Origin: Microglena sp. YARC
Taxonomy: Eukaryota; Chlorophyta; Chlorophyceae; Chlamydomonadales; Chlamydomonadaceae
Direction of reading: 5' to 3'
Length of the DNA: 64,000 nt
NCBI GenBank assembly: GCA_022414725.1
Contig: CM039462.1
Coordinates: 74,771,803 to 74,835,802 of the forward strand
Of this stretch, positions 1 to 64,000 are shown in pieces. The notes beneath the pieces are model-generated. The model was given only the letters and a program-made list of their open reading frames with translations. It was not told the DNA's origin and ran no database searches. Each line of letters begins with the position of its first letter. The first letter of the stretch is position 1. The translations under genes and the position numbers were made by a program.

Positions 1-165
1 TCAACATTTAATATGGTTTGAATCCTCACCTCTCAACATTTAATATGGTTTGAACCCTCACCTCTCATCATTTAATATGGTTTGAACCCTCACCTCTCAA
101 CATTTAATATGGTTTGAATCCTCACCTCTCGTCACTTTATATGGTTTAAATCCTCACCTCTCGAC
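1..165. repeat. 32-bp tandem repeat
   Basis: Five head-to-tail units of about 32 bp built around CATTTAATATGGTTTGAA and CCTCACCTCTC, with a few substitutions between units. The last unit is the most diverged. No coding potential is apparent. Confidence 0.85.
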
Positions 166-291
166 ATTTCCATCATAGTCCTTTGCATGTCAGGTATCTT
201 CATCAGTTTGTTCATATCAGACATTACAACGGTGCTTTTGCTCAAGGCGCCAGCCACCTTGGCCATAGCTGTAGGGGGGGCGTGTGTGTGT

Positions 292-322
<31 letters not shown>

Positions 323-770
323 GGGGGGGAAGTGAATTGGAATTGGATTTGGATTTTGATGGGGATCGCTGCATGTCAGGTATCTTCATGAGTTTGTTCA
401 TTTCAGACATCACATTAGTGCTTTTGCTAAAGGCGCCAGCCACTTTGGCCATTGCTGCAGGGGGGGGGGGGGGGGGGGGGAGATTGATTAAGATTCGGAT
501 GGAGATGGCTGCATGTCAGGTATCTTCATGAGTTTGTTCATATCAGACACCACAACAGTACTTTTGCTCAAGGCGCCAGCCACCTTGGCCATAGCTATAG
601 AGTGTGTGTGTGTGGTGGTGTGTGTGGGGGGGGGAAGTGAATTGGATTTGGATTTGGATTTTGATGGGGATCGCTGCATGTCAGGTATCCTCATGAGTTT
701 GTTCATATCAGACATCTCAACAGTGCTTTTGCTCAAGGCTACCCACATGCCGCCAACACACCCTGTTGTA
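166..770. repeat. Degenerate tandem repeat with GT/poly-G inserts
   Basis: Four copies, starting near 187, 373, 513 and 678, of a segment containing TGCATGTCAGGTATC, TTTGTTCATATCAGAC and GGCGCCAGCCAC. They are joined by (GT)n, long G runs (about 306-329 and 461-480) and GAATTGGATTTGGA-type linkers. Unit spacing varies from 140 to 186 bp because the homopolymer linkers differ in length. Short open frames on both strands here only reflect the repeat. Confidence 0.8.
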
Positions 771-779
771 TAAACAACA

Positions 780-3130
780 GTGACCAGTTTCACACACACA
801 GCTCTTCACAAGGCCCTCTCACCAACACTCCTACTACTAGCAGGCTACGCACATGCCTCCTACACCCATATCGTACAAAAAGGGAACCTACACACAGCTC
901 AATCAGTACGCTTTCACCAACACTCCTACTACTTGCAGACTAAATAGGCCACCCACATGGCTCCAACAACCATATTGTAAATAAATCAGTGGCCTGTCAC
1001 ACATACACAGCTCTTCACAAGGCGCTCTCACCAACACTCCTACTACTAGCAGGCTACCCACATGCCTCCAACACCCATATCGTACAAAAAGGGGAACCTG
1101 TCTATCTGCTCATTTAGTGACATACCCACACTGGCCATTTAAGCTTTGTTGGTGTACAGTTGCGCCACAACAAAATGTATAGCCTTAGCATATAGTACCC
1201 CATAATGGAACCTACCCATCTGCTCATTCAGCACGCTCTCACCAACACTCCTACTACTTGCAGGCTACACTCATAGCTCCTACACCCATATCGTACAAAA
1301 AGGGAACCTACACACAGCTCAATCAGTACGCTCTCACCAACACTCCTACTGGCAGGCTTGCTGAAAAGGCCACCCACCTTCCGCCAACACCCCCGTCGTG
1401 AATAAAGCAGTGGTCAGTTTCACACACAGCTCTTCACAGTACGCTCTCACCAACACTCCTTCTACTAGCAGGCTACCCACATGGCTCCTACACCCATATC
1501 GTACAAAAAGGGAACTTACACACAGCTCAATCAGTAAACTCTCACCAACACTCCTACTGGCAGGCTTGCTGAAAAGGCCACCCACCTTCCGCCAACACCC
1601 CCGTCGTGAATAAAGCAGTGGTCAGTTTCACACACAGCTCTTCACAGTACGCTCTCACCAACACTCCTTCTACTAGCAGGCTACCCACATGGCTCCTACA
1701 CCCATATCGTACAAAAAGGGAACTTACACACAGCTCAATCAGTACGCTCTCACCAACACCCCTACTGGCAGGCTTGCTGAAAAGGCCACCCACCTTCCGC
1801 CAACACCCCCGTCGTGAATAAAGCAGTGGTCAGTTTCACACACAGCTCTTCACAGTACGCTCTCACCAACACTCCTTCTACTAGCAGGCTACCCACATGG
1901 CTCCAACATCCATAGCGTAAAAAAAGGGAACCTACACACAGCTCTTCACAAGGCGCTCTCACCAACACTCCTACTACTAGCAGGCTACACACATGCCTCC
2001 AACATCCATAAAGTAAAAAAAGGGAACCTACACACAGCTCTTCACAAGGCGCTCTCACCAACCCTTACCACTAAGCAGGCTACCCACATGCGTCCAACAC
2101 CCATATTGTATAAAAGGGAACTTTCACACAGCTCATTTAGAACGCTCTCACCAACATTCCTATTACTAGCAGGCTAAATAGGCTACACACATGCCGCCAA
2201 CACCAGTTTTTTTTCCCTTCAGATGTCTGCAGTCCATGTCGAGTAGCTACTTAGGCTACTCAACCCTGATTTCAGGATAGTTGCGTAGCCATCGTATGGC
2301 GGAGCGCAAAGCGCAAAGCGCGAAGCCTGGGGGGGTCGGGGGGCAGCGCGTCACGATATCGGGGGGTACGGGGGTGTAGTATTCAACCGAATGGCGACGG
2401 AATGGCGACGCATCGTCGAAAAATGAAACACTGGCCCACACCCATATCAAAAATGGAACAGTGGTCAGTCTCACACGCACAGCCATCCCCAAGGCACTCT
2501 CACCAACACACCTACTAGCAGGCTAGCTGAATAGGCCATCCACCTGCTGCAAACACCCATTATCGTAAATACAAAAAGAGGTCCGTCTTACAGACAATAC
2601 CATCCCCAAGGCACTCTCACCAACATTCCGATTACTAGCAGGCTAGCCACATGCCGCCAACACCCATCTTGTAAATAAATCAGTGTCCAGCCACACATAC
2701 ACAGCTCTTCACAAGGCGCTCTCACCAACACTCCTACTACTAGCAGGCCACCCACATGCCGCCAACACCCCTATCGTAAATAAATCAGTGGCCTGTCACA
2801 CATACACAGCTCTTCACAAGGCGCTCTCACCAACACCCCTACTACTAGCAGGCCACCCACATGCCTCCAACAGCCATATCGTAAAAAAGGGGAACCTACC
2901 CATCTGCTCATTAAGTGACATACCCACACTGGCCATTTGAGCTTTGTTGGTGAACAGTTGCGCCACAACAAAATGTGTAGCCTTAGCATATAGTACCCCC
3001 CAATGGAGCCTACCCATCTGCTCATTCAGCACGCTCTCACCAACACCCCTACTACTAGCAGGCTGCCCACATGCCGCCAACACCCATCTTGTAAAAAAAG
3101 GGAACCTACCCATCTGCTCACTTAGTGACA
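780..3130. repeat. Complex satellite array with a 208-bp higher-order unit
   Basis: This block is built from a core of CACACAGCTCTTCACA, CTCTCACCAACACTCC, TACTAGCAGGCTACCC and CACCCATATCGTA. Between 1398 and about 1860 the higher-order period is 208 bp, because identical segments begin at 1398, 1606 and 1814. Elsewhere units are shorter (about 90-110 bp) and more diverged. A MITE has inserted at 2204-2433 and another at 3140-3333. I see no gene in the block. Confidence 0.8.
2204..2433. mobile_element. hAT-like MITE, family 2, copy A
   Basis: A 230-bp element flanked by GCCAACAC (2196-2203) and GCCCACAC (2434-2441), an 8-bp target duplication with one mismatch. Its right end, GAAAAATGAAACACTG, is the inverted complement of the consensus left end CAGTGTTT...ATTTC; the left end here is partly eroded. 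The interior shares GGCTACTCAACCCTGATTTC, a CGGAGCGCAAAGCG segment and GAATGGCGACG with copies at 6335-6547 and 63026-63235. No transposase is encoded, so it is non-autonomous. An 8-bp duplication and a CA..TG terminus fit the hAT superfamily, which is inference. Confidence 0.75.
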
Positions 3131-3139
3131 TACCCACTG

Positions 3140-3333
3140 CAGGGTAATTCAGAGCGCGCGCTTTTGCGCTTTTGAGCGCTGACTTTTTGACCCCCTCTGC
3201 ACTTTAAGCGCAGTTTTTTGCAACCCCTTGTGGGCGCTGCAAGCAATTTTTGCGTTTTTGCACTACAAAGCGCAGTTCTTTTGTTTTCAAGTGCGCTAAA
3301 GCGCTGGCCAATTTGGCCATTTGAAGTACCCTG
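3140..3333. mobile_element. hAT-like MITE, family 1, copy 1
   Basis: A 194-bp element begins CAGGGTAATTC and ends GAAGTACCCTG, giving inverted termini. It is flanked by a perfect 8-bp direct repeat, ACCCACTG, at 3132-3139 and 3334-3341. The host sequence is the local satellite, whose uninterrupted copy near 2919 serves as an empty-site relative. The interior is rich in GCGC and carries AAGCGCAGTT twice. A second copy lies at 61072-61248. No protein is encoded. Confidence 0.85.
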
Positions 3334-3479
3334 ACCCACTGTGGCCATTTGAGCTTTGTTGTTGTGCAGTTGCACCACAACAAAATGTATAGCCTTAGCA
3401 TATAGTACCCCCCAATTGAACCTACCCATCTGCTCATTTAGTGACATTCCTACGCTGGCCATTTGAGCTTTGTTGGTGT

Positions 3480-3695
3480 ACAGTTGCGTTACAGCCTTGC
3501 GTGAGTTCACGATCTCCTTGGCTAGAATCTGCAGGCATGAAAAAAAGCCTTGTGTTACAGCCTTGCGTTACAGCCTTGCGTGATTTCACGATCTCCTTGG
3601 CTAGAATCTGCAGGCATGAAAAAAAGCCTTGCGTTACAGCCTTGCGTGAGTTCACGACCTCCTTGGCTAGAATCTGCAGGCATGAAAAAAAAGAA
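3480..3695. repeat. Short tandem repeat, three units
   Basis: Three copies, spaced about 81 and 66 bp, contain GAGTTCACGATCTCCTTGG, CTAGAATCTGCAGGCATG and a run of A. The units begin near 3499, 3580 and 3645. No function is visible. Confidence 0.75.
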
Positions 3696-3819
3696 ATTTT
3701 CTTATAATTTGAAAAAATAAAATTCGAAATTATGTTTTGAATAATTGAATATTTGTTTTTTCTTCCAAAATTATTATCTGAATCCCGTAGAATATTTGAA
3801 TATTTTGTGGTTCGGGTTG

Positions 3820-4010
3820 GTGATGGTCCCAGTGCAATAAAATGGGCGGCCCCTCTCAATCTCATGCCTCGTCAAAAGGCATATTATTGATTCATTTATG
3901 AACATTCTTATTTGGTGGTTGGGCCCAGTGCAAGCAAACAGGATGGCCTCCCAGCCTCATGCCTCATTGTAAGGCGTATTATTCATATATTTATGAACTT
4001 TCTTATTTTG
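3820..4010 (+). repeat. Dispersed 96-bp repeat family, two units
   Basis: Two diverged units carry the family core CCCAGTGCAAGCAAAC, a CTCATGCCTC segment and AAGGCGTATTATT. The same family forms a tandem array at 62845-63770 and occurs inverted near 48370-48465 and 59785-59870. Confidence 0.7.
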
Positions 4011-4039
4011 ATGTCCATCACAATGGTTAAGCACATCAC

Positions 4040-4600
4040 ATGTTGTACTAACTACCAATCCCATCACCACCGGCACCACCACCACTGCCACCACTATCAC
4101 CACCACTACTACCATCATTAACACCATCACCATCACTGCCACCACCACCACCACCACTACCAACATCACTACCACCACCACTACCACCACCACCATTACC
4201 ACTACCACCACCATTACCACTACCACCACCACCATTAACATTACCCCCCCCACCACCATTACCACCACCACCAGCAGCATCATTACCACCACCACCACTA
4301 CCACATACACCACCACCACCACCGCCATTACTACTACCACCACCACCATCATTACTACCACCACCACTAACTACACAACCAACACCACCAAAACCGCAGC
4401 CTCCACCACTACAACCATCACCACCGGGACCACCACTACCACCACCACCACCACCGCCGCCTCCACCACCACCACCGACGACACCACCACCACCACTACC
4501 ACCGCCGCCTCCACCACCACCACCACCACCATCGCCACCACCACCACTACCACCGCCGCCTCCACCACCACCACCATCGCCACCTCCACCACCAGGCACA
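4040..4600. repeat. (CCA)n trinucleotide microsatellite
   Basis: Nearly 560 bp of imperfect CCA/CAC triplets with occasional T and G substitutions. It yields long open frames in several phases, for example poly-Gly and poly-Val on the minus strand. These are composition artefacts with no non-repeat sequence and no splice context. Confidence 0.95.
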
Positions 4601-6235
4601 ACTCCCCTTGCACATGGCATTACAACAGGTGAATCACAGCCTATCCACCCACCCACCCATCCTCACAAGCCATCACCACCACCAGCTCCCCTTGCACAAG
4701 GCATTTTAGTAGAAGAATCACAGCCTGTCCACCTACCCCCACACACATACCATCACCACCACCATTACCACGACCAGCTCCCCTTGCACATGGCCTTTCA
4801 ACCGGTGAATCACAGCCCGTCCATCCAATCACCCACCCACCTGTCCTCACATACCACCACCACCATTACCACCACCAGCTCACCTTGCATGTGGAAATGT
4901 CACCACGCTTGCCAGCTTCTTTAATCCTAGCCTCCACATACCACCAGCACCATCAACACCACCCACCTATCCTCACACACCACCACCACCACCACCATTA
5001 CCACCAATCCACCTATCCTCACATAAAACCACCACCACCACCATAACCACCACCCACCCACCTATGGTCACACACCACCACCACCACCACCATCACCACC
5101 CGCCCACCTATACAGATATACCACCACCAGCTCCCCTTGCATATGGCATTACAACAGGTAAATCGCAGCCCACCCACCTTTCCGCGCATACCACCATCAC
5201 CACCACCAGCTCCCCTTGCACGTGGCATTACAACAGGTAAATCCCATCCACCCACCGGCCCACCCACGTTTCCTCACATACCATCACCACCACCATTACC
5301 AACACCAGCTCCCCTTGCACATGGCATTGCAATAGGTAAATTGCAGCCCATCCACCCACCCACCTACCCACCTTTCCGCGCATACCACCACCACCACCAC
5401 CAGCTCCCCTTGCATATGGCATTACAAAAGGTAAATTGCAGCCTGTCCACCCACCCACCCACCTATCCTCACATACCACCACCACCACCAGCAGCTCACC
5501 TTGCACGTGGCAATGTCACCACGCTTACCAGCTTCTTAAACGCTCTGGTCCACCTACCACCACCTCCACCACCTATCCTCACATACCACCACCATCACCA
5601 CCACCAGATCACCTTGCACATGGCAATGTCACAACGCTTACCAGCTTCTTTAATGCTCTCCTCCACCTACCACCACCACCACCACCCACCTATCCTCACA
5701 CACCACCACCGCCATTAGCAACACCACCATTACCACCACCAGCTCACCTTGCACGTGGCATTTCAACAGATCAATCGCAGCCTGTCCACCTACCCACCCA
5801 CCAACCCACCTATCCTCACACACCACCACCGCCATTAGCAATACCACCATCACCACCACCAGCTCACCTTGCACGTGGCATTTCAACAGATCAATCGCAG
5901 CCTGTCCACCCACCCACCCACCAACCCACCTATCCTCACATATCATTACCACCACCAGCTCACCTTGCATGTGGCAATGTCACCACGCTTACAAGCTTCT
6001 TTAATGCTAGCCTCCACTTACCACCACCCACCCACATATCCTCACAGACAACCACCACCACCACCACCCACCTATCCTCACATACCACCACCACCACCAC
6101 CACCCACCTATCCTCACATACCACCACCACCACCCACCTATCCTCACACACCACCACCACCAGCTCACCTTGCATGTGGCAATGTCACCACGCTTGCCAG
6201 CTTCTTTAATGCTAGCCTCCACTTTTTTCTGCTCA
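4600..6235. repeat. CAC-rich minisatellite
   Basis: Repeating blocks of CAGCTCCCCTTGCACATGGC or CAGCTCACCTTGCA, then ATTACAACAGGTAAATC or AATGTCACCACGCTTACC, then CCACCCACCTATCCTCACA followed by a variable CAC run. Units are of mixed length. They encode long His/Pro/Thr-rich open frames on the plus strand, which I do not regard as genes because all six frames are equally open and unit variation shows no codon pattern. Confidence 0.85.
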
Positions 6236-6334
6236 AACCTAATATCTGCACCGCAATCAATTGAACAGGACAAACTCAAGTAAATTAGAAGCTCGAAAAT
6301 ACCATAGGTACTGTAGGTGCATGAGTAAACAGCA

Positions 6335-6547
6335 CGGTGTTTTTATTTCAGATTTATGTAGTCCTGGTTGAGTAGCTACTTGGGCTACTCAACCCTGATT
6401 TCAGGATAGTTTCGTAGCCATCGCATGGCAGAGCGCAGAAGCGCGGAGCCTGTGGGGGTCGGGTGGCAGCGCTTCCCGATATCGGGGCATCCGGGGGGTG
6501 ATGCATTCGACAGAATGGCGACGCGCCGTCGAAAAAAGAAACGGCTG
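6335..6547. mobile_element. hAT-like MITE, family 2, copy B
   Basis: A 213-bp relative of 2204-2433 and 63026-63235. The interior segments GGCTACTCAACCCTGATTTC and GAATGGCGACGCG are conserved. Termini are eroded (left CGGTGTTTTTATTTC, right GAAACGGCTG). Flanks AAACAGCA and AAGTAGCA match at 6 of 8 positions, consistent with an old 8-bp target duplication. Confidence 0.65.
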
Positions 6548-6837
6548 AAGTAGCAGCAATTTGGTTGGGCAGGAGTAAAATAAAAAGGCCACAAATATTA
6601 TGTGCGCAAAAATTTGCTGATTTTTCAAATCTGGAGCGCTCCGGTAATTGGCTCAAGTTACGCATACCCCTTCCGCCAAATGTCTCTCTTTAATTCGTTT
6701 AATATAATTTGAAATGAAAGAAAAAATGATATCGAGTTTTTTGCGCCAATTTATCATGTGCCTCCACAGGACTCCGGTAAAAACAAATTATTCCCGGGCT
6801 AAACAACAGTTTGTTCTCCACTATTCTAGCAGTCAAC

Positions 6838-7485
6838 ACGTGAAGAGAGGGCAGTTGGAAGACCCCCATACATACGTGGTGTTGGCTTAAAACCAGTTTG
6901 TTCTCCACTACACTAGCACTAGCAGTCTCCACTACAGTAGCAGTCTGCATGTGAAGAGAGGGCAGTTGGAAGACCCCCATAAATTTGTGGTGTTGGCTTA
7001 CAACCAGTTTGTTCTCCACTACACTAGCACTAGCAGTCTCCACTACACTAGCAGTATACATGTGAAGAGAGGGCAGTTGGAAGACCCCCATACATACGTG
7101 GTGTTGGCTTAAAACCAGTTTGTTCTCCACTACACTAGCACTAGCAGTCTCCACTACACCAGCAGTCTCCACTCCACTAGCACTAGCAGTCTCCATTACG
7201 CTAGCAGTCTACACGTGAAGAGAGGGCAGTTGGAAGACCCCCATAAATATGTGGTGTTGGCTTAAAACCAGTTTGTTCTCCACTACACTAGCACTAGCAG
7301 TCTCCATTATACTAGCAGTCTGCATGTGAAGAGAGGGCAGTTGGAAGACCCCCATACATACGTGGTGTTGGCTTACAACCAGTTTGTTCTCCACTACACT
7401 AGCACTAGCAGTCTCCATTATACTAGCAGTCTGCATGTGAAGAGAGGGCAGTTTGAAGACCCCCATAAATATGTGGTGTTGGCTT
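6838..7485. repeat. 111-bp tandem repeat
   Basis: Six copies of GAAGAGAGGGCAGTTGGAAG begin at 6842, 6953, 7064, 7217, 7328 and 7439. Spacing is 111 bp except for one interval of 153 bp, which contains an extra run of CACTAGCAGTCTC blocks. Units are over 90% identical by eye, so the array is young. Minus-strand open frames repeat the same peptide and are not considered genes. Confidence 0.9.
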
Positions 7486-7819
7486 TTCTTGGGTCAAGAC
7501 TGGCCTGCCTATGACTGTCACGTTACTCTTTTATTTAGTCTTTAATGTTCATGTATATATTTAGAAAAGTTAATATCTACTAAATGCAGTCTCTATTACC
7601 AGTCTCCTTATACAGAGCTACATTTATTTTCCTTGAACAGAGCTTTCCCCCCCCCCCTGCGAGTAGCGATCGCTACCTGGGACCCTGTTTTGGCCAAACC
7701 TTCCACTACCATAAGACTCGAATCTCAGCCCCGCCCCCCGAACCCCCCGGGCCGCCTTCCCAAATCGCTACCAAGAGTCCAACCTGGAAAGACACCAAAT
7801 CCCTGATCGCTACCAGAAG

Positions 7820-8250
7820 AACCCCTTCCTGAAACGGAAAAAAGTCCGACCTTGTATAGGTATGTTAACATTTTGACCCTTGTGGTCCTGAAACGGTAAA
7901 AAGTCTGTCCTTATATTGTTGTGTGAACCTTTTGACCCTTGAAGCCCTGAAATGGAAAAACAAGTCTGTCCTTGTATCACTGTGTGAACCTTTTGACGCT
8001 TGAAGCCCTGAAATGGAAAAACAAGTCTGTCCTTGTATCACTGTGTGAACCTTTTGACCCTTGAAGCCCTGAAATGGAAAAACAAGTCTGTCCTTGTATC
8101 ACTGTGTGAACCTTTTGACCCTTGAAGCCCTAAAGCGGGAAAAACAAGTCTGTCCTTGTATCACTGTGTGAACCTTGTTACCCTTGTAGCCATGAAATGG
8201 AAAAAAGTCTGTTCCTGTACAGTTGTGTGAACCTTTTGACCCTTTTAGTC
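7820..8250. repeat. 61-bp tandem repeat
   Basis: About seven units of roughly 61 bp contain CCTGAAATGGAAAAACAAGT, CTGTCCTTGTATCAC and GTGTGAACCTTTTGACCC. The register GAAGCCCTGA recurs at 7941, 8002 and 8063. Outer units are more diverged than central ones. Confidence 0.9.
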
Positions 8251-8261
8251 AAGGCTGTTAT

Positions 8262-8582
8262 TTTTAGCAACGAGCAGCTGCTTCTAGGCAGCTCCCCTGT
8301 TTATCTAGCATACATGTCACAAGCATAGAAGTTATTTTCAGCTACGAGCAGCAGCTTCTAGGCAGCTCCCCTGTCTATCTAGCATACATGTCACAAGCAT
8401 AGAAGTTATTTTCAGCTACGAGCAGCAGCTTCTAGGCAGCTCCCCTGTCTATCTAGCATACATGTCACAAGCATAGAAGTTATTTTCAGCTACGAGCAGC
8501 AGCTTCTAGGCAGCTCCCCTGTCTATCTAGCATACATGTCACAAGCATAGAAGTTATTTTCAGCTACGAGCAGCAGCTTCTA
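8262..8582. repeat. 74-bp tandem repeat made from MITE family 3 termini
   Basis: Four to five units of 74 bp: AGCTACGAGCAGCAGCTTCT, then AGGCAGCTCCCC, then a TCTAGCATACATGTCACAAG spacer. The first part equals the terminal inverted repeat of the MITE family found at 47068-47269, 49283-49480 and 62350-62551, so the array looks like tandem amplification of a MITE end. It stops at a poly-C run (about 8584-8609). Confidence 0.8.
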
Positions 8583-8609
8583 GCCCCCCCCCCCCCCCCC
8601 CCCCCCCCC

Positions 8610-11600
8610 AAACCCTCTCCCAACCCAGCCCCAGAGTATGAGAGGGTATGGGTTGATAATATGGGTGGGTAAATGGGTGGGTTATATGGGGGAGTATGGG
8701 TGTGTGGTGGGGTACTGGGGGTTGCCCCACCCACCCACCCACCCTCACCCCCCACCCCCACCCCGCCTCGACCCCACCCCCACCACCTAGAATGGCATCC
8801 GGCCAAGGCCCATTTAACATTGGGGCCGAGTTGCGTGGGACCCAAGGGGAAGTGTAGCTGAAACATGCTGAGAAGACTGTCCTGCTACTGTTTTGTTTTT
8901 AATAATAAGAACTCCAGTTTTGGGCCTCCCCCTGCAAAGGTGAAGGGTGACTAGTACACGGGCAACCCAGAGGGGGTGCAGAACTGATTTTTGACTATCA
9001 CACAATCCCTATGTGGGAATTCTGAGGATGCCATTACGTGCGCCATACTGTAACCCCCAGAATCCATATCTAAGTTTTTCAAAAAGGGGTCATTTCTATT
9101 TAAGGGGTGGGTGGGGGGTGGGGGGTGGGGGTCAGCCCTCCCCAGGGTTTTTAGGCGTGGTGTGGCCTACCTTTTTTTTTCTACTCCCGCTCGCGTTTTT
9201 TTTTCAAATCTGAAAGTGGGTTTCATAGTTATAGGCCTCCTCCAGGGACAGCGATTAATAGCTTAGGGGGGCAATTTAGGGCCAAACATTTTGTTAAGCG
9301 GCAAATTGGGCCAAAACGGGGTCAAAAGTAGCGATCACAACATATAGTGGGGGAAAAAATCCCTGTACACTTGAAATTGTTTTACTGTCCCTAACTGTTT
9401 AACTGAATCTGAATCTGAATCATCATAAATGTGTTACTGATTTTCTCCCTCAGGCCTGGCGGGGCCTCGGTCGAAAATCCGCCTGCGTCATAACTGTGTT
9501 ACTTAATCATCATAACCGTGTTACTGAATTATAAACCTTGCTGAGCTAAATGCATGCAGGACATTCCAGGGAAGGTGCTGGGGATCATTGAATCCGTGAA
9601 GGATCCACGCCAGGGTTTGTTTTAAGTTAAGGAACCAGTGTCTTTACATAGCACCATGGTGCCCCTCGTAGCCTTCTGGGTGCTACTAGAAGCTTGTTTT
9701 ACCCCAATAAGCAACCCCACAAGGCTATGGCTTAGTACTCAAAAATACCAAGGTGAGTAAAGGAAGCATGTGTGCTACAAATAGCACCTTCAATGCATGC
9801 CTGATCTGTACCAACATACTTGCCTCTAATGGACCTATCCATGGAGCGTTGCTGAGCTCTCAAGTTTGATTGCCATTTCCTAACCAACTCCTTGGGGTCC
9901 GGCTCCTTGTAAAACCACGCCTTGAGCATTGCTAGCTGTGTTTAGGATTCTACTGACAAAATAAGGTGTCCAGGTTATGCTCGGGGTTGAACGAGAAGCA
10001 CCGAGAGGGTCTGCACGCAATGACTGGTTCGCGGGCTGGTGCTAACGATGGATATATCGATGGTGGGAAGGTGTGGAGGTGGCGCAAAAATAACTGTAGA
10101 AATTGAAAGGGGTGACGGGTGAGCGTTGCGGTGATTTCGTGAAGAGCCTGCGGACTGGTCCCTTCAGCTTTGAGGTCTGATGGGACAGTACGAAAGTGCC
10201 GTTACGAGTGGGAGAAGATGCCCTCGAGTAGCTTTCCTAGCAGAATAGCATCGGGGCATAGCATGGCTGGAGGAGAAACCGCAGGCCCCCCTCTTCCCGG
10301 GCCTCTCCAGGGGCCTCTCCCCCCCCATCCGCGCCCTCCCGACATGGATGCTAGCTTGGCCAGGGGCCCCTGCCCTTGGCGGACTGCTGTCCGAATTCTC
10401 GATGCAGTCGCTCTACCATACTCGCAGCTTCGTTCATACCAACAGCGATTTTTGAGCAGCTAATCGGCGGCGAAGCTTCCGACTGGCGGGTGCAACCGAC
10501 TGCTTTCCGGCCAACCGTAGAGGAGCTTCTAGAGAAGAGGTGAAGCCCGTGGGGGGACACAGCGAAGCTGCAGATTCGAGAAGAAGGCACGAATAAACGA
10601 TAAGTTGCAGCAGAGGTTCGTTTCTACCGCTGACTGCAAATCAATCCGCTGATTGTCCTAACATCTTACTGAGCTGTGTTCGGAGCCCTATAAAGGTTTC
10701 CCATAGCGCTACATAGCAAACCTAACTAGACTAGGATTGATCCACAGGCCTTACCTTTGAATCCTGCTACTTTTCGTGCTGATACATGGTGATAGGCGCA
10801 TGGATCGTGTCGTCTGGGTTTTCCCGTCCTGGCTGTGTAAGTCTCCCGCTGCCGGGTTTGGTATCCATGGCGAGCCAGGACATAATTTGGCCTGGGCCAG
10901 AAAGCCATTTTGGGCCTTGTACCCATGCAGCCCTCCTGGATATGATTACTTACGTGGATACCTGGTGCATAGCCTTCACTAGGTGCCTGAAGGCTGTAGT
11001 CATGATCTTGAGGTGGTTTGAGGCCTGGGTCAAAAGTTGTGAGGCAACCACAACATGATTACCATAGTACCCTTATGGGACATTATCCCAAATATTTGAC
11101 ATATTTTCCAGGGTTTACTTTTCACACATCTGTCAGGTCTGTATATCTAACAATTAAAATGCAAATATAAATACAAAGTCTAGGTAGATTTGGTGTAGTC
11201 AAATTTATCTTGAAACGCGCAGCTACCGGTACAAGGGCTGAACAACTGTCCCAAGTGAAAATTATATATTTATAGCTAGGTCAGGTCGGTGTCTTTTTTC
11301 TGAAATCTGGAGGTCATTTTGGTGGCCACAAGTGGCGACCATAGCCTCATTCTGGAAAGGTGACCGTCAGGTACAGGTTGGACAACTTCAGGTCTGACTG
11401 GTGCCTGGGAGTTTGGAACTTTAAATTTAGAAATGGTAAATATCAGATCTGATACGGTGGGCTGAGGGATGACCCCCTCAAGAGGTCAGGCCGTCCAGCC
11501 ACCCCACGGTTGGCAGCCCATCAAAGGGCCTCTGGGGGTCTTCAAAACATAATCCAATCAGCAATACAAAGTAACAATACAGAACTCAAAGAAGAAAAGA

Positions 11601-11870
11601 AGTGGTACTGTCCGCACTAGTTTTAGTCCATGTATGCCCGCCTGTCACATCTACCCAAGCATGACAAACAGCGAGAATCAACAACAATTACTGTAGTGCT
11701 AACCCAAGCCTCTTACTTCCACCCCGTCCTGCCTGCCTGCCTGTGCCTGAGGAGAACCCTCATGGTGCTTTCCCGTGTCTTTCTATCCTTCCTTCCTTTC
11801 AGCCGCTGCACGTTCTATTCTATTATAATAAATGTTTCTTTCAGGCACCTGCATGCTATCGAATATCTTT
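8610..11870. other. No gene recognised
   Basis: Mixed unique sequence with G-rich and C-rich tracts (8690-8780, 9110-9140). Open frames are short and lack codon structure, splice-site pairs or a recognisable domain. I see no RNA gene or mobile-element termini that I could support. Confidence 0.5.
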
Positions 11871-11879
11871 ATATCTGTT

Positions 11880-12370
11880 CAAACACAATACCCATTGTTG
11901 TTCCAGGCACGTCCACACACATGCTCATCCAGTCCCATGCAAGCAATCCCCAGCAGTACCAAGCGGTTCTGCGCACATGCATGGTCCCATGCAACCCTCT
12001 CTTGTTGCACATGCCATCAATCCACACAAGCACCAACACAGAACCACACAATCCCCATCATTGTACCAGGCACATAGCCTCTTTCAGTGATTTACAATGG
12101 CCTAGTGGTAGACCAGATCGCTAAAGAATGAAGAGTCGGGGTTCGACTCCCCTTCAGGTCCGCTCTTGGCGTTGCAGGTCGTCGTCTACCGCGATGGTAG
12201 CTTGTCACAGTTGAAGGTAGGGAGACCGCTCCCCACCCGCGTACGACGGGCTTCTTAACCCACCGGGTTACGGCCCCACCCCACCAGGCGTTATCATTAC
12301 CAGGGACATCCACACACATGCACAGTCCCATGCAATTCCCAGTGTTTCACCGTCCACGTCCACACGAACG
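11880..12370. repeat. Loose repeat around CCAGGCACGTCCACACAC, host of a SINE
   Basis: Several diverged copies of an approximately 60-100 bp segment contain CCAGGCACGTCCACACACA, CAGTCCCATGCA and CAATCCCCA. A tRNA-derived SINE has inserted into one copy at 12076-12297. Confidence 0.55.
12076..12297 (+). mobile_element. tRNA-derived SINE, copy 1
   Basis: The 5' part has RNA polymerase III internal promoter boxes: A box TGGCCTAGTGG (12098-12108) and a perfect B box GGTTCGACTCC (12140-12150). A non-tRNA body (CTCTTGGCGTTGCAGGTCGT onward) follows, ending in GTTATCATTAC. Flanks TACCAGGCACAT (12064-12075) and TACCAGGGACAT (12298-12309) match at 11 of 12, a target-site duplication from target-primed insertion. 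The body is shared with 61597-61811. A box-to-B box spacing is tRNA-like, but there is no cloverleaf acceptor stem, so this is not a tRNA gene. Confidence 0.85.
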
Positions 12371-12666
12371 CACACAGTGCCACGCAATCCCCAACCTCTA
12401 TTTCCCTACCTTTATTTCCCAACAGCTATTTCCCAACCTCTGCTTTCCAAGTGCCATTACCCCCTCTACTGCAGGAGGACAGTCCTGGATTTATTGACAA
12501 AAATGGGCGACAAGAGCCTTCGAACCCATGCGGTGCTGCTCATGTTAGCTACATGGGTAGCTAGCTTTGAGATCTCTATTTTAAAACCTCTATTTCTCGA
12601 CTGCTATTTCCCAACCTTAATTTCCCAAACTCTATTTCTCAACTGCTGTTACTCTCTCTTCTGCAG

Positions 12667-12727
12667 GAGGGCGGTCATTGAATTTACTGACGACAATGGG
12701 GCCTACGAGGGGAACTAGTGTATACAG
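12667..12727 (+). CDS. AP2 locus, exon d-like (cassette 0, partial)
   Basis: An acceptor (TTCTGCAG) precedes this 61-nt exon and a GTATGT donor follows. In the phase required by exon e it ends in the residues GTSVYR, the start of the second AP2 fold, as do exons d at 20329 and 27869. The upstream part differs from the other d exons, so only the 3' end is clearly homologous. A related acceptor block near 12474 (CTACTGCAGGAGGACAGTC) looks like a duplicated, non-functional copy. Confidence 0.5.
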
Positions 12728-12968
12728 GTATGTAGGTGGTGCGTGTGGTGGAGGGGTTGGAGGGTTGGATCGAGTGTATGGAGAAGCGTTGGGTGTATAC
12801 CAAACTGTTTACACCCTACACCCTTGACCAGAGCACGATGATAGCAATCTATAAAACACTCCAGTGACCAGAATCAATGTTTTTCAGAATCCTTCGAAGA
12901 CAGATTGAATTGTGAACGCGGCCCCTTGAAGGTTGTTGAGTTTTTGACATTTTTCAACCGCACTGCAG

Positions 12969-13110
12969 GGGTGTTGGCTGGCACAAAGCTATGGAAAAAT
13001 GGCGTGTTCAAATTTTGCGCCTCAATGAACGGAACCAAACAACTATTGGCTACCACACTGATGAAGTAGAGGCCGCCCTAGCATATGATGCTGTCGCCAT
13101 TGCTCTAGGG
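12969..13110 (+). CDS. AP2 locus, exon e (cassette 0), AP2 DNA-binding core
   Basis: The exon lies between CACTGCAG and GTAAGT. It encodes the AP2 core: GVGWHK, then KWRVQI on the first strands, then the family motif TDEVEAALAYDAVAIALG in the amphipathic helix. The family pattern is YRGV..W...W.A.I, then EEAA.AYD.AA. Three nearly identical copies of this exon are in the window. This one has one extra G before the donor compared with the copies at 20708 and 28485, which changes its exit phase. It is followed by CT-rich low-complexity sequence. Confidence 0.75.
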
Positions 13111-13139
13111 GTAAGTCCCTCCCCCTTCTCTACCCTCCT

Positions 13140-13157
13140 TGTCCTCCCAATTGAACT

Positions 13158-13188
<31 letters not shown>

Positions 13189-13260
13189 GTCCTCTCTCTC
13201 TATCATCCTCTTCTGCTCTCTCTCTCTCTCTCCCTCCTCCTTGTCCCGCATTGCTCTAGC
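13140..13260 (+). repeat. (CT)n microsatellite after exon e
   Basis: Imperfect CT repeats lie immediately 3' of the exon e donor. Equivalent tracts follow the other two exon e copies (21093-21290, 28857-28960), so the microsatellite is part of the duplicated cassette. Confidence 0.85.
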
Positions 13261-13499
13261 GTAACGCCCTCTCGCCAATCCCCATCTTCCCCCCCTCCTT
13301 GTCTTTCATTGAAGTCCCTACCACCTTGTAGTGTCGCCATGGTACCAGATTAAAGATGGATATATAGGAAGATCTTAATTGTTACTTTGCTATGCTACTG
13401 CCAAAGGTTGGCGAGTAGCTTAAGGCTGAAGCCTTGCAAATAGACATACTGAAACAGGGGGTCGTGGAGGAAGTTTTTCAAAACACCCTGCGTTAGGGA

Positions 13500-13670
13500 A
13501 GTTTTCAATCCCCCCCCCCGCCACTACCCCTACCCCCTCCCCCCCTCCCCCCACTACCCCCTACCCCTACCTCCTACCCGCCCTACGCCCTACCCCCTAC
13601 CACCTACCCTCCTACCTCCTACCCCCTCCCCCCCTCCCCCTCCCTCCTACTCCCCTCCCCCCTTCCAAGC
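13500..13670. repeat. C-rich CCCCTACC low-complexity tract
   Basis: Repeating CCCCCTACC and CCTCCCCC blocks within the presumed e-to-a intron. No other feature is visible here. Confidence 0.8.
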
Positions 13671-13839
13671 TTGTGATGCCCATCATCTCCTTCACTAATT
13701 ATAATTAAGGGGTCAAAGTGGGGTGCATAGTGTTCCTCTTGACCAGCTCTATCAATTTGTGGTTTTACATTTGGATTTGAACACAATTGGACAACATGGT
13801 CAAGCAAAATTCCTCTATTAGCCCTGATTCTGCTTTAAC

Positions 13840-13915
13840 TCGAGCTCTGGCTGAATGGTATATAGTATGACAGCATCAATCAGGCAGGTCTGCGGTTCGA
13901 TGCCCTTGCCAGGTT
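13840..13915 (+). mobile_element. Truncated tRNA-like SINE head
   Basis: A box TGGCTGAATGG (13848-13858) and B box GGTTCGATGCC (13894-13904, one mismatch to consensus) lie 35 bp apart, as in a tRNA. No acceptor-stem pairing and no clear SINE body or target duplication were found, so it is either a degenerate SINE or a tRNA relic. Confidence 0.4.
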
Positions 13916-14725
13916 CATACATTGCAGACTTGCAGCCTTGGAAAAAGTAGATACCTTACCTCCGTGCTGTCGCGCGGTAGTCCAAGCTCAGGCGCAGTTG
14001 CGGTCTGCAAAACCAAATTAGTAGCCATAGTAGCCATTATCAAGTATGGACGGTACATGCAAACAGGATGGTTCCTTCAATCTCACGTTCTGTGGCAGCT
14101 CGTACTATTTTTCACTTTTTTATTCTGCTTTGACCTAGCAAGTTTTTGGTGGTCACTAGTTGAGCACCACCTCGACCTGTTTACTTTTTCTTGAAAACTA
14201 GCGCAAATTCGGAACGTTCTCGTCCAGGGTATTAGATATTACCAACCAGTGACTATGTAAGGAGGTTCCGAGGAAATTTTGAGGAAATTTCTATTCTTAA
14301 AACCGGACTCTACCCTCCTCCCCCCTTTTTGTTTGCGTGTGTGTGTGTCGGGGAGAGGTGTGTGTGTGTGTGTGTGTGGTGGGGGATGGGGGGGATCTAC
14401 CATCCCATCCCACCCACCCTGACAATTGATTTCGACGAGCTCCGCTGGTTTTGCTTACGACCCTCTAAGGTCCGCGAATTCAATTTGCAGTACAAGAGCA
14501 ACTTTTCCACTTTTTTGAACGCCCCGTCTTTTAACCTGCTTCAAATTATATTAAATGTAAATAAACATTATTGTGTGTGGAGATGCTTCTTGATTATTCT
14601 GTTGAGGTGAGCAACATAACTTATAATCCTATCAGTTCACTTAAGCCATCTCCCTTAAGCCCATCCAGTTACCAATTCAATGCAAGCTACCTTCACAATT
14701 CATAAAGTGTTCTTATAATCAGCCC

Positions 14726-14923
14726 GAGCGCAACAGTAAACCCCGTTTCGAAGAATGGCTCAATGGCTGAGCTCCTAGAACGAGGAAGGTGCCAGGTTCG
14801 GATCCCCACGGGTGCGCTTTAGTATTCGAGATCGCTGTAAACCGCCATGGTCGCTTTGTCCAGGTAAAGTAAATGCGGGGCTCCCTTCATACCACACCTC
14901 ACCAAGTGTTATCATTACTTTTT
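14726..14923 (+). mobile_element. tRNA-derived SINE, copy 2
   Basis: A 198-bp insertion flanked by a perfect 13-bp duplication, TTATAATCAGCCC, at 14713-14725 and 14924-14936. A box TGGCTCAATGG is at 14756-14766 and the B-box variant GGTTCGGATCC at 14795-14805. The tail GTTATCATTAC plus T run matches the other SINEs. The uninterrupted target (GTTCTTATAATCAGCCCTTC) survives at about 23810-23828 in the next AP2 cassette, which acts as an empty site. The insertion therefore postdates that duplication or occurred in one copy only. Confidence 0.85.
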
Positions 14924-15023
14924 TTATAATCAGCCCTTCCTGATGATTTGCCGAGATTGGGCAGACTCCTTAACCCTATCTGGCCACCCCTGGACTGTAA
15001 TACACACACACATTCGCTTCCAG

Positions 15024-15213
15024 AAAAACAGATGGCCTTAATTTCCCGGAGAAAGTGTCAGAGGCCAAGATCAACTGATGCGCGCTGCTCCTCAAGCTGT
15101 TTCAAGACCACGTGACAGGGACAAAGATCGTGGAGATCGTTGAGCAACATCAAAAAGAGAACGGCATTGCAATGAGCGAAGGATGGAAGTCAGCCCTCCT
15201 CAAAAGGCCTGAG
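15024..15213 (+). pseudogene. AP2 locus, exon a (cassette 0/1), frameshifted
   Basis: Homologous to the intact exon at 31704-31899: the start encodes DGLNFPEKVSEAK, the end of the second AP2 fold, after which small insertions break the frame (AAGATCAACTGATGCGCG against AAGCTCACTGATGCGC). The acceptor CTTCCAG and a GTGGGA donor remain. A second partial copy of the same exon lies at 16635-16729 plus 17841-17900, which may have replaced this one. Confidence 0.65.
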
Positions 15214-15654
15214 GTGGGAGACTGGAGGGGGGTTATGGCTTGGATCGGGGTTTGATTTGGTTTTGGGGGTGAAGGGTTTGGCACTGTCTTTTATTTCAAT
15301 TTATGCTGGTGCCAACTATCAGCTGGTGCCAACTCAGCTGGTGCCAACTATCAAAATGTGCGACGCAAGCCTAATTCCAGGACGGTTGCGGAGCATCCGT
15401 CTTGTAGAGCGTAGCTTGGCGCATTAGCAGCCTGTTCAAGGGGGATTTTGTTTTGGGGGTCCGTAAGGAAACATGCATTTCGCACATAGATGACACATGT
15501 AACACACGTTTGTAACAACTTTGTCAAGCCTTTAAATTGTACAGAAAAATTTACGACAAGTCTTTTCCCAACATTCCTACAAACCTGACACATACTCATT
15601 AAGTCATCACCAATACGCATTCCTTGCGTAGCATAAGAAAAGGGTATTATACTT

Positions 15655-15850
15655 CATACTGCGCTGCCTTATCCTCAGCTACCCCACGCTCAGCTACATC
15701 ATCCTCAGCTACCCCACGCTCAGCTAACATCATCTCAGCTACCCCACGCTTCAGCTACCTCATCTTCAGCTACCATATCCTCAGCTACCCTACGCTCAGC
15801 TACCTCATCATTCCTTGCGAAGCATAAGAAAGCTTCAGCTACCTCATCCA
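15655..15850. repeat. CTCAGCTAC tandem repeat
   Basis: Irregular repeats of ATCCTCAGCTACCCCACG, about 24-30 bp each, lie between two copies of CCTTGCGTAGCATAAGAAA-like sequence (15622 and 15811). The related sequence CCTCAGCTACC also occurs in the terminal exon near 35060-35110. Confidence 0.7.
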
Positions 15851-16634
15851 GCGCTGCCTCGTAGCATAATAAAAGGGTTTGCTTGATCATATCACGTCAT
15901 GAAAAATGTGATACTATCAACTGTGATGCCACACGCAAGACGCACGCATACACACAAGTCACACACATGCACGCAAGTCACACACAGACACACACAAACA
16001 CTATAACTACCCTCGTCTTGCCTGTCTCCTGTGTTGGTGCCACCACTTCCGGCATGGCCTCGACCTCAGCCTAAGACATTTCCCTCAGGCAAGGCCTAGC
16101 CATCAACACAGAGGCGAAAAGCGCTGAGGCGGGCGGTCTACTACGGTTAATTTTGCTCATGCCTCATGCCTTATCAACAATTAATCAACCAATCAAGCAC
16201 CAGTTAAACACAGTAACTTCAGGACTTGGACTCTAGATTGTACATGTGTAATGTCTGGCCTTTGGCACTTGCGCCCATGCATGGGTCACTCTCAGATTTC
16301 TGACTAGTGACTTCCACCAGGGGGCTAACCAGAGTTGGACCTGGACTATCCCTGGCTCAACCCAGGTGACAAAGGTGCTACAGAGGGCTCAAATCACTTC
16401 ACTGGCGTCTCAAACGTCGCGACGCAAGGCTCATTTCATTTCCGCAAACTTTCACTCCTTAGCGTCGCACAATAATTTTGGGGCGTTATGGTGAATGTGG
16501 GTGTGGGTGGGGGGTAGAGGGCTTCTTGTTTTGTCTACGTATATGAACTTATATAACTAGAAGTCTTGAGAAGAAAGTTTATTTTCCACATCTACTATAT
16601 GCCATACAAGAGCATACCAACATAATGTTGACTT

Positions 16635-16729
16635 GTGGCCAAGATCACTGATGCCCTGCTCCTCAAGCTGTTCAAGACCACTGACAGGGACACTGTAAAG
16701 GACATAGTTCAGCAGCTTGAAAAATATAA
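16635..16729 (+). CDS. AP2 locus, exon a 5' part (cassette 1), split exon
   Basis: Open sequence homologous to the middle of exon a, encoding KITDALLLKLFKTTDRD and then an acidic helical stretch. It lacks the NFPE-encoding beginning. It ends in AAATATAA followed by GTAAGG, a plausible donor. The missing 3' part of the same exon occurs at 17841-17900, so about 1.1 kb of repeat sequence separates the halves. It may be spliced as two exons or may be dead. Confidence 0.45.
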
Positions 16730-16759
16730 GTAAGGTGATGATTAATAGATCGTGGCAGC

Positions 16760-16760
16760 C

Positions 16761-16845
<85 letters not shown>
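16760..16845. repeat. (TA)n(GA)n compound microsatellite
   Basis: About 34 bp of TA repeats followed by about 50 bp of GA repeats, just 3' of the split exon a fragment. Confidence 0.95.
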
Positions 16846-16848
<3 letters not shown>

Positions 16849-17229
16849 CGGTGGAGGGAAGAGTTTGCGTGTTGCTTGTTGCAATTGAGTGAATAATTAT
16901 CAAGGCTTGGAGAAACAAATACCCGGCCTTGGTACTGCTAATTTCTTACAATACTAGGTCCTGGATTCACATATTAATGGGCTTCAGAGTTTAGGGCTAA
17001 TGTCGGACAAAATTAGCCCAAATAGTGCGCAACTAATTTAGCCAAAATTAGCCAAAACAACCCACATGAGTTCATGATGAAGTAGCTCATAACTACGGGA
17101 GCGAACGAAGATCGCGGTATTATTATATCAACGCATTACATCGGAGGAAAATAAGTATAGAAGTAAGATGCAATAATTTGGCAAACATCCTGGATGGCTC
17201 TGTCCAAACTCTAGACCACTGTTTATTTT

Positions 17230-17465
17230 TTGCCCATGTAGGGTAATGCTATGAGCTAGGGTACGCACATAGGGCTACATAGGGTATGTACGACGGGATA
17301 CATAGGGCTACGTAGGGTACGTAAGTAGGGCTAAATGGGCAGCGTCCGTAGGGCTACGTAGGGTACGTACGATGGGCTACATAGGGTACGTACATAGGGC
17401 TATATAGGGCTGTGTACGCAGGACTAAGTAGGGTATGTACGACGGGCTACGTAAGGCTCATACGA
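17230..17465. repeat. GGGCTACGTAGGGTACGTAC tandem repeat
   Basis: Irregular units of about 25-30 bp made of GGGCTACATAGGGTACGTAC and variants such as CGACGGGCTACG. The repeat lies in the sequence separating the two halves of exon a. Confidence 0.75.
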
Positions 17466-17554
17466 TGTCCTGATATGTCTCTTCTCTTCACCTCTAGTTA
17501 GCCCTAAAAATCCGGGATTTATTGAAGTGCTAAATAGCTCCAGTAGCGCTATTA

Positions 17555-17820
17555 GGGCTAAGCAGCTAAGGCCCCCCCTCCGAACCCTACATTTTAGGGC
17601 TAAGCAGCTAAGGCCCCCCCTCCGAACCCTACATATTAGGGCTAAGCAGCTAAGGCCCCCCCTCCGAACCCTACATATTAGGGCTAAGCAGCTAAGGCCC
17701 CCCCTCTGAACCCTACATATTAGGGCTCAGCAGCTAAGGCCCCCCTCCGAACCCTACAATAGCTCCAGTAGCGCTATTAGGGCTAAGCAGCTAAGACCCC
17801 CCCTCCGAACCCTACATATT
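17555..17820. repeat. 42-bp tandem repeat
   Basis: Six units contain TTAGGGCTAAGCAGCTAAGG, a C run and CCGAACCCTACATA. Four central units have a 42-bp period. Because 42 is a multiple of three, a repeated 14-residue peptide appears in one frame; I treat it as non-coding. Confidence 0.9.
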
Positions 17821-17840
17821 AATTCACTGAATAAAAGATC

Positions 17841-17900
17841 AATGCTATGAGCAAAGAATGGAAGGCCCTCTTGAAGAGGAAGTTGAATCCAATGCCTGAG
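17841..17900 (+). CDS. AP2 locus, exon a 3' part (cassette 1)
   Basis: Encodes NAMSKEWKALLKRKLNPMPE up to a GTGGGA donor, matching the end of the intact exon at 31704-31899 in sequence and phase (exit phase 0). The 5' part lies at 16635-16729. No strong acceptor is visible immediately upstream, so whether it is spliced in is uncertain. Confidence 0.5.
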
Positions 17901-18319
17901 GTGGGAACCAGGAGGGGAGTTATGGCTTGGATTGGGGTTCAATTTGGGTTTGGGTCTGGTTGGTTTGGGGGGGGGGGGGGGATTCTTGTTTTGGCTACAC
18001 ATTGCATCTTCTATAACTATTAGTCTTGAGAAGAAAAACGTTACCAGATTATACCACATAATGTTTATATTGTGACTCACGCCCTGACAAAAATATACGT
18101 GAGACGGTGTGGGGAAGAAGCCCCCTCCCCCCCCCCCCACACACACACACACTTTTCCGTTGAGGGACTAGGGGCTGGCTATATGTGTATGAATGTCACT
18201 CATTGAACGTCACTCACTAGCGTCAACTCCCTGCCAGTATTGCCCCAAGGCTACTGTAGTACTGCAAGGCCACGGATAAGAGTGATTTCACACCTGTGTG
18301 GCCACACCCAATTCTACAG

Positions 18320-18478
18320 GTTCTAGACGTGGATGCTCGGAACCATGGCTACAAATTTGTGTTGTTCAGATCAGACCGCAGCACTACAAGGCCATATCGG
18401 GGCCAAGTCCTACTCAATGCAATGGAGCAAGCCGAGCTACCAGAGAGTCTCCGGGCTGTTTACAAGGATAAGAGACAG
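18320..18478 (+). CDS. AP2 locus, exon b (cassette 1)
   Basis: A 53-codon exon from TTCTACAG to GTAACA, in phase 0 at both ends. It starts VLDVDARNHGYKFVLF and contains RPYRGQVLLN, which I read as the first strand (YRGV-like) of the first AP2 fold, then LPESLRAVYKDKRQ. The following exon c supplies the helix. The copy at 25177-25368 is 11 codons longer, with a different middle and no clear YRG. Confidence is moderate because this AP2 fold is divergent. Confidence 0.7.
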
Positions 18479-19870
18479 GTAACATGATGCTGCTAATCTC
18501 TGGTGTAAGGACTGGATAGGATGATGACACATATGATAGCTTGATGCTGATGAATACTACTAATTGTGATAGTATAGTTACAGAGCAGGTTACACTATTG
18601 TACCCCCCCCCCCACACACACACACACACAAACAGATACGTTCATAAACATTCACTGTTGCTACTGTAAATGCTGACAGATCTTCCCCTTCCTACCGTCC
18701 TCCCCCGTCTCCCATTGCCCCCCCCACACACACACATACAATAACTCCCACCCCAACCCCTCCTCCACGATATATATAGACATACAGGGATTTTCGCGTA
18801 GTCCTCGCGAACTTTTGGTGTCACATTGGGGCGGGGGGCAGGGGGTGTCATGGACAATTGTACTGTACTGCCAAGTTCAATTTTTATCAGCGCGAATTCC
18901 TTCTCAGAGCGAATTCAACTATGATCGCTCATCATATTCTTAGCGCTTATTCATTATGAGCGATTGCAATTGTTTCGCTGTCATGGTCTGCTTTTCGGAC
19001 CATGACTCAAACAAAAAACTCAATCCTTCGTCGAGTTGTTCAATTTTTTGCCATATAAAGCAAATATGGCGCTAGGGTTCATAATGTTCAACCTCTTGCT
19101 TTTTGATGCCACCATGCTACCGATAAAACAAACAGATTTTAAATGGCAGACGAGCAGCCAATCAGCAGGCAAGGCGAGCTCTTTAGAACAATGAGGGCAG
19201 GACACATGCAGGACTCAGCATAGACGTTTAGCAGATGCTGCTGACCCATCCCACCGGCGCCAGACCCAGCGCAAAGCCTATGCTACGAGGGGGGCTGCCA
19301 TGCCTGCGACTGAGCGCCACGCCGCTAACCAGAGCAGGCGCAAAGCCTATGCTGCAGGGCAGGCTGAAATCTGTTGATGCGAATCGTGCGATAGCGAGTG
19401 CAGAAGGGGTGTGCGTTTCTGTGTCTGTGGGCAAAGGGGGGGAGGTAAGGGAGCGCATAGCGAGGGTGGAGATGGCTGGGTGGGGGTGTTTTTTGGCGGT
19501 AGGAGAGTGTCTGTAGAAAGAGAGTGTGTGTCAAGGGGGTGGGGATGGGGGGGCAGGAAGATTTAGGGCTCAGTAGGGATCATTTAGGGTCTGGGGGGGT
19601 GGGTGGGGTGGGGTGGGGGGGGGTATAGAAATTGGGTAGGGAAGGGAAGGGGGCAACTTTTGCAGGCGAAGTCATGAAGCTGGTTGTTTGAATGTCTGGC
19701 CATCCAGCTGGGTGTGATGGTTTTGAGTGACACGCCGACCATGATGTTTTAATCATATATGTATAAGCTTGTGAGGACAGAACCCCCCCCTGGATCTTCA
19801 TTGCCTCACACTTCTACAATACTACCTGTTTTACATGATCATTATCAATTTTGACATTTCTGTTGTGCAG

Positions 19871-19926
19871 AGAATCGCCACAAATAACTTCGAGACTGCT
19901 GAGGAAGCCGCCAAGGCGGTTGACAG
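19871..19926 (+). CDS. AP2 locus, exon c (cassette 1)
   Basis: A 56-nt exon from TTGTGCAG to GTGGGT. It encodes RIATNNFETAEEAAKAVDR, the helix of the first AP2 fold (family pattern F.T.EEAA.A.DR). Entry is phase 0 and exit phase 2, matching exon d. The copy at 27549-27604 differs by one residue at the start. Confidence 0.8.
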
Positions 19927-20042
19927 GTGGGTGCCTGCACTGCTCTATTTTTCTGCTACGGCTCAAAGGTCAGGGATGATATGCCGGCTAGAAGCTGCTA
20001 CACGTAGCCCCAAATAAAAACAGCGGAGTTGACTCGGGTGTT

Positions 20043-20077
20043 CCCATGCAATGGTGTGTGTGTCCTCCCTCCCCTGT

Positions 20078-20158
<81 letters not shown>
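20043..20158 (+). repeat. (GT)n plus 64-nt G tract
   Basis: A GT repeat runs into an almost uninterrupted G run at 20094-20157, broken only by one T at 20124. It lies in the 402-nt intron between exons c and d. The second cassette has the same arrangement at 27652-27696. Strong G-quadruplex potential is expected in the transcript. Confidence 0.95.
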
Positions 20159-20328
20159 CTGCCTAGAACGCTGCTTCATGTAGCCCAAAATAAAAATAGC
20201 TGTGCTGACTCGTTTGTTGACATGCAATGCTGTGTGTCCCCCCTCCCCCCTCCCCTTCCAGCGCCTTCCACCCCCTTCCCCTCCTGCCACCACTCCCAAC
20301 CACCACCCTGACTCCCTGCCCCTGCTAG

Positions 20329-20478
20329 GTTGTCCTACAAGATTGGGCGACTCGGCTCAATCAACTTCCCTCTCTCAGAGGAGGAGAGGGCTGGGCTGGA
20401 CAGCATCGGGATGGAGGAGCTCATCGCAAGCTTCAAGCAGGCTACCCACAAGAACATGCAGGGAACTAGTGTTTACAG
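20329..20478 (+). CDS. AP2 locus, exon d (cassette 1)
   Basis: A 150-nt exon from CCTGCTAG to GTATGG. It begins by completing an Arg codon from exon c, then LSYKIGRLGSINFP closes the first AP2 fold. The linker LSEEERAGLDSIGMEELIAS follows, and GTSVYR opens the second fold. Both phases are 2. The copy at 27869-28018 has the same length with about ten substitutions, mostly conservative, which argues for purifying selection. Confidence 0.8.
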
Positions 20479-20707
20479 GTATGGATGGTGTTTGTATGTG
20501 GTGGATGGTTGGATGGAGCATATGGGGGAGTGTTGGGAGGATATGAAACTGTGTACACCATACACCTTACACCCTTGACCAGAGCACGATGATAGAAACC
20601 TTCAAAACACTCCAGTGACTAGATTAGTTTGTTTCATAATCCTTTGAAGATGGATTGAGTTGTGGATCCCTCGAAGTTGAGGTGTTGACATTTTAACCAC
20701 ACTGCAG

Positions 20708-20848
20708 GGGTGTTTGCTGGATCAAAGCTTGTGAGAGATGGGAAGTACAGATTGGGCGCCTCAATGAACGGGCCTCCACATTTATTGGCCGCTATGCTGA
20801 TGAAGTAGAGGCCGCTCTAGCATATGATGCCGCCGCCATTGCTCTGGG
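20708..20848 (+). CDS. AP2 locus, exon e (cassette 1), AP2 DNA-binding core
   Basis: The exon lies between CACTGCAG and GTAAGT and is 141 nt with entry and exit phase 2. It encodes GVCWIKACERWEVQIGRLNE, then FIGRYADEVEAALAYDAAA, a clear second AP2 fold with the WxVQI strand and the EEAA-like helix. The final residues GKxDHLNFPE come from exon a. Confidence 0.85.
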
Positions 20849-20984
20849 GTAAGTACCCCCCCCCCCCCCCCCCCCTTCACCTTCATGCTCCAAATCACAG
20901 TAAGGCAAAAGGACCATGTGGGGATTCTTACAACAGCTATAAGCTGGGTAGATCACCGCTTCCAGCAACCAGGTTAACTGTGTG

Positions 20985-21075
20985 TGCCTAGATGAACAAA
21001 GTCCAACATATATCTGCCCCTGCTCTGATGAAGTAGAGGTCGCCCTGGCATACATGCTGCTGCCGCCATCCTCTC
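20985..21075 (+). pseudogene. Decayed extra copy of AP2 exon e
   Basis: Downstream of exon e, TGATGAAGTAGAGGTCGCCC and GCATACATGCTGCTGCCGCC match the second half of exon e. It lacks the WxVQI-encoding part and has lost the Tyr-Asp codons. No donor lies at the right place, because a CT repeat follows. The same relic lies after the next exon e (28741-28840), so it predates the cassette duplication. Confidence 0.7.
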
Positions 21076-21092
21076 CCCTTCCCTCCCACCGT

Positions 21093-21120
21093 CCCTCTCT
21101 CTCTCTCTCCTCTCTCCTCT

Positions 21121-21161
<41 letters not shown>

Positions 21162-21290
21162 CCCCTCCCCCTTCCCCCTTTCCCCTTCCCCTCTCTCCTC
21201 TCTCACCCTCTCCCTCTCCCCCCTCTCTCCCTCTCTCCCTTCCCCCTCTCTCTCTCTCTCCTCTCTCCCCTCCCCACTTTCTCCCTATTT
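21093..21290 (+). repeat. (CT)n microsatellite and pyrimidine tract
   Basis: Imperfect CT and CCCTT repeats after the exon e relic. The tract is shared with the cassettes before and after. Confidence 0.9.
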
Positions 21291-21739
21291 CTCCCCTCCT
21301 TGTCCCCCATTGCTCTAGGTTGACTCCCTCCCCCACCCCCACCCCACCCCCACCCCTTTCTCTCCACCCTCCTCGTCATACATTGAGGTCCCTACCATAT
21401 TGTACTGTCTCCATGTCCTAGATTCAAACGCATAATATATATTAATTCATACTGCTACCGCCAAAGACACGAGTAGCCTGAAGGCAGAACCCATGCAAGA
21501 ATACATTCAAAAACCCGAGGGGGGGGGGGGGGGGGGGGAGAGGGGAGAGGTGTAAGTTCTCAGACAGCATCATGGGAGGTTGTTGTTCTCACCCTATACC
21601 CCCAGAGGCCTCATACCTCAACACCCAGACAGTAACCCATAGTGAAAGGGTCCATCAGCATGAGCTCGCCAAGGCTTTCCAACAAACACATCAAAATATA
21701 ACAATATCAAGTTGGGGTTGGACAGCATAGGTGTATTAA

Positions 21740-22020
21740 CTAACCCTTTGTGAGTGTGTGTGTGTGGTTGGGGGGGGGGGGGCAGGGGGCTTTGGCAGGA
21801 AGAGGTCAGTGGTGTGTGAGTGTGTGTGTGTTGGTGGTGGTGGGGGGGGGGAGGGACACACACACACAAACAGGTGGGTGTAACTAACCCTTTGTGAGTG
21901 TGTGTGGTTGGGTGGGGGGGGCAAGAGGCTTGGCAGGAAGAGGTCAGCGGTGTGTGAGGTGTGTGTGTGGTGTGTGGGGGGGGGGGGGGGGCGGGGGGGG
22001 GGGCGGGGGGACACAAATAG
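21740..22020. repeat. GT/poly-G repeat with AACTAACCCTTT linkers
   Basis: Two and a half units of about 140 bp: GTGTAACTAACCCTTTG, a GT run, a G run, then GGCTTGGCAGGAAGAGGTCA. The next cassette has a similar unit at 29395-29550. Confidence 0.8.
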
Positions 22021-22029
22021 GTGTAAACT

Positions 22030-23400
22030 AACCCTTTTAATGGATATCTGGGCCAATGTAACTATTGTTGTCCTACTATTTTGTTCATTACTATTTTGTT
22101 TTTTCTGTTGGCCGTAGCTGTCTGAAGCTTATACAGCACTCCAGTTGCTAGTCTCCAGTACCCATGCAGAAATCCATACTTAAGCTCGAGGGGGCAAGAA
22201 AAAAGCTGCCGTACCGCATTCTTCGCTTTGGATAGAGCGTTATATCCTCAAACTTTTAAAAACAAAAGTTTTTTGGGGCCAAAATAAAGTTTTACTAGGA
22301 TGTTAGAGGGGTCCAAAGTTTTTTTTCACACAAAGCGGCCCAAATCGTAACTCCGAGATAAATCACGCCTGGGCAACCTTACGGAAGATGTAAGAGCTAG
22401 GGGTGCTCAAAAGTAATAAGGCTTCTATAGTTTATATTTTCAAACCCCTAGCAATTGATTAAATGTTAAGCATACCACGCCATTATACTTGTCTATGGCT
22501 AATGTTGCTGACCGTTTGGTAGCGGCTCTTGTTGACTGCACATATGTATGCCTCTTCTTTTGCTCGCTACGCGGGGACCACCAACTTTTCTGCCATTTTC
22601 ATTCTTGGCATAAAAGTTTTATCAATCATTTTTTTTTTTTTTATACTTCTGTAAATTTGTTTAAACCCACCCCTTCACGTCCCACAGTCTATTGCTGCTG
22701 AAAGGCGTTTATTCCGAGGCCCAAACATTTTAAAAGCTTGGCCCTGCAGATGTTACAGCACATACCCCCTCCACACACACACACACTTTGTGACAAGTCA
22801 CACACAATGACACCACCAACCAGAAAGTGGTAAGGCACAACTGAGAACACACGAGAGAATAACCTACCCCCACCTATCATGAAAAAAACAGTGGCCAAGA
22901 AAAATTAAACAGCGGTCCTGTATTGTTTCCCAGATTTAAAAGTTGTCTTTTAAACCCTAAAAAACTAACACAACCCCTAGTTTACAGCTCACTCACATTC
23001 ATGCCAGCATCCACCCACCCAAGCTAGATATAGGGCTCTCCTATCCAGACCTGGAAGCTCTTACCCTGGGGTCTAAGTGACTAGGAGATGGAGCAGTTCC
23101 AAGCCCATACAATTGTGGTTTAGTTACTTATGCTCGCGTGGCTGGTTACTTTCTTAGCACCCCTAGAGCATAACTGGAATGCCTCGCGCGAAACGATCTT
23201 TCGACAATGACCCCCATTTTGGGGGGGGTGAGGTAGGTGAGGTAATCGGGTTTAGGAGGGGGGGGGGGGGGGGGGGCCTTTTCAAAAACTTTATTTTTCC
23301 CCTCCTTTTACATGTATGAAACTTCCACAATTCCAACTCCCATCTGAATCGGACACCATATTGAACATGCGGCCCAAAATCTGTCTTTCTGCCCCCCCCC
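22030..23400. other. No gene recognised (presumed e-to-a intron)
   Basis: Unique and low-complexity sequence, including a CA repeat (22775), poly-G (23258-23277) and poly-C (23393-23404). No exon-like segment with matching splice phase is visible. Confidence 0.5.
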
Positions 23401-23569
23401 CCCCTGCTTGAGCTTGCTTAAAAATGTGAATTAAATTTGAATAAATTCAAAGAAAACTTTTTTGTTGTGGAGATGCCTTCTTGATTGTCCGGTTGAGGTG
23501 GGCAGCCTAACCTTTCATCCTACTAATTCCCTTTTAGCCTACCAAGGTACCAATTCAATGCAAGCCACC

Positions 23570-23861
23570 TTCACGCATCCAGGATTGTTTGCGATTTGCT
23601 GGTTTCCAGTTCATAGAGTGTTTCTTATAGTCAGCCCTTCCTGATACACAGACAAACACATATTACGCATCCAGGATTGTTTGCGATTTGCTGGTTTCCA
23701 GTTCATAGAGTGTTTCTTATAGTCAGCCCTTCCTGATGAGCACAGGACAAAACACACATTCCGCATCCAGGATTGTTTGCCATATGCTGGTTTCCAGTTT
23801 GTAGAGTGTTCTTATAATCAGCCCTTCCTGAGACACAGACAAACACACATTCCGCATCCAG
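23570..23861 (+). repeat. 93-bp tandem repeat carrying the exon a acceptor
   Basis: GCATCCAGGATTGTTTGC begins at about 23576, 23669 and 23763 (spacing 93-94 bp), followed by a fourth partial unit whose GCATCCAG is the acceptor of exon a (23862). Each unit therefore contains the same pyrimidine-rich tract (GTCAGCCCTTCCTGA) and a CCAG dinucleotide context. Cassette 3 has two such units (near 31605 and 31696). Confidence 0.8.
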
Positions 23862-24056
23862 GAAAACAGATCATCTCAATTTTCCTGAGAAAGTGTCAGA
23901 GGCCAAGCTGACTGATGCGCTGCTCCTCCAGCTGTTCAATACCACTGACAGGGACAAGGTCAAGGAGATGGTTGAGCAACATGAAGAGGAGAAGGGCAAT
24001 GCAATGAGCGAAGAGTGAAGGCCCTCCTCCACAGGAAGTTGAAAACAATGCCTTGA
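23862..24056 (+). pseudogene. AP2 locus, exon a (cassette 2) with one-base deletion
   Basis: Intact from the acceptor through KTDHLNFPEKVSEAKLTDAL and MVEQHEEEKGNAMSEE, then a stop. At GAGTGAAGG the intact copy at 31704 has GAGTGGAAGG, so one G is missing. A further change (GCCTTGAGTGAG) alters the donor region. Either this cassette is inactive, an upstream donor is used, or the base is a sequencing or assembly error. Confidence 0.75.
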
Positions 24057-24334
24057 GTGAGAGAATGGATGGGTTGTGTGGCGGTGTGGGTGGGTGGGTG
24101 GGTAGGGTGTGGGGGTGGGGTGGGGGTGGGGGGGCTTCTTGTTTTGGCTACTTAAAGCATCTTCTTTAAAAATATAAGTCTTCAGAATATAATGATTTTC
24201 CTACTTTTGCTGCGCATACCATAGTTTACCTCACATAATCTCACATTCATGTTTTTGTATTGCAAGCCTAACGCCCTGACAAGTGAGACGGCGTAGAAGT
24301 TCATTAAATACACTTTGACTGCTATGATTCAATA

Positions 24335-24342
24335 TACATACA

Positions 24343-24380
<38 letters not shown>
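24335..24380. repeat. (TA)n microsatellite
   Basis: AT repeat of about 40 bp. It is followed by GGTTGGAAGACCCCCCCCG, which recurs at about 32227 in the next cassette. Confidence 0.9.
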
Positions 24381-24385
<5 letters not shown>

Positions 24386-24584
24386 GGAGGGTTGGAAGAC
24401 CCCCCCCGGAAGTTGGGAGTGGGCTTGGCTTGGGCAACACTGGCCTGCCAATGATAATGTAATGTAATGTGGTGTATATGCCCCCAACCAAGATGTTTCA
24501 ACCTGTGAAAATGACCTTGAGTTAACTGGCAGCGTTATAGACATGTATGTGTACATCATATCATTATATGTAGGTTCGGAGGGG

Positions 24585-24611
24585 TGTGTTGTGTGTGTGT
24601 GTGTTGTGTGT

Positions 24612-24658
<47 letters not shown>

Positions 24659-24660
24659 CT
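24585..24660 (+). repeat. (GT)n plus G tract
   Basis: A GT repeat is followed by about 32 G residues within the a-to-b intron. The next cassette has only a G tract at the matching place (32434-32448). Confidence 0.95.
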
Positions 24661-25176
24661 TCTTGTTTTGGCTACGCATATGAGCTTATATAACTAGAAG
24701 TCTTGAGAAAAAGTTAATTTGCCACATTTGATGTATGCATACCAGAGCATACCACATAATGTTCGACTTTTGACTGACGCCCTGGCGAAAGTATCATTGA
24801 GATGGCGAGGGGAAGAAGCATCCCCCCAGCCCCACCCCCCAGGCCAACCCGCCCGTTCAGAGGGACTAGGGGCTGGTAATGGATGTGAGTGTCACTCATT
24901 GGCGTCAACTCTCTGCCAGTAGTGCCCCAAGGCTACCACTTGCGAGTACCGCCCAGATACAGAGGGACGGTACTTAGTTTAAGAAAATGTCTGATCCAAG
25001 TGGGCCCCCTAAGGGGGCCCTCTTGCGAGTACCGCCCAAAGCCAATTCCTCTGTCTCAGGGCGGTACTCCAAGTCTAAGGCAGCTAAAAGAAGGGCTGCC
25101 TTTCGCTAGCCTGGAGTACTGCATGGCTGCGGATACGAGTGATTTCACACCTGTGTGGCCACACCCAATTCCACAG

Positions 25177-25368
25177 GTTCTAGACTTGTCCGGCAGGAGA
25201 GCTCAAGTGAATGCTCAGAAACATGGCTACAACTTCTTGAAGTGCACATCAGTCTGTAAGGGTAAAAAGTGTGTGAGGCCGTTTCTGGGCTTTGTCCTAG
25301 TCAGCGCTAAGGAGCAAGCTGAGCTACCGGAGAGTTTCCGGGCTGGTGCTTCCAAGGAGAAAAGACAG
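25177..25368 (+). CDS. AP2 locus, exon b (cassette 2)
   Basis: A 64-codon exon from TCCACAG to GTAACA, in phase 0 at both ends. It begins VLDLSGRRAQVNAQKHGYN and ends AELPESFRAGASKEKRQ, matching exon b at 18320 at both ends. The middle (KCTSVCKGKKCVRPFLGF) differs in length and sequence, so the first AP2 strand is altered. The donor and the last 22 nt of the exon are duplicated downstream (see 25369-25525). Confidence 0.65.
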
Positions 25369-25525
25369 GTAACATGATGCATGATGGTAATCTCTGGTGC
25401 ATGATGGTAATCTCTGGTGCATGATGGTAATCTCTGGTGCATGATGGTAATCTCTGGTGCATGATGGTAATCTCTGGTGCATGATGGTAATCTCTGGTGC
25501 TTCCAAGGAGAAAAGACAGGTAACA
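25369..25525 (+). repeat. 20-bp tandem repeat with duplicated splice donor
   Basis: Six tandem copies of CATGATGGTAATCTCTGGTG follow the exon b donor. After them GGTGCTTCCAAGGAGAAAAG and ACAGGTAACATGATG reappear, an exact copy of the exon b end and its donor. Use of the second donor (exon end 25519) would add 151 nt, shift the frame and meet a stop at once. Confidence 0.85.
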
Positions 25526-25929
25526 TGATGCATGCTGGTAATCTGTGGTGTTAAGACTGGATAGGATGATGGCAAATCTGATAGCTTGATGCTGCTGATT
25601 ACTACTAAGTGCGATACTGTTGAGTGTTCCGACTTGTATATTTGTGTATACCGGTAAATATAATTTGATGCATGATGTGCTTTACTGATTAATTTACTGG
25701 TGCAGTGCCCATGTGGCTGTTGGCCAGACTTGTTTTGGGGTGTGTTAGTTATATAACAGGTTACACACTTGTCCCCTCCACCCCCCCGTCAACACTCATA
25801 CTTATTTGTGTATAAATATATGTATTTGATACATGATGGGATGTATGATTACATTACTAGTGCAGTGCACGTGTGGCCGGTGGCCAAACTTGTTTTGGGG
25901 TGGGTAAGTTACAGAGCACGTAACACCTT

Positions 25930-26130
25930 TGCCCCCCACCCCCCCACCCACACACACCACCCCCTTCCACGCACACACACACACACCACTGCACCCGGCC
26001 CCATCCCCTCCCTCGACACACATACAATCAGAACAAATTCCTGCTGCAACTGAACATTTCTTACGGATCTACCCCTCCCTACTGTCCTCCCCCCTCTCCC
26101 CCCTCCCTCCCATCACTCCATCCCCCCCCC

Positions 26131-26169
<39 letters not shown>

Positions 26170-26315
26170 CACTCCACCTGGCCCCATCCCCTCCCTCGAC
26201 ACACATACAATCAGAACAAATTCCTGCTGCCTGCAACTGAACATTTCTTACGGATCTCCCCCTCCCTACTGTCCTCCCCCCTCTCCCCCCCTCCCTCCAT
26301 CACTCCATCCCCCCC

Positions 26316-26357
<42 letters not shown>

Positions 26358-26600
26358 ACCCCCTTCCACGCACACACACACACACGCCACTCCACCTGGC
26401 CCCATCCCCTCCCTCGACACACATACAATCAGAACAAATTCCTGCTGCAACTGAACATTTCTTACTGATCTCCCCCTCCCTACTGTCCTCCCCCTCTCCC
26501 CCCCTCCCTCCCATCACTCCATCCCCCCCCCCCCCCCCACACACACACACACACACACACACACCGCACCCCCCATCCCTTTCCCCCACTCCCTCGCACC
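25930..26600. repeat. Tandem block of CA repeats, C runs and a unique spacer
   Basis: Three copies of CGACACACATACAATCAGAA, then CTGCTGCAACTGAACATTTC, then pyrimidine tract, C run and (CA)n, roughly 200-220 bp apart (about 26015, 26197, 26417). It lies in the b-to-c intron. The pyrimidine-rich sequence continues to about 26790. Confidence 0.85.
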
Positions 26601-27548
26601 CCAACCCCTCCTCCCCACTCCCCCATGCACCCACAAACACACAGATATAACCCTACTTATCCATCCTCCCCCCCACTCCTTATCATCCTCCCCCATCCCT
26701 CCCCTACCCCAGCTTCCCTCCCCCCTCCCCTCCTCCCTCCCATCCACCCCCTCTCCCTCTCCCTCCCATCCTTTCCCTTCCTCCCTCCCTCACCTCCGAA
26801 CCCACAAACACACACGCACCACACTACTTCTCCCTACCTCTTCCCCGCCACTTCAGCTGTGGGGTTTGCTCATGCCTGAATATGAACGTGAAAAATAGCA
26901 ACCACAACTCGCGGCCGTTTGCACATATTTCCGCCCAGCTAGCTGAGAACCCCGGACTTTTGCAATCACTAAGCTACTTATGGGCAGCTATCAAATTGTT
27001 CATTGCACGCAGTTACCCAGTCGGGTGTGCAAGCAGTTGATTTGACCAGCAGGGGCCTTCATTCAGCCACTTTTGTCAGTCTCTCGCTATAGCATTGCGC
27101 TCAGTGATAGGATTATTGGTAAAAAGAAAAGAGCACGAGACCTTAAGAGCATTGCAAGGGGGAGAGGGCACAGCCAGACTGAACGGCCATGGAAGTTTCA
27201 AAAATGTAAAACAATTTGCGATTACACCACCAACTACGAAATCAACCACAGCAAAGGCAATGCCATGGCAGGGCGAGATGGCAATTGAAGAGCGTATGCC
27301 AGATACTGATTAAGGAAACGTTTGTAGGCGGATAAATGCAAGTGATTTTTCTAATTTACAGCCGGCCTGTCGGATGTGACGGTTCGGAGTGACACGACGA
27401 CCAAGATGCTTTGAATCATATAGATATATGAGATTGTGAGGACAGTTGTCCCCAGGGATATTCACCCAAAGTGCCTCATACTTAGTCAATTCTATTTCTA
27501 CCCAATCTGCATGATTATTTGATCATTTTTGCAATTTCTGTCGCGCAG

Positions 27549-27604
27549 ACAATCGCCACAAATAACTTTGAGACTGCTGAGGAAGCTGCCAAGGCGGTGG
27601 ACAG
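27549..27604 (+). CDS. AP2 locus, exon c (cassette 2)
   Basis: A 56-nt exon from CGCGCAG to GTGGGT, encoding TIATNNFETAEEAAKAVDR. Only one residue differs from the copy at 19871, while several changes are silent (AACTTC to AACTTT, GCCGCC to GCTGCC), as expected under protein-level selection. The upstream intron also aligns with cassette 1 (GAGTGACACG and TGTGAGGACAG). Confidence 0.8.
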
Positions 27605-27651
27605 GTGGGTGCCTGCAATGCTCTTCTTTCCTGCTACAGCTCAATGGGTGT

Positions 27652-27655
27652 GAGT

Positions 27656-27686
<31 letters not shown>

Positions 27687-27697
27687 GGGGGGGGGGT
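27652..27697 (+). repeat. (GT)n plus G tract
   Basis: Equivalent to the longer tract at 20079-20158 in cassette 1, but with only about 28 G residues. It sits at the same place in the c-to-d intron. Confidence 0.95.
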
Positions 27698-27868
27698 CTG
27701 CCTAGAAGCTGCTTCATGTAGCCCAAAATAAAAATAGCTGTGCTGGCTCGTTTGTTGACATGCAATGCTGTGTGTCCCCCCCTCCCCCCTCCCCTTCCAG
27801 CGCCTTCCACCCCCTTCCCCTCCTGCCACCACTCCCAACCACCACCCTGACTCCCTTGTCCCTGCTAG

Positions 27869-28018
27869 GGTGTCGTACAAGCTCGGGCGACTCAGCTCCA
27901 TCAACTTCCCTCTGTCAGAGGAGGAGAGGGCAGAGCTGGACAGCATCAGCATGGAGGAGCTCATTGCAAGCTTCAGGCAGGCTGGCCACAATAACAGGCG
28001 GGGAACTAGTGTTTACAG
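27869..28018 (+). CDS. AP2 locus, exon d (cassette 2)
   Basis: A 150-nt exon from CCTGCTAG to GTATGG. It encodes VSYKLGRLSSINFPLSEEE, then ELDSISMEELIASFRQAG and GTSVYR. It has the same phases and length as the exon at 20329. It closes the first AP2 fold and opens the second. Confidence 0.8.
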
Positions 28019-28214
28019 GTATGGAGGTGTTGTATGTGGTGGATAGGTTGGATGGAGCATATGGGGGAGTGTTGGGTGGATACCAAACTGTGTACACCCT
28101 ACACCTTACACCCTTGACCAGAGCACGATGATTGCAGCCTTCAAAACAATCCAGTGACCAGAATCAGTGTGTTTCAGGATTCTGTGAAGATGGATTGAGT
28201 TGTGGATCCCTCGA

Positions 28215-28484
28215 AGTTTGTTGAGGTGTTGTCATTTCAACCACATTTCAACCGCATTTCAACAATATGTTGTCATTTCAACCACATTCCAACCGCATTT
28301 CAACCATGTGTTGTCATTTCAACCACATTCCAACTGCAATTTCATTTCAACCACATGTCAACCGCATTTTAGCCACGTGTTGTCATTTCAACCACCTGTC
28401 AACCGCATTTCAGCCACATGTTGTCATTTCAACCACATTTCAACCGCATTTCAGCCACATGTTGTCATTTCAACCACACTGTAG
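28215..28484 (+). repeat. TTGTCATTTCAACCACA repeat at the exon e acceptor
   Basis: About nine short units of TTGTCATTTCAACCACATT, TCAACCGCATTTCA and GCCACATG run up to the acceptor CACTGTAG of exon e. Cassette 1 has a single copy (GTTGACATTTTAACCACACT) at the same place. The repeat is an expansion of the pyrimidine tract and probable branch-site region. Confidence 0.85.
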
Positions 28485-28619
28485 GGGTGTTTGCTGGATC
28501 AAAGCTTGTGAGAGATGGGAAGTTCAGATTGGGCGCCTCAATGAACGAACATTTATTGGCCGCTACGCTGATGAAGTAGAGGCCGCCCTAGCATATGATG
28601 CCGCCGCCATTGCTCTGGG
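28485..28619 (+). CDS. AP2 locus, exon e (cassette 2), AP2 DNA-binding core
   Basis: A 135-nt exon from CACTGTAG to GTAAGT, phase 2 in and out. It encodes GVCWIKACERWEVQIGRLNE and TFIGRYADEVEAALAYDAAA. It is two residues shorter than the exon at 20708, with the loss in the turn between strands (LNERASTF against LNERTF); loop length is variable in AP2 folds. It joins in frame to the intact exon a at 31704. Confidence 0.85.
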
Positions 28620-28740
28620 GTAAGTACCTCCCCCCTTTCCTCTTCATGCTCCAAATCACAAAAGGCAAAGGACCATGTAGGGATTCTTTAAACGGCTAGA
28701 AGCTGGTCAGATCACCGCTTCCAACAACCAGGTTGACCGT

Positions 28741-28840
28741 GTGTGCCTCAATGAACAAAATCCAACATGCATCTGCCCCTACACTGATGAAGTAGAGGCC
28801 TCCCTAGCATACATGCTGCTGCCGCCATCGCTCCCCCTTC
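28741..28840 (+). pseudogene. Decayed extra copy of AP2 exon e
   Basis: Contains CTCAATGAACAAAATCCAAC, TGATGAAGTAGAGGCCTCCC and GCATACATGCTGCTGCCGCC, the same damaged form as at 20985. It is followed by a (CT)n tract to about 28960 and then TTGCTCTGGGGTGACTCC, the exon end without a functional donor. Confidence 0.7.
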
Positions 28841-28856
28841 CCTCCACCCTCCCTTC

Positions 28857-28868
28857 TTTCTCTCTCTC

Positions 28869-28940
<72 letters not shown>

Positions 28941-28960
28941 TCCCTCTCTCTCTCTCCCTC
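28857..28960 (+). repeat. (CT)n microsatellite
   Basis: About 100 bp of CT repeats splitting the exon e relic, as in the other cassettes. Confidence 0.95.
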
Positions 28961-29579
28961 TCTCCATTTCTCTCCTCTTTATCCCCCATTGCTCTGGGGT
29001 GACTCCCTCCCCCAATCCTCCCCCCCTCTCCACCCTCATTGTCCTTCAGTGAAGCCCCCACCACCTTGTAGTGTACTAGATTCAAACACACAAGAGGACA
29101 TTAATTATAACTGCTACCGCGAAAGACAGAGAGTAGCCTTAAGGCTGAAGCCATGTAAAAATACTTTCAAAACCCGAGGGGGGGGGGGGGGGGCAAGAAT
29201 AAAGGTCTCATACCGCATCAAGGGAGGTTGTTGGTTTCACTCTATACCCCCATTCACCCACGTTGAGGCCTCATACCTCGACACCCAGGCATTTATACAT
29301 AGTAAAATAGGGGTCCATTAACATCCGCTCATCAAGACTTTTCCAACCATGCAACCAAAATATAACAATATCAAGTTGGGGTTGGGACAGAATAGGTGTA
29401 ACTAACCCTTTATGAGTGTGTGTGTGTGTGGTTGGGTGGGGGGGTCAGGGGCTTGGCAGGAAGAGGTCAGTGGGGTGTGTGTGTGAGAGTGTGTTGGGGG
29501 GGGGGGGGAGGGGGGGGGGGGGGGACATACAAATAGGTGTAACTAACCCTTTAAAACTGTATATCCGGGGCCAATGTAA

Positions 29580-30865
29580 CTATTATTTCCAAGGGGGGGC
29601 AACTTAAAACCAAAATGACCCCTTCATAAAACCTTGTAGATATCATTGAGAGGATGAATAATCCGGTCTTATTTCTTAATTTGGCCGAGTACAAAAAAGT
29701 GCCGGTCCTCCAAAGTTTGGGGCCGCGGGGTGGGGGGGGTAAGGAAAAATCTGACATTTTCAAAAAGAATTGTACTTTTCAGCAGCCTTTCCAGGGGGCC
29801 CTTAGGAAGTTTTTTCATATACCTATGTCGGAAGTTTTTGTAATCTGCCTTACCCCCCCCCCCCCCCCCCCAAAGGCCCATATCTCCTCCAGAAATTAGA
29901 ATTTGGGGGGTCAAAGTAGGGTCTACAGTGATCTCCTTGACGAGCTCTATCCATTTATGGTCTTACATTTGGATTTGATCAAAGTTTGACAATATTGTCA
30001 AGCACACCCTTTCCTGATCCTGATCCTGAGCTGAGCTACCTAGTGTTGGTGTTTGAGAATTTGAAGGGGGTGTTAAGCCTAAGTCGCATGCCTAAGTACC
30101 CTCCTTATACCCAAGAAGTTTGTGGAGGAAAGATTGAGTTTCTGGTTTGACCCAACCTTCACACTTGGTGTACTTAGAACCTGTGGAGGTCACTACTCAA
30201 GCACTACCACGACACTTCTTCTCATTCTCGAAAAAAAGCGCAGAGTCGGAATGCTCTCGTCGAACGAATTTCAAGGGTATGCTTAACTTCGTCAGATTCC
30301 GTCTGGTGAGTAAGTTACGAAGATATTTCCGAAACCAGCTCGACCCCTGTACGAGGATCTGCCAACCTGGCAGGTGCCTCGACTTGGATCTAGAGGATCA
30401 CGCCTCCATATTTACTCGCTGTCGGAAATAAGGGTGGATTCGGAAAGATCTCGCCGAGCTTGTGTCATAGGTCTGCTTAATTATATCAGAGACCGAGTAC
30501 TGAGGAAGTTTTGGCCTCTAACAGTTTTCACAAGAGGAAATTTCTGCAAGCCGTCGGACCCCCCCCCCCCCCCCCCCCTATTTTTGAGGGGGTCGATATC
30601 TACCCCACCCCGACACTTTTTTCGACTTTTTTCGATGGTTCCGGGGCTTACGATCCCTTCCGGCCCCGATTCCGACATGCGGTACATGAGCAACTTCCTG
30701 AGGGCCCCCCGCCTTTCAGGCACTTTTTTTACAGCCCTCAGAATGACATGGGAGTGGAACTGGGGTGTTCCCCTACTAAGTACCAATCCATTTATGCTAT
30801 TGGGGTAGGGATCCACCCCATATTATGCCCAGGGCAGAGGGGGGGGGGGGGGGGGGGGGGTCTAG

Positions 30866-30905
<40 letters not shown>

Positions 30906-31350
30906 CGTTTTTTTCGTTCCAATAGTGCCTTGTGCTATTTGATGTTATTTGATGGACCCACAATCCAAGGGCACTACCTGCGACAAGTGCTTTGCGGCAA
31001 CCACGGAAACTTAGAGCGCCATCAGAATTCCCTAAACCCTGATTCCCTAAACCCTACCCCCCCCCCCCCCCCCCAAGCCCCACCAAACTATGTAACATTG
31101 GTGATGATGATTTTCTATGCTTCAAACATTCCTTATGGTCTCGAGACCAACCTCAATGGATAGGCCTTTGAAAACACTGTACAATAAGCCTAATTAGACA
31201 CCATAACACTAAGTGGTGGGTGAGATAGTGGCTGTACAGTGGGTTCCGGAGCCGGGAGGGGGGGGGGGGGTTTGCAGAAGGGTGCCTCAGCACTTTTTCG
31301 TGATGGGGTCTAGCACTTTTTTTTTGCCCCCCCCCTGATTATTTCCTACT
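29580..31350 (+). repeat. Long dispersed repeat, direct copy
   Basis: At least four blocks here recur in inverted orientation at 54540-55560: the GGGGGGGCAACTT end near 29595, CCAAAGTTTGGGGCCGCGGG (29712), a block with GAATGACATGGGAGTGGAAC and CCCAGGGCAGAGGGG (30741-30840), and a block with TCTCGAGACCAACCTCAATG (31139) and ACACCATAACACTAAGTG (31199). Poly-G/C runs mark the block joints in both copies. No transposase or reverse transcriptase is recognisable, so its class is unknown. Confidence 0.65.
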
Positions 31351-31703
31351 ATTTTGGTTCCTCTATTTCATTTTTTCTGTTGGCTGTTGCTAGTCTCCAG
31401 CACTCCAGTGCTAGTCTCCAGTACCCATGCAGAAATCCATACTTCAGCCTGCTTCAAATTAAAATTAAATTCAAAGAAATTCAAAGAAACCTTTATTGTG
31501 TGGAGATACCTCGATTGTTCTTTTGAGGTGAGCAACAGAACCTTTCATCCTATCATTTCCTTTTAAGCCTACCAAGGTACCAATTCAATGCAAGCCACCT
31601 TCACGCATCCAGGATTGTTTGCGCTTTGCTGGTTTCCAGTTCGTAGAGTGTTCGTATAGTCAGCCCTTCCTGATACACAGACAAACACATATTACGCATC
31701 CAG

Positions 31704-31899
31704 GAAAATAGATCATCTCAATTTTCCTGAGAAACTGTCGGAGGCCAAGCTCACTGATGCGCTGCTCCTCAAGCTGTTCAAGACCACTGACAGGGAAAAG
31801 GTCGTGGAGATGGTTGAGCAACATCAAAAGGAGAAGGGCAATGCAATGAGCGAAGAGTGGAAGGCCCTCCTCAACAGGAAGTTGAATACAATGCCTGAG
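31704..31899 (+). CDS. AP2 locus, exon a (cassette 3), intact
   Basis: A 196-nt exon from GCATCCAG to GTGGGA. Its first nucleotide completes the Gly codon left by exon e, then KIDHLNFPEKLSEAK ends the second AP2 fold. A charged, probably helical segment follows (LFKTTDREKVVEMVEQHQKE), then MSEEWKALLNRKLNTMPE. It is the only undamaged exon a in the window. Exit phase 0 fits both exon b and the terminal exon at 34380. Confidence 0.8.
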
Positions 31900-32433
31900 G
31901 TGGGAGAATTGATGGGGTAATGGCTTGGATTGGGTTTGGGTTGTGTGTGTGGGGGGGGTGGGGGTGGGGGTGGGGGGGGGGGGCGCTTCCTGTTTTGGCT
32001 ACTTAAAGCATCTTCTATAAATGTAAGTCTTCAGAATAAAAGTAATTCCCATTTCCGCTATGCATACCAGAGTATACCTCACATCATGTTTTTGTATTGA
32101 GCCTAACGCCCTAGCAAAAGTACAAGTGAGACGGCGTGAGAGTGTAATAATAAAAAAATGAATAAATAAACTTCGACTGTTATGATTCGTATACCTATAT
32201 TTAAACTTGGTTGATTATGTGAGGAGGGTTGGAAGACCCCCCCGGAAGTTGGGGAGTGGGCTTGTATTGAGCCAACACTGGCCTGCCAATGACAATGTGA
32301 TGTGATGTATATGCCCCCCACCAACATGTCTCAACTTGTGAAAAAGAACCTGAGTTAATTGGCAGCGTTATGGATATGTATATGTATATCATATCATATA
32401 TATAGGGTCCGGAGGGTTGGGGGGTTGGGGGGG

Positions 32434-32530
32434 GGGGGGGGGGGGGGGAGTTGAGCGCTAATAGCGCTAGATAGTGCTTGAAGCGATTCCGTAATATTAG
32501 GGCTAGTTAGAGGTGAAGAGAAGAAAAATA
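32434..32530. repeat. G tract and inverted copy of the 17.47-17.56 kb segment
   Basis: After a G run, the segment with GCGCTAATAGCGCTAGATAG and CTAGTTAGAGGTGAAGAGAA is a diverged inverse of 17475-17560 (TTCTCTTCACCTCTAGTTAG and AGCTCCAGTAGCGCTATTAG), suggesting a small dispersed element. Confidence 0.6.
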
Positions 32531-34370
32531 TTGCTTGTCGGCGTGGCCTAACGAAACAGAACGCGACGGTACTAGTAGGGTGAGGGTACAAGTACCAGGT
32601 CCGGCGGGAGATACTGGTGATCAGTACGAATTATAGCTTGGGGCCAGGCAGTACAGGTGACTAGCCCTCTGTGAATCTCTTAGAAGCCTCCCAACGTATC
32701 GCTCGTTAATTTTTGTATTGCATGACTCAGTAACTTTCATTTGCAAATGGCAACCGTTTACAATCCACCCAAGTCTTGGTACGTGAAAGATGGAAAACAG
32801 ACATCCATGAATTTGCAGCAGGCGCCTCGTTAGATAATGGCACGACTGAATAGCGCCAGGGGAGCTTGGAAGAAGCTCTTAAGGCCTGAGATGCAAGGCT
32901 TTCCTCTAGGCTCAGTAGGGAAGATGTGGGAATGTGCAATTTACATCCGCACCTACTCGTGAAGCTCCCCCTCCAGAACAGGTTCATTGCGCCTACTTAA
33001 TTAGCTTGTTTTATATATATATATATATATAGATATATATATATATATATACCAAGATAGACGCCTTCGTCATGGTTGATAGTCATTTATCGTGAGTGAT
33101 TTGACTTTCTTCAGACCTTCATGGCCATTCCGTCTCCCTGCGCACTCTCGCCCTTGCACAGCTGACTGTGCAAGAAAAAAAAGCTTTAGGTATGCAGCTT
33201 AACAATTGGGCAGGTCTGGTGTTCTCAGCGGGTTCGGAATCTGAGCAAGCGTTCACAAGTTGTTGATAAGTCGAATTCGCAGCCTGGTCCAAGACCCCCT
33301 TGTCTTTCTACACAATCAAAGCCCGCAGCCGGAGTGAAGGTGGTGAGGTAGGGAGAAGGGGAGTATGTGTGTGTGTATGCGGTGGTAAGGGGAAGGGAGG
33401 GGGGGGAGGGGATGCAAGGGGGAGAAACAGAGTTTGTATCAAGGGGGTGGGGATGGGGAGCAGGAAGATTTAGGGAGAAGGAGGGGGTTATGTAGGTACT
33501 ACTAGGGTAGCCCGTGTGGCCGTTGGCCACCCTTACCTGCCCCCCCTCCCCACCCCACCCCCTTCCTTCTTCGCCCCTCCCTCTGTTCTCCCCCCCAAGC
33601 CCCACCCCCCACACACCTCACCCTCCCCCCCTGCTCCACCCTCCCTGTGTCCTCCTTCCTGCCCCCTTCCTCTTTTCTGTCTTCTATCCTCCTTTACTTC
33701 CCCTTCACCCTCCCTCCATCTCTCCTCCTTCTCTGTTTTCTCTTTTCTTTCCTCCTTGACTTTCTCTTGACCCTACCTCCATCTCTCCCTTTCCCACTGT
33801 CCCATCTCCTACCCTTTCCCCCCCCCCTGCACCACTATAAACACACCTTATCCACTACCTGTTCTGAACGTTCGCGATACCAACCCCGCTGAGAAAACTG
33901 GCCCTGCGCAATCGCAAAGCTGCATGCCCGAAGCTTGTCTTCGTGCACATTTACCCAGCCAGGCCTGCAGGATGTGGTGTTGACCTTGACCTTGCCTGGC
34001 TGTCAGCTGCGCACCGCTGTGGGTCAGCATCAACGGGTAAACGTCGATACTGGTTAGCATGGTTCCTTTCCTTGTCGTTCTGGCAAATTCGCTTTGCACG
34101 CTGCCTGAGAGTGTTTAAGAGTTAAGACCCTCCTAGGGTTTAGGATATAAGGTTTAGGGCTTAGGGTATAGGAGATCTGGCTTGTGGAGGGTATTAAAAT
34201 ACGTTGCTGCTGCATTATCATGTAGGCCCCAAGAAGCAAAAGGTTGTGGTTCCATGGGAAGCGAAGTGAAACGCGAGAGCGCGCAGCTTGACGAAATGGC
34301 CATGAGGATCTGAATAAAGTCAATTAAATGAGCTGAACTGAAAAAACTCTTATACCAACATTTCCCAACC
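32530..34370. other. No exon recognised before the terminal exon
   Basis: Contains a TA microsatellite (33013-33051) and a pyrimidine-rich stretch (33535-33835). I find no further b, c, d or e exon here, so the third cassette appears to consist of exon a only. Confidence 0.5.
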
Positions 34371-34379
34371 TGTGAATAG

Positions 34380-35168
34380 GACCCTGAGTGCACTCGCGAC
34401 AAGCTAGGTAGAAAAAGGAAGAAGCCTGCGCCAAGGGGGTCGAAGAAGAAAGCAAACAGAAGTGAGAGTGGTGAGGAAGACATTGAGGAGGAGGAGGCGC
34501 TGCCCATGCACGATGATGACAATGTGGATTATGTGGACAATGATGTCGGTGATGAGCAAGCTATCCATGAGGATGAGGGCACTGACCATGCGCATGGCCA
34601 GGGTCCAGCTGCTGCCAGCAATCATCATGATGGTCCAGTGCCCAGGAAGAGGAGAAGGAGGGGTGAAGGGATGAGTGGGGAAGTGGATGCCGAGCTCCCT
34701 ACGGAAGTACAGGCTGGGAGTAGGGGGCCTAGTGGATTTGATGTAGTTAAGCAGGAGCCGGACTGTGTGGAGGAAGCTGTTGGGGCTCTCTCTGGCCTCG
34801 TGTTCCCTGCCCAAGCATCCATGTTCCCTGCTCGGGCTCCGGGTTTATCTTCCCTAGAGCTTGCCTCAGTCCTCCCTACTAGCATGGACACCCAGCTTGG
34901 CCCTAGCCTGCTGGACACAGCGGCGTTTGAGAGCATTAGTGGATGGATCCCACTGGAGTGTGGTGAAAGGGTGACTGAGGATGAGTATCATGCTCAGCCA
35001 CCGCAACCTCAGCCACCAATGCATCAGCTTCCACACGCCCAACTACCTCATCCTGCGCGACCTCTTCCTCAGCTACCTTATCCTCAGCTACCCCAAGATC
35101 AGCTACCTCAAGAAGTGATCAAACCGGATCCTGATTCATGTTTACTGGGATGGATAACCTTTGAATGA
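34380..35168 (+). CDS. Terminal exon of the AP2 locus: basic patch, acidic and Pro/Gln-rich tail
   Basis: The exon starts after TGTGAATAG, in phase 0 as required by exon a. It encodes about 262 residues: DPECTRDKLGRKRKKPAPRG and SKKK (bipartite-like nuclear localisation signal), an acidic stretch (SGEEDIEEEEALPMHDDDN), a second basic patch PRKRRRR near residue 86, a Ser/Ala/Pro-rich middle, and a tail of repeated QLPHAQLPHP and PQLPYPQLPQDQLPQ before FE and TGA. An acidic and Pro/Gln-rich C-terminus with nuclear signals is typical of transcription activators, an inference from composition. TGTAA, the usual chlorophyte polyadenylation signal, occurs several times after 35410. An independent gene starting at ATG 34506 is the alternative. 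Confidence 0.65.
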   Translation, partial: DPECTRDKLGRKRKKPAPRGSKKKANRSESGEEDIEEEEALPMHDDDNVDYVDNDVGDEQAIHEDEGTDHAHGQGPAAASNHHDGPVPRKRRRRGEGMSGEVDAELPTEVQAGSRGPSGFDVVKQEPDCVEEAVGALSGLVFPAQASMFPARAPGLSSLELASVLPTSMDTQLGPSLLDTAAFESISGWIPLECGERVTEDEYHAQPPQPQPPMHQLPHAQLPHPARPLPQLPYPQLPQDQLPQEVIKPDPDSCLLGWITFE

Positions 35169-35394
35169 TGGCGAGGTCACCATGCAACAGGATGTTAGTG
35201 GTGGCAAGGTAACCAGGTAGCACTATAACAAGATGGATAACCTCTGAATTATGGCAAGGTTGAGAGGTACATGTTTCTGTTTTGTACAGCAGCAAATTAA
35301 GATATATGCTGAGTAGTACAGATTCATTATGCAGACATGCCAGTTCAGGATAAGGGCTGTAGATGAGGCCACAGCGCAAGGCCGTGGTTGTAGC

Positions 35395-35490
35395 CATATA
35401 AACAAATGTATCAAATGTAACAAATGTACCAATTGTAAAACAAATGTAACAAATGTACCAATTGTAGCCATATAAACAAATGTACCAATT
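35395..35490. repeat. Short tandem repeat rich in TGTAA
   Basis: Repeats of AACAAATGTACCAATTGTA and TAGCCATATAAACAAATGTA about 230-320 bp after the terminal AP2 stop codon. TGTAA occurs repeatedly and may supply polyadenylation signals; this is inference. Confidence 0.6.
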
Positions 35491-35499
35491 GAGCATGCC

Positions 35500-36903
35500 A
35501 GCCTGGTGCTAATCAGAGGGTTTTCAACTCTGTGTTTTGCGTCTCAATCAGATTTTGGAGGGTCCATTGCGTCTCGAACACAGATTTCACCTGAGCATGC
35601 AGGAGATCGTGGCTCGTGAAACGGGATGACCCTTCAGCTCAAACCATGGAGCAGTCGAACATCTTGGCGATTACCAAATGGTTGACTAGTTCTGAGACGA
35701 AGTAGCAGCAATGGTAGTAGACATGTAACATGTTTTGTACCATAAAACCACATGTCCATGTCCCCTGCCATAGAAGTGATTGCCTGGACTTTTTAAACCT
35801 CTATAGAAGACCCTTGAACCCTGCATCCTAGGACTATATTTAGTTATGCTTTGAAGTTGTTTTATTCTGGTCCCGCCTTATGGGACATGTGAATGGCATC
35901 ACTTGCTTGACCCTGTTTTTCTGTGAAGCTGGATTTGTGATATGCTCTCCATGCCAATTTGTATATGCAGTAGACAAGATTCTGTAAAATTGAAAATTGA
36001 AAATTAGAACATCCAAGTAAGTCACACTGCCGGGGACAGTTGACCCTACTAAGGACGTGGTTTTATCGACACCGGTTTGTAAGCAAGAGTCTGTATTCAC
36101 ACCCCCATTATTGGGTCAATATCTGCTAAGTGTGGTAGGCACAGCCTAGTTGTGGGTAATCAAGGCTACCATTTGAATATCCATTAGAGTCTCAAAACCA
36201 GGGGCGGGGTATGACACTGGATAAGGAGCTGGAAACCCTAAGGTTGCTGGCACAGTCTTCACGCCTCTCACGTGCACCCCGTCTGGGCCTGAGGGCCTGA
36301 GCAACCAGGGGACCCCCGAACCACTGGCCTGGGGAGCAACAGCACTTCCATTGCGCATCACTTTGAAAATGCCAAGAGACCGTTCGAGCTTCGCTTCCTT
36401 CCTGCAATACAAAGCTTACATTTCTACTCCTTCCACTCTCCTGGGCTTTTCTAGCACAGTGGCTCTCATTGGAAAGTGTAGCGCTTTTCAAGCGCACCAC
36501 TCCTGACGAAACTGCAGATTGTCACTGTCGCCCAGTTTGTTAGATCCTTGGGGGCAGAGGGTGGAGGCGCTCTTGCTAGGTTGGGGGTTACAAACTGCTT
36601 CGGGGTGAAGGCGCCCAAGGTTGCACTGATATATTTCTGTGCTATCCACTGACTCCCTGCCTGACGTGCGTGGTGCAATCGACTCTGGGGAGCGATGGCT
36701 GATGCGAAGGTTGGCCACATGTACGTTCAGGGGAATCTAGGGGATAACGTCCTTCGTAATCGATCGCCCACAGCTATTCTTGTAATTACCTTAGCTTGTG
36801 GCGACCTGAGTTGTGAGTGGTTGGTGAATGTTGACCTCAAAGCAGCTCTCCGCCAGGGGATGAGGGGATCACAGTTGTTATGTGCGGGTGTGTGGGTGTG
36901 TGG

Positions 36904-36934
<31 letters not shown>

Positions 36935-37810
36935 GGGGGCGTTTGTGCCAAAGGGCTATTTGTGTGTACATGTTTCAAAGATTTCTCTGCCTCACAGCCA
37001 GCCTCAATGGACCTTCCGTCCCTGTTATTGGTTGAGCTCACCAAGTATCTTTGAACACTTCCAGCATGTATGTGTTTGCTATGGCATGCATCCCTTGACC
37101 CCCTGATCGGTATGCCTGTCAAGCAACCAAATTGTACCGCAGGCTTTCCGTGTGCCCGTGAACACGGCCGTACGTATGCTTTTTGCATGATGTTGCATGC
37201 ATGTGGTCTTGTATAAACTGACGAAGCCTTACTGAACTCGTAAAGAAAGTATCGTAACCTGATTTCCCATTCTGGGATCAGAATGGTTCCTCTACATTGT
37301 TAATAGATGAGCAATCCTGAAGTGGCAGGTCGTGCAAAGCTACCTCAGTTTATCCTTGCATATTTGAAGATATTGGATAAATCATTTTTTACAAGAATGC
37401 CAGAGGATGCTTATATTTTTATTGGTTTTTATTGTTTTGATAATGTTTACTTTTTTCAAGAAGCATGCACTATAGCAGAGACAATATTACACATTCCGAG
37501 ATGTAACCAAATGCCAGGGCAAGCCTAGGGCCCCTAAAATTGAGTGCCATAGTAAGATTACGTCACATAACACAACATGTAATCTTGTGCCGGAAGGCAT
37601 GGCAGGCAGTACACCCCTGATTCCATTGGGAAACTACCGTATGTACACAAATCGAAATTTGCTAGGCTTCACATATTGCCGGAAGGAACATCATATCCCT
37701 TCTCGAGCCCATCATTTTATCTAATATCGAAGTCTAGCATTTTAAGTGGATGGGCTACTCGATCTACTACTCTACTACTTGACTGTTGGGGCATTTTTAA
37801 TCATCGTCAG

Positions 37811-37841
<31 letters not shown>

Positions 37842-37970
37842 GAAACTATGTGATGCTACGTGGGGTATCTTAACAGGTGCTACACGGGGCATCTAAACAG
37901 GCATCCAAAAAGGGCTATTATGTAGCACCTTCATCTAAAAACCTAAAGCCCTTGTGTAGCACAAGGGCTA
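35500..37970. other. No gene recognised
   Basis: Mostly unique sequence with a GT/poly-G tract at 36890-36939 and a CAT microsatellite at 37811-37841. An open frame from ATG 36695 runs into the poly-G tract and has no recognisable domain. Confidence 0.45.
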
Positions 37971-37974
37971 GAAG

Positions 37975-38195
37975 CAAGTCCTATGCAGCGTTGCAAGCGA
38001 TGCGGAATATTGGCGGAGTGTGTTGGCAATGGAACGACAGGTGGCAACGGACCGGAGCTGACCGAAGCCAGTTAGTTATGAGACAGTTGGCTGACGTGTC
38101 AGGCTTCAATTTTTCGGTCAGTCGGACGGACAAATGGGTAAACCTAGTGGCTCCCGACCCCCAGAAGGGGGGGGTCTGCCAAAAAAATCCAGAAG
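37975..38195 (+). repeat. Dispersed 220-bp repeat, copy 1
   Basis: Matches 58886-59110 over its whole length: AGTCCTATGCAGCGTTGCAA, GGAGCTGACC..AGCCAGTTAG, TGTCAGGCTTCAATTTTT, GGACAAATGGGTAA and CCCCCAGAAGGGGGGG. The last motif can fold into a hairpin. No terminal repeats or target duplication were found, so its ends are approximate. Confidence 0.75.
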
Positions 38196-38943
38196 TGGAC
38201 CATCACCTATTACTTCCCTTCTTTCAGCACCTTGGAGATATACAACCCTATGCTCATATCCGCGTGCTTGACCCCACCTACTCCCTGGTGAGCTTGAACC
38301 TTGACCATATAGTTGTACTTCTCAGGCCAGGCGAACGTGCAATATGCCGCAAGAGTGATCAAGGGCTCACTTGCATCGCTGGTAGCAAGCTGTATGCATG
38401 AAGAGGGAAACGCACCGAGGAAGAAAATGGCTGCAACATTGTTGCAAAAGCACTGAGACCCCTGGCTGATGACCTGGTTGCTGCGGCTGCCCTAGATGTT
38501 GTGGCGCCAGCTGCTCTGCTGGTGGCACTGCCAGCACATTTAAGTGTGGAGCCTCTTGCTCTGGCTCGTGCTCAGGTTGCATTTTTTGCAGGCGGTCCTT
38601 CCACTTGTTTCTTGGATGCTTCTTCCCTTAAGTTGCAGCATGCCGGCCCTTCAAGCCGACGCGGAGAGCCTACATTCCATCATCCTCTCTCGCCTTTGCA
38701 CCAACATGCATGATGAGAATCTCCTTAAAGAGGCCACGCATCAGCCGCTCAACGAAGACATGTTGGAGTCGCCTTAGGGTGGCTAAGACTGTATGCTGGA
38801 AGGTGGGTGCTCTACCGCCATGCTGGATAACCTCTGGGGGGGGGGGGGGGGGGGGGGGGGCGGGGGAGGAAAAGCCACCTAGCTGACGCCCACATGTTCA
38901 ACCAAAGAAGGAACTGCTGCTAGTCATTCCTCAAAACCTCCAG

Positions 38944-39320
38944 CTAGTGGTTGTAGGGTTGCTGGCGAAACTCGAGGGAGGAAGCCCCTGAAACACACTT
39001 ATGTATGGCATGATATGAGTGCAGCAAAGCACCAAAAGCTGACACAGGGGACTTGGGGACGGTGTGAATGCGCTGCCCATCTAGCTCCATGTGTGGGTCG
39101 AAACAATAACAACGAGGACCACTAATTGTCCCCCCGATCATGTGAGCTGCCAAGCGTTGCAACTCAGCCCTTACTTCTGCCATCAATTCAGGCCCAAGGT
39201 TTGCACCCACCCCTGCCAATTTTTTTATAACCCACCCAATCACTCGCTTGCTTGACACCCCGTTTATCTCCGCTACCGCTGTGGTAGGGGCTGGACGAGG
39301 GACCTCGTTACCATGGGCTG
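38944..39320 (-). pseudogene. C-terminal extension linked to the P-element-like gene
   Basis: A minus-strand open frame encoding RVIGWVIKKLAGVGANLGPE, LMAEVRAELQRLAAHMIGG, then a short Cys-containing tail. It lies directly downstream of the transposase C-terminal frame and on the same strand. Whether it belongs to the same transcript is unknown; no domain is recognised. Confidence 0.4.
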
Positions 39321-39325
39321 CTTCA

Positions 39326-40051
39326 TCAAGGGCTGCTTATTTTTCTTCCTTGGCAGAAGGAAGTCTGTGGAGGTAGATGCACATGAAGATGTGACCTAAG
39401 AGCAGTTGAGTGTGCAAATTCAGGGCGTCCACACCCATGCAACTGCAAGTCGACAATTTGCTGTTTCTTACTAGCGGTGGACATGCCAGGTGCAGCATTC
39501 GTGTTGCCAGATTCCGGAAGGAGTGCTGTTGTAGGCATGTCATTTGTTGGCGGTGCAGGTGAATGCTCAGTTCGAGGAGTTGGCTGAGACTGCCGAGCTG
39601 GTGGTGACTGGCAAAGGGGTGGCGGTGGATGGTGTTCTGATGGTAGGAGAGCATGGTTCAACTCTGAGCATGAGCGGGCAAAAGACTCGCTTCCAAGGCC
39701 GTAGTCTAGGAACTTTGACACACACAGGGTAGTGCGCTTGGCATCAAAAAGCTGGTTGAAATGTTGTGACATAGCAGCGCAGTGCATCCCAATCTGCCTT
39801 CTCACATCACCATCGGCTGCAAGGAATGCTGACAACAAGGTAGAGCCGGATGCGTTAGCCCCAAGCCAAGTACTTATCATGTACGCGATGGCATTATGTC
39901 CAACTTGGTCGGGGTCATTGGTGCACCTGGCTTGTTCTGGCACATAGGGGAGAGGTTCATCATGGTCAAGCGGAGGCTGCTCATGCCAGTCAACACTTGG
40001 CAGTGTCCAGATTTTCTGAGACAAGTTCTCGCATGCCGCTGAGCCAGCCAC
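39326..40051 (-). pseudogene. P-element-like transposase, C-terminal region
   Basis: A minus-strand open frame in the same reading frame as 40112-40297, separated from it by one TAG at 40112-40114. It contains DPDQVGHNAIAYMISTWLGA, a possible counterpart of the YVAGY-type segment near the end of P/THAP9 transposases, then a Pro-rich low-complexity stretch. The in-frame stop suggests decay, although a 3' splice site ending at that TAG is possible. Confidence 0.45.
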
Positions 40052-40111
40052 GGGCTTCTGAAAGCTTGCACCAAGCCCTGTTTGGCAGTCAGTCGTGACA
40101 TCTGGGTAAGC

Positions 40112-40297
40112 CTAATGAATGCCCAGCTTGTGTAGCCCAACCCCTGTTTGCTCCTTGCGCATGATCTGTCCGACCTCTAGCGCATTGGGCAAGGTTTTGG
40201 AACCCTGCTGGCTGCGTTGCTGCGAGAAGCTGTTCTCCACAAGGTTAGTGCTCAGGCGCTTCCCAGATATCTTCATCCCTGGAACCTTGGAGTCCAC
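40112..40297 (-). pseudogene. P-element-like transposase, ENxFSxxR motif segment
   Basis: Encodes KRLSTNLVENSFSQQRSQQG, then SKTLPNALEVGQIMRKEQTG. In P-element and THAP9 transposases this is the C-terminal motif T.D..EN.F...R..GG..NPT. Its orientation and place after 40516-40959 fit one minus-strand gene. The acceptor is probably near 40275-40300 but was not fixed. Confidence 0.55.
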
Positions 40298-40515
40298 CCA
40301 TGTAACGGATTATAATCGTTACACCATAGCGACATTCGGCAAAGGAGTTTATATGATGTCTTGAGTACTCATTCTCTAGTAGTCTAGTACATAAACTGAG
40401 CCATACCGTTACAACCCAAGCCACGAGCAACAGCAGGCCGTTGCAAAATGCCGATGCATCATAGTACTCCTCGTCTGATATAAAGGCTTTTTTTCCATGT
40501 TTTACTCAAACTGCC

Positions 40516-40959
40516 TCATGCCAGCTCCGTCCTGAGCAACACAGCTCTACTTGCCACCTCCTTCATGGCATCGTCTCCAACTGAGAAGCCCCCGTTGGTA
40601 GTGAGCTCGTTCAGACCCCAAAAGAGCTTTGAGTACTCGCATAAGGCGCGTTGGTTCTTTGTGATTCTTGAAGCATGAGGAGTTGCGGTTGCGGTTGATG
40701 TTGTTGCTGTTGCCGTTGTTGCTGTTGCTGCTGCTGCTCCTCTTGCCTCTGCTTCTGCTGCCGTAACAACGTCAATGTACTGCACAGATGCTGCCAGTGT
40801 CTCCGTCGCTAGATGGCAACGCATGTTTGTGAAGGTTGTGAGATGTGTGTGCACAGATGTAAGCTTGGTAACCCGAGGGAAATTGTGACTATCCCACTCC
40901 GCTATGTCCATCATCTGCTGCCAACCAATATCAACGAGCTCCCCATCCGGCATCCACCA
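40516..40959 (-). pseudogene. P-element-like transposase, insertion-domain region
   Basis: An exon beginning after a TGTGCAG acceptor (minus strand). It encodes QWWMPDGELVDIGWQQMMDI, AEWDSHNFPRVTKLTSVHTH, then TTFTNMRCHLATETLAASVQ, resembling the KLT..HI....M.V.LA.Q..S segment of P-type transposases. An Ala/Thr low-complexity run from GCT/GTT repeats (40690-40760) follows, then FWGLNELTTNGG. It ends in TGA. Confidence 0.55.
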
Positions 40960-41145
40960 CTGCACATCAGGGCAAGAGGTTGGTTTAATGCATGTTGTTG
41001 AAGGTGAGGGAGGTTTTTCATGAGACAGGTGTAGGTACATACAAAGAACTGTGGTGCGATGCAACAAATTGCTTGTGTTTCTAGTTTCATAAGCATGCAA
41101 GTAAAACATACAAATTCATTTTAAAGCCTGCATTCAGGTGCTCAC

Positions 41146-41295
41146 CTTCACTTCTCTGATGAAGTCATTCTGGTCGTTGCGCTCCCTCTCGTAGGCAGTC
41201 TGTGATGCATGGTAGAATTCAAGGGACCAATGGATCATTTCAGGATGCCACCGCATGCCGCGTTTGTCGTCTCCCAGAGTCCTATACTTCAGCTG
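41146..41295 (-). pseudogene. P-element-like transposase, RWHPEMIxW motif exon
   Basis: Encodes QLKYRTLGDDKRGMRWHPEM, then IHWSLEFYHASQTAYERE, ending at a consensus donor AAG/GTGAGC. The pattern R.HPE.I..SL.....S..AYE is the conserved start of the P-element/THAP9 catalytic region. It is in frame with the coiled-coil frame upstream, with one TAG between them at 41296-41298. Confidence 0.65.
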
Positions 41296-42558
41296 CTACT
41301 GGAAGAAAACACTGGCAAGCACATCTTTCTTGTATGCCGCATTAGCTGCGTTGTCGTCAAGCATGTTTAGCAAGTCTGCAGACAGTTGATCCTCCAAAAA
41401 AACCATCTCAACAGCTAGAGTTTCAACATTTGTTTCAAGCTTCTGCACTTGCTCTTCTCTCTGCTCTAAAAGCTGCTTTTCTCGGCGAGACTTGCCGACA
41501 AGGTCCATCTCATGGATGCGTCTGTTTTTCTCTAGCTGCTCTAAGTCAGAACGAGACAGACGCTTTGGATCCTTGTCTTCCAAGGCAGTAGAGTCTCTGG
41601 CACAACTGGCACGCTGCCGATATGCCACGTTGGCAGAGACTTTGGCTGAGGCTGCACAAGGTCTACACCGATGGGAATGGGCGTCAGTAGTAGGGTCCAG
41701 CAAACCCAAGCAATCGCCAATCACTGCTTGTTCTGGGCATTCACATGGGCGGCAGAGTGCAAGCGCCTGCAAGAACCTGCCCACCCCACTTTTGTTTGTC
41801 ATGGTCTCCTCAGCAAGCGAAGGTGGAGTTGAAATTTCATGCCCTCAAATAGTCAGCTGTGGAGAAGGGCACACTTCTTTGTCGTCTCTGGGGCAGGTTA
41901 GAACAACCTTGAGGTTGAGGTCTTCAAATGAAGGGGAATCGCATTTGAAGACAATCACCTGATTCCCATCATCAGACATAGGATTACTTGTCCAATGAGG
42001 ACATATCTGTTCCAAAGACAGACAAGAGAATAATGAAGACCGCTCAGGAATAGGCATTATGTTGGTGTCAGGCAACTTCAAATCCCCCAAGACTTGTCGA
42101 AGATTCAAGCCTCTTATAATGGCGCCTTGATGGTGATCAGGGGGGGGGACATTTTCCTTGGCCTTCCTCTTTTTATCTGTAGCTTTTTGAACCACCACGG
42201 CTGTAGCTGCTGGCTCAGCTGCTGGCGCTGCAGCTGCCTCATTTGCCTGGTCTGCAGCTGCCTGAACTACTACTTCTGGGGCTGCAGGTGGCTCAGCTAC
42301 CCGACGCCTAGCCCTATAAGCCTGTGCATACCGTCTAGATTTCTCCTTCTTCTGCTCAGCTGCCAGGTCTGCAGCCTCAGCTAATGGGGCTGCATAGAGA
42401 GCACGCTCCTTGTCTCTAAACTGAACCTGTGGCAAATCAGCGGCCTTCCTCTTTTTATCAGGGGCTGCAGCTTGCTCAACCCCCTCTATCCTACGGCTAG
42501 CTTCAACCTGCGTGCGGTAACCAAGCGAGCAACATACAGTTAATAAACAAGCAACCAT
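41296..42558 (-). pseudogene. P-element-like transposase, N-terminal region (one in-frame TGA)
   Basis: One minus-strand reading frame of about 420 codons interrupted only by TGA at 41845-41847. It encodes an Ala-rich basic region with two DKKRKA nuclear-signal-like patches, then CRPCECPEQAVIGDC and HRCRPCAASAKVSANVAYRQ (Cys/His residues that may bind zinc), then a coiled coil (RREKQLLEQREEQVQKLETN). A DNA-binding module plus coiled coil before the catalytic core is usual for P/THAP9 transposases. A single stop in an otherwise open frame points to recent inactivation. Another upstream frame (42540-42842) may hold the true start. Confidence 0.5.
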
Positions 42559-42599
42559 GATAATAAATTATGACCCCTATGCAGCAGATGTGCAAGGGC

Positions 42600-43430
42600 T
42601 TGGACAGCAGTCCTACGAGCATTGAGGCACTCAGTCAGGTTGCGAGCAAGGGATAACTCCAAACACACCTTCCAGGAGGCTGTAGATATGCGCCCCGAAC
42701 GTGAGATGTAGGGAGGAGCATTGGAGCGTTGCAGATTGGAGGCAAGGCCAGAGACGAGACCTACAGATTGGAGGCGAGACAATACTGCCATACTTTGAAT
42801 TCTTAAGCCTTCATTTTTTTGGCTTTGCCTCCTGTGATTCATTATTGACAGTGGGTACGCACGATTCGAACCAGCATTTCATACAGATCGAAACAATATC
42901 AGGAGGAACAAACGCAATATCCAGAAACATACCACACCTTCACACCTGCTGCACTCTTGTCGCAAGCTGGGAGGCCCAAAGTGTTGGATATGTCGCCTAA
43001 GACCTTCCTTTTCTGTGTCTGGTCTGCGCAACAAAAGGGGTGGGGGTGGGGGTGGGGTGGGGTGGGGATCGATTCACATTGCTATTTAATTCAGCCTCAT
43101 CTTGACTTTTTAGCATGTCTTTGCGCACTTGATAATGACCGGGCTTAAATAGTACCCCAACAATATATCTATGCCTATGCAATAGTACCTTCTGAATTAG
43201 TATGGAATATTATGAAATCCCTAACACTTGTTACAAGTAACAAAAAAAGCAGGCAGCTAAGGGACTAAGCAAGCAAGATATGTACAAAGACCGCACTTCA
43301 CTTCAACCTTCCTCATGTGCTATGATATGTGTTAACACGTGATAAAGGAAGGTAGGAACTGCTATGGACAGGAACATATTCTGGCTAGCATGCACCAAAG
43401 TGATTCAGGATACCTGCCCTGTCCCAAGCC
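42600..43430. other. No certain gene; flank of the P-like element
   Basis: Holds a short minus-strand frame (42540-42842) of unclear coding value and a (GGGGT)n tract (43036-43066). I could not identify terminal inverted repeats of the P-like element here. Confidence 0.4.
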
Positions 43431-43437
43431 TGCTCAC

Positions 43438-43494
43438 CTGGAGCTCCTCCGAGAGTTGTCATCAATTTCCCTAAGTGGAATTCTGAAGCCACTT
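43438..43494 (-). CDS. Exon 2 of an unassigned minus-strand gene
   Basis: A 57-nt exon between an acceptor CTTGCAAG and a donor CAG/GTGAGC on the minus strand. It encodes VASEFHLGKLMTTLGGAP with a leading Glu completed from exon 1. Entry and exit are both phase 1, agreeing with exon 1 (202 nt). No family is recognised. Confidence 0.6.
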
Positions 43495-43655
43495 CTTGCA
43501 AGTAAGGCAGTAGGAAATGTCCAGACAATTGATTAGAGTTATGAGGGGTAGGTGGAAAACAAGAACTGCATTCCACAAGCAGGCTGTTGCAGAATGCCAT
43601 GCCCTTACCATAAAAAGGGTGCTTCATACTTGTATTTGCGTCAGTATCATCATAC

Positions 43656-43857
43656 CTGGGGCTTGTTGTTCTCTTTGCTGCTCTGGCCCACCTATTCCTG
43701 TACTTGCTCTTTTTTCTGCTTCCTGCCTTCGCCTGCTTCCTGCCTTTTCTGCTTCCTGCCTTCGCTTCTGGGCATCGTTTTCTTTTCTGATACGGCATAG
43801 CTGATCAATCCTTTCCTCCCTAGTAGCAGGTGCATCGCCTTTTGTAGGACGCGGCAT
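43656..43857 (-). CDS. Exon 1 of an unassigned minus-strand gene (basic, Arg/Lys/Glu-rich)
   Basis: Starts at ATG (43857) with MPRPTKGDAPATREERIDQL and continues CRIRKENDAQKRRQEAEKAG with a repeated RRQEAEK motif, probably a charged helix. It ends at CCCCAG/GTATGA. The length (202 nt) leaves phase 1, which fits exon 2 at 43438-43494. The gene may belong to the P-like transposon downstream on the same strand or be separate; sequence alone does not decide. Confidence 0.55.
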
Positions 43858-43869
43858 GGGAGAATGCGA

Positions 43870-46290
43870 CGAAGGCTGCCAGCCCGATTTTTGCCCTAGA
43901 AAATCCTGTGCGGTATTACGAAATATGGTGGAAACGGGTCCCGGGAAAATATTTTTCTAGACCGCGTTGCTGATGCTCGAAATGATCTGTTTAAATGAGG
44001 AATTGCTCGCGGATTATTGGAAGGCCATGCGCTTAAATGATAGCCAAGCTGTTGCTCGGCGAGTTCAATCGAGTTCATCTTGTACGGTGGACGTGTATAA
44101 ACTCACCAAGGCGTCACCTTGAGAGATGTCCACCACGGTCTGCGAGCTCCTGCGCTTCCGAGCGTCCACCCCTTTCAAATTTAAGAATGGGAGGTACAAG
44201 CTGGCCTCCAGGAGCAATTTCCCTTCTATATAGCGTTCCGAAGAGTTTCATACGCGGCTCAAGATTTCGACCACCCTGGAATATTGAGGGCCGAACATCG
44301 GAGCTTTCTCATACAGGGTGCCCAGGCCGTCCATTTAGCGGTGGGGGCAGCCTGTTACCATAAAGATGTTTCAGAGAGTTTGCGAACCCTAAAAATACCG
44401 AGCGCGCATATCATGATGGGGCCCGAACAAGAAAATAAAATCTGACAATCTGACAGCCCGACACTGTTCGCTGCCTGGAACCTTGGGGATTTACGCCGCC
44501 GCCCCCCCCCCCCCCCCCCCCCCCCTACACGGGGATGGCTGAACGGAGGGACGAGACAATCCTCTCCGCTCTAAATTTTATGTAGGATGAATAATTATGT
44601 GTATATCAAGCTCTGACTATGCTCAAAAGTTCGGAGAGGATTGTCCCAAGCCCTCATCTAGGCCACCAAACATGGACAAAAAAGGGGCGCACTTTTGTTT
44701 TGCAGGAAAAATGTTTTTTAATTTTTTACTAAGTTCTGCCGACAATTCGACTCAGAATTGGAAATGGAGAAAAACAAAGTTTTACCAACCAGGGAGGGGG
44801 AGGCCCAAATGGCCTAGAAAATAGCCCCAAATGGGCTTAAAATGCTGGACGTGCCAAGGAATGTGCCATGAACATCTCCTAGACAGCTTTTTATTACATG
44901 TTACTAAACTGTGAGCCCATTGAGGTATTACCACAATGGCGCTACGGGCCCTAAACATTGTGAGGTATGAATAAGGTTTTTGGCTCTAAATGGCCCAAAA
45001 TGGCGTAAATGGACTCACAACACAGTTGTTAGCCTCTGTGATGCAGAAATCAAACTTGATACTGTTTTTACTGCGTATTAATGAAATATAGCCCAAATTA
45101 GGTAGATTTGTGGACACACATTTACAGAAGTCCCCTTCGATTTTCACCTATAGCGGTCGTCTATATTCCCTCATAAACACAGCAAAAAGCTATACGCCAA
45201 ATCTATTTTGCGACCAGCTCCTCGGCCACTTGGCAGACCAATGCCCCATACATATATTAATACCATTTGATGCTTATTGGGAGCGTTTACTACAAATGGG
45301 GCGCACTGTACACTGATTTCATGCTTATAGACACCCATGTTGCCCGTCAAGATCAAGCTACACAGTTTGGGACAGGACTGCTTTTAGGCTTGTATACCTC
45401 CGTTAGATGCCCCCCAAAGCGCTGTCCAAAAATTGGACCGATCGGGCCATGCAGTTTTGAGATACAACAGGCAGAGCCAGTACAGTCACAAGTACGAACA
45501 CATATGCTACAAAGCTGAGATGGGCTCGCGCTAAGGTCCAAGGTTGGCAGTTGTGGTACAAGGTCGATTCCTAGCCCACGAACTCGGCGAAACAGGTCCT
45601 GACGGTGGATCGCCATGCTTCAGATAGGCCTTACGGATAGTTGCAGCGCGAAATTAGACCGCGCATCACTACGAATTCCATCGCAAGAGGGGATTCGTAC
45701 TTTTTCCAAGTACTGGGTCTTCGTCTCCTAGCATTGGCAAGCGGCTAGCAGCCACCAGAATTACTTAATATAGCGTGTTTAGATAACTGCGCGCCATGGA
45801 GCTCCTCGAAGCGCGCAGTGGAGCTCCAAGTCGAACTCTGTTTTTAGGCCCCCCTAGGACCCAACACGTCCAGCGAGAAAACTTGCGATCGATAGGAGAA
45901 TTGAATCCATTTTATGCATAAGGGGTTCAAATTACAATTATTTGCGCCTTTAGATTGACGCGATCGATGCGCATACGTGACCTCAGCATAGTCACGGGTT
46001 TTCGAGACGTGCCGTGCCCTAGCCCCCCCTAGGCCCCGCCCCCCCCCCCCCCTACTTCCGGTGCCGAGTGTCGTACCCCAGGGCCGTAACCAGCCCCCCT
46101 GGCCCCGCCCCTGGTTCGTCCCGAGTCTGAACCTGTTCGTCCCGTGCCAGGAAGCTCTCTGGGTGCTTGGGTGCCTGCCCTCCATGCTTGTACTGCCTGT
46201 ACCGGGTATGGTGTTTGTTTTTCTTCTTTCCATCTAGGAATGCTGCGGCACCGAGCTCGGAGAATGCAATCCCTCTAGATTTGGCTCTGC
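43870..46290. other. Intergenic region between divergent genes; nothing recognised
   Basis: Upstream of both the minus-strand gene at 43857 and the AP-2 sigma gene at 46297, so it should include two promoters. I see no convincing core promoter motif. It holds a C run (44502-44525), several GGGCCNNAAATGG-like short repeats (44800-45010) and C/G-rich segments (46020-46110). Confidence 0.4.
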
Positions 46291-46296
46291 ATCAAC

Positions 46297-46452
46297 ATGG
46301 GAATTAAATACATCCTCCTACAGAATAGGGCGGGGAAAACTAGGCTTAGCAAATACTACATCCCCGTGCCTGACGCGGAGAAGAGGAAATTGGAGTACGA
46401 TGTTCATCGCCTGGTGGTCAACCGAGATCCGAAGATGTGTAACTTCGTCGAG
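46297..46452 (+). CDS. AP2S1: AP-2 clathrin adaptor sigma subunit, exon 1
   Basis: Encodes residues 1-52, [20 protein letters not shown] through [20 protein letters not shown]. The ILLQNR.GKTRL.KYY start and VHRLVVNRD are signatures of the AP-2 small (sigma) subunit, a longin-like fold that holds the adaptor core together and contributes to binding acidic dileucine cargo during endocytosis. The ATG follows a purine-rich context. The donor is GAG/GTAGAG, phase 0. The intron (46453-46535) is only 83 nt, and its read-through is open, which can mislead gene finders. Confidence 0.95.
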
Positions 46453-46535
46453 GTAGAGACTAGTGAACGCCTGGTCCATTATAGCGTCTACCCACCTTCT
46501 AAACGCCGCAATCCTGCTCCCAACCACACCTGCAG

Positions 46536-46709
46536 TTCCGAACGAACAAGATTATTTACAGGCGATACGCGGGCCTGTTCTTCAGCATGTGCATTGACCC
46601 CGCTGATAACGAGCTGACATTCCTGGAGGCTATCCACTTGTTCGTCGAGATCTTGGATCATTATTTCCAAAACGTCTGTGAGCTCGATCTCGTGTTCAAC
46701 TTCCACAAG
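46536..46709 (+). CDS. AP2S1: AP-2 clathrin adaptor sigma subunit, exon 2
   Basis: Encodes residues 53-110 from CCTGCAG to [25 protein letters not shown], then [20 protein letters not shown], then [28 protein letters not shown] and LDLVFNFHK are near-invariant in the family. Both ends are phase 0. The following intron (46710-47674) contains a MITE at 47068-47269. Confidence 0.97.
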
Positions 46710-47067
46710 GTGTGTATTGGTTAGCTGTTCAAGCCTAGGAGACTGACCAGTTGATTGGGGCAAGTGCAAGCATGAGAGGATTGGATGGAGAAGCCGGGGA
46801 GAAGCCACTTGTTTTTGGTGAAGGTGGAGGGCTGAATTACATGGCATAAACTTATAGGGAAGTTACTAAGCTCAGTGGAAGTTGAATGGCCTCGGTCCTG
46901 CACTCAGGTTGGGATTAGTATGAGAAGACAAATGCATGGTCAAATTAACATGGTCCTTTTTATGACCCATCCACTTCACCACACATTACAAGCTTATAGC
47001 ATACCCGCAGAGGATATTTAGTCTCTTTGGGCTCAGGGCACTATGTTGTTCATCGACCCCTCAAGTG

Positions 47068-47269
47068 CAATGTTTCATTTTTTTGCTACTTGTGACAGCT
47101 TCAACCCAGCTCCACTAGCCAGCCACTTGGTCAAACCCAGTGCTTGCAGTTGCATCAGAATGCATTTCATATCAGCTTTCAGACGCACAAGCTAGCTTTA
47201 TGTTTGTCGATGGACAGGAAAAGGGAGCTGCCTAGAAGCTGCTACGTGTAGCCTAGAAATGAAACAGTG
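47068..47269. mobile_element. MITE, family 3, copy 1 (in the AP-2 sigma intron 2)
   Basis: A 202-bp element with long inverted termini: left CAATGTTTCATTTTTTTGCT, then ACAGCTTC and CAGCTCC; right GGGAGCTGCCTAGAAGCTGC, then GTAGCCTAGAAATGAAACAG. The interior aligns with 49283-49480. A target duplication was not convincing. It is non-autonomous and lies in sense-neutral intronic sequence. Confidence 0.7.
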
Positions 47270-47674
47270 CCCACCAAAGTGCTTTGAGCAGTTTAGTGGG
47301 CTCTGGGCTGTAAGTGTAGTGCCCTGGGCAGCTTCCCACACTTCCTAGTGTCTACAACTTCCTAGTGTCTAAAATATGGATGCAAGATAAAGTCCAAACG
47401 GTAAGGTAACTTGCAGTGTCGTAAATGGTTGTGAAAAAAGGGCATTAAGTCACTAAGTGTTAGAAAAAAAGAGTTAACCCATTTTGCTAAGCAGACCACT
47501 TGAAGTGTATGTTTCATTTCTCACACTTTTATTTGTGCAATCCTGTGGTAGCGCATCGCGAACGCTGGGCCTACTGACGTCGGTCCAAAATACAAGTGGT
47601 GTATGAAACATCTCGGTCTACATGCGCCGTCCATCCTACTACATGTGTGCTAAGCCTGCATTTGCATCACACAG

Positions 47675-47734
47675 GTATACTTAATCTTGGATGAGTTCAT
47701 CTGTGGTGGAGAGATTCAAGAGAGTGCCAAGAAG
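47675..47734 (+). CDS. AP2S1: AP-2 clathrin adaptor sigma subunit, exon 3
   Basis: A 20-codon exon from CACACAG to GTGAGA, encoding VYLILDEFICGGEIQESAKK, phase 0 at both ends. It matches the VYLILDEF..GGE..E.SK segment of the family, with Cys-Gly where Leu-Ala is common. The exon 2/3 boundary after HK splits the conserved run HK-VYLILDEF. Confidence 0.97.
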
Positions 47735-47884
47735 GTGAGACATCCTCTCTTTTCGTTGTTTTGTTTTGGTTACATGATCAATCAGTATTAAGGCTGCTCA
47801 CCGCCTGCTGGCAGGGTAAACACAGGTGACATAAACACTACTGCATCACACTCCAGATAACAGTGGGAAGTGGTTTTGACGAAA

Positions 47885-47935
47885 TTTATAATGCCTAGAA
47901 GCTGCTGCTCGTAGCTGAAAAGAAAATAAATAAGT
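47885..47935 (-). repeat. Solo MITE family 3 terminus
   Basis: TGCCTAGAAGCTGCTGCTCG, then TAGCTGAAAAGAAAATAAAT matches a family 3 end without a visible partner end. It lies in intron 3 of the AP-2 sigma gene. Confidence 0.55.
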
Positions 47936-48369
47936 AGTGACCAGCAAATCATATGATGTTGACCAAAGGCAAGTATAATATCATACAAACTGCATCATAT
48001 GATATTGTATATAAATGGTAACTTTAGCCTAGTCAGACTGCCAGCATCATAAGTTGACATGATAACACATGATATCATACTGTCGTTCCCTAACAATAAG
48101 TCCATAACTATGACGCTACTATTGTGTGTGTGCTTCATTAGACCTGATTCATGTTGATAGCCTGACCATGTCATGTGCATGATCACGCCTGATATGAGTA
48201 ATAGATGCCTGGCCCTTCAGTTAAGCATATGAATCTTATAATCACTGAGCAGGTAAGATTGGAGTGCTGGGTTTTACAATAACGGAGGAGGGGGGGTTGG
48301 GGTGCTGGGTTTTAGAATAATGCAGGAGGGGAGGTTGCTTCAGAAGGTATCATGTCCTTCAATGAATAA

Positions 48370-48465
48370 ATAAATGGTAGGCCTTATTACGAGGCGCGAG
48401 GTTTAGGGGGCCACTCCGTTTGCTTGCACTGGGGCCAACCGCCAAACATTTTATATCAGACTAAC
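48370..48465 (-). repeat. Dispersed 96-bp repeat, inverted copy
   Basis: The complement carries GTTTGGCGGTTGGCCCCAGT, then GCAAGCAAACGGAG and CTCGCGCCTCGTAATAAGGC, matching the array at 62845-63770. Intron 3 of the AP-2 sigma gene. Confidence 0.75.
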
Positions 48466-48699
48466 CAGTATTGACCTTAGACAAGCCAAGTCTAATTTAT
48501 ATCTTCCAGGTGGGGGGCTCCAACTATCCTTTGAGAAACAAAGCAGAGCAAAAAAGCTAGGAAGCTAACAGTATCTTCATGCAGTTATAACCATTCAGCG
48601 GATTTGGATTTGGGTCATGAAAACACTTAGTAGTTTGTATATTGTACCGGGAAATAAAGAATTTAATCTGAGAATTCTGACATTTTTGCCTGAGAATTG

Positions 48700-48735
48700 A
48701 GAATTTTGGGGGGGGGGGGGGGGGGGGGGGGGGGT
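48700..48735 (+). repeat. G tract in AP-2 sigma intron 3
   Basis: A run of about 26 G residues between TTGAGAATTTT and TCACGATTTTTCTG in the 1,265-nt intron 3. A TCATCA microsatellite follows at 48890-48912. Confidence 0.95.
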
Positions 48736-48999
48736 CACGATTTTTCTGAAATTTTGCCTGAAAAGTAGACGCACAAACTACGAGCCCTAAATCAAAATCA
48801 TCCGCTGAATTGCTTGAAGTGTGCGTGACACCCTAATGCCTGCTTTCTTAATTAGACATTTGATCCCTGTAATCAGTTAAGAGCCCACATCATCATCATC
48901 ATCATCATCATCAGACCCAATCCTCATCATCAGCCCACACCATTATCATGAGGCATGATCCTTCGTACGCTGATCAACCCCTCTGGACTACCACTGCAG

Positions 49000-49044
49000 G
49001 TCATCTTGGAACGCCTTGCCGAGCTAGATAAGATTGACACTTAG
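49000..49044 (+). CDS. AP2S1: AP-2 clathrin adaptor sigma subunit, exon 4 and stop
   Basis: Encodes VILERLAELDKIDT and TAG after a CACTGCAG acceptor, phase 0. The family ends with a similar short I.ER..ELEK.E helix. The four exons total 144 codons plus the stop, against 142 residues usual for AP-2 sigma, so the gene is full-length. No frameshift or stop interrupts it, so it is probably functional. Confidence 0.95.
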   Translation, partial: VILERLAELDKIDT

Positions 49045-49282
49045 AAAGTTGGTCACCTAGTGGCTGCCTCAACTAGCTTCATTGGTTTTTTGTGATCTTG
49101 GAGGCAGACCATTCTGTGTCAGATTTTTTCGTGGTACCTTTCCAGCCATGGACGGAGTTGTCTTGTCAGCTGTGGTGTTCTTTCCTGGTGGACATCTCAT
49201 AGAGCCTTCGGCATGGAAGACTGTTCAACATCAGTGCGTGCCCAGCAGAGTATGATTTCAGGGAGTCAGCTGTTGAGTGTTG

Positions 49283-49480
49283 CACTGTTTCATTTGTTGG
49301 CTATCTGTAGTGGCTTCCACACAGCTCCATAGCCAGTCACTAGATCAAGCTCAAAGCTCTCAGCTGTGTAGGAATGCCGTCCTGTCAGCTTCAAGGCACA
49401 CTCATTGGCTTTAGGTGTGGCCCGAGGACGGGGGGAAAGAGCTGCCTAGAAGCTCTCTGCACGTAGCCCCAAAAACACTG
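49283..49480. mobile_element. MITE, family 3, copy 2
   Basis: A 198-bp element 239 bp after the AP-2 sigma stop. Left end CACTGTTTCATTTGTTGGCT; right end GAGCTGCCTAGAAGCTCTCT, then CACGTAGCCCCAAAAACACT. Flanks GAGTGTTG (49275-49282) and GATTGCTG (49481-49488) match at 6 of 8, consistent with an old 8-bp duplication. Confidence 0.7.
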
Positions 49481-49499
49481 GATTGCTGGCTTGTATGGC

Positions 49500-52400
49500 G
49501 CAGCATGAAGCCCATTGCCTTGATGACTGCTTCTCTTCTGCGTGCGGCTGTGTGCCCGAATCCAAAGACCTGAGTCATGTTAAAAGTCATGTGCATGATC
49601 GCGCCTGGTACAAGTTATAGATGCCCCGAGCCTTCATCTGAGCACATGGCAGCACTTGCATCAGAGGGCCAGATGTCCTTCTACATTAAACAGGTGGAGG
49701 CGAGGGTGGAGGTTACTTTTTCTGGGGGCTTGCCCATATGGCTTCCTTTCGCAGAGACTTCTCAACTGCCTAGCATTAGATGGGAAGGATTACTTGACAC
49801 TTTGTGCGAGCAGCAGCAGCTCAGCCAGCGAGGCCTGAATCCCAGGATCACATTAATCAGAGACTAGGGTTGTTCTAGGGGGCTCCAAAGTATGCATCAG
49901 ACGCAACTGGTTTCAATATCTGCGACTTCGACGCAAGGGACCCTCTAGAATCTGTTCCTGTGACGCAAGACGCATTGTATAGAACAACCCTGGTTGAGGC
50001 TCGTCACCTGTATGTGTATGGGCACCGGAGCATGGACACTCAACGACTGATGATCAAATCTGGGAATCAGGTCCTACGGCTGTACTTCCTAGATTTAGGA
50101 AAAATAAAGGTACATTCGGCCTGCATTCGGTAGTATATTAATTGGCACCTTCACTATATTTTGGCTGGACTGAAGGCCCTACTCACATTTCGGTTTTATT
50201 ACAGGATTTAACACACACTAGTACTCCACTTAAACCATTTTATGCCCATATAGAGGCAATGAATGTTCATGGAATATTCATTACGATTGTTGTTACGATT
50301 TTTGATTCAGCCATCTCCCTTCCCTGATCTCATCATTTTTTAACGTAGGATTTTCACCTCAAAGGATGGGTCTCCGTGCGCCAGCCCTGGACTCAAAGAT
50401 TTTGTCGACGTGATCGGCGAAGTCACTCTTATTATCTTGTGGTGTTGTATAGTCAATTCGAGTGCCGCGTCCAGTGCCTGGACCTGGACATAGAATTGGT
50501 GAAAGTTGCATACCGCAAATAGAAATCGTTTTTTTAGCTAGTAGGCAGTTAGGCACCCGTAGGTCGTCATTTTTAGTTGTTACGCGGCTTCGGCCTTATG
50601 GCTGATCGCCATCCTCACAGGGTGACAGCTTTTCTATGGTATCCTTCCTTATGGTTCATCTGCTTATGGGCGTGGGTGTTGGGGGGTGGCAGGTTCTAAC
50701 AGGATAAAAGGGGGATCTTTGTATGAGAAGGATTTTCACGCAAGGACGTGGTCTCCTCCCTTAGGAGTCCTTACACGCCACAAAGGTCAGGTAGGATTTC
50801 GTCGGAGAAGAAGAAGGAATTACTCATTTAATACTTAACTCCTACCAGAAGATGTAGGCATCTTCAGGGGGGAATTGAGAAAAAATAACTTCCGGTGCGA
50901 AGCAAAAGGTAATGCCCCGAACGCCACTTTTCGAGGCCCAATTCCCGACAATTCTCATAAATCTCGATTCTTAGGCCCAAATGTCAGAATTGTTAGGCCA
51001 AATTCTCATGTTCGAGATACGGACTACGAAGTGTTTTCGTAACCCTTGACCAAATGGCTACAAGTGAAGGTAGCTAGAAGCTGCCTTCCTTTCGTATAGC
51101 CCTCCTCAGTTTTCAATTTACAATTGCCTCTCAGTTTTCAATTTACAGAACATGAACTTCCGCGTATCCCCTCTTTTTATCTGATTCATCAATCGGCATT
51201 AAGTATCATCGAATGCCCAATCGCGATCCCTGACAGAGTAGCAGCTTATCAGTTTTTGACTTGAACTTTTTGACTTAAACACGGTTAAATAGCGTCAGCC
51301 AGCAAGTTGGCTGCTCGGAGAGCTCGCCGTCTCAATCGCCACTGATTTGGACTGTAGCCTTGAGAAAGGGATATCTGCCATCCTACCTGCCGTTTGTACC
51401 GGTAGCTTTTTCCTCCTCCAACTTCCACTCCGTACAGCAGACAAACCACGCTGTGCTTCTCGTAGTTCTTCTATCATCTCTCTCCACCATTGGTCCGTCG
51501 GCTCTGCTTTCTAGCCCCGACAAAGGTTTTGCCCTAATTGTCGTTCCAATAATTTATAGCTGAGTAGCCGATAAGCCAACCTAGCAGAAGCAAGGTAAGG
51601 CTGTCTGGAACAAACTCAATTACTCCTTACGCTCGATATCTGTTACATCAATAAAAGAAAAAACCATGTAACGGCAAATTTGCACCTGAGCTCAGCAAGG
51701 GGGGATTAAAGCATACAAATGCTTAAAGCAGGGTACTATTATTATATAAGGGAGACATTCAGAAAGTGTTTGGAATAATTTAGGGTCCCCTCATCCAAGT
51801 TGAAAATTCAATAGTCTGCAACGTAGGCGAATGGCACTTCACCTTTGACCAGAGGGTCCTAGCAATGCTCAGAAAATAATAGCCTTGGCTGATTGGCTGT
51901 AGTGATGATAGCCTTACCTTTTTGCAGACTTTGGTTCATCCATTCTATAGGGGAGATTCGCCATGGTACTGCTAACTACTGTTTTCTTGCTCAAATGAGT
52001 CTTCTTTCTGTTTTGTTCTTTCTGTTTCGTCGACTATACTATTCAAATCGGACAGCTCTACCGTACCATTGCTGAGTACCGCCTATTTTCTTTATTTTGT
52101 TCTCACTCAGTTTCTCACCGTTATAATTTCTCTACTAGAAGAAAGCCTAACCTCAAACACCGAAACGGGCTGCAGATTCCAGATTTCACATTTGTGCTGG
52201 GCGCCAGGCAGACTTGGAGCACCTGATAAGTATCTTCGTCATAGCTTGTTAACTGGGATAAGTGATAAGTGATAAGTGATAAGTGATAACCTCTTCGTTA
52301 TAGTTTTAGCCTCTTCCTCTCTTCTAGAACTACAGTTCGACATTTTCCCAGGTATCTGAAAAGCTGATCAAGAGGGCGTAACTTGAGGGAGATACAGCAT

Positions 52401-52560
52401 CATCAAGCTTCTCTCCTGGAAAACACGGATTATTACTGAGCCCTCTACTGTCTTCTCGAAAGACCGCGGTCCGTCTGTTCGCTCTAGCTCTGATCATCTG
52501 AACAACCATCGGACCATCAAAGCAACAATACTGCAAATTCCTCTAGGATTTCGTATATCC
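49500..52560. other. No gene recognised
   Basis: Mostly unique sequence. A plus-strand frame at 49577-49867 and smaller frames have no recognised domain or splice support. A short GATAAGT tandem repeat lies at 52258-52288. Confidence 0.45.
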
Positions 52561-52644
52561 CTTGTTATATATGTGGCTGGACTGCACTTCCTAAGCGCGA
52601 CACTTACATCTCACTGCATCGCCAGGATTCATACGTCCGAAAAA

Positions 52645-53520
52645 ATGTCGGATGGCGATGGTGCTGGCCAGCAGAACCTACCAGGAACAAAACCTGATAG
52701 AATGCCCAGTATAAGCCTGTACAAGGCCCACAGCGTGGTGGAAGAGTTCTACCAGCAGTTTCAAACTCATGGAGTGGGCTGCAAAGATGCACAGCATATG
52801 AGTGTGTCCGACGCTTGCAGAGAGTCTTTGGAGAGTAATCACCAGCATAGTATTCGAGCCAATCCGAAGGGAGGCGTCGCCGCTGATAGTGTTGAAGCTG
52901 CTATAAATAGTGATGTTCCCAACCACAATGATGATGTACTACGTTGCGATGGCGGCGCACAAGACTGGCTAGTCAAGGGGAAGGCGGCACAGCGCTTACT
53001 GCACCAGCAGCAGGGCCTTCCGAACGATCCAACCCCAGAGAACTTTGCTGCAGCTCTGCAACGCGAGGGTGGTCTGACCCCCACAACAGCTGTAACCCTT
53101 CCACCTTGGTGTGCAACATGTGGATTGCCTTCATGCTCCTGCTGCCTCACGGACGTACCTGCCGAGCTGGTAACCCTGATCTATGATTATCTCGTGAAGG
53201 CTGGGGACGCTGAGTCTGGAGTCGCGGGATACCAACCACCACACACATCTAGGTCCGCTTTGACTACAGCAGCGGCAGTTGAGCGTCAGTCAATTGGAAA
53301 CCATAATGAATCACACACCATGGTAAGTCATGGCAAATTTGGGGGATTGGGGTTTGAAGCATCTGACTCCTTTTTTCTTTTCTCTTTCCCCCCGCATCAA
53401 AGGGTGGGTCTCCCTGCACGAGTTCTAGACTGGGAGGATTTGAGACGGTGCCTTTCCCACTCGGAACAAGGGAATAAGCGCCCTAGGCTTGGACTCCTAC
53501 CAGGGTTGGGATTGGGATGA
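52645..53520 (+). CDS. Unassigned protein, 5' exon; possible F-box-like start
   Basis: Open from ATG 52645 (context AAAAAATGTCG) for 291 codons; an upstream in-frame ATG at 52573 would add 24 residues. It begins MSDGDGAGQQNLPG, contains LYKAHSVVEEFYQQFQTHGV, a Cys cluster WCATCGLPSCSCCLTDVP near residues 163-180, and DVPAELVTLIYDYLVKAG, which resembles the first helices of an F-box (LP.EL...I..YL). A strong donor ATG/GTAAGT at 53322-53323 could end the exon there in phase 0. The remaining frame to TGA 53518-53520 has coding-like composition (VLDWEDLRRCLSHSEQG), so retention is possible. No family assignment. Confidence 0.55.
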   Translation: MSDGDGAGQQNLPGTKPDRMPSISLYKAHSVVEEFYQQFQTHGVGCKDAQHMSVSDACRESLESNHQHSIRANPKGGVAADSVEAAINSDVPNHNDDVLRCDGGAQDWLVKGKAAQRLLHQQQGLPNDPTPENFAAALQREGGLTPTTAVTLPPWCATCGLPSCSCCLTDVPAELVTLIYDYLVKAGDAESGVAGYQPPHTSRSALTTAAAVERQSIGNHNESHTMVSHGKFGGLGFEASDSFFLFSFPPHQRVGLPARVLDWEDLRRCLSHSEQGNKRPRLGLLPGLGLG

Positions 53521-53639
53521 GGTGGACGGCTAGTGTGAGTGAAATTAGTAGGGGCGGTTGGGTTGGAAGGGGATTAAGTTTAGGGGGCTTAAACTTAGTG
53601 GCTCCTACTTATCATACTTGTGTACTGCTTTAGATGCAC

Positions 53640-54255
53640 ATTCAACATATTGACATCCCTACTCTAGGCAGAGGCTCTGGTCTCTTCCCTCAGATTACCA
53701 CCCCTACACGAAACATACACACAGTATGTACATATTACATTATAATACCCTTGTACATATATATGTACCTCAAGCAGAGGTTCTGGCTACCTCCCACTGA
53801 CTGGGGTGCAGTGGACACAGTATGCTAGGTGGGGACGGCTTTCTGGAAGTTGTGTGATATTGCTGATACATCATACGATATATATACACAATAGTATTAC
53901 TAAAAACAGGATATAAGAATACAGATAATAAAAATAATAAAAATAATATGCAATTGCGTACTTGGCAACTCTACTCATACACTTACATTCCTACCCCAGC
54001 CAGAGGCTCTGGCTACCTCCCACATATTACTACTACTGCATGTACCGGCAACATGCATACAGTGCATGCATATTACATTATAACCCGCATGTACATGTAT
54101 TCGTACCTCAGGCAGAGGCTCTGGCTACCTCCCTCATGTTTCTACTACTGCTGTACTGCATGCACCGGCAACATACAAACAGTGCATGCATATTACATTA
54201 TACCACTCATATACATGTATTTGTAACTCAGGCAGAGGCTCTGGCTACCTCCCGA
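53640..54255. repeat. Irregular tandem repeat containing CAGGCAGAGGCTCTGGC
   Basis: Four to five units contain CAGGCAGAGGCTCTGGCTAC, CTCCCTCATATTACTAC, CGGCAACATACAAACAGTGC and CATATTACATTATA. Spacing is about 110-130 bp. The last unit leads into the putative exon at 54277, and GCAGTGGACACAGTATGCTA near 53810 is a duplicated copy of that exon's upstream flank. Confidence 0.75.
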
Positions 54256-54276
54256 GTGCGGCGCCGTGGAAACAGT

Positions 54277-54388
54277 ATGCTAGGTGGGGACGGCCTACAG
54301 GATGCAGTGAGACTATCCATCGCGTGCAAGCAATTGAGATCTTCATTTATAAACATGCTCAAGTTCAGGCCGGATCTAGAATTCCAGG
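54277..54388 (+). CDS. Possible exon of the 52.6-kb gene (F-box-like second part)
   Basis: After a TATGCTAG acceptor this segment encodes GGDGLQDAVRLSIACKQLRS, then SFINMLKFRPDLEFQ, and ends at CCAG/GTAATA. The pattern SIACKQLRSSF resembles the ..vCK.wr... part of an F-box, whose first part may be DVPAELVTLIYDYL in the 5' exon. F-box proteins recruit substrates to SCF ubiquitin ligases, but this assignment is weak. The last bases start a repeat array of donor-like sequences. Confidence 0.4.
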
Positions 54389-54535
54389 TAATAGATATAA
54401 GATATACAATTCCAGGTAAGAGATATAAGATATATATTTCCAGGTAAGAGATATAAGATATATAATTCCAGGTAAGAGGTATAAGATATATGATTCCAGG
54501 TAAGAGGTATAAGATATATAATTCCAGGTAAGAGC
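54383..54535 (+). repeat. Tandem repeat of CCAGGTAAGAGATATAAGAT (donor-like array)
   Basis: Five to six units of about 27 bp: ATTCCAGGTAAGAGATATAA and GATATATA. Every unit contains CAGGTAAGA, a near-perfect 5' splice-site consensus. The first unit overlaps the end of the putative exon at 54277-54388. A second array of the same unit lies at 55560-55795, beyond an inserted dispersed repeat. Confidence 0.85.
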
Positions 54536-54539
54536 AAGG

Positions 54540-55560
54540 GGGGGGGGGCAAAAAATAAAGTGAAATACACCATCCCCAAAAAGTGCTGAAGCACCCTTCA
54601 GCAGACCCCCCCCCCCCCCCCCCCCGGCTTCGTAACCCACTGTACAGCTAGTATTTCAGCCATCACTTAGTGTTATGGTGTCTAATTATGCTCATATAAC
54701 AGGGTTTTTAAAAGCCTATCCATTGAGGTTGGTCTCGAGTCCATTGGGGATGTTTGAAGCATATAAAATCATCATCATCAATGTTACATTGTTTGGTTGG
54801 GCTCGGGGGTCAGGGCCACTTGGCCCCTAATGTGCCCACCCTCAATACCCAATAATCAGGTATTCAATAAGCAGTTCTTCAATCCAAGCTTCAATCGGGC
54901 ATTAAACAATCATGTCTTCAATAATCACTAATGTATGTATGGCTGAAGGGCACAATGTCGTCCTTTACAACATGTGGTCTTAGTTGGTGACGTCATCGAC
55001 CACCATTCTCCAGAACAATGCTGGCGCGTCTACTAGGGATGCCTCAAGCCGCACTTGAGCTCGCTCCCACACACTGCTCACGCTCTCTGACATTGACCTC
55101 CTTGGCAACCACCCCCTCAAACTCAGCCACCTTCAGAGATAATTGGTTGATGTCGTCCTCGCTGAGTTGCTGGCCTGGGTGCACAGACTGCATGTGGTGG
55201 ACCCCCCCCCCCACCCCCCCCCACCCTCTGCCCTGGGTATATTGTGTGGTGGATCTCTCCCCCAATAGCATATATGGACTGGTATTTAGTACAGGAACAC
55301 CCTAGTTGCACTCCTATGTCATTATGAGGGCTAGAAAAAGTGCCTGAAAAGTACCTAATGTTTTGCAAATGTCAGATTTTCTCCTCAACCCCCCCCCCTC
55401 CCCCCCCCCCCCCCCCCCCCCCCCCGCGGCCCCAAACTTTGTAGGACCAACACTTTTTTTCTTCTGGACAAATCAAGAAATACAACCTGATTCTTCATCC
55501 TCTCTATGAAATCTACAAAGTTGAGGGATGGTGTATTTTTGGTTCGAAGTTGCCCCCACC
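54540..55560 (-). repeat. Long dispersed repeat, inverted copy
   Basis: The reverse complement of blocks found at 29580-31350: ACACCATAACACTAAGTGAT, TCTCGAGACCAACCTCAATG, CCCAGGGCAGAGGG, GACATAGGAGTGCAACTAGG, CAAAGTTTGGGGCCGCGGGG and GGGGGCAACTTCG. Joints are G/C homopolymers (54609-54625, 55388-55426). It splits the donor-like tandem repeat into 54383-54535 and 55560-55795, so it appears inserted. Confidence 0.7.
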
Positions 55561-55800
55561 CTGGGTAAGAGGTATAAGATATATAATTTTAGGTGACAGT
55601 TATAATATTTGTAATTGTAGGTAGAAGATGTTAGATATAGAATTCCAGGTAAGAGATATAAGATATATAATTCAAGGTTAGAGATATAAGATATATAATT
55701 CCAGGTTATAGGTATAAGATATAGAATTCCAGGTAGGAGATATAAGATATATAATCGTAGGTAAGAGATGTAAGATATAGAATTCCAGGTAAGAGCTCCT
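55560..55800 (+). repeat. Donor-like tandem repeat, second block
   Basis: Eight diverged units of TTCCAGGTAAGAGATATAAG, ATATATAA. Several carry changes in the GTAAG core (GTTAGAG, GTAGGAG, GTTATAG), so this block is more degraded than 54383-54535. Confidence 0.8.
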
Positions 55801-56289
55801 CTTGAGCTGCAGAGGCTGACTACCTGAAGGGATAAGGGGTCTTCCAGCCATTCTTTATCTATCTGACAAATGGGCGTGATAACATTTTTTATTGAGAGGA
55901 TTTTTACCCCAGGAAGTGGGACCCGTACACAAGACAGTGCCCACTTCGAATTAAAAAAGAATGGCGGAGAAAGTCCTACATAATTAGGAAGTTCACGTTG
56001 GATAGGTGGGGCATGCCAGACCACGGCCGATTGAGACTGGCACCACTGCACCTGACAAAGGATGGACTGTTGATTCACTTCACTTTTACAGTGTTATTAA
56101 CTTATTATTGACAGACCAGCGGTGACCTACGACAACCCCGCTACCCACATCCGGGCGGGGAGGGGGGTCTTCCACTCTTCCAACCGTTATTTATTTATCT
56201 AACCAATGGGCGTGATGAACATATGGTGAACTGATGCTGCACTTCACTTTGACAGTTGTATTATAGGCAGGCCAGTGTTGACCCAAGAC

Positions 56290-56306
56290 AAGCTCGCTAC
56301 ACATAT

Positions 56307-56338
<32 letters not shown>

Positions 56339-56340
56339 CT
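56290..56340 (+). repeat. G tract (27 nt) in a short duplicated segment
   Basis: The G run follows GCTACACATATC. The flanks resemble 56140-56200 and 56395-56440 (CAGGCCAGTGTTGACCCA, GGGTCTTCCA, CACTTCACTTTGACAGTG), giving a loosely duplicated segment of about 150 bp. Confidence 0.7.
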
Positions 56341-56563
56341 TCCAACCATGATTTATTTATATGAGAAATGAGCATGATGAACAAATGATCAAATGTTGCT
56401 GCACTTCACTGTCAGTGTTATTATTGCATGCAGGCCAGTGTTGACTCAGACGCGTTAACACGCCAAGACTACTACTCTAATAGTAATATAGTAACATAGT
56501 TACGAAAGCGTCAAAATGTCAATCTCGTTGCATTGTACTCAGTGCACTTTTCTAATGCAACAG

Positions 56564-56653
56564 GTGCTGTCCAACATACGTACCGACAGAGAGAAGCGGC
56601 GCATCATGAGGCGTCTCACACTTTCCCAGCACAACATGTTCATGAAACGAGAG
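56564..56653 (+). CDS. Exon of an unrecognised membrane-protein gene (basic segment)
   Basis: A 30-codon exon from CAACAG to GTGGGT, phase 0. It encodes VLSNIRTDREKRRIMRRLTL, then SQHNMFMKRE, a strongly basic segment. A partial copy of its second half occurs at 56890-56945 (CGTCTCACACTTCCCCAGCA), with a tandem repeat between them. It joins in phase to the membrane exon at 58347. No family recognised. Confidence 0.5.
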
Positions 56654-56659
56654 GTGGGT

Positions 56660-57475
56660 CGTGCGATTGAGGGGGGGTCCAGTTGAGGGTCCAATATGTT
56701 GCAGAGTTTGGGGGTCCAGTACGTTGCAGATTTTGGGGGTCCAGTTGAGGGTCTTGTACGTTGTGGAATTTGGGGATCCAGTACGTTGCAGAGTTTGGGG
56801 GTCTAGTTGAGGGTCCAGTACGTTGCAGTCGTAAATTAGACTCATTTGACATAGATATTGGCTCAAGAAACGTACATTCTGAAACCTGTTACGTCTCAAA
56901 ACGTCTCACACTTCCCCAGCACAACATGTTCATGAAACGAGAGGTGGGTCATGCGACCAGGGTTGTTCAAACGTTACATTGAACATCGCTAACACAGATT
57001 TGGGGGGTCCAGTGCATTGCAGATTTGGGGGTCCTGTTGAGGGTCCAGTACGTTGAAGAGTTTTGGGGGCCAGTACGTTGCAGAGTTTGGGGGTCCAGTT
57101 GAGGGTCCAGTATGTTGCAGAGTTTGGAGGTCCAGTTGAGGGACCAGTACATTGAAGAATTTTGGGGGCCAGTACGTTGCAGAGTTTGGGGGTCCAGTTG
57201 AGGGTCCAGTATGTTGCAGAGTTTGGAGGTCCAGTTGAGGGACCAGTACGTTGAAGAATTTTGGGGGCCAGTACGTTGCAGAGTTTGGGGGTCCAGTTGA
57301 GGGTCCAGTACGTTGCAGAGTTTGGAGGTCCAGTTGTAGTACCAGTACGTTGAAGAATTTTGGGGGACAGTACGTTGCAGAGTTGATGGGCCCAGTTGCG
57401 GGTCCAGTACATTGCAGAGTTTGGGGGTCCTGTTGAGGGTCTAGTATGTTGCAGAGTTGATGGCTTGACCTCTGA
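56660..57475. repeat. Tandem repeat of GGGGGTCCAGTTGAGGGTCC
   Basis: Irregular units combine GGTCCAGTACGTTGCAGAGT, TTGGGGGTCCAGTTGAGG and TTGAAGAATTTTGGGGGCC. The unit of about 39 bp is grouped into higher-order blocks of about 115 bp from 57000 to 57400. It lies between the exons at 56564 and 57563. Minus-strand open frames merely repeat the same peptide. Confidence 0.85.
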
Positions 57476-57498
57476 ACTACTTCACCTTCACCATTGTG

Positions 57499-57546
57499 CA
57501 CCACCACCACCACCACCACCACCACCACCACCACCACCACCACCAC
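57499..57546. repeat. (CAC)n microsatellite 1
   Basis: CAC repeat directly after an exon-like fragment ending ACCATTGTGCAC. Confidence 0.95.
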
Positions 57547-57562
57547 CTCCATGCATACACAG

Positions 57563-57692
57563 GTCACATTTGAGGTAGCCAGCTGCAGCTTGCTCGCTGC
57601 GGCAATGGGTGTGGCCTGCCTCGTGCATCCTACCTTCTGTGCATCCCTGGCTAGACCTCAGAACTACCTCATCTTCACCACCGTGCACCACC
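57563..57692 (+). pseudogene. Truncated copy 1 of the membrane-protein exon
   Basis: After ACACAG it encodes [20 protein letters not shown], then VHPTFCASLARPQNYLIFTT and VHH, in frame, then dissolves into (CAC)n. It corresponds to the first 43 codons of the intact exon at 58347-58622. No donor follows. An even shorter piece of the exon (GACCTCTGAACTACTTCACC) precedes another CAC run at 57468. Confidence 0.7.
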
Positions 57693-57876
57693 ACCACCAC
57701 CACCACCACCACCACCACCACCACCACCACTATCATCTTCACCACTACCACCACCACCACCACCACCACCACCATCACCACTATCATCTTCACCACTACC
57801 ACCACCACCACCACCTCCATCATCTTTACCATCACCACTTACTACTAACACCACCACCACCACCACCACCACCACC
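57687..57876. repeat. (CAC)n microsatellite 2
   Basis: CAC repeats with interspersed TATCATCTTCAC, directly after the truncated exon copy ending ACCACCGTGCAC. Confidence 0.95.
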
Positions 57877-57889
57877 GCCATGCGTACAC

Positions 57890-58010
57890 AGGTCACGTTT
57901 GAGGTAGCCAGCTGCAGCTTGCTCGCTGCGGCAATGGGTGCTGTCTGCCTCTTGCTTTCTGTGTATCCCTGGCTGGACCTCTGAGCTACCTCATTGACAC
58001 CATCGTGCAC
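57890..58010 (+). pseudogene. Truncated copy 2 of the membrane-protein exon, with deletion
   Basis: Begins like copy 1 after ACACAG ([17 protein letters not shown]), then lacks about ten bases present in the intact exon (between CTCTTG and CTTTCTGTGTATCC), which shifts the frame. It ends in ACCATCGTGCAC and then a CACCAA hexamer repeat. Confidence 0.7.
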
Positions 58011-58345
58011 CACCAACACCACCACCAACACCACCAACACCACCCACCACCAACACCACCCACCACCCACCACCAACACCACCCACCATCCACCGACCAC
58101 CACCCACCACCAACACCACCAACACCACCAACACCAACACCAACACCAACATCAACACCAACACCGACACCGACACCGACACCAACACCAACACCAACAC
58201 CAACACCAACACCAACACCAACACCAACACCAACACCAACACCAACACCAACACCAACACCAACACCAACACCAACACCAACACCAACACCAACACCAAC
58301 ACCGACACCGACACCAACACCAACGCCAACACCAACACCAACACA
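58010..58345. repeat. (CACCAA)n hexanucleotide repeat
   Basis: More than 300 bp of ACCAACACC-type repeats, nearly perfect from 58130 to 58345 with a few CACCGA variants. It runs up to the acceptor ACACAG of the intact exon. Translated frames (Thr-Pro, His-Gln, Val-Gly repeats) are artefacts. Confidence 0.95.
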
Positions 58346-58346
58346 G

Positions 58347-58622
58347 GTCACTTTTGAGGTAGCTAGCTGCAGCTTGCTTGCTGCCGCCATGGGTGCGGCC
58401 TGCCTCTTGCATCCAGCCTTCTGTGTATCCCTGGCGGGACCTCTGAACTACCTCATCTTCACCATCGTGCACATGCTCCTGCATAGCTTCGTCCTGACCA
58501 AAGCGTACCTTGCCTGTGCCAAATTAGGCACCCGCAAGGCTATCCTCCTTGGTGTGGGTGGTATCTGCATGTACTACCTGGTTTGTGCTCAGGTGGCGCA
58601 GCAGTTATTGGGAATCCAACAG
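58347..58622 (+). CDS. Exon of an unrecognised multi-pass membrane protein (intact copy)
   Basis: A 92-codon exon from ACACAG to GTGTGT, phase 0 at both ends. It encodes three hydrophobic segments: around [20 protein letters not shown], around [19 protein letters not shown], and around [20 protein letters not shown], with short loops including [13 protein letters not shown]. The pattern suggests a small multi-pass membrane protein or part of one. I do not recognise the family. The basic exon at 56564 precedes it in phase. Two truncated copies upstream show that its 5' part was tandemly duplicated. Confidence 0.6.
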
Positions 58623-58885
58623 GTGTGTTCGTATTTTTACAGTCCAGGAAAGGCTCTGCCACATCACCTATAAAACAATTATTCCTTTCCCCTGCTTTCA
58701 GAACAAAAAAAAGAAAACATCCTTATAGTCTAGGACTAGTGCAGGGAGACCTACCCTTCAAGGAGAAAATATTTTTGCCAAAAAGGTCCAGGAGTAGCCA
58801 AATAGACTTAAGGGACTTGCCCAACCTTAAAACAGGAATGGCAGTTATGCAAAACAAAACTGGTGAACTGGACCCAAACAAGTCG

Positions 58886-59110
58886 TAAAAGTCCTATGCA
58901 GCGTTGCAAGCAACGCGGAGAGTTTGCAGAGTGTGTTAGCAACGGAACGACATATGGTAACAGACTGGAGCTGACCAAAGCCAGTTAGTTATGACTTATG
59001 AGACAGTTGGCTGGCTTGTCAGGCTTCAATTTTTTTGTCGCACAAACGGACAAATGGGTAACCCTGGGGGCTCCCGCCCCCCAGAAGGGGGGGCTCCGCC
59101 AAAAATGGTC
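58886..59110 (+). repeat. Dispersed 220-bp repeat, copy 2
   Basis: Homologous to 37975-38195 in the same orientation, with the shared AGTCCTATGCAGCGTTGCAA start and CCCCCAGAAGGGGGGG near the end. It has small indels such as a duplicated TTATGAC. Confidence 0.75.
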
Positions 59111-59394
59111 GGGGATCCGACATGTACTTCATATGTAGCCTTTCCTGCCACCTTGTGCATGTAGCCATGCATGTCTTTCTAAAAACAATTGTACTTATTG
59201 AAAGGATTTTTGCCCTAGGAGGTTGAACCCTGGGTTGTTCTGCACGCTGCGTGTTGCGCGACAGACACAGATTTTGAAACCGGTTGCTGAAGGCAAATTC
59301 TGACAAGTTTAGCCAAACCCATGCATAGCCATATAAATACGGAATGGCGACGCAGTGGCGAAGCGTCGCCATAAGAACAAAAGCGGTTGTGTCT

Positions 59395-59640
59395 CATGAT
59401 GCAGATTTTAGAGTCCCCCAGAACAAGCCTGGTGGGACCCCTCAATTGCTAGGTCCGATCAGCATAGTAGTAGGCTAGCTGCCATTTGTGCAAAACGTTA
59501 TTTCTATGGGTACTAAATCCTCAGTACCGCTGGTTTGTGTCAGCTGCGTCTCATGATGCAGGTTTTGAGGTCCACCAAAACAACCCTGGTGGGACCCCTC
59601 CAATGCTTGGTCCAATCAGTCGGCTGGCTGCCATTTTTGC
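59395..59640. repeat. Two copies of a CTCATGATGCAG segment
   Basis: GTCTCATGATGCAGATTTTA and GTCTCATGATGCAGGTTTTG head two segments about 155 bp apart that continue CAAGCCTGGTGGGACCCCTC or CAACCCTGGTGGGACCCCTC and GGTCC.ATCAG. A third trace (TTTCTATGGGTATTAAATCC) lies near 59877. Confidence 0.65.
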
Positions 59641-59784
59641 ATGTTTTTGAAATGTTATTTTCTATGGGTATTTTTGTGTTTTTTAACGTAATTTCCTTTT
59701 TTTTTGTTTTTTTATAAATGTTATAAAAAATGTTATGACACATGCTCCTGACCACAAGTTTGTTGCCTCCCTGGCCTCGGTAGA

Positions 59785-59870
59785 TAAACATATAGTACGT
59801 CTTGTTACGAGGCGTGAGGTTGAGGGGGCCAGCCCGTTTGCTTTCACAGGGGCCAACCACCAACCTGAAC
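59785..59870 (-). repeat. Dispersed 96-bp repeat, inverted copy
   Basis: The complement contains GTTGGTGGTTGGCCCC, GAAAGCAAACGGGCTGGCCC and CTCACGCCTCGTAACAAG, matching the array at 62845-63770. Confidence 0.75.
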
Positions 59871-60109
59871 TTGGTAATTTCTATGGGTATTAAATCCTCC
59901 AAGCTGCTGGTTTGTGTAGAGGGACCCTTAAGCTGGGTGATATAACCAACACCAAAAACACCAACACCAACAACACACCATCCTTGGCTAGCCTGGGCTT
60001 CATTCTGAGCTCGCCAAAGTGTTAGCTTGTGGCAACGCAGCTAGCAAGGTTTTTGGGGATGATGGTGGATCTGAAGGGAAAAGCTTTCTTGATCCCAGTC
60101 GGCCCCCTT

Positions 60110-60478
60110 GCTATCCAGGGATATCCACAAGGCTAGGAAGGGGAGTTGGCCCCCCTGCTAGCTAGGGACATCCACAAGGCTAAGAAGAGGAGTTGCCCCC
60201 TTTGCTAGCCAGGGATATCCACAAGGCTAGGTTGGGGAGTCGGCCCCCTTGCTAGCCAGGGACATCCACAAGGCTAGGATGGGGAGTTGGCCCCCCTGCT
60301 AGCCAGGGACATCCACAAGGCTAGGAAGAGGAGTTGCCCCCTTTGCTAGCCAGGGATATCCACAAGGCTAGGAAGGGGAGTCGGCCCCCTTGCTAGCCAG
60401 GGACATCTACAAGGCTAGGAAGGGGAGTCGGCCCCCTTGCTAGCCAGGGACATCCACAAGGCTAGGATGGGGGCCCTG
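60110..60478 (+). repeat. 47-bp tandem repeat
   Basis: Eight units of exactly 47 bp where checked (GGCTAG register at 60131, 60178, 60225, 60272, 60319): ATCCACAAGGCTAGGAAGGG, GAGTCGGCCCCC, TTGCTAGCCAGGGAC. It lies where the reverse-transcriptase part of the downstream retroelement would be expected. Confidence 0.9.
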
Positions 60479-60617
60479 AGGTGGGATCAGGTGAACCCCT
60501 CACCTGCGGCCTGGAAGGCTGATGCTGAGGTGATGCTGAAATGATGGAGGCTGGCACAGGGAAGAAGTGGTTTAGGAGGCCTCTAGGGATCAGGCTGGTA
60601 GGTGACGCTTCAGAGTC

Positions 60618-61071
60618 ATGTCTGATGGAGAATTGGCAAAAGCATTTGTGCAGCCATTTACCACAGCCCAGATGGCAGCAGTGGCCAACAACGAATGGTC
60701 CAGCTCAAGCAGAGAACTGAGTGCGTTGGAGGTGGCCATTGAGGTCATTCATGAGCAGAGGCCAGGATTCATGGCTGTCAAGAGGCTGTGTTATGGCACT
60801 GACAGCATGGTGGCCATGCAAACAGCTATGGTGATTAAGGGGAATAGGAACCTGTTCCCCCTGGTGAAAAGGATCAGGCTACGGTGCTTTGAGTTGGACG
60901 TAGAGCTCGAGGTGGAATGGAGGCCTAGAGAGCACCCAGAGCAACAATTGGCAGATGACCACTCCAAGTTGGTGGACAACTCTGACTGGAGTCGGCAAGA
61001 TGATGTGTATAGGGACGTGGTGAACAAAGAGGTATTAGGAGGTAGGAAGCCATCACTAGACGTATTTGCAC
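60618..61071 (+). pseudogene. Retroelement RNase H-like segment up to the MITE
   Basis: Open from ATG 60618; the true upstream frame is probably shifted, because GDASES (an RNase H D-A-S motif) precedes in another phase at about 60592-60610. Key residues: Glu in SALEVAI, Asp in YGTDSMVAMQ, and the terminal Asp in ADDHSK, which would fit a D-E-D-D type RNase H active site. The frame meets the MITE within the DVFA motif. Confidence 0.6.
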
Positions 61072-61248
61072 CAGGGTAGTTCCAAGCGCACGCTTTTGCG
61101 CGCTGGCGCGCTGCTTTTTTGAGCCCCACTGCGCGTTTCGCGTAGTTTTTTGCAACCGCCTGTGGTCGAAGCAAGCAATTTTTGCGCATTTTGCACTACA
61201 AAGCGCAGTTTTTTGTTTGTTTTCAAGTTGGTCAATGGAAGTACCCTG
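61072..61248. mobile_element. hAT-like MITE, family 1, copy 2 (inside retroelement)
   Basis: A 177-bp element begins CAGGGTAGTTCC and ends GGAAGTACCCTG. It is flanked by ATTTGCAC (61064-61071) and AATTGCAC (61249-61256), 7 of 8 identical. The interior matches 3140-3333 (TTTTTTGCAACC, GCAAGCAATTTTTGCG, TGCACTACAAAGCGCAGTT). Insertion adds 185 nt in total, which explains the frame change between the flanking retroelement segments. Confidence 0.9.
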
Positions 61249-61596
61249 AATTGCACATGCAGCAAATATACGAGTCGCGGGGGCCTACTACTCCGGAGTA
61301 TGGGGTATGGGGTGTAAAGGGATCGATGCCTTTGATCAGCTGTGGGTCAGACCTGAGCTGGACGGCCTTAGGGAGGCACAACTGGCGTACATCAACGGAC
61401 CCTTCAACATGATGGGAGAGATCCTGGAGGAGATCAGAAAACAGAGAGTCGACTGCATAGTCATAGTACCGGTGTGGCCTAAGCTGTGGAGGGCCATCCT
61501 TCCTGAGCTGCCTATTAGGGAAACGTGGGGCATGCCCATGAGGAGTGACTTGTGGCAGCCTGGAGCCCTCATTCCTTTGGGGAAGAGAAGGTGCAC

Positions 61597-61811
61597 AGCC
61601 CCTTTCAGTGATATACATTTGTCTGGTGGTAGACCAAATCACTTTGAGGATGAAGAGTCGGGGGTTCGATTCCCCCTTGGGTCGCTCTTGGTGTTGCAGG
61701 TCGTTGTCAACCGCGATGGTAGATTGTCCAGTTAAGGTAGAAGACCGCTCCCTACCCGTGTATGACGGGCTCCCTTAACACCACGCCCCACCAGGCGTTA
61801 TCATTATCATT
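61597..61811 (+). mobile_element. tRNA-derived SINE, copy 3 (inside retroelement)
   Basis: A 215-bp insertion flanked by a perfect 11-bp duplication, AGAAGGTGCAC (61586-61596 and 61812-61822). The B box GGTTCGATTCC is perfect (61663-61673); the A box is mutated (TTGTCTGGTGG). The body matches 12076-12297 and ends GTTATCATTATCATT. It lies in the retroelement's reading frame near its 3' end. Confidence 0.9.
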
Positions 61812-62091
61812 AGAAGGTGCACGGGGGTTGCATACAGGGTCCAGGCTCTGTATATCCTGTGAGAGAAAGTAGGATGCCCATCCAGGGGCTTTCGGCCAGA
61901 GTGAGTCGGGGTGTGTGGTCCAGATGCTGCGCCCGGAACCAAGTAGGTTGGGGGGGTTGAGGAAAGGTGTTACGAGTCGAAAGTACGGTACAGTACAAAC
62001 AGGAGAGCTAGGCAGAAGGGCCTAGCCTAAAACTCAGTACCACCTTTCAAAGCCACGTCACCACAACCCACTCTGACTCAGGAGAGTCGGT

Positions 62092-62188
62092 GCTGATGTA
62101 CTGCTTAGAGCATTCTCTTCTATTCTATTACGAGAATGGGGGGCCTGGTCGGCCCCCCATTCTTGTAATAGACCGGCAGTACATCAGT
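62092..62188. repeat. Near-perfect palindrome (21-bp arms, nested in a 12-bp outer inverted repeat)
   Basis: The inner arms at 62125-62145 and 62151-62171 differ at one position and enclose the 5-nt loop TGGTC; each arm holds a six-base G or C run. Outer arms CTGATGTACTGC (62093-62104) and GCAGTACATCAG (62176-62187) are also complementary. It begins 230 bp after the retroelement stop codon. It could be a fold-back element, a terminator-like end of the retroelement or a MITE core. Confidence 0.8.
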
Positions 62189-62349
62189 TAAAAATTCGAA
62201 ACGGGAGAGCAAGTGAAGGGGACAGGGCAGGAGAGCCGAACTGACATCCTTGACGTCGATACGCAAGGCACGAGTTTAGGGATCTCCCCTGAGCTAAGTA
62301 AATCAGTTTATAAAGCTGCTGGTTTGTGTAGAGGGGCCCACCTTCTTGG

Positions 62350-62551
62350 CACTATTTTTCTTTTAGGCTACCAGCACCAGCTTCTAGGCAGCTCCCTGAG
62401 ACTGCCATTGGTCCAAACCCAAAGATTCCAGGGGCACTGGGAAGCTGACGTTATCAGCTTCCAGCAGGTGCCTAGGTTGCTTAAGGTTAGGATGAAAAGA
62501 GAGCCCAGGGAGGTGCCTAGAAGCTGCTGCTCGTAGCTAAAAAAAACTATA
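62350..62551. mobile_element. MITE, family 3, copy 3
   Basis: A 202-bp element flanked by a perfect 8-bp duplication, CTTCTTGG (62342-62349 and 62552-62559). Long inverted termini: GGCTACCAGCACCAGCTTCT, AGGCAGCTCCCT on the left and AGGGAGGTGCCTAGAAGCTG, CTGCTCGTAGCT on the right. Relatives are at 47068-47269 and 49283-49480. No protein is encoded. Confidence 0.85.
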
Positions 62552-62577
62552 CTTCTTGGGTGTAAATACCCTTTCAT

Positions 62578-62720
62578 ACCCTGGGGTAGTGGGGTAGTCT
62601 GGTGTACCCTGGGTTAGTGGATTAGTCTGGGTTAGTGGGTTAGTCTGGGTCAGTGGGATTGTCTGGGTTAGTGGGTTAGTCTGGAGTACACTGGGTTAGT
62701 GGGGTATTGGGGTAGTCTGA
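62578..62720. repeat. GTCTGGGTTAGTGGGTTA short tandem repeat
   Basis: Units of 14-32 bp built from GGTTAGTGG, GTTAGTCTGG and GGAGTACACTGG. No further structure. Confidence 0.85.
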
Positions 62721-62844
62721 TAGGCAAAATCGTTAAATGCAAATTTAATTTATTTGTTATTGACTTCCGTATTCACTAGGTATGTGTTCTTGCAGTCCAT
62801 CCTGTTAAGGCGTAGCCAAATGGGCTAAATATGCCATGCTACCA

Positions 62845-63770
62845 TAGGCAGTTGGTGGTTTCCAGTGCAAGCAAACGTGCTGGACCCCTCAACCTCACGC
62901 CCCATAATAAGGCGTACTATTTATTTATTTATTGCCATAGACACTCGGTGGTTGGCACCAGTGCAAGTAACCGGGCTCCCTCAACCTCACGCCTCATAAT
63001 GAGGCGTACTATTTATGATTGTAATCAGTGTTTTTTATTTCAGATTTCTGTAGTCCAGGTTGAGTAACTGCTTGGGCTACTCAACCCTGATTTCAGGATA
63101 GTTGCGTAGCCATCGCATGACGGAGCGCAAAGCGCGGAACCTAGGGGGTCGGGGGGCAGCGCGTCCCGGTATCGGGGGGTCCGGGGGTGTAGCATTCTAC
63201 GGAATGGCGACGCGTCGTCGAAAAATGAAACACTGATTGTACTGCCATAGAAAATTTGTGGTTGGCCCTAGTGCAAGAAAACGGGCTGGCCCCCTTAACC
63301 CCACACCTCGTAATAAAGCAAACTATTTATTTATTGCCATAGACACTCGGTGGTTGGCCCCAGTGCAAGCAAACGGGCTGGCCCCCTCAACCTCACTCTT
63401 CGTAATAAAGCATACTATTTATATATTGATTGCTATAGACAGTTGGTGGTAGGCCCCAGTGCAAGCAAACGGGCTGGCCCCCTCAACCTCACGCCTCATA
63501 ATAAAGCATACTATTTATTGATTGATTGCCATAGACAGTTGGTGGTTGGCCCCAGTGCAAGCAAATGGGCTGGCCCCCTTAACCTCACGCCTCATGATAA
63601 GGCATATTATTAATTTATGTATTGCCATAGACAGTTTGTGGTTGGCCCCAGTGCAAGCAAATGGGCTGGCCCCCTCAACCTCACGCTTCGTAATAAAGCA
63701 TACTATTGATTTATGAATTGCCATAGACAGTTTGTGGTTGGCCCCAGTGTAAGCAAACCTCTTGGTGCTG
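62845..63770 (+). repeat. 96-bp tandem repeat array, host of a MITE
   Basis: At least eight units with GTTGGCCCCAGTGCAAGCAA, ACGGGCTGGCCCCCTCAACC and TCACGCCTCATAATAAGGC. In the second half the CAGTGC register is at 63361, 63458, 63553 and 63649, spacing 95-97 bp. A family 2 MITE interrupts it at 63026-63235. Short repeated open frames result from the period and TA-rich spacers. Confidence 0.9.
63026..63235. mobile_element. hAT-like MITE, family 2, copy C
   Basis: A 210-bp element begins CAGTGTTTTTTATTTC and ends GAAAAATGAAACACTG. Flanks ATTGTAAT (63018-63025) and ATTGTACT (63236-63243) match at 7 of 8. It is the best-preserved of the three family members and lies in the 96-bp tandem array. 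Confidence 0.85.
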
Positions 63771-64000
63771 GTACCGGTGCGATTGTTGGTGGGTCGGCAC
63801 CTCCCTCTGATCTAAGGGCGCCCACTCCCTTGTGACGGGTAGGAAAGGATTCGCCACATCACATATAATCAATCTCTTGTTAAAAAAAGCAACTGGGGGA
63901 TCTTCCTATTCATCCAAGTATCTGTTCAAAAAGGGTATCTTACCATGGACCCTACGTGGACCCTTATAGTTGTTAATCAATATGTATATATATATGTATA

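Follow-up and report, generated by a model that had tools for sequence, protein, structure and literature searches.

A clustered multi-AP2 gene family in Microglena sp. YARC: a probable member with one internal exon-block duplication and later damage

Introduction

The window, a stretch of 64,000 nucleotides from Microglena sp. YARC (contig CM039462.1, forward-strand positions 74,771,803 to 74,835,802), carries a tandem array of AP2-type exons, and the question was raised whether these belong to one gene or to a chain of genes. Land-plant AP2/ERF proteins have conserved contact residues and stable targets. We consider it probable that the locus belongs to a large, clustered multi-AP2 family, that its exon block b-c-d-e-a was duplicated once within the gene and later damaged, and that selection in the family favours change of DNA-contact residues.

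Exon map and reading frames

Features were mapped in window coordinates as follows.

12696..12727, + strand, start exon s0 (MGPTRGTSVYR), exits in phase 2, ATG in phase with GT donor
12969..13110, + strand, exon e0, beta sheet and helix of AP2 fold 1; extra base before GT donor shifts phase
15024..15213, + strand, exon a0, decayed; one in-frame TGA and five frameshifting indels (sum +6 bases) relative to a' of the colinear paralog
about 15650..15874, + strand, relic similar in sequence to the terminal exon's 3' repeat (PQLPHAQLP), lying between the first a copies
16638..16730, + strand, second a copy, 5'-truncated (residues 14-44); several paralogs also have a partial second a upstream of b
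17835..17905, + strand, 3' part of second a copy (residues 44-67)
18320..18478, + strand, exon b1, strands of the diverged, putatively AP2-like fold
19871..19926, + strand, exon c1
20329..20478, + strand, exon d1, end of the putative AP2-like fold, linker and GTSVYR opening the next AP2 fold
20708..20848, + strand, exon e1
20988..21053, + strand, partial e duplicate after e1
23862..24056, + strand, exon a2; in-frame TGA at 24016-24018, one base short (195 versus 196)
25177..25368, + strand, exon b2, splice entry at CAG|GTTCTAGAC
27549..27604, + strand, exon c2
27869..28018, + strand, exon d2
28485..28619, + strand, exon e2
28747..28812, + strand, partial e duplicate after e2
31704..31899, + strand, exon a3, intact; starts with NFP, which closes the AP2 fold opened by d2-e2
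34380..35168, + strand, terminal exon with basic motifs, acidic stretch, P/Q/L repeat and TGA stop
18320..31899, + strand, duplicated block b-c-d-e-a in two copies (18320-24056 and 25177-31899)

Exons a to e of the original prediction were confirmed, with GT-AG borders, and its repeat of about 7.7 kb was recovered with e-to-e spacings of 7.74 and 7.78 kb. Junction phases were 2 (e to a), 0 (a to b), 0 (b to c), 2 (c to d), 2 (d to e) and 0 (a3 to terminal), and the proposed junctions 20848 to 23862, 28619 to 31704 and 31899 to 34380 agreed in borders and phases at the sequence level, the terminal exon at 34.38 kb being in phase with exon a. The proposed recurrence of an a-b-c-d-e cassette held in part: b-c-d-e-a occurs twice (18.3-24.1 and 25.2-31.9 kb), but the first cassette is incomplete, consisting of start and e, then the decayed a, then the split second a, with no full a-b-c-d-e. 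The original prediction missed a start exon: s0 opens the array on its 5' side. Five paralog loci have such an exon ahead of their first e, and so does a public model of the same species (EukProt P0002, which starts MGPKRGTSVYR).

The two cassettes were alike far above chance, including their introns (20130-20701 versus 27670-28245, 91.6% identity; 20683-21893 versus 28460-29552, 76%), and a comparison between them of exons c, d and e and the open portion of a gave dN 0.056 and dS 0.163. Exon phases match as predicted, but coherence is broken by the extra base in e0, the TGA in a0 and the TGA and missing base in a2. Phase coherence by itself is a weak argument, because a copy of the whole block from b to a is bound to stay in phase. 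Nor does matching phase prove that an exon is used, because the colinear paralog at C2:52.44-52.48 Mb (colinear over window 11.0-36.0 kb with C2:52.4778-52.4425 Mb) has multiplied, to three copies, a block that breaks phase. The donor offset of e0 was found in 2 of 46 e exons, and some lesions could stem from sequencing error. An Rfam scan of the window gave no match at the gathering threshold.

The locus reads best, from its sequence, as one gene with a single internal duplication, now broken, rather than as a chain of genes, because the ground plan of the paralogs (start-e-a-b-c-d-e-a-terminal; at C2:55.22 Mb with GT-AG borders and a frame open from the ATG into the terminal exon) maps onto it with one extra b-c-d-e-a block. 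A normal gene has nine exons and would encode an AP2 fold, a putatively AP2-like fold, another AP2 fold and a basic/acidic tail, and splicing of e to the following a would be the sole way in which each AP2 fold closes. At the window locus the internal block would have been copied once, with the damage coming later and breaking e0, a0 and a2. Disruptions in these three exons make a five-fold protein unreadable from the assembly: the full join contained 20 stops if e0 ends at the homologous border, where GG replaces GT, and 19 if it ends at the GT, and what stays open is b2-c2-d2-e2-a3-terminal (505 aa) and a set of short joins that skip the lesions. A single transcript grown by joint duplication of exons and introns, as originally proposed, is the better reading, but the idea of a working giant gene is not sustained, given these lesions.

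It is nevertheless conceivable, though unlikely, that the gene works after all, with lesions that are assembly errors or are skipped and with cassettes that could serve as alternatives. Exon s0 would then be joined to e1/e2 or d1/d2 and onwards to a3 and the terminal exon, in phase, giving a protein with about one AP2 fold or slightly more; four such joins are open (s0-e1-a3-terminal, 385 aa; s0-e2-a3-terminal, 383 aa; s0-d1-e1-a3-terminal, 435 aa; s0-d2-e2-a3-terminal, 433 aa), and c and e differ between cassettes, where aligned, by synonymous changes only. These joins are, however, predictions from sequence, the five indels of a0 are separate events in one exon, and no route was found from s0 to b around the broken e0 and a0, since b comes after a and needs entry in phase 0.

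The encoded folds

The Pfam AP2 profile (PF00847) scored 25-29 bits over exon e in the window peptides, below the cut-off of 33.3; the same-species EukProt model P0001 scored 46.8 bits (above) and P0002 32.1 (below), and 15 of 38 matches in the alga's own genome, some of which are other AP2 genes, exceeded the cut-off. In phmmer alignments to WRI1, TEM1, AtERF1 and ERF096 the layout of three strands and a helix ending in NFP was recovered, and the NFP region is encoded by exon a, so that the fold closes upon e-to-a splicing. The best solved relative by sequence of the s/d-e-a query was WRI1 (7wq5, E 4e-11). For the putatively AP2-like middle fold the three best PDB matches of the b-c-d profile were to ATERF1 and ERF096 (E 0.002-0.005, over the helix part), Pfam AP2 was found in one of nine members, and comparison of the b-c-d and e-a profiles aligned 35 columns (E 0.0013, probability 18%). 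An AlphaFold model of P0001, built on an alignment of two sequences and showing strand-strand-strand-helix at residues 235-278, was set aside at a mean pLDDT of 34.6. Family members are predicted to bind DNA through their AP2 beta sheets.

Selection at contact positions

At least 162 exon matches of the family were counted in the genome, and 105 of the 150 matches listed fall in one 5-Mb cluster. Codon site models were run with custom code on 46 e exons, and gene conversion among paralogs, which is likely, lies outside them. Model M2a was preferred to M1a with a 2dl of 185, which was toned down from its face value, since simulations with neutral hot codons (rate x4) reached 2dl values of up to 155 and part of the signal can thus come from uneven mutation rate. 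Sites 3, 5, 8, 12, 14, 16, 23 and 28 of e fell in the selected class (all P>=0.99).

DNA contacts were defined by alignment to ERF96 (R19, R21, W23, R31, R39 and W41), and the ERF-type Arg/Trp was not conserved at the corresponding e positions 3, 5, 8, 16, 23 and 25, which were variable across the 46 exons. Five of the six contacts were among the eight selected sites of 47 (p 2e-4), or four of six (p 0.005) if ERF96 R21, whose counterpart could be either site 5 or site 6, is moved to the latter; position 25 also varies, but on the main tree it was not assigned to the selected class (P 0.006). When the contact positions were given their own synonymous rate, their omega was 2.12 (2dl 8.75 versus omega 1), and the supporting helix had 0.26. 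Exon b behaved likewise on alternating positions (2dl 80; omega 2.81 in a post hoc estimate), and omega was 0.19 for exon d and 0.42 for exon a. We infer that pressure to change the DNA target drives the variation at contact positions; change would be favoured at residues that touch DNA while the scaffold is held.

That the variation is instead neutral drift, or shuffling by gene conversion, in a largely dead family appears improbable. Several family members are damaged, the test statistic may be pushed up by neutral codons that mutate fast, and synonymous change was itself raised at the contact codons (pS 0.27 versus 0.14-0.17), where pairwise pN/pS was just 1.27. Against drift stand the low omega of helix and exon d within the same family, an omega above 1 when the local synonymous rate is used, and the alternation of variable positions along the strands in register with the ERF96 contacts.

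Paralogs and the unit of transcription

A single transcription unit at the window locus is favoured by the outermost exons of the array, with a start exon on its 5' side and a terminal exon on its 3' side, and by a processed copy elsewhere with e-to-a and a-to-terminal splicing. In this retrocopy (L009), b-c-d-e-a continues directly into the first part of the terminal exon, with no introns in between, which records both splicing events; it is no witness for a-to-b splicing, because unspliced sequence is retained 5' of b. Model P0001 reads e-a-b-c-d-e-a-terminal.

A tandem series of separate genes is quite unlikely. On that reading every b-c-d-e-a(-terminal) unit would start from its own ATG, located 54 bases ahead of the accepted b border (25123 in cassette 2); start-e-a would be part of a different, upstream gene, and the relic at about 15.7 kb would be what is left of that gene's terminal exon. 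An ATG with open frame, MAADTSDFTPVWPHPIPQ, does precede b2, the unspliced 5' sequence of the retrocopy carries the same ATG and made it attractive as the true start, and the terminal-like relic lies between a0 and b1 (an adjoining stretch, 15503-15705, recurs between a' and b in paralogs). By our own reading of the alignment, however, 11 of 25 b loci, b1 among them, lack this ATG frame or have it shifted or interrupted by a stop, which ruled this start out; the b acceptor is kept in most loci, even where the preceding sequence differs; the 18 codons before b do not vary as coding sequence would (pN/pS 0.69 in frame and 0.55 in another frame, over 13 loci); of the ten paralog b loci whose stretches were read, nine have both e and a upstream and the tenth has a alone; and P0001 and P0002, which may be automatic predictions, splice a to b at the accepted border.

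Relation to known systems

The AP2-type AP2/ERF proteins with two domains (WRI1, PDB 7wq5) carry AP2 folds in series, as here; the algal family differs in having three predicted folds per gene, with the middle one diverged, an AP2 fold split across the e-a border, a basic/acidic repeat tail and more than 100 exon matches in one genome. The strand and helix layout of AtERF1 (1gcc) and ERF096 (5wx9) aligns with the algal fold. According to PMC7593309, the positions compared here contact DNA in ERF96, and residues of its AP2/ERF domain are highly conserved in group IX, whereas the matching positions vary in the algal family.

Poly-zinc-finger (KRAB) genes form an expanded DNA-binding family, and in these genes and PRDM9 positive selection for altered binding specificity acts at the contacts, as described in PMC2604467 and PMC2794550. 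The algal family shares positive selection at contact residues and a conserved scaffold, within the limits set by hot codons and synonymous rate, but has a different fold, belongs to a green alga and carries no known repressor domain, so that at most it works alike without being a member. By this analogy its likely function is DNA recognition pressed to change target. It may, more doubtfully, be an AP2-based counterpart of these genes, clustered and expanding, in which selection re-targets the beta-sheet contacts, perhaps to counter transposons or integrated viruses, and modules are gained by phase-symmetric exon-block duplication inside genes. Among the matches listed from open-licence full-text literature on AP2 expansion and positive or diversifying selection, there was no description of this algal family. 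If the algal family does alter its contact residues in this way, AP2 would join the zinc finger as a second DNA-binding fold for fast re-targeting, and a single-celled member of the plant lineage could serve to test what drives such arsenals. The window locus, for its part, would illustrate how modules are gained, with entire exon blocks duplicating within a gene, in phase or out.

Exon structure and paralogs

The exons of the window locus were mapped using tblastn with exon peptides and direct reading of the DNA; the window occupies C1:74771803–74835802, and the assembly searched comprised 568 Mb in 2390 contigs. The exons were placed as listed below.

Exon order in the window locus (window coordinates)
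Start exon (s0), 12696–12727, first in the array
e0
a0, decayed
Second copy of a, split
b1-c1-d1-e1
a2
b2-c2-d2-e2
a3
Terminal exon, 34380–35168, last in the array

The repeats include introns as well as exons, and on re-reading of the DNA the exon phases were the same as those of the original prediction, which had described a-b-c-d-e cassettes in coherent phase. The e-to-a junction is structural: e ends with AYDAAAIALG and a opens with K(T/I)DHLNFP, the closing part of an AP2 domain.

Twenty 10-kb stretches, drawn from six places, were surveyed for paralogs by tblastn. The order e-a-b-c-d-e-a-terminal was found in at least five genes, with e and a upstream of b at 9 of the 10 b loci. At five paralog loci, as in the window, the first e is preceded by a start exon M-G-P-K-R-G-T-S-V-Y-R or a near variant; at three further paralog loci this exon is changed (AAG replacing ATG, or otherwise altered). 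The paralog at C2:55.2233–55.2139 Mb is open from the ATG into the terminal exon, with all internal borders GT-AG. Two public EukProt proteins of the same species, P0001 and P0002, which may be automatic predictions, agree in exon order with the paralog ground plan, P0002 being without c-d-e-a after b; P0001 equals the plus-strand gene at C2:55.20 Mb in the pieces compared by eye.

Reading frame of the window locus

The full window model contained 20 stops with homologous borders (first at residue 76), 19 with the GT border of e0 (first at residue 64) and 20 as well with slightly different a borders. These arise because e0 carries one extra base before its donor, a0 a TGA and five frameshifting indels relative to a paralog (net six bases), and a2 a TGA and one missing base. 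The offset of e0 occurs in 2 of 46 e exons, and 42 of the 46 have a single common pattern. The stretch b2-c2-d2-e2-a3-terminal is open over 505 residues, with all internal borders GT-AG. Exon-skipping joins s0-e1-a3-terminal, s0-e2-a3-terminal, s0-d1-e1-a3-terminal and s0-d2-e2-a3-terminal are also open, and are candidate products.

Origin of the array

Window 11.0–36.0 kb is colinear with C2:52.4778–52.4425 Mb (main-path pieces approx. 72–90% identical), and among six places compared the intron before a0 aligns over a kilobase with this one only. The C2 paralog has a single b-c-d and three e-a copies, 98–99% identical and 7.7 kb apart inside one gene (L021–L023, C2:52.4465–52.4670 Mb). Since its a exits in phase 0 and its e is entered in phase 2, these repeats are unreadable through; because they are out of phase, block duplication in the family evidently occurs with or without phase match.

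Between cassettes, a c-d intron tract (20162–20329 versus 27693–27869) is 98.8% identical (ungapped) and the adjoining exon d 87.8%; the tract looks like a gene-conversion tract. The insertion splitting the second a copy holds a 42-base tandem repeat (TATTAGGGCTAAGCAGCTAAGG..., 17550–17858), pieces of which are also present at C2:52.472 Mb.

Processed copy

At C2:9098504–9102163 (L009, C2:9.10 Mb), exons b (carrying an insertion), c, d, e and a, followed by the beginning of the terminal exon, are consecutive and intronless, and the locus contains stops. Fused in this way, L009 is evidently a processed copy (processed pseudogene) of the family, and by its layout shows e>a and a>terminal splicing. 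The sequence usually found 5′ of b is retained over approximately 160 bases, and L009 therefore holds no record of a>b splicing. An ATG 5′ of b in L009 suggested b as a first exon; this was rejected, as 11 of 25 b loci lack the ATG or have it shifted or stopped (own reading). An ENY2 gene lies head to head with L009. It has a 100% match in EukProt, after which come unnamed transcripts (66–70%) and named proteins of Edaphochlamys (55%) and Chlamydomonas species (67–71%); on these matches the source is probably a chlorophycean green alga.

Family size

With 150 of 609 candidates scored, the family came to at least 162 exon matches at E ≤ 10. Among the 150 matches listed, 105 fall in a dense cluster at C2:51.9–57.3 Mb and 45 outside it, 7 of them in the window (own counts). 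Smaller groups lie at C5:45.16–45.19, C3:49.80–49.81, C4:20.18–20.19, C2:76.78–76.81 and C2:14.24 Mb.

Selection on exons

For exon e, 46 distinct open exons were used, 27 from 31 short loci (the four dropped were two other AP2 genes, one locus with a stop and one without a match) and 19 from earlier stretches; extreme variants may be absent because the exons were collected by AP2 or family similarity. Codon site models gave −2811.7 (M1a) and −2719.1 (M2a; 2dl 185, omega2 5.0), a raw test that overstates, since simulated neutral hot codons (6 runs each) gave 2dl of 2–41 (×2) and 99–155 (×4); the highest value in 20 M1a simulations was 8.7. Sites 3, 5, 8, 12, 14, 16, 23 and 28 were selected at P ≥ 0.99 (M2a, 46 exons). 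Alternative trees (third positions, star) returned the same eight sites and 25, the star tree adding 7 and 21.

The DNA contacts of ERF96, an AP2/ERF protein, given as R16, R19, R21, W23, R31, R39 and W41 (PMC7593309), were mapped to exon e by phmmer alignment, R21 being site 5 or 6. In a model with its own rate for each set of positions, omega was 2.12 at the contacts (2dl 8.75 versus omega 1), 2.37 at the eight selected sites (picked post hoc), 0.76 in the remaining sheet and 0.26 in the helix. Over 23 disjoint closest pairs, pN/pS was 1.27 at contacts, 0.77 in other sheet (p 0.02 versus contacts) and 0.25 in the helix (p 6e-10 versus contacts).

Exon b (21 kept of 24 matches) gave 2dl 80 and ten sites at P > 0.9, including alternating sites 19, 21, 23 and 36, 38, 40 (omega 2.81, post hoc). 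Exon d (28 of 30 matches) had omega 0.19, and exon a (35 of 47 matches) 0.42 with a weak class at 2dl 12.4. Between b1 and b2 of the window dN/dS was 1.02, with exon b 77% and flanks 90% alike (ungapped, many gap columns); at 12 loci the identities were 81.0% in exon b, 83.3% upstream and 64.5% downstream, so that the lower likeness of b than of its flanks is not general.

A kept scaffold with a variable DNA face is also seen in the poly-zinc-finger genes and PRDM9 (PMC2604467 and PMC2794550). By this likeness, the family is taken to encode putative DNA-recognition proteins on which selection presses for a shift of target.

Other features of the window

Open frames at 60606–61735 are similar by eye to retroelement RNase H; a Pfam search of them at E 0.05 returned no match. 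Upstream of the locus, 8015–8626 holds tandem repeat arrays with units of approximately 61 and 74 bases.
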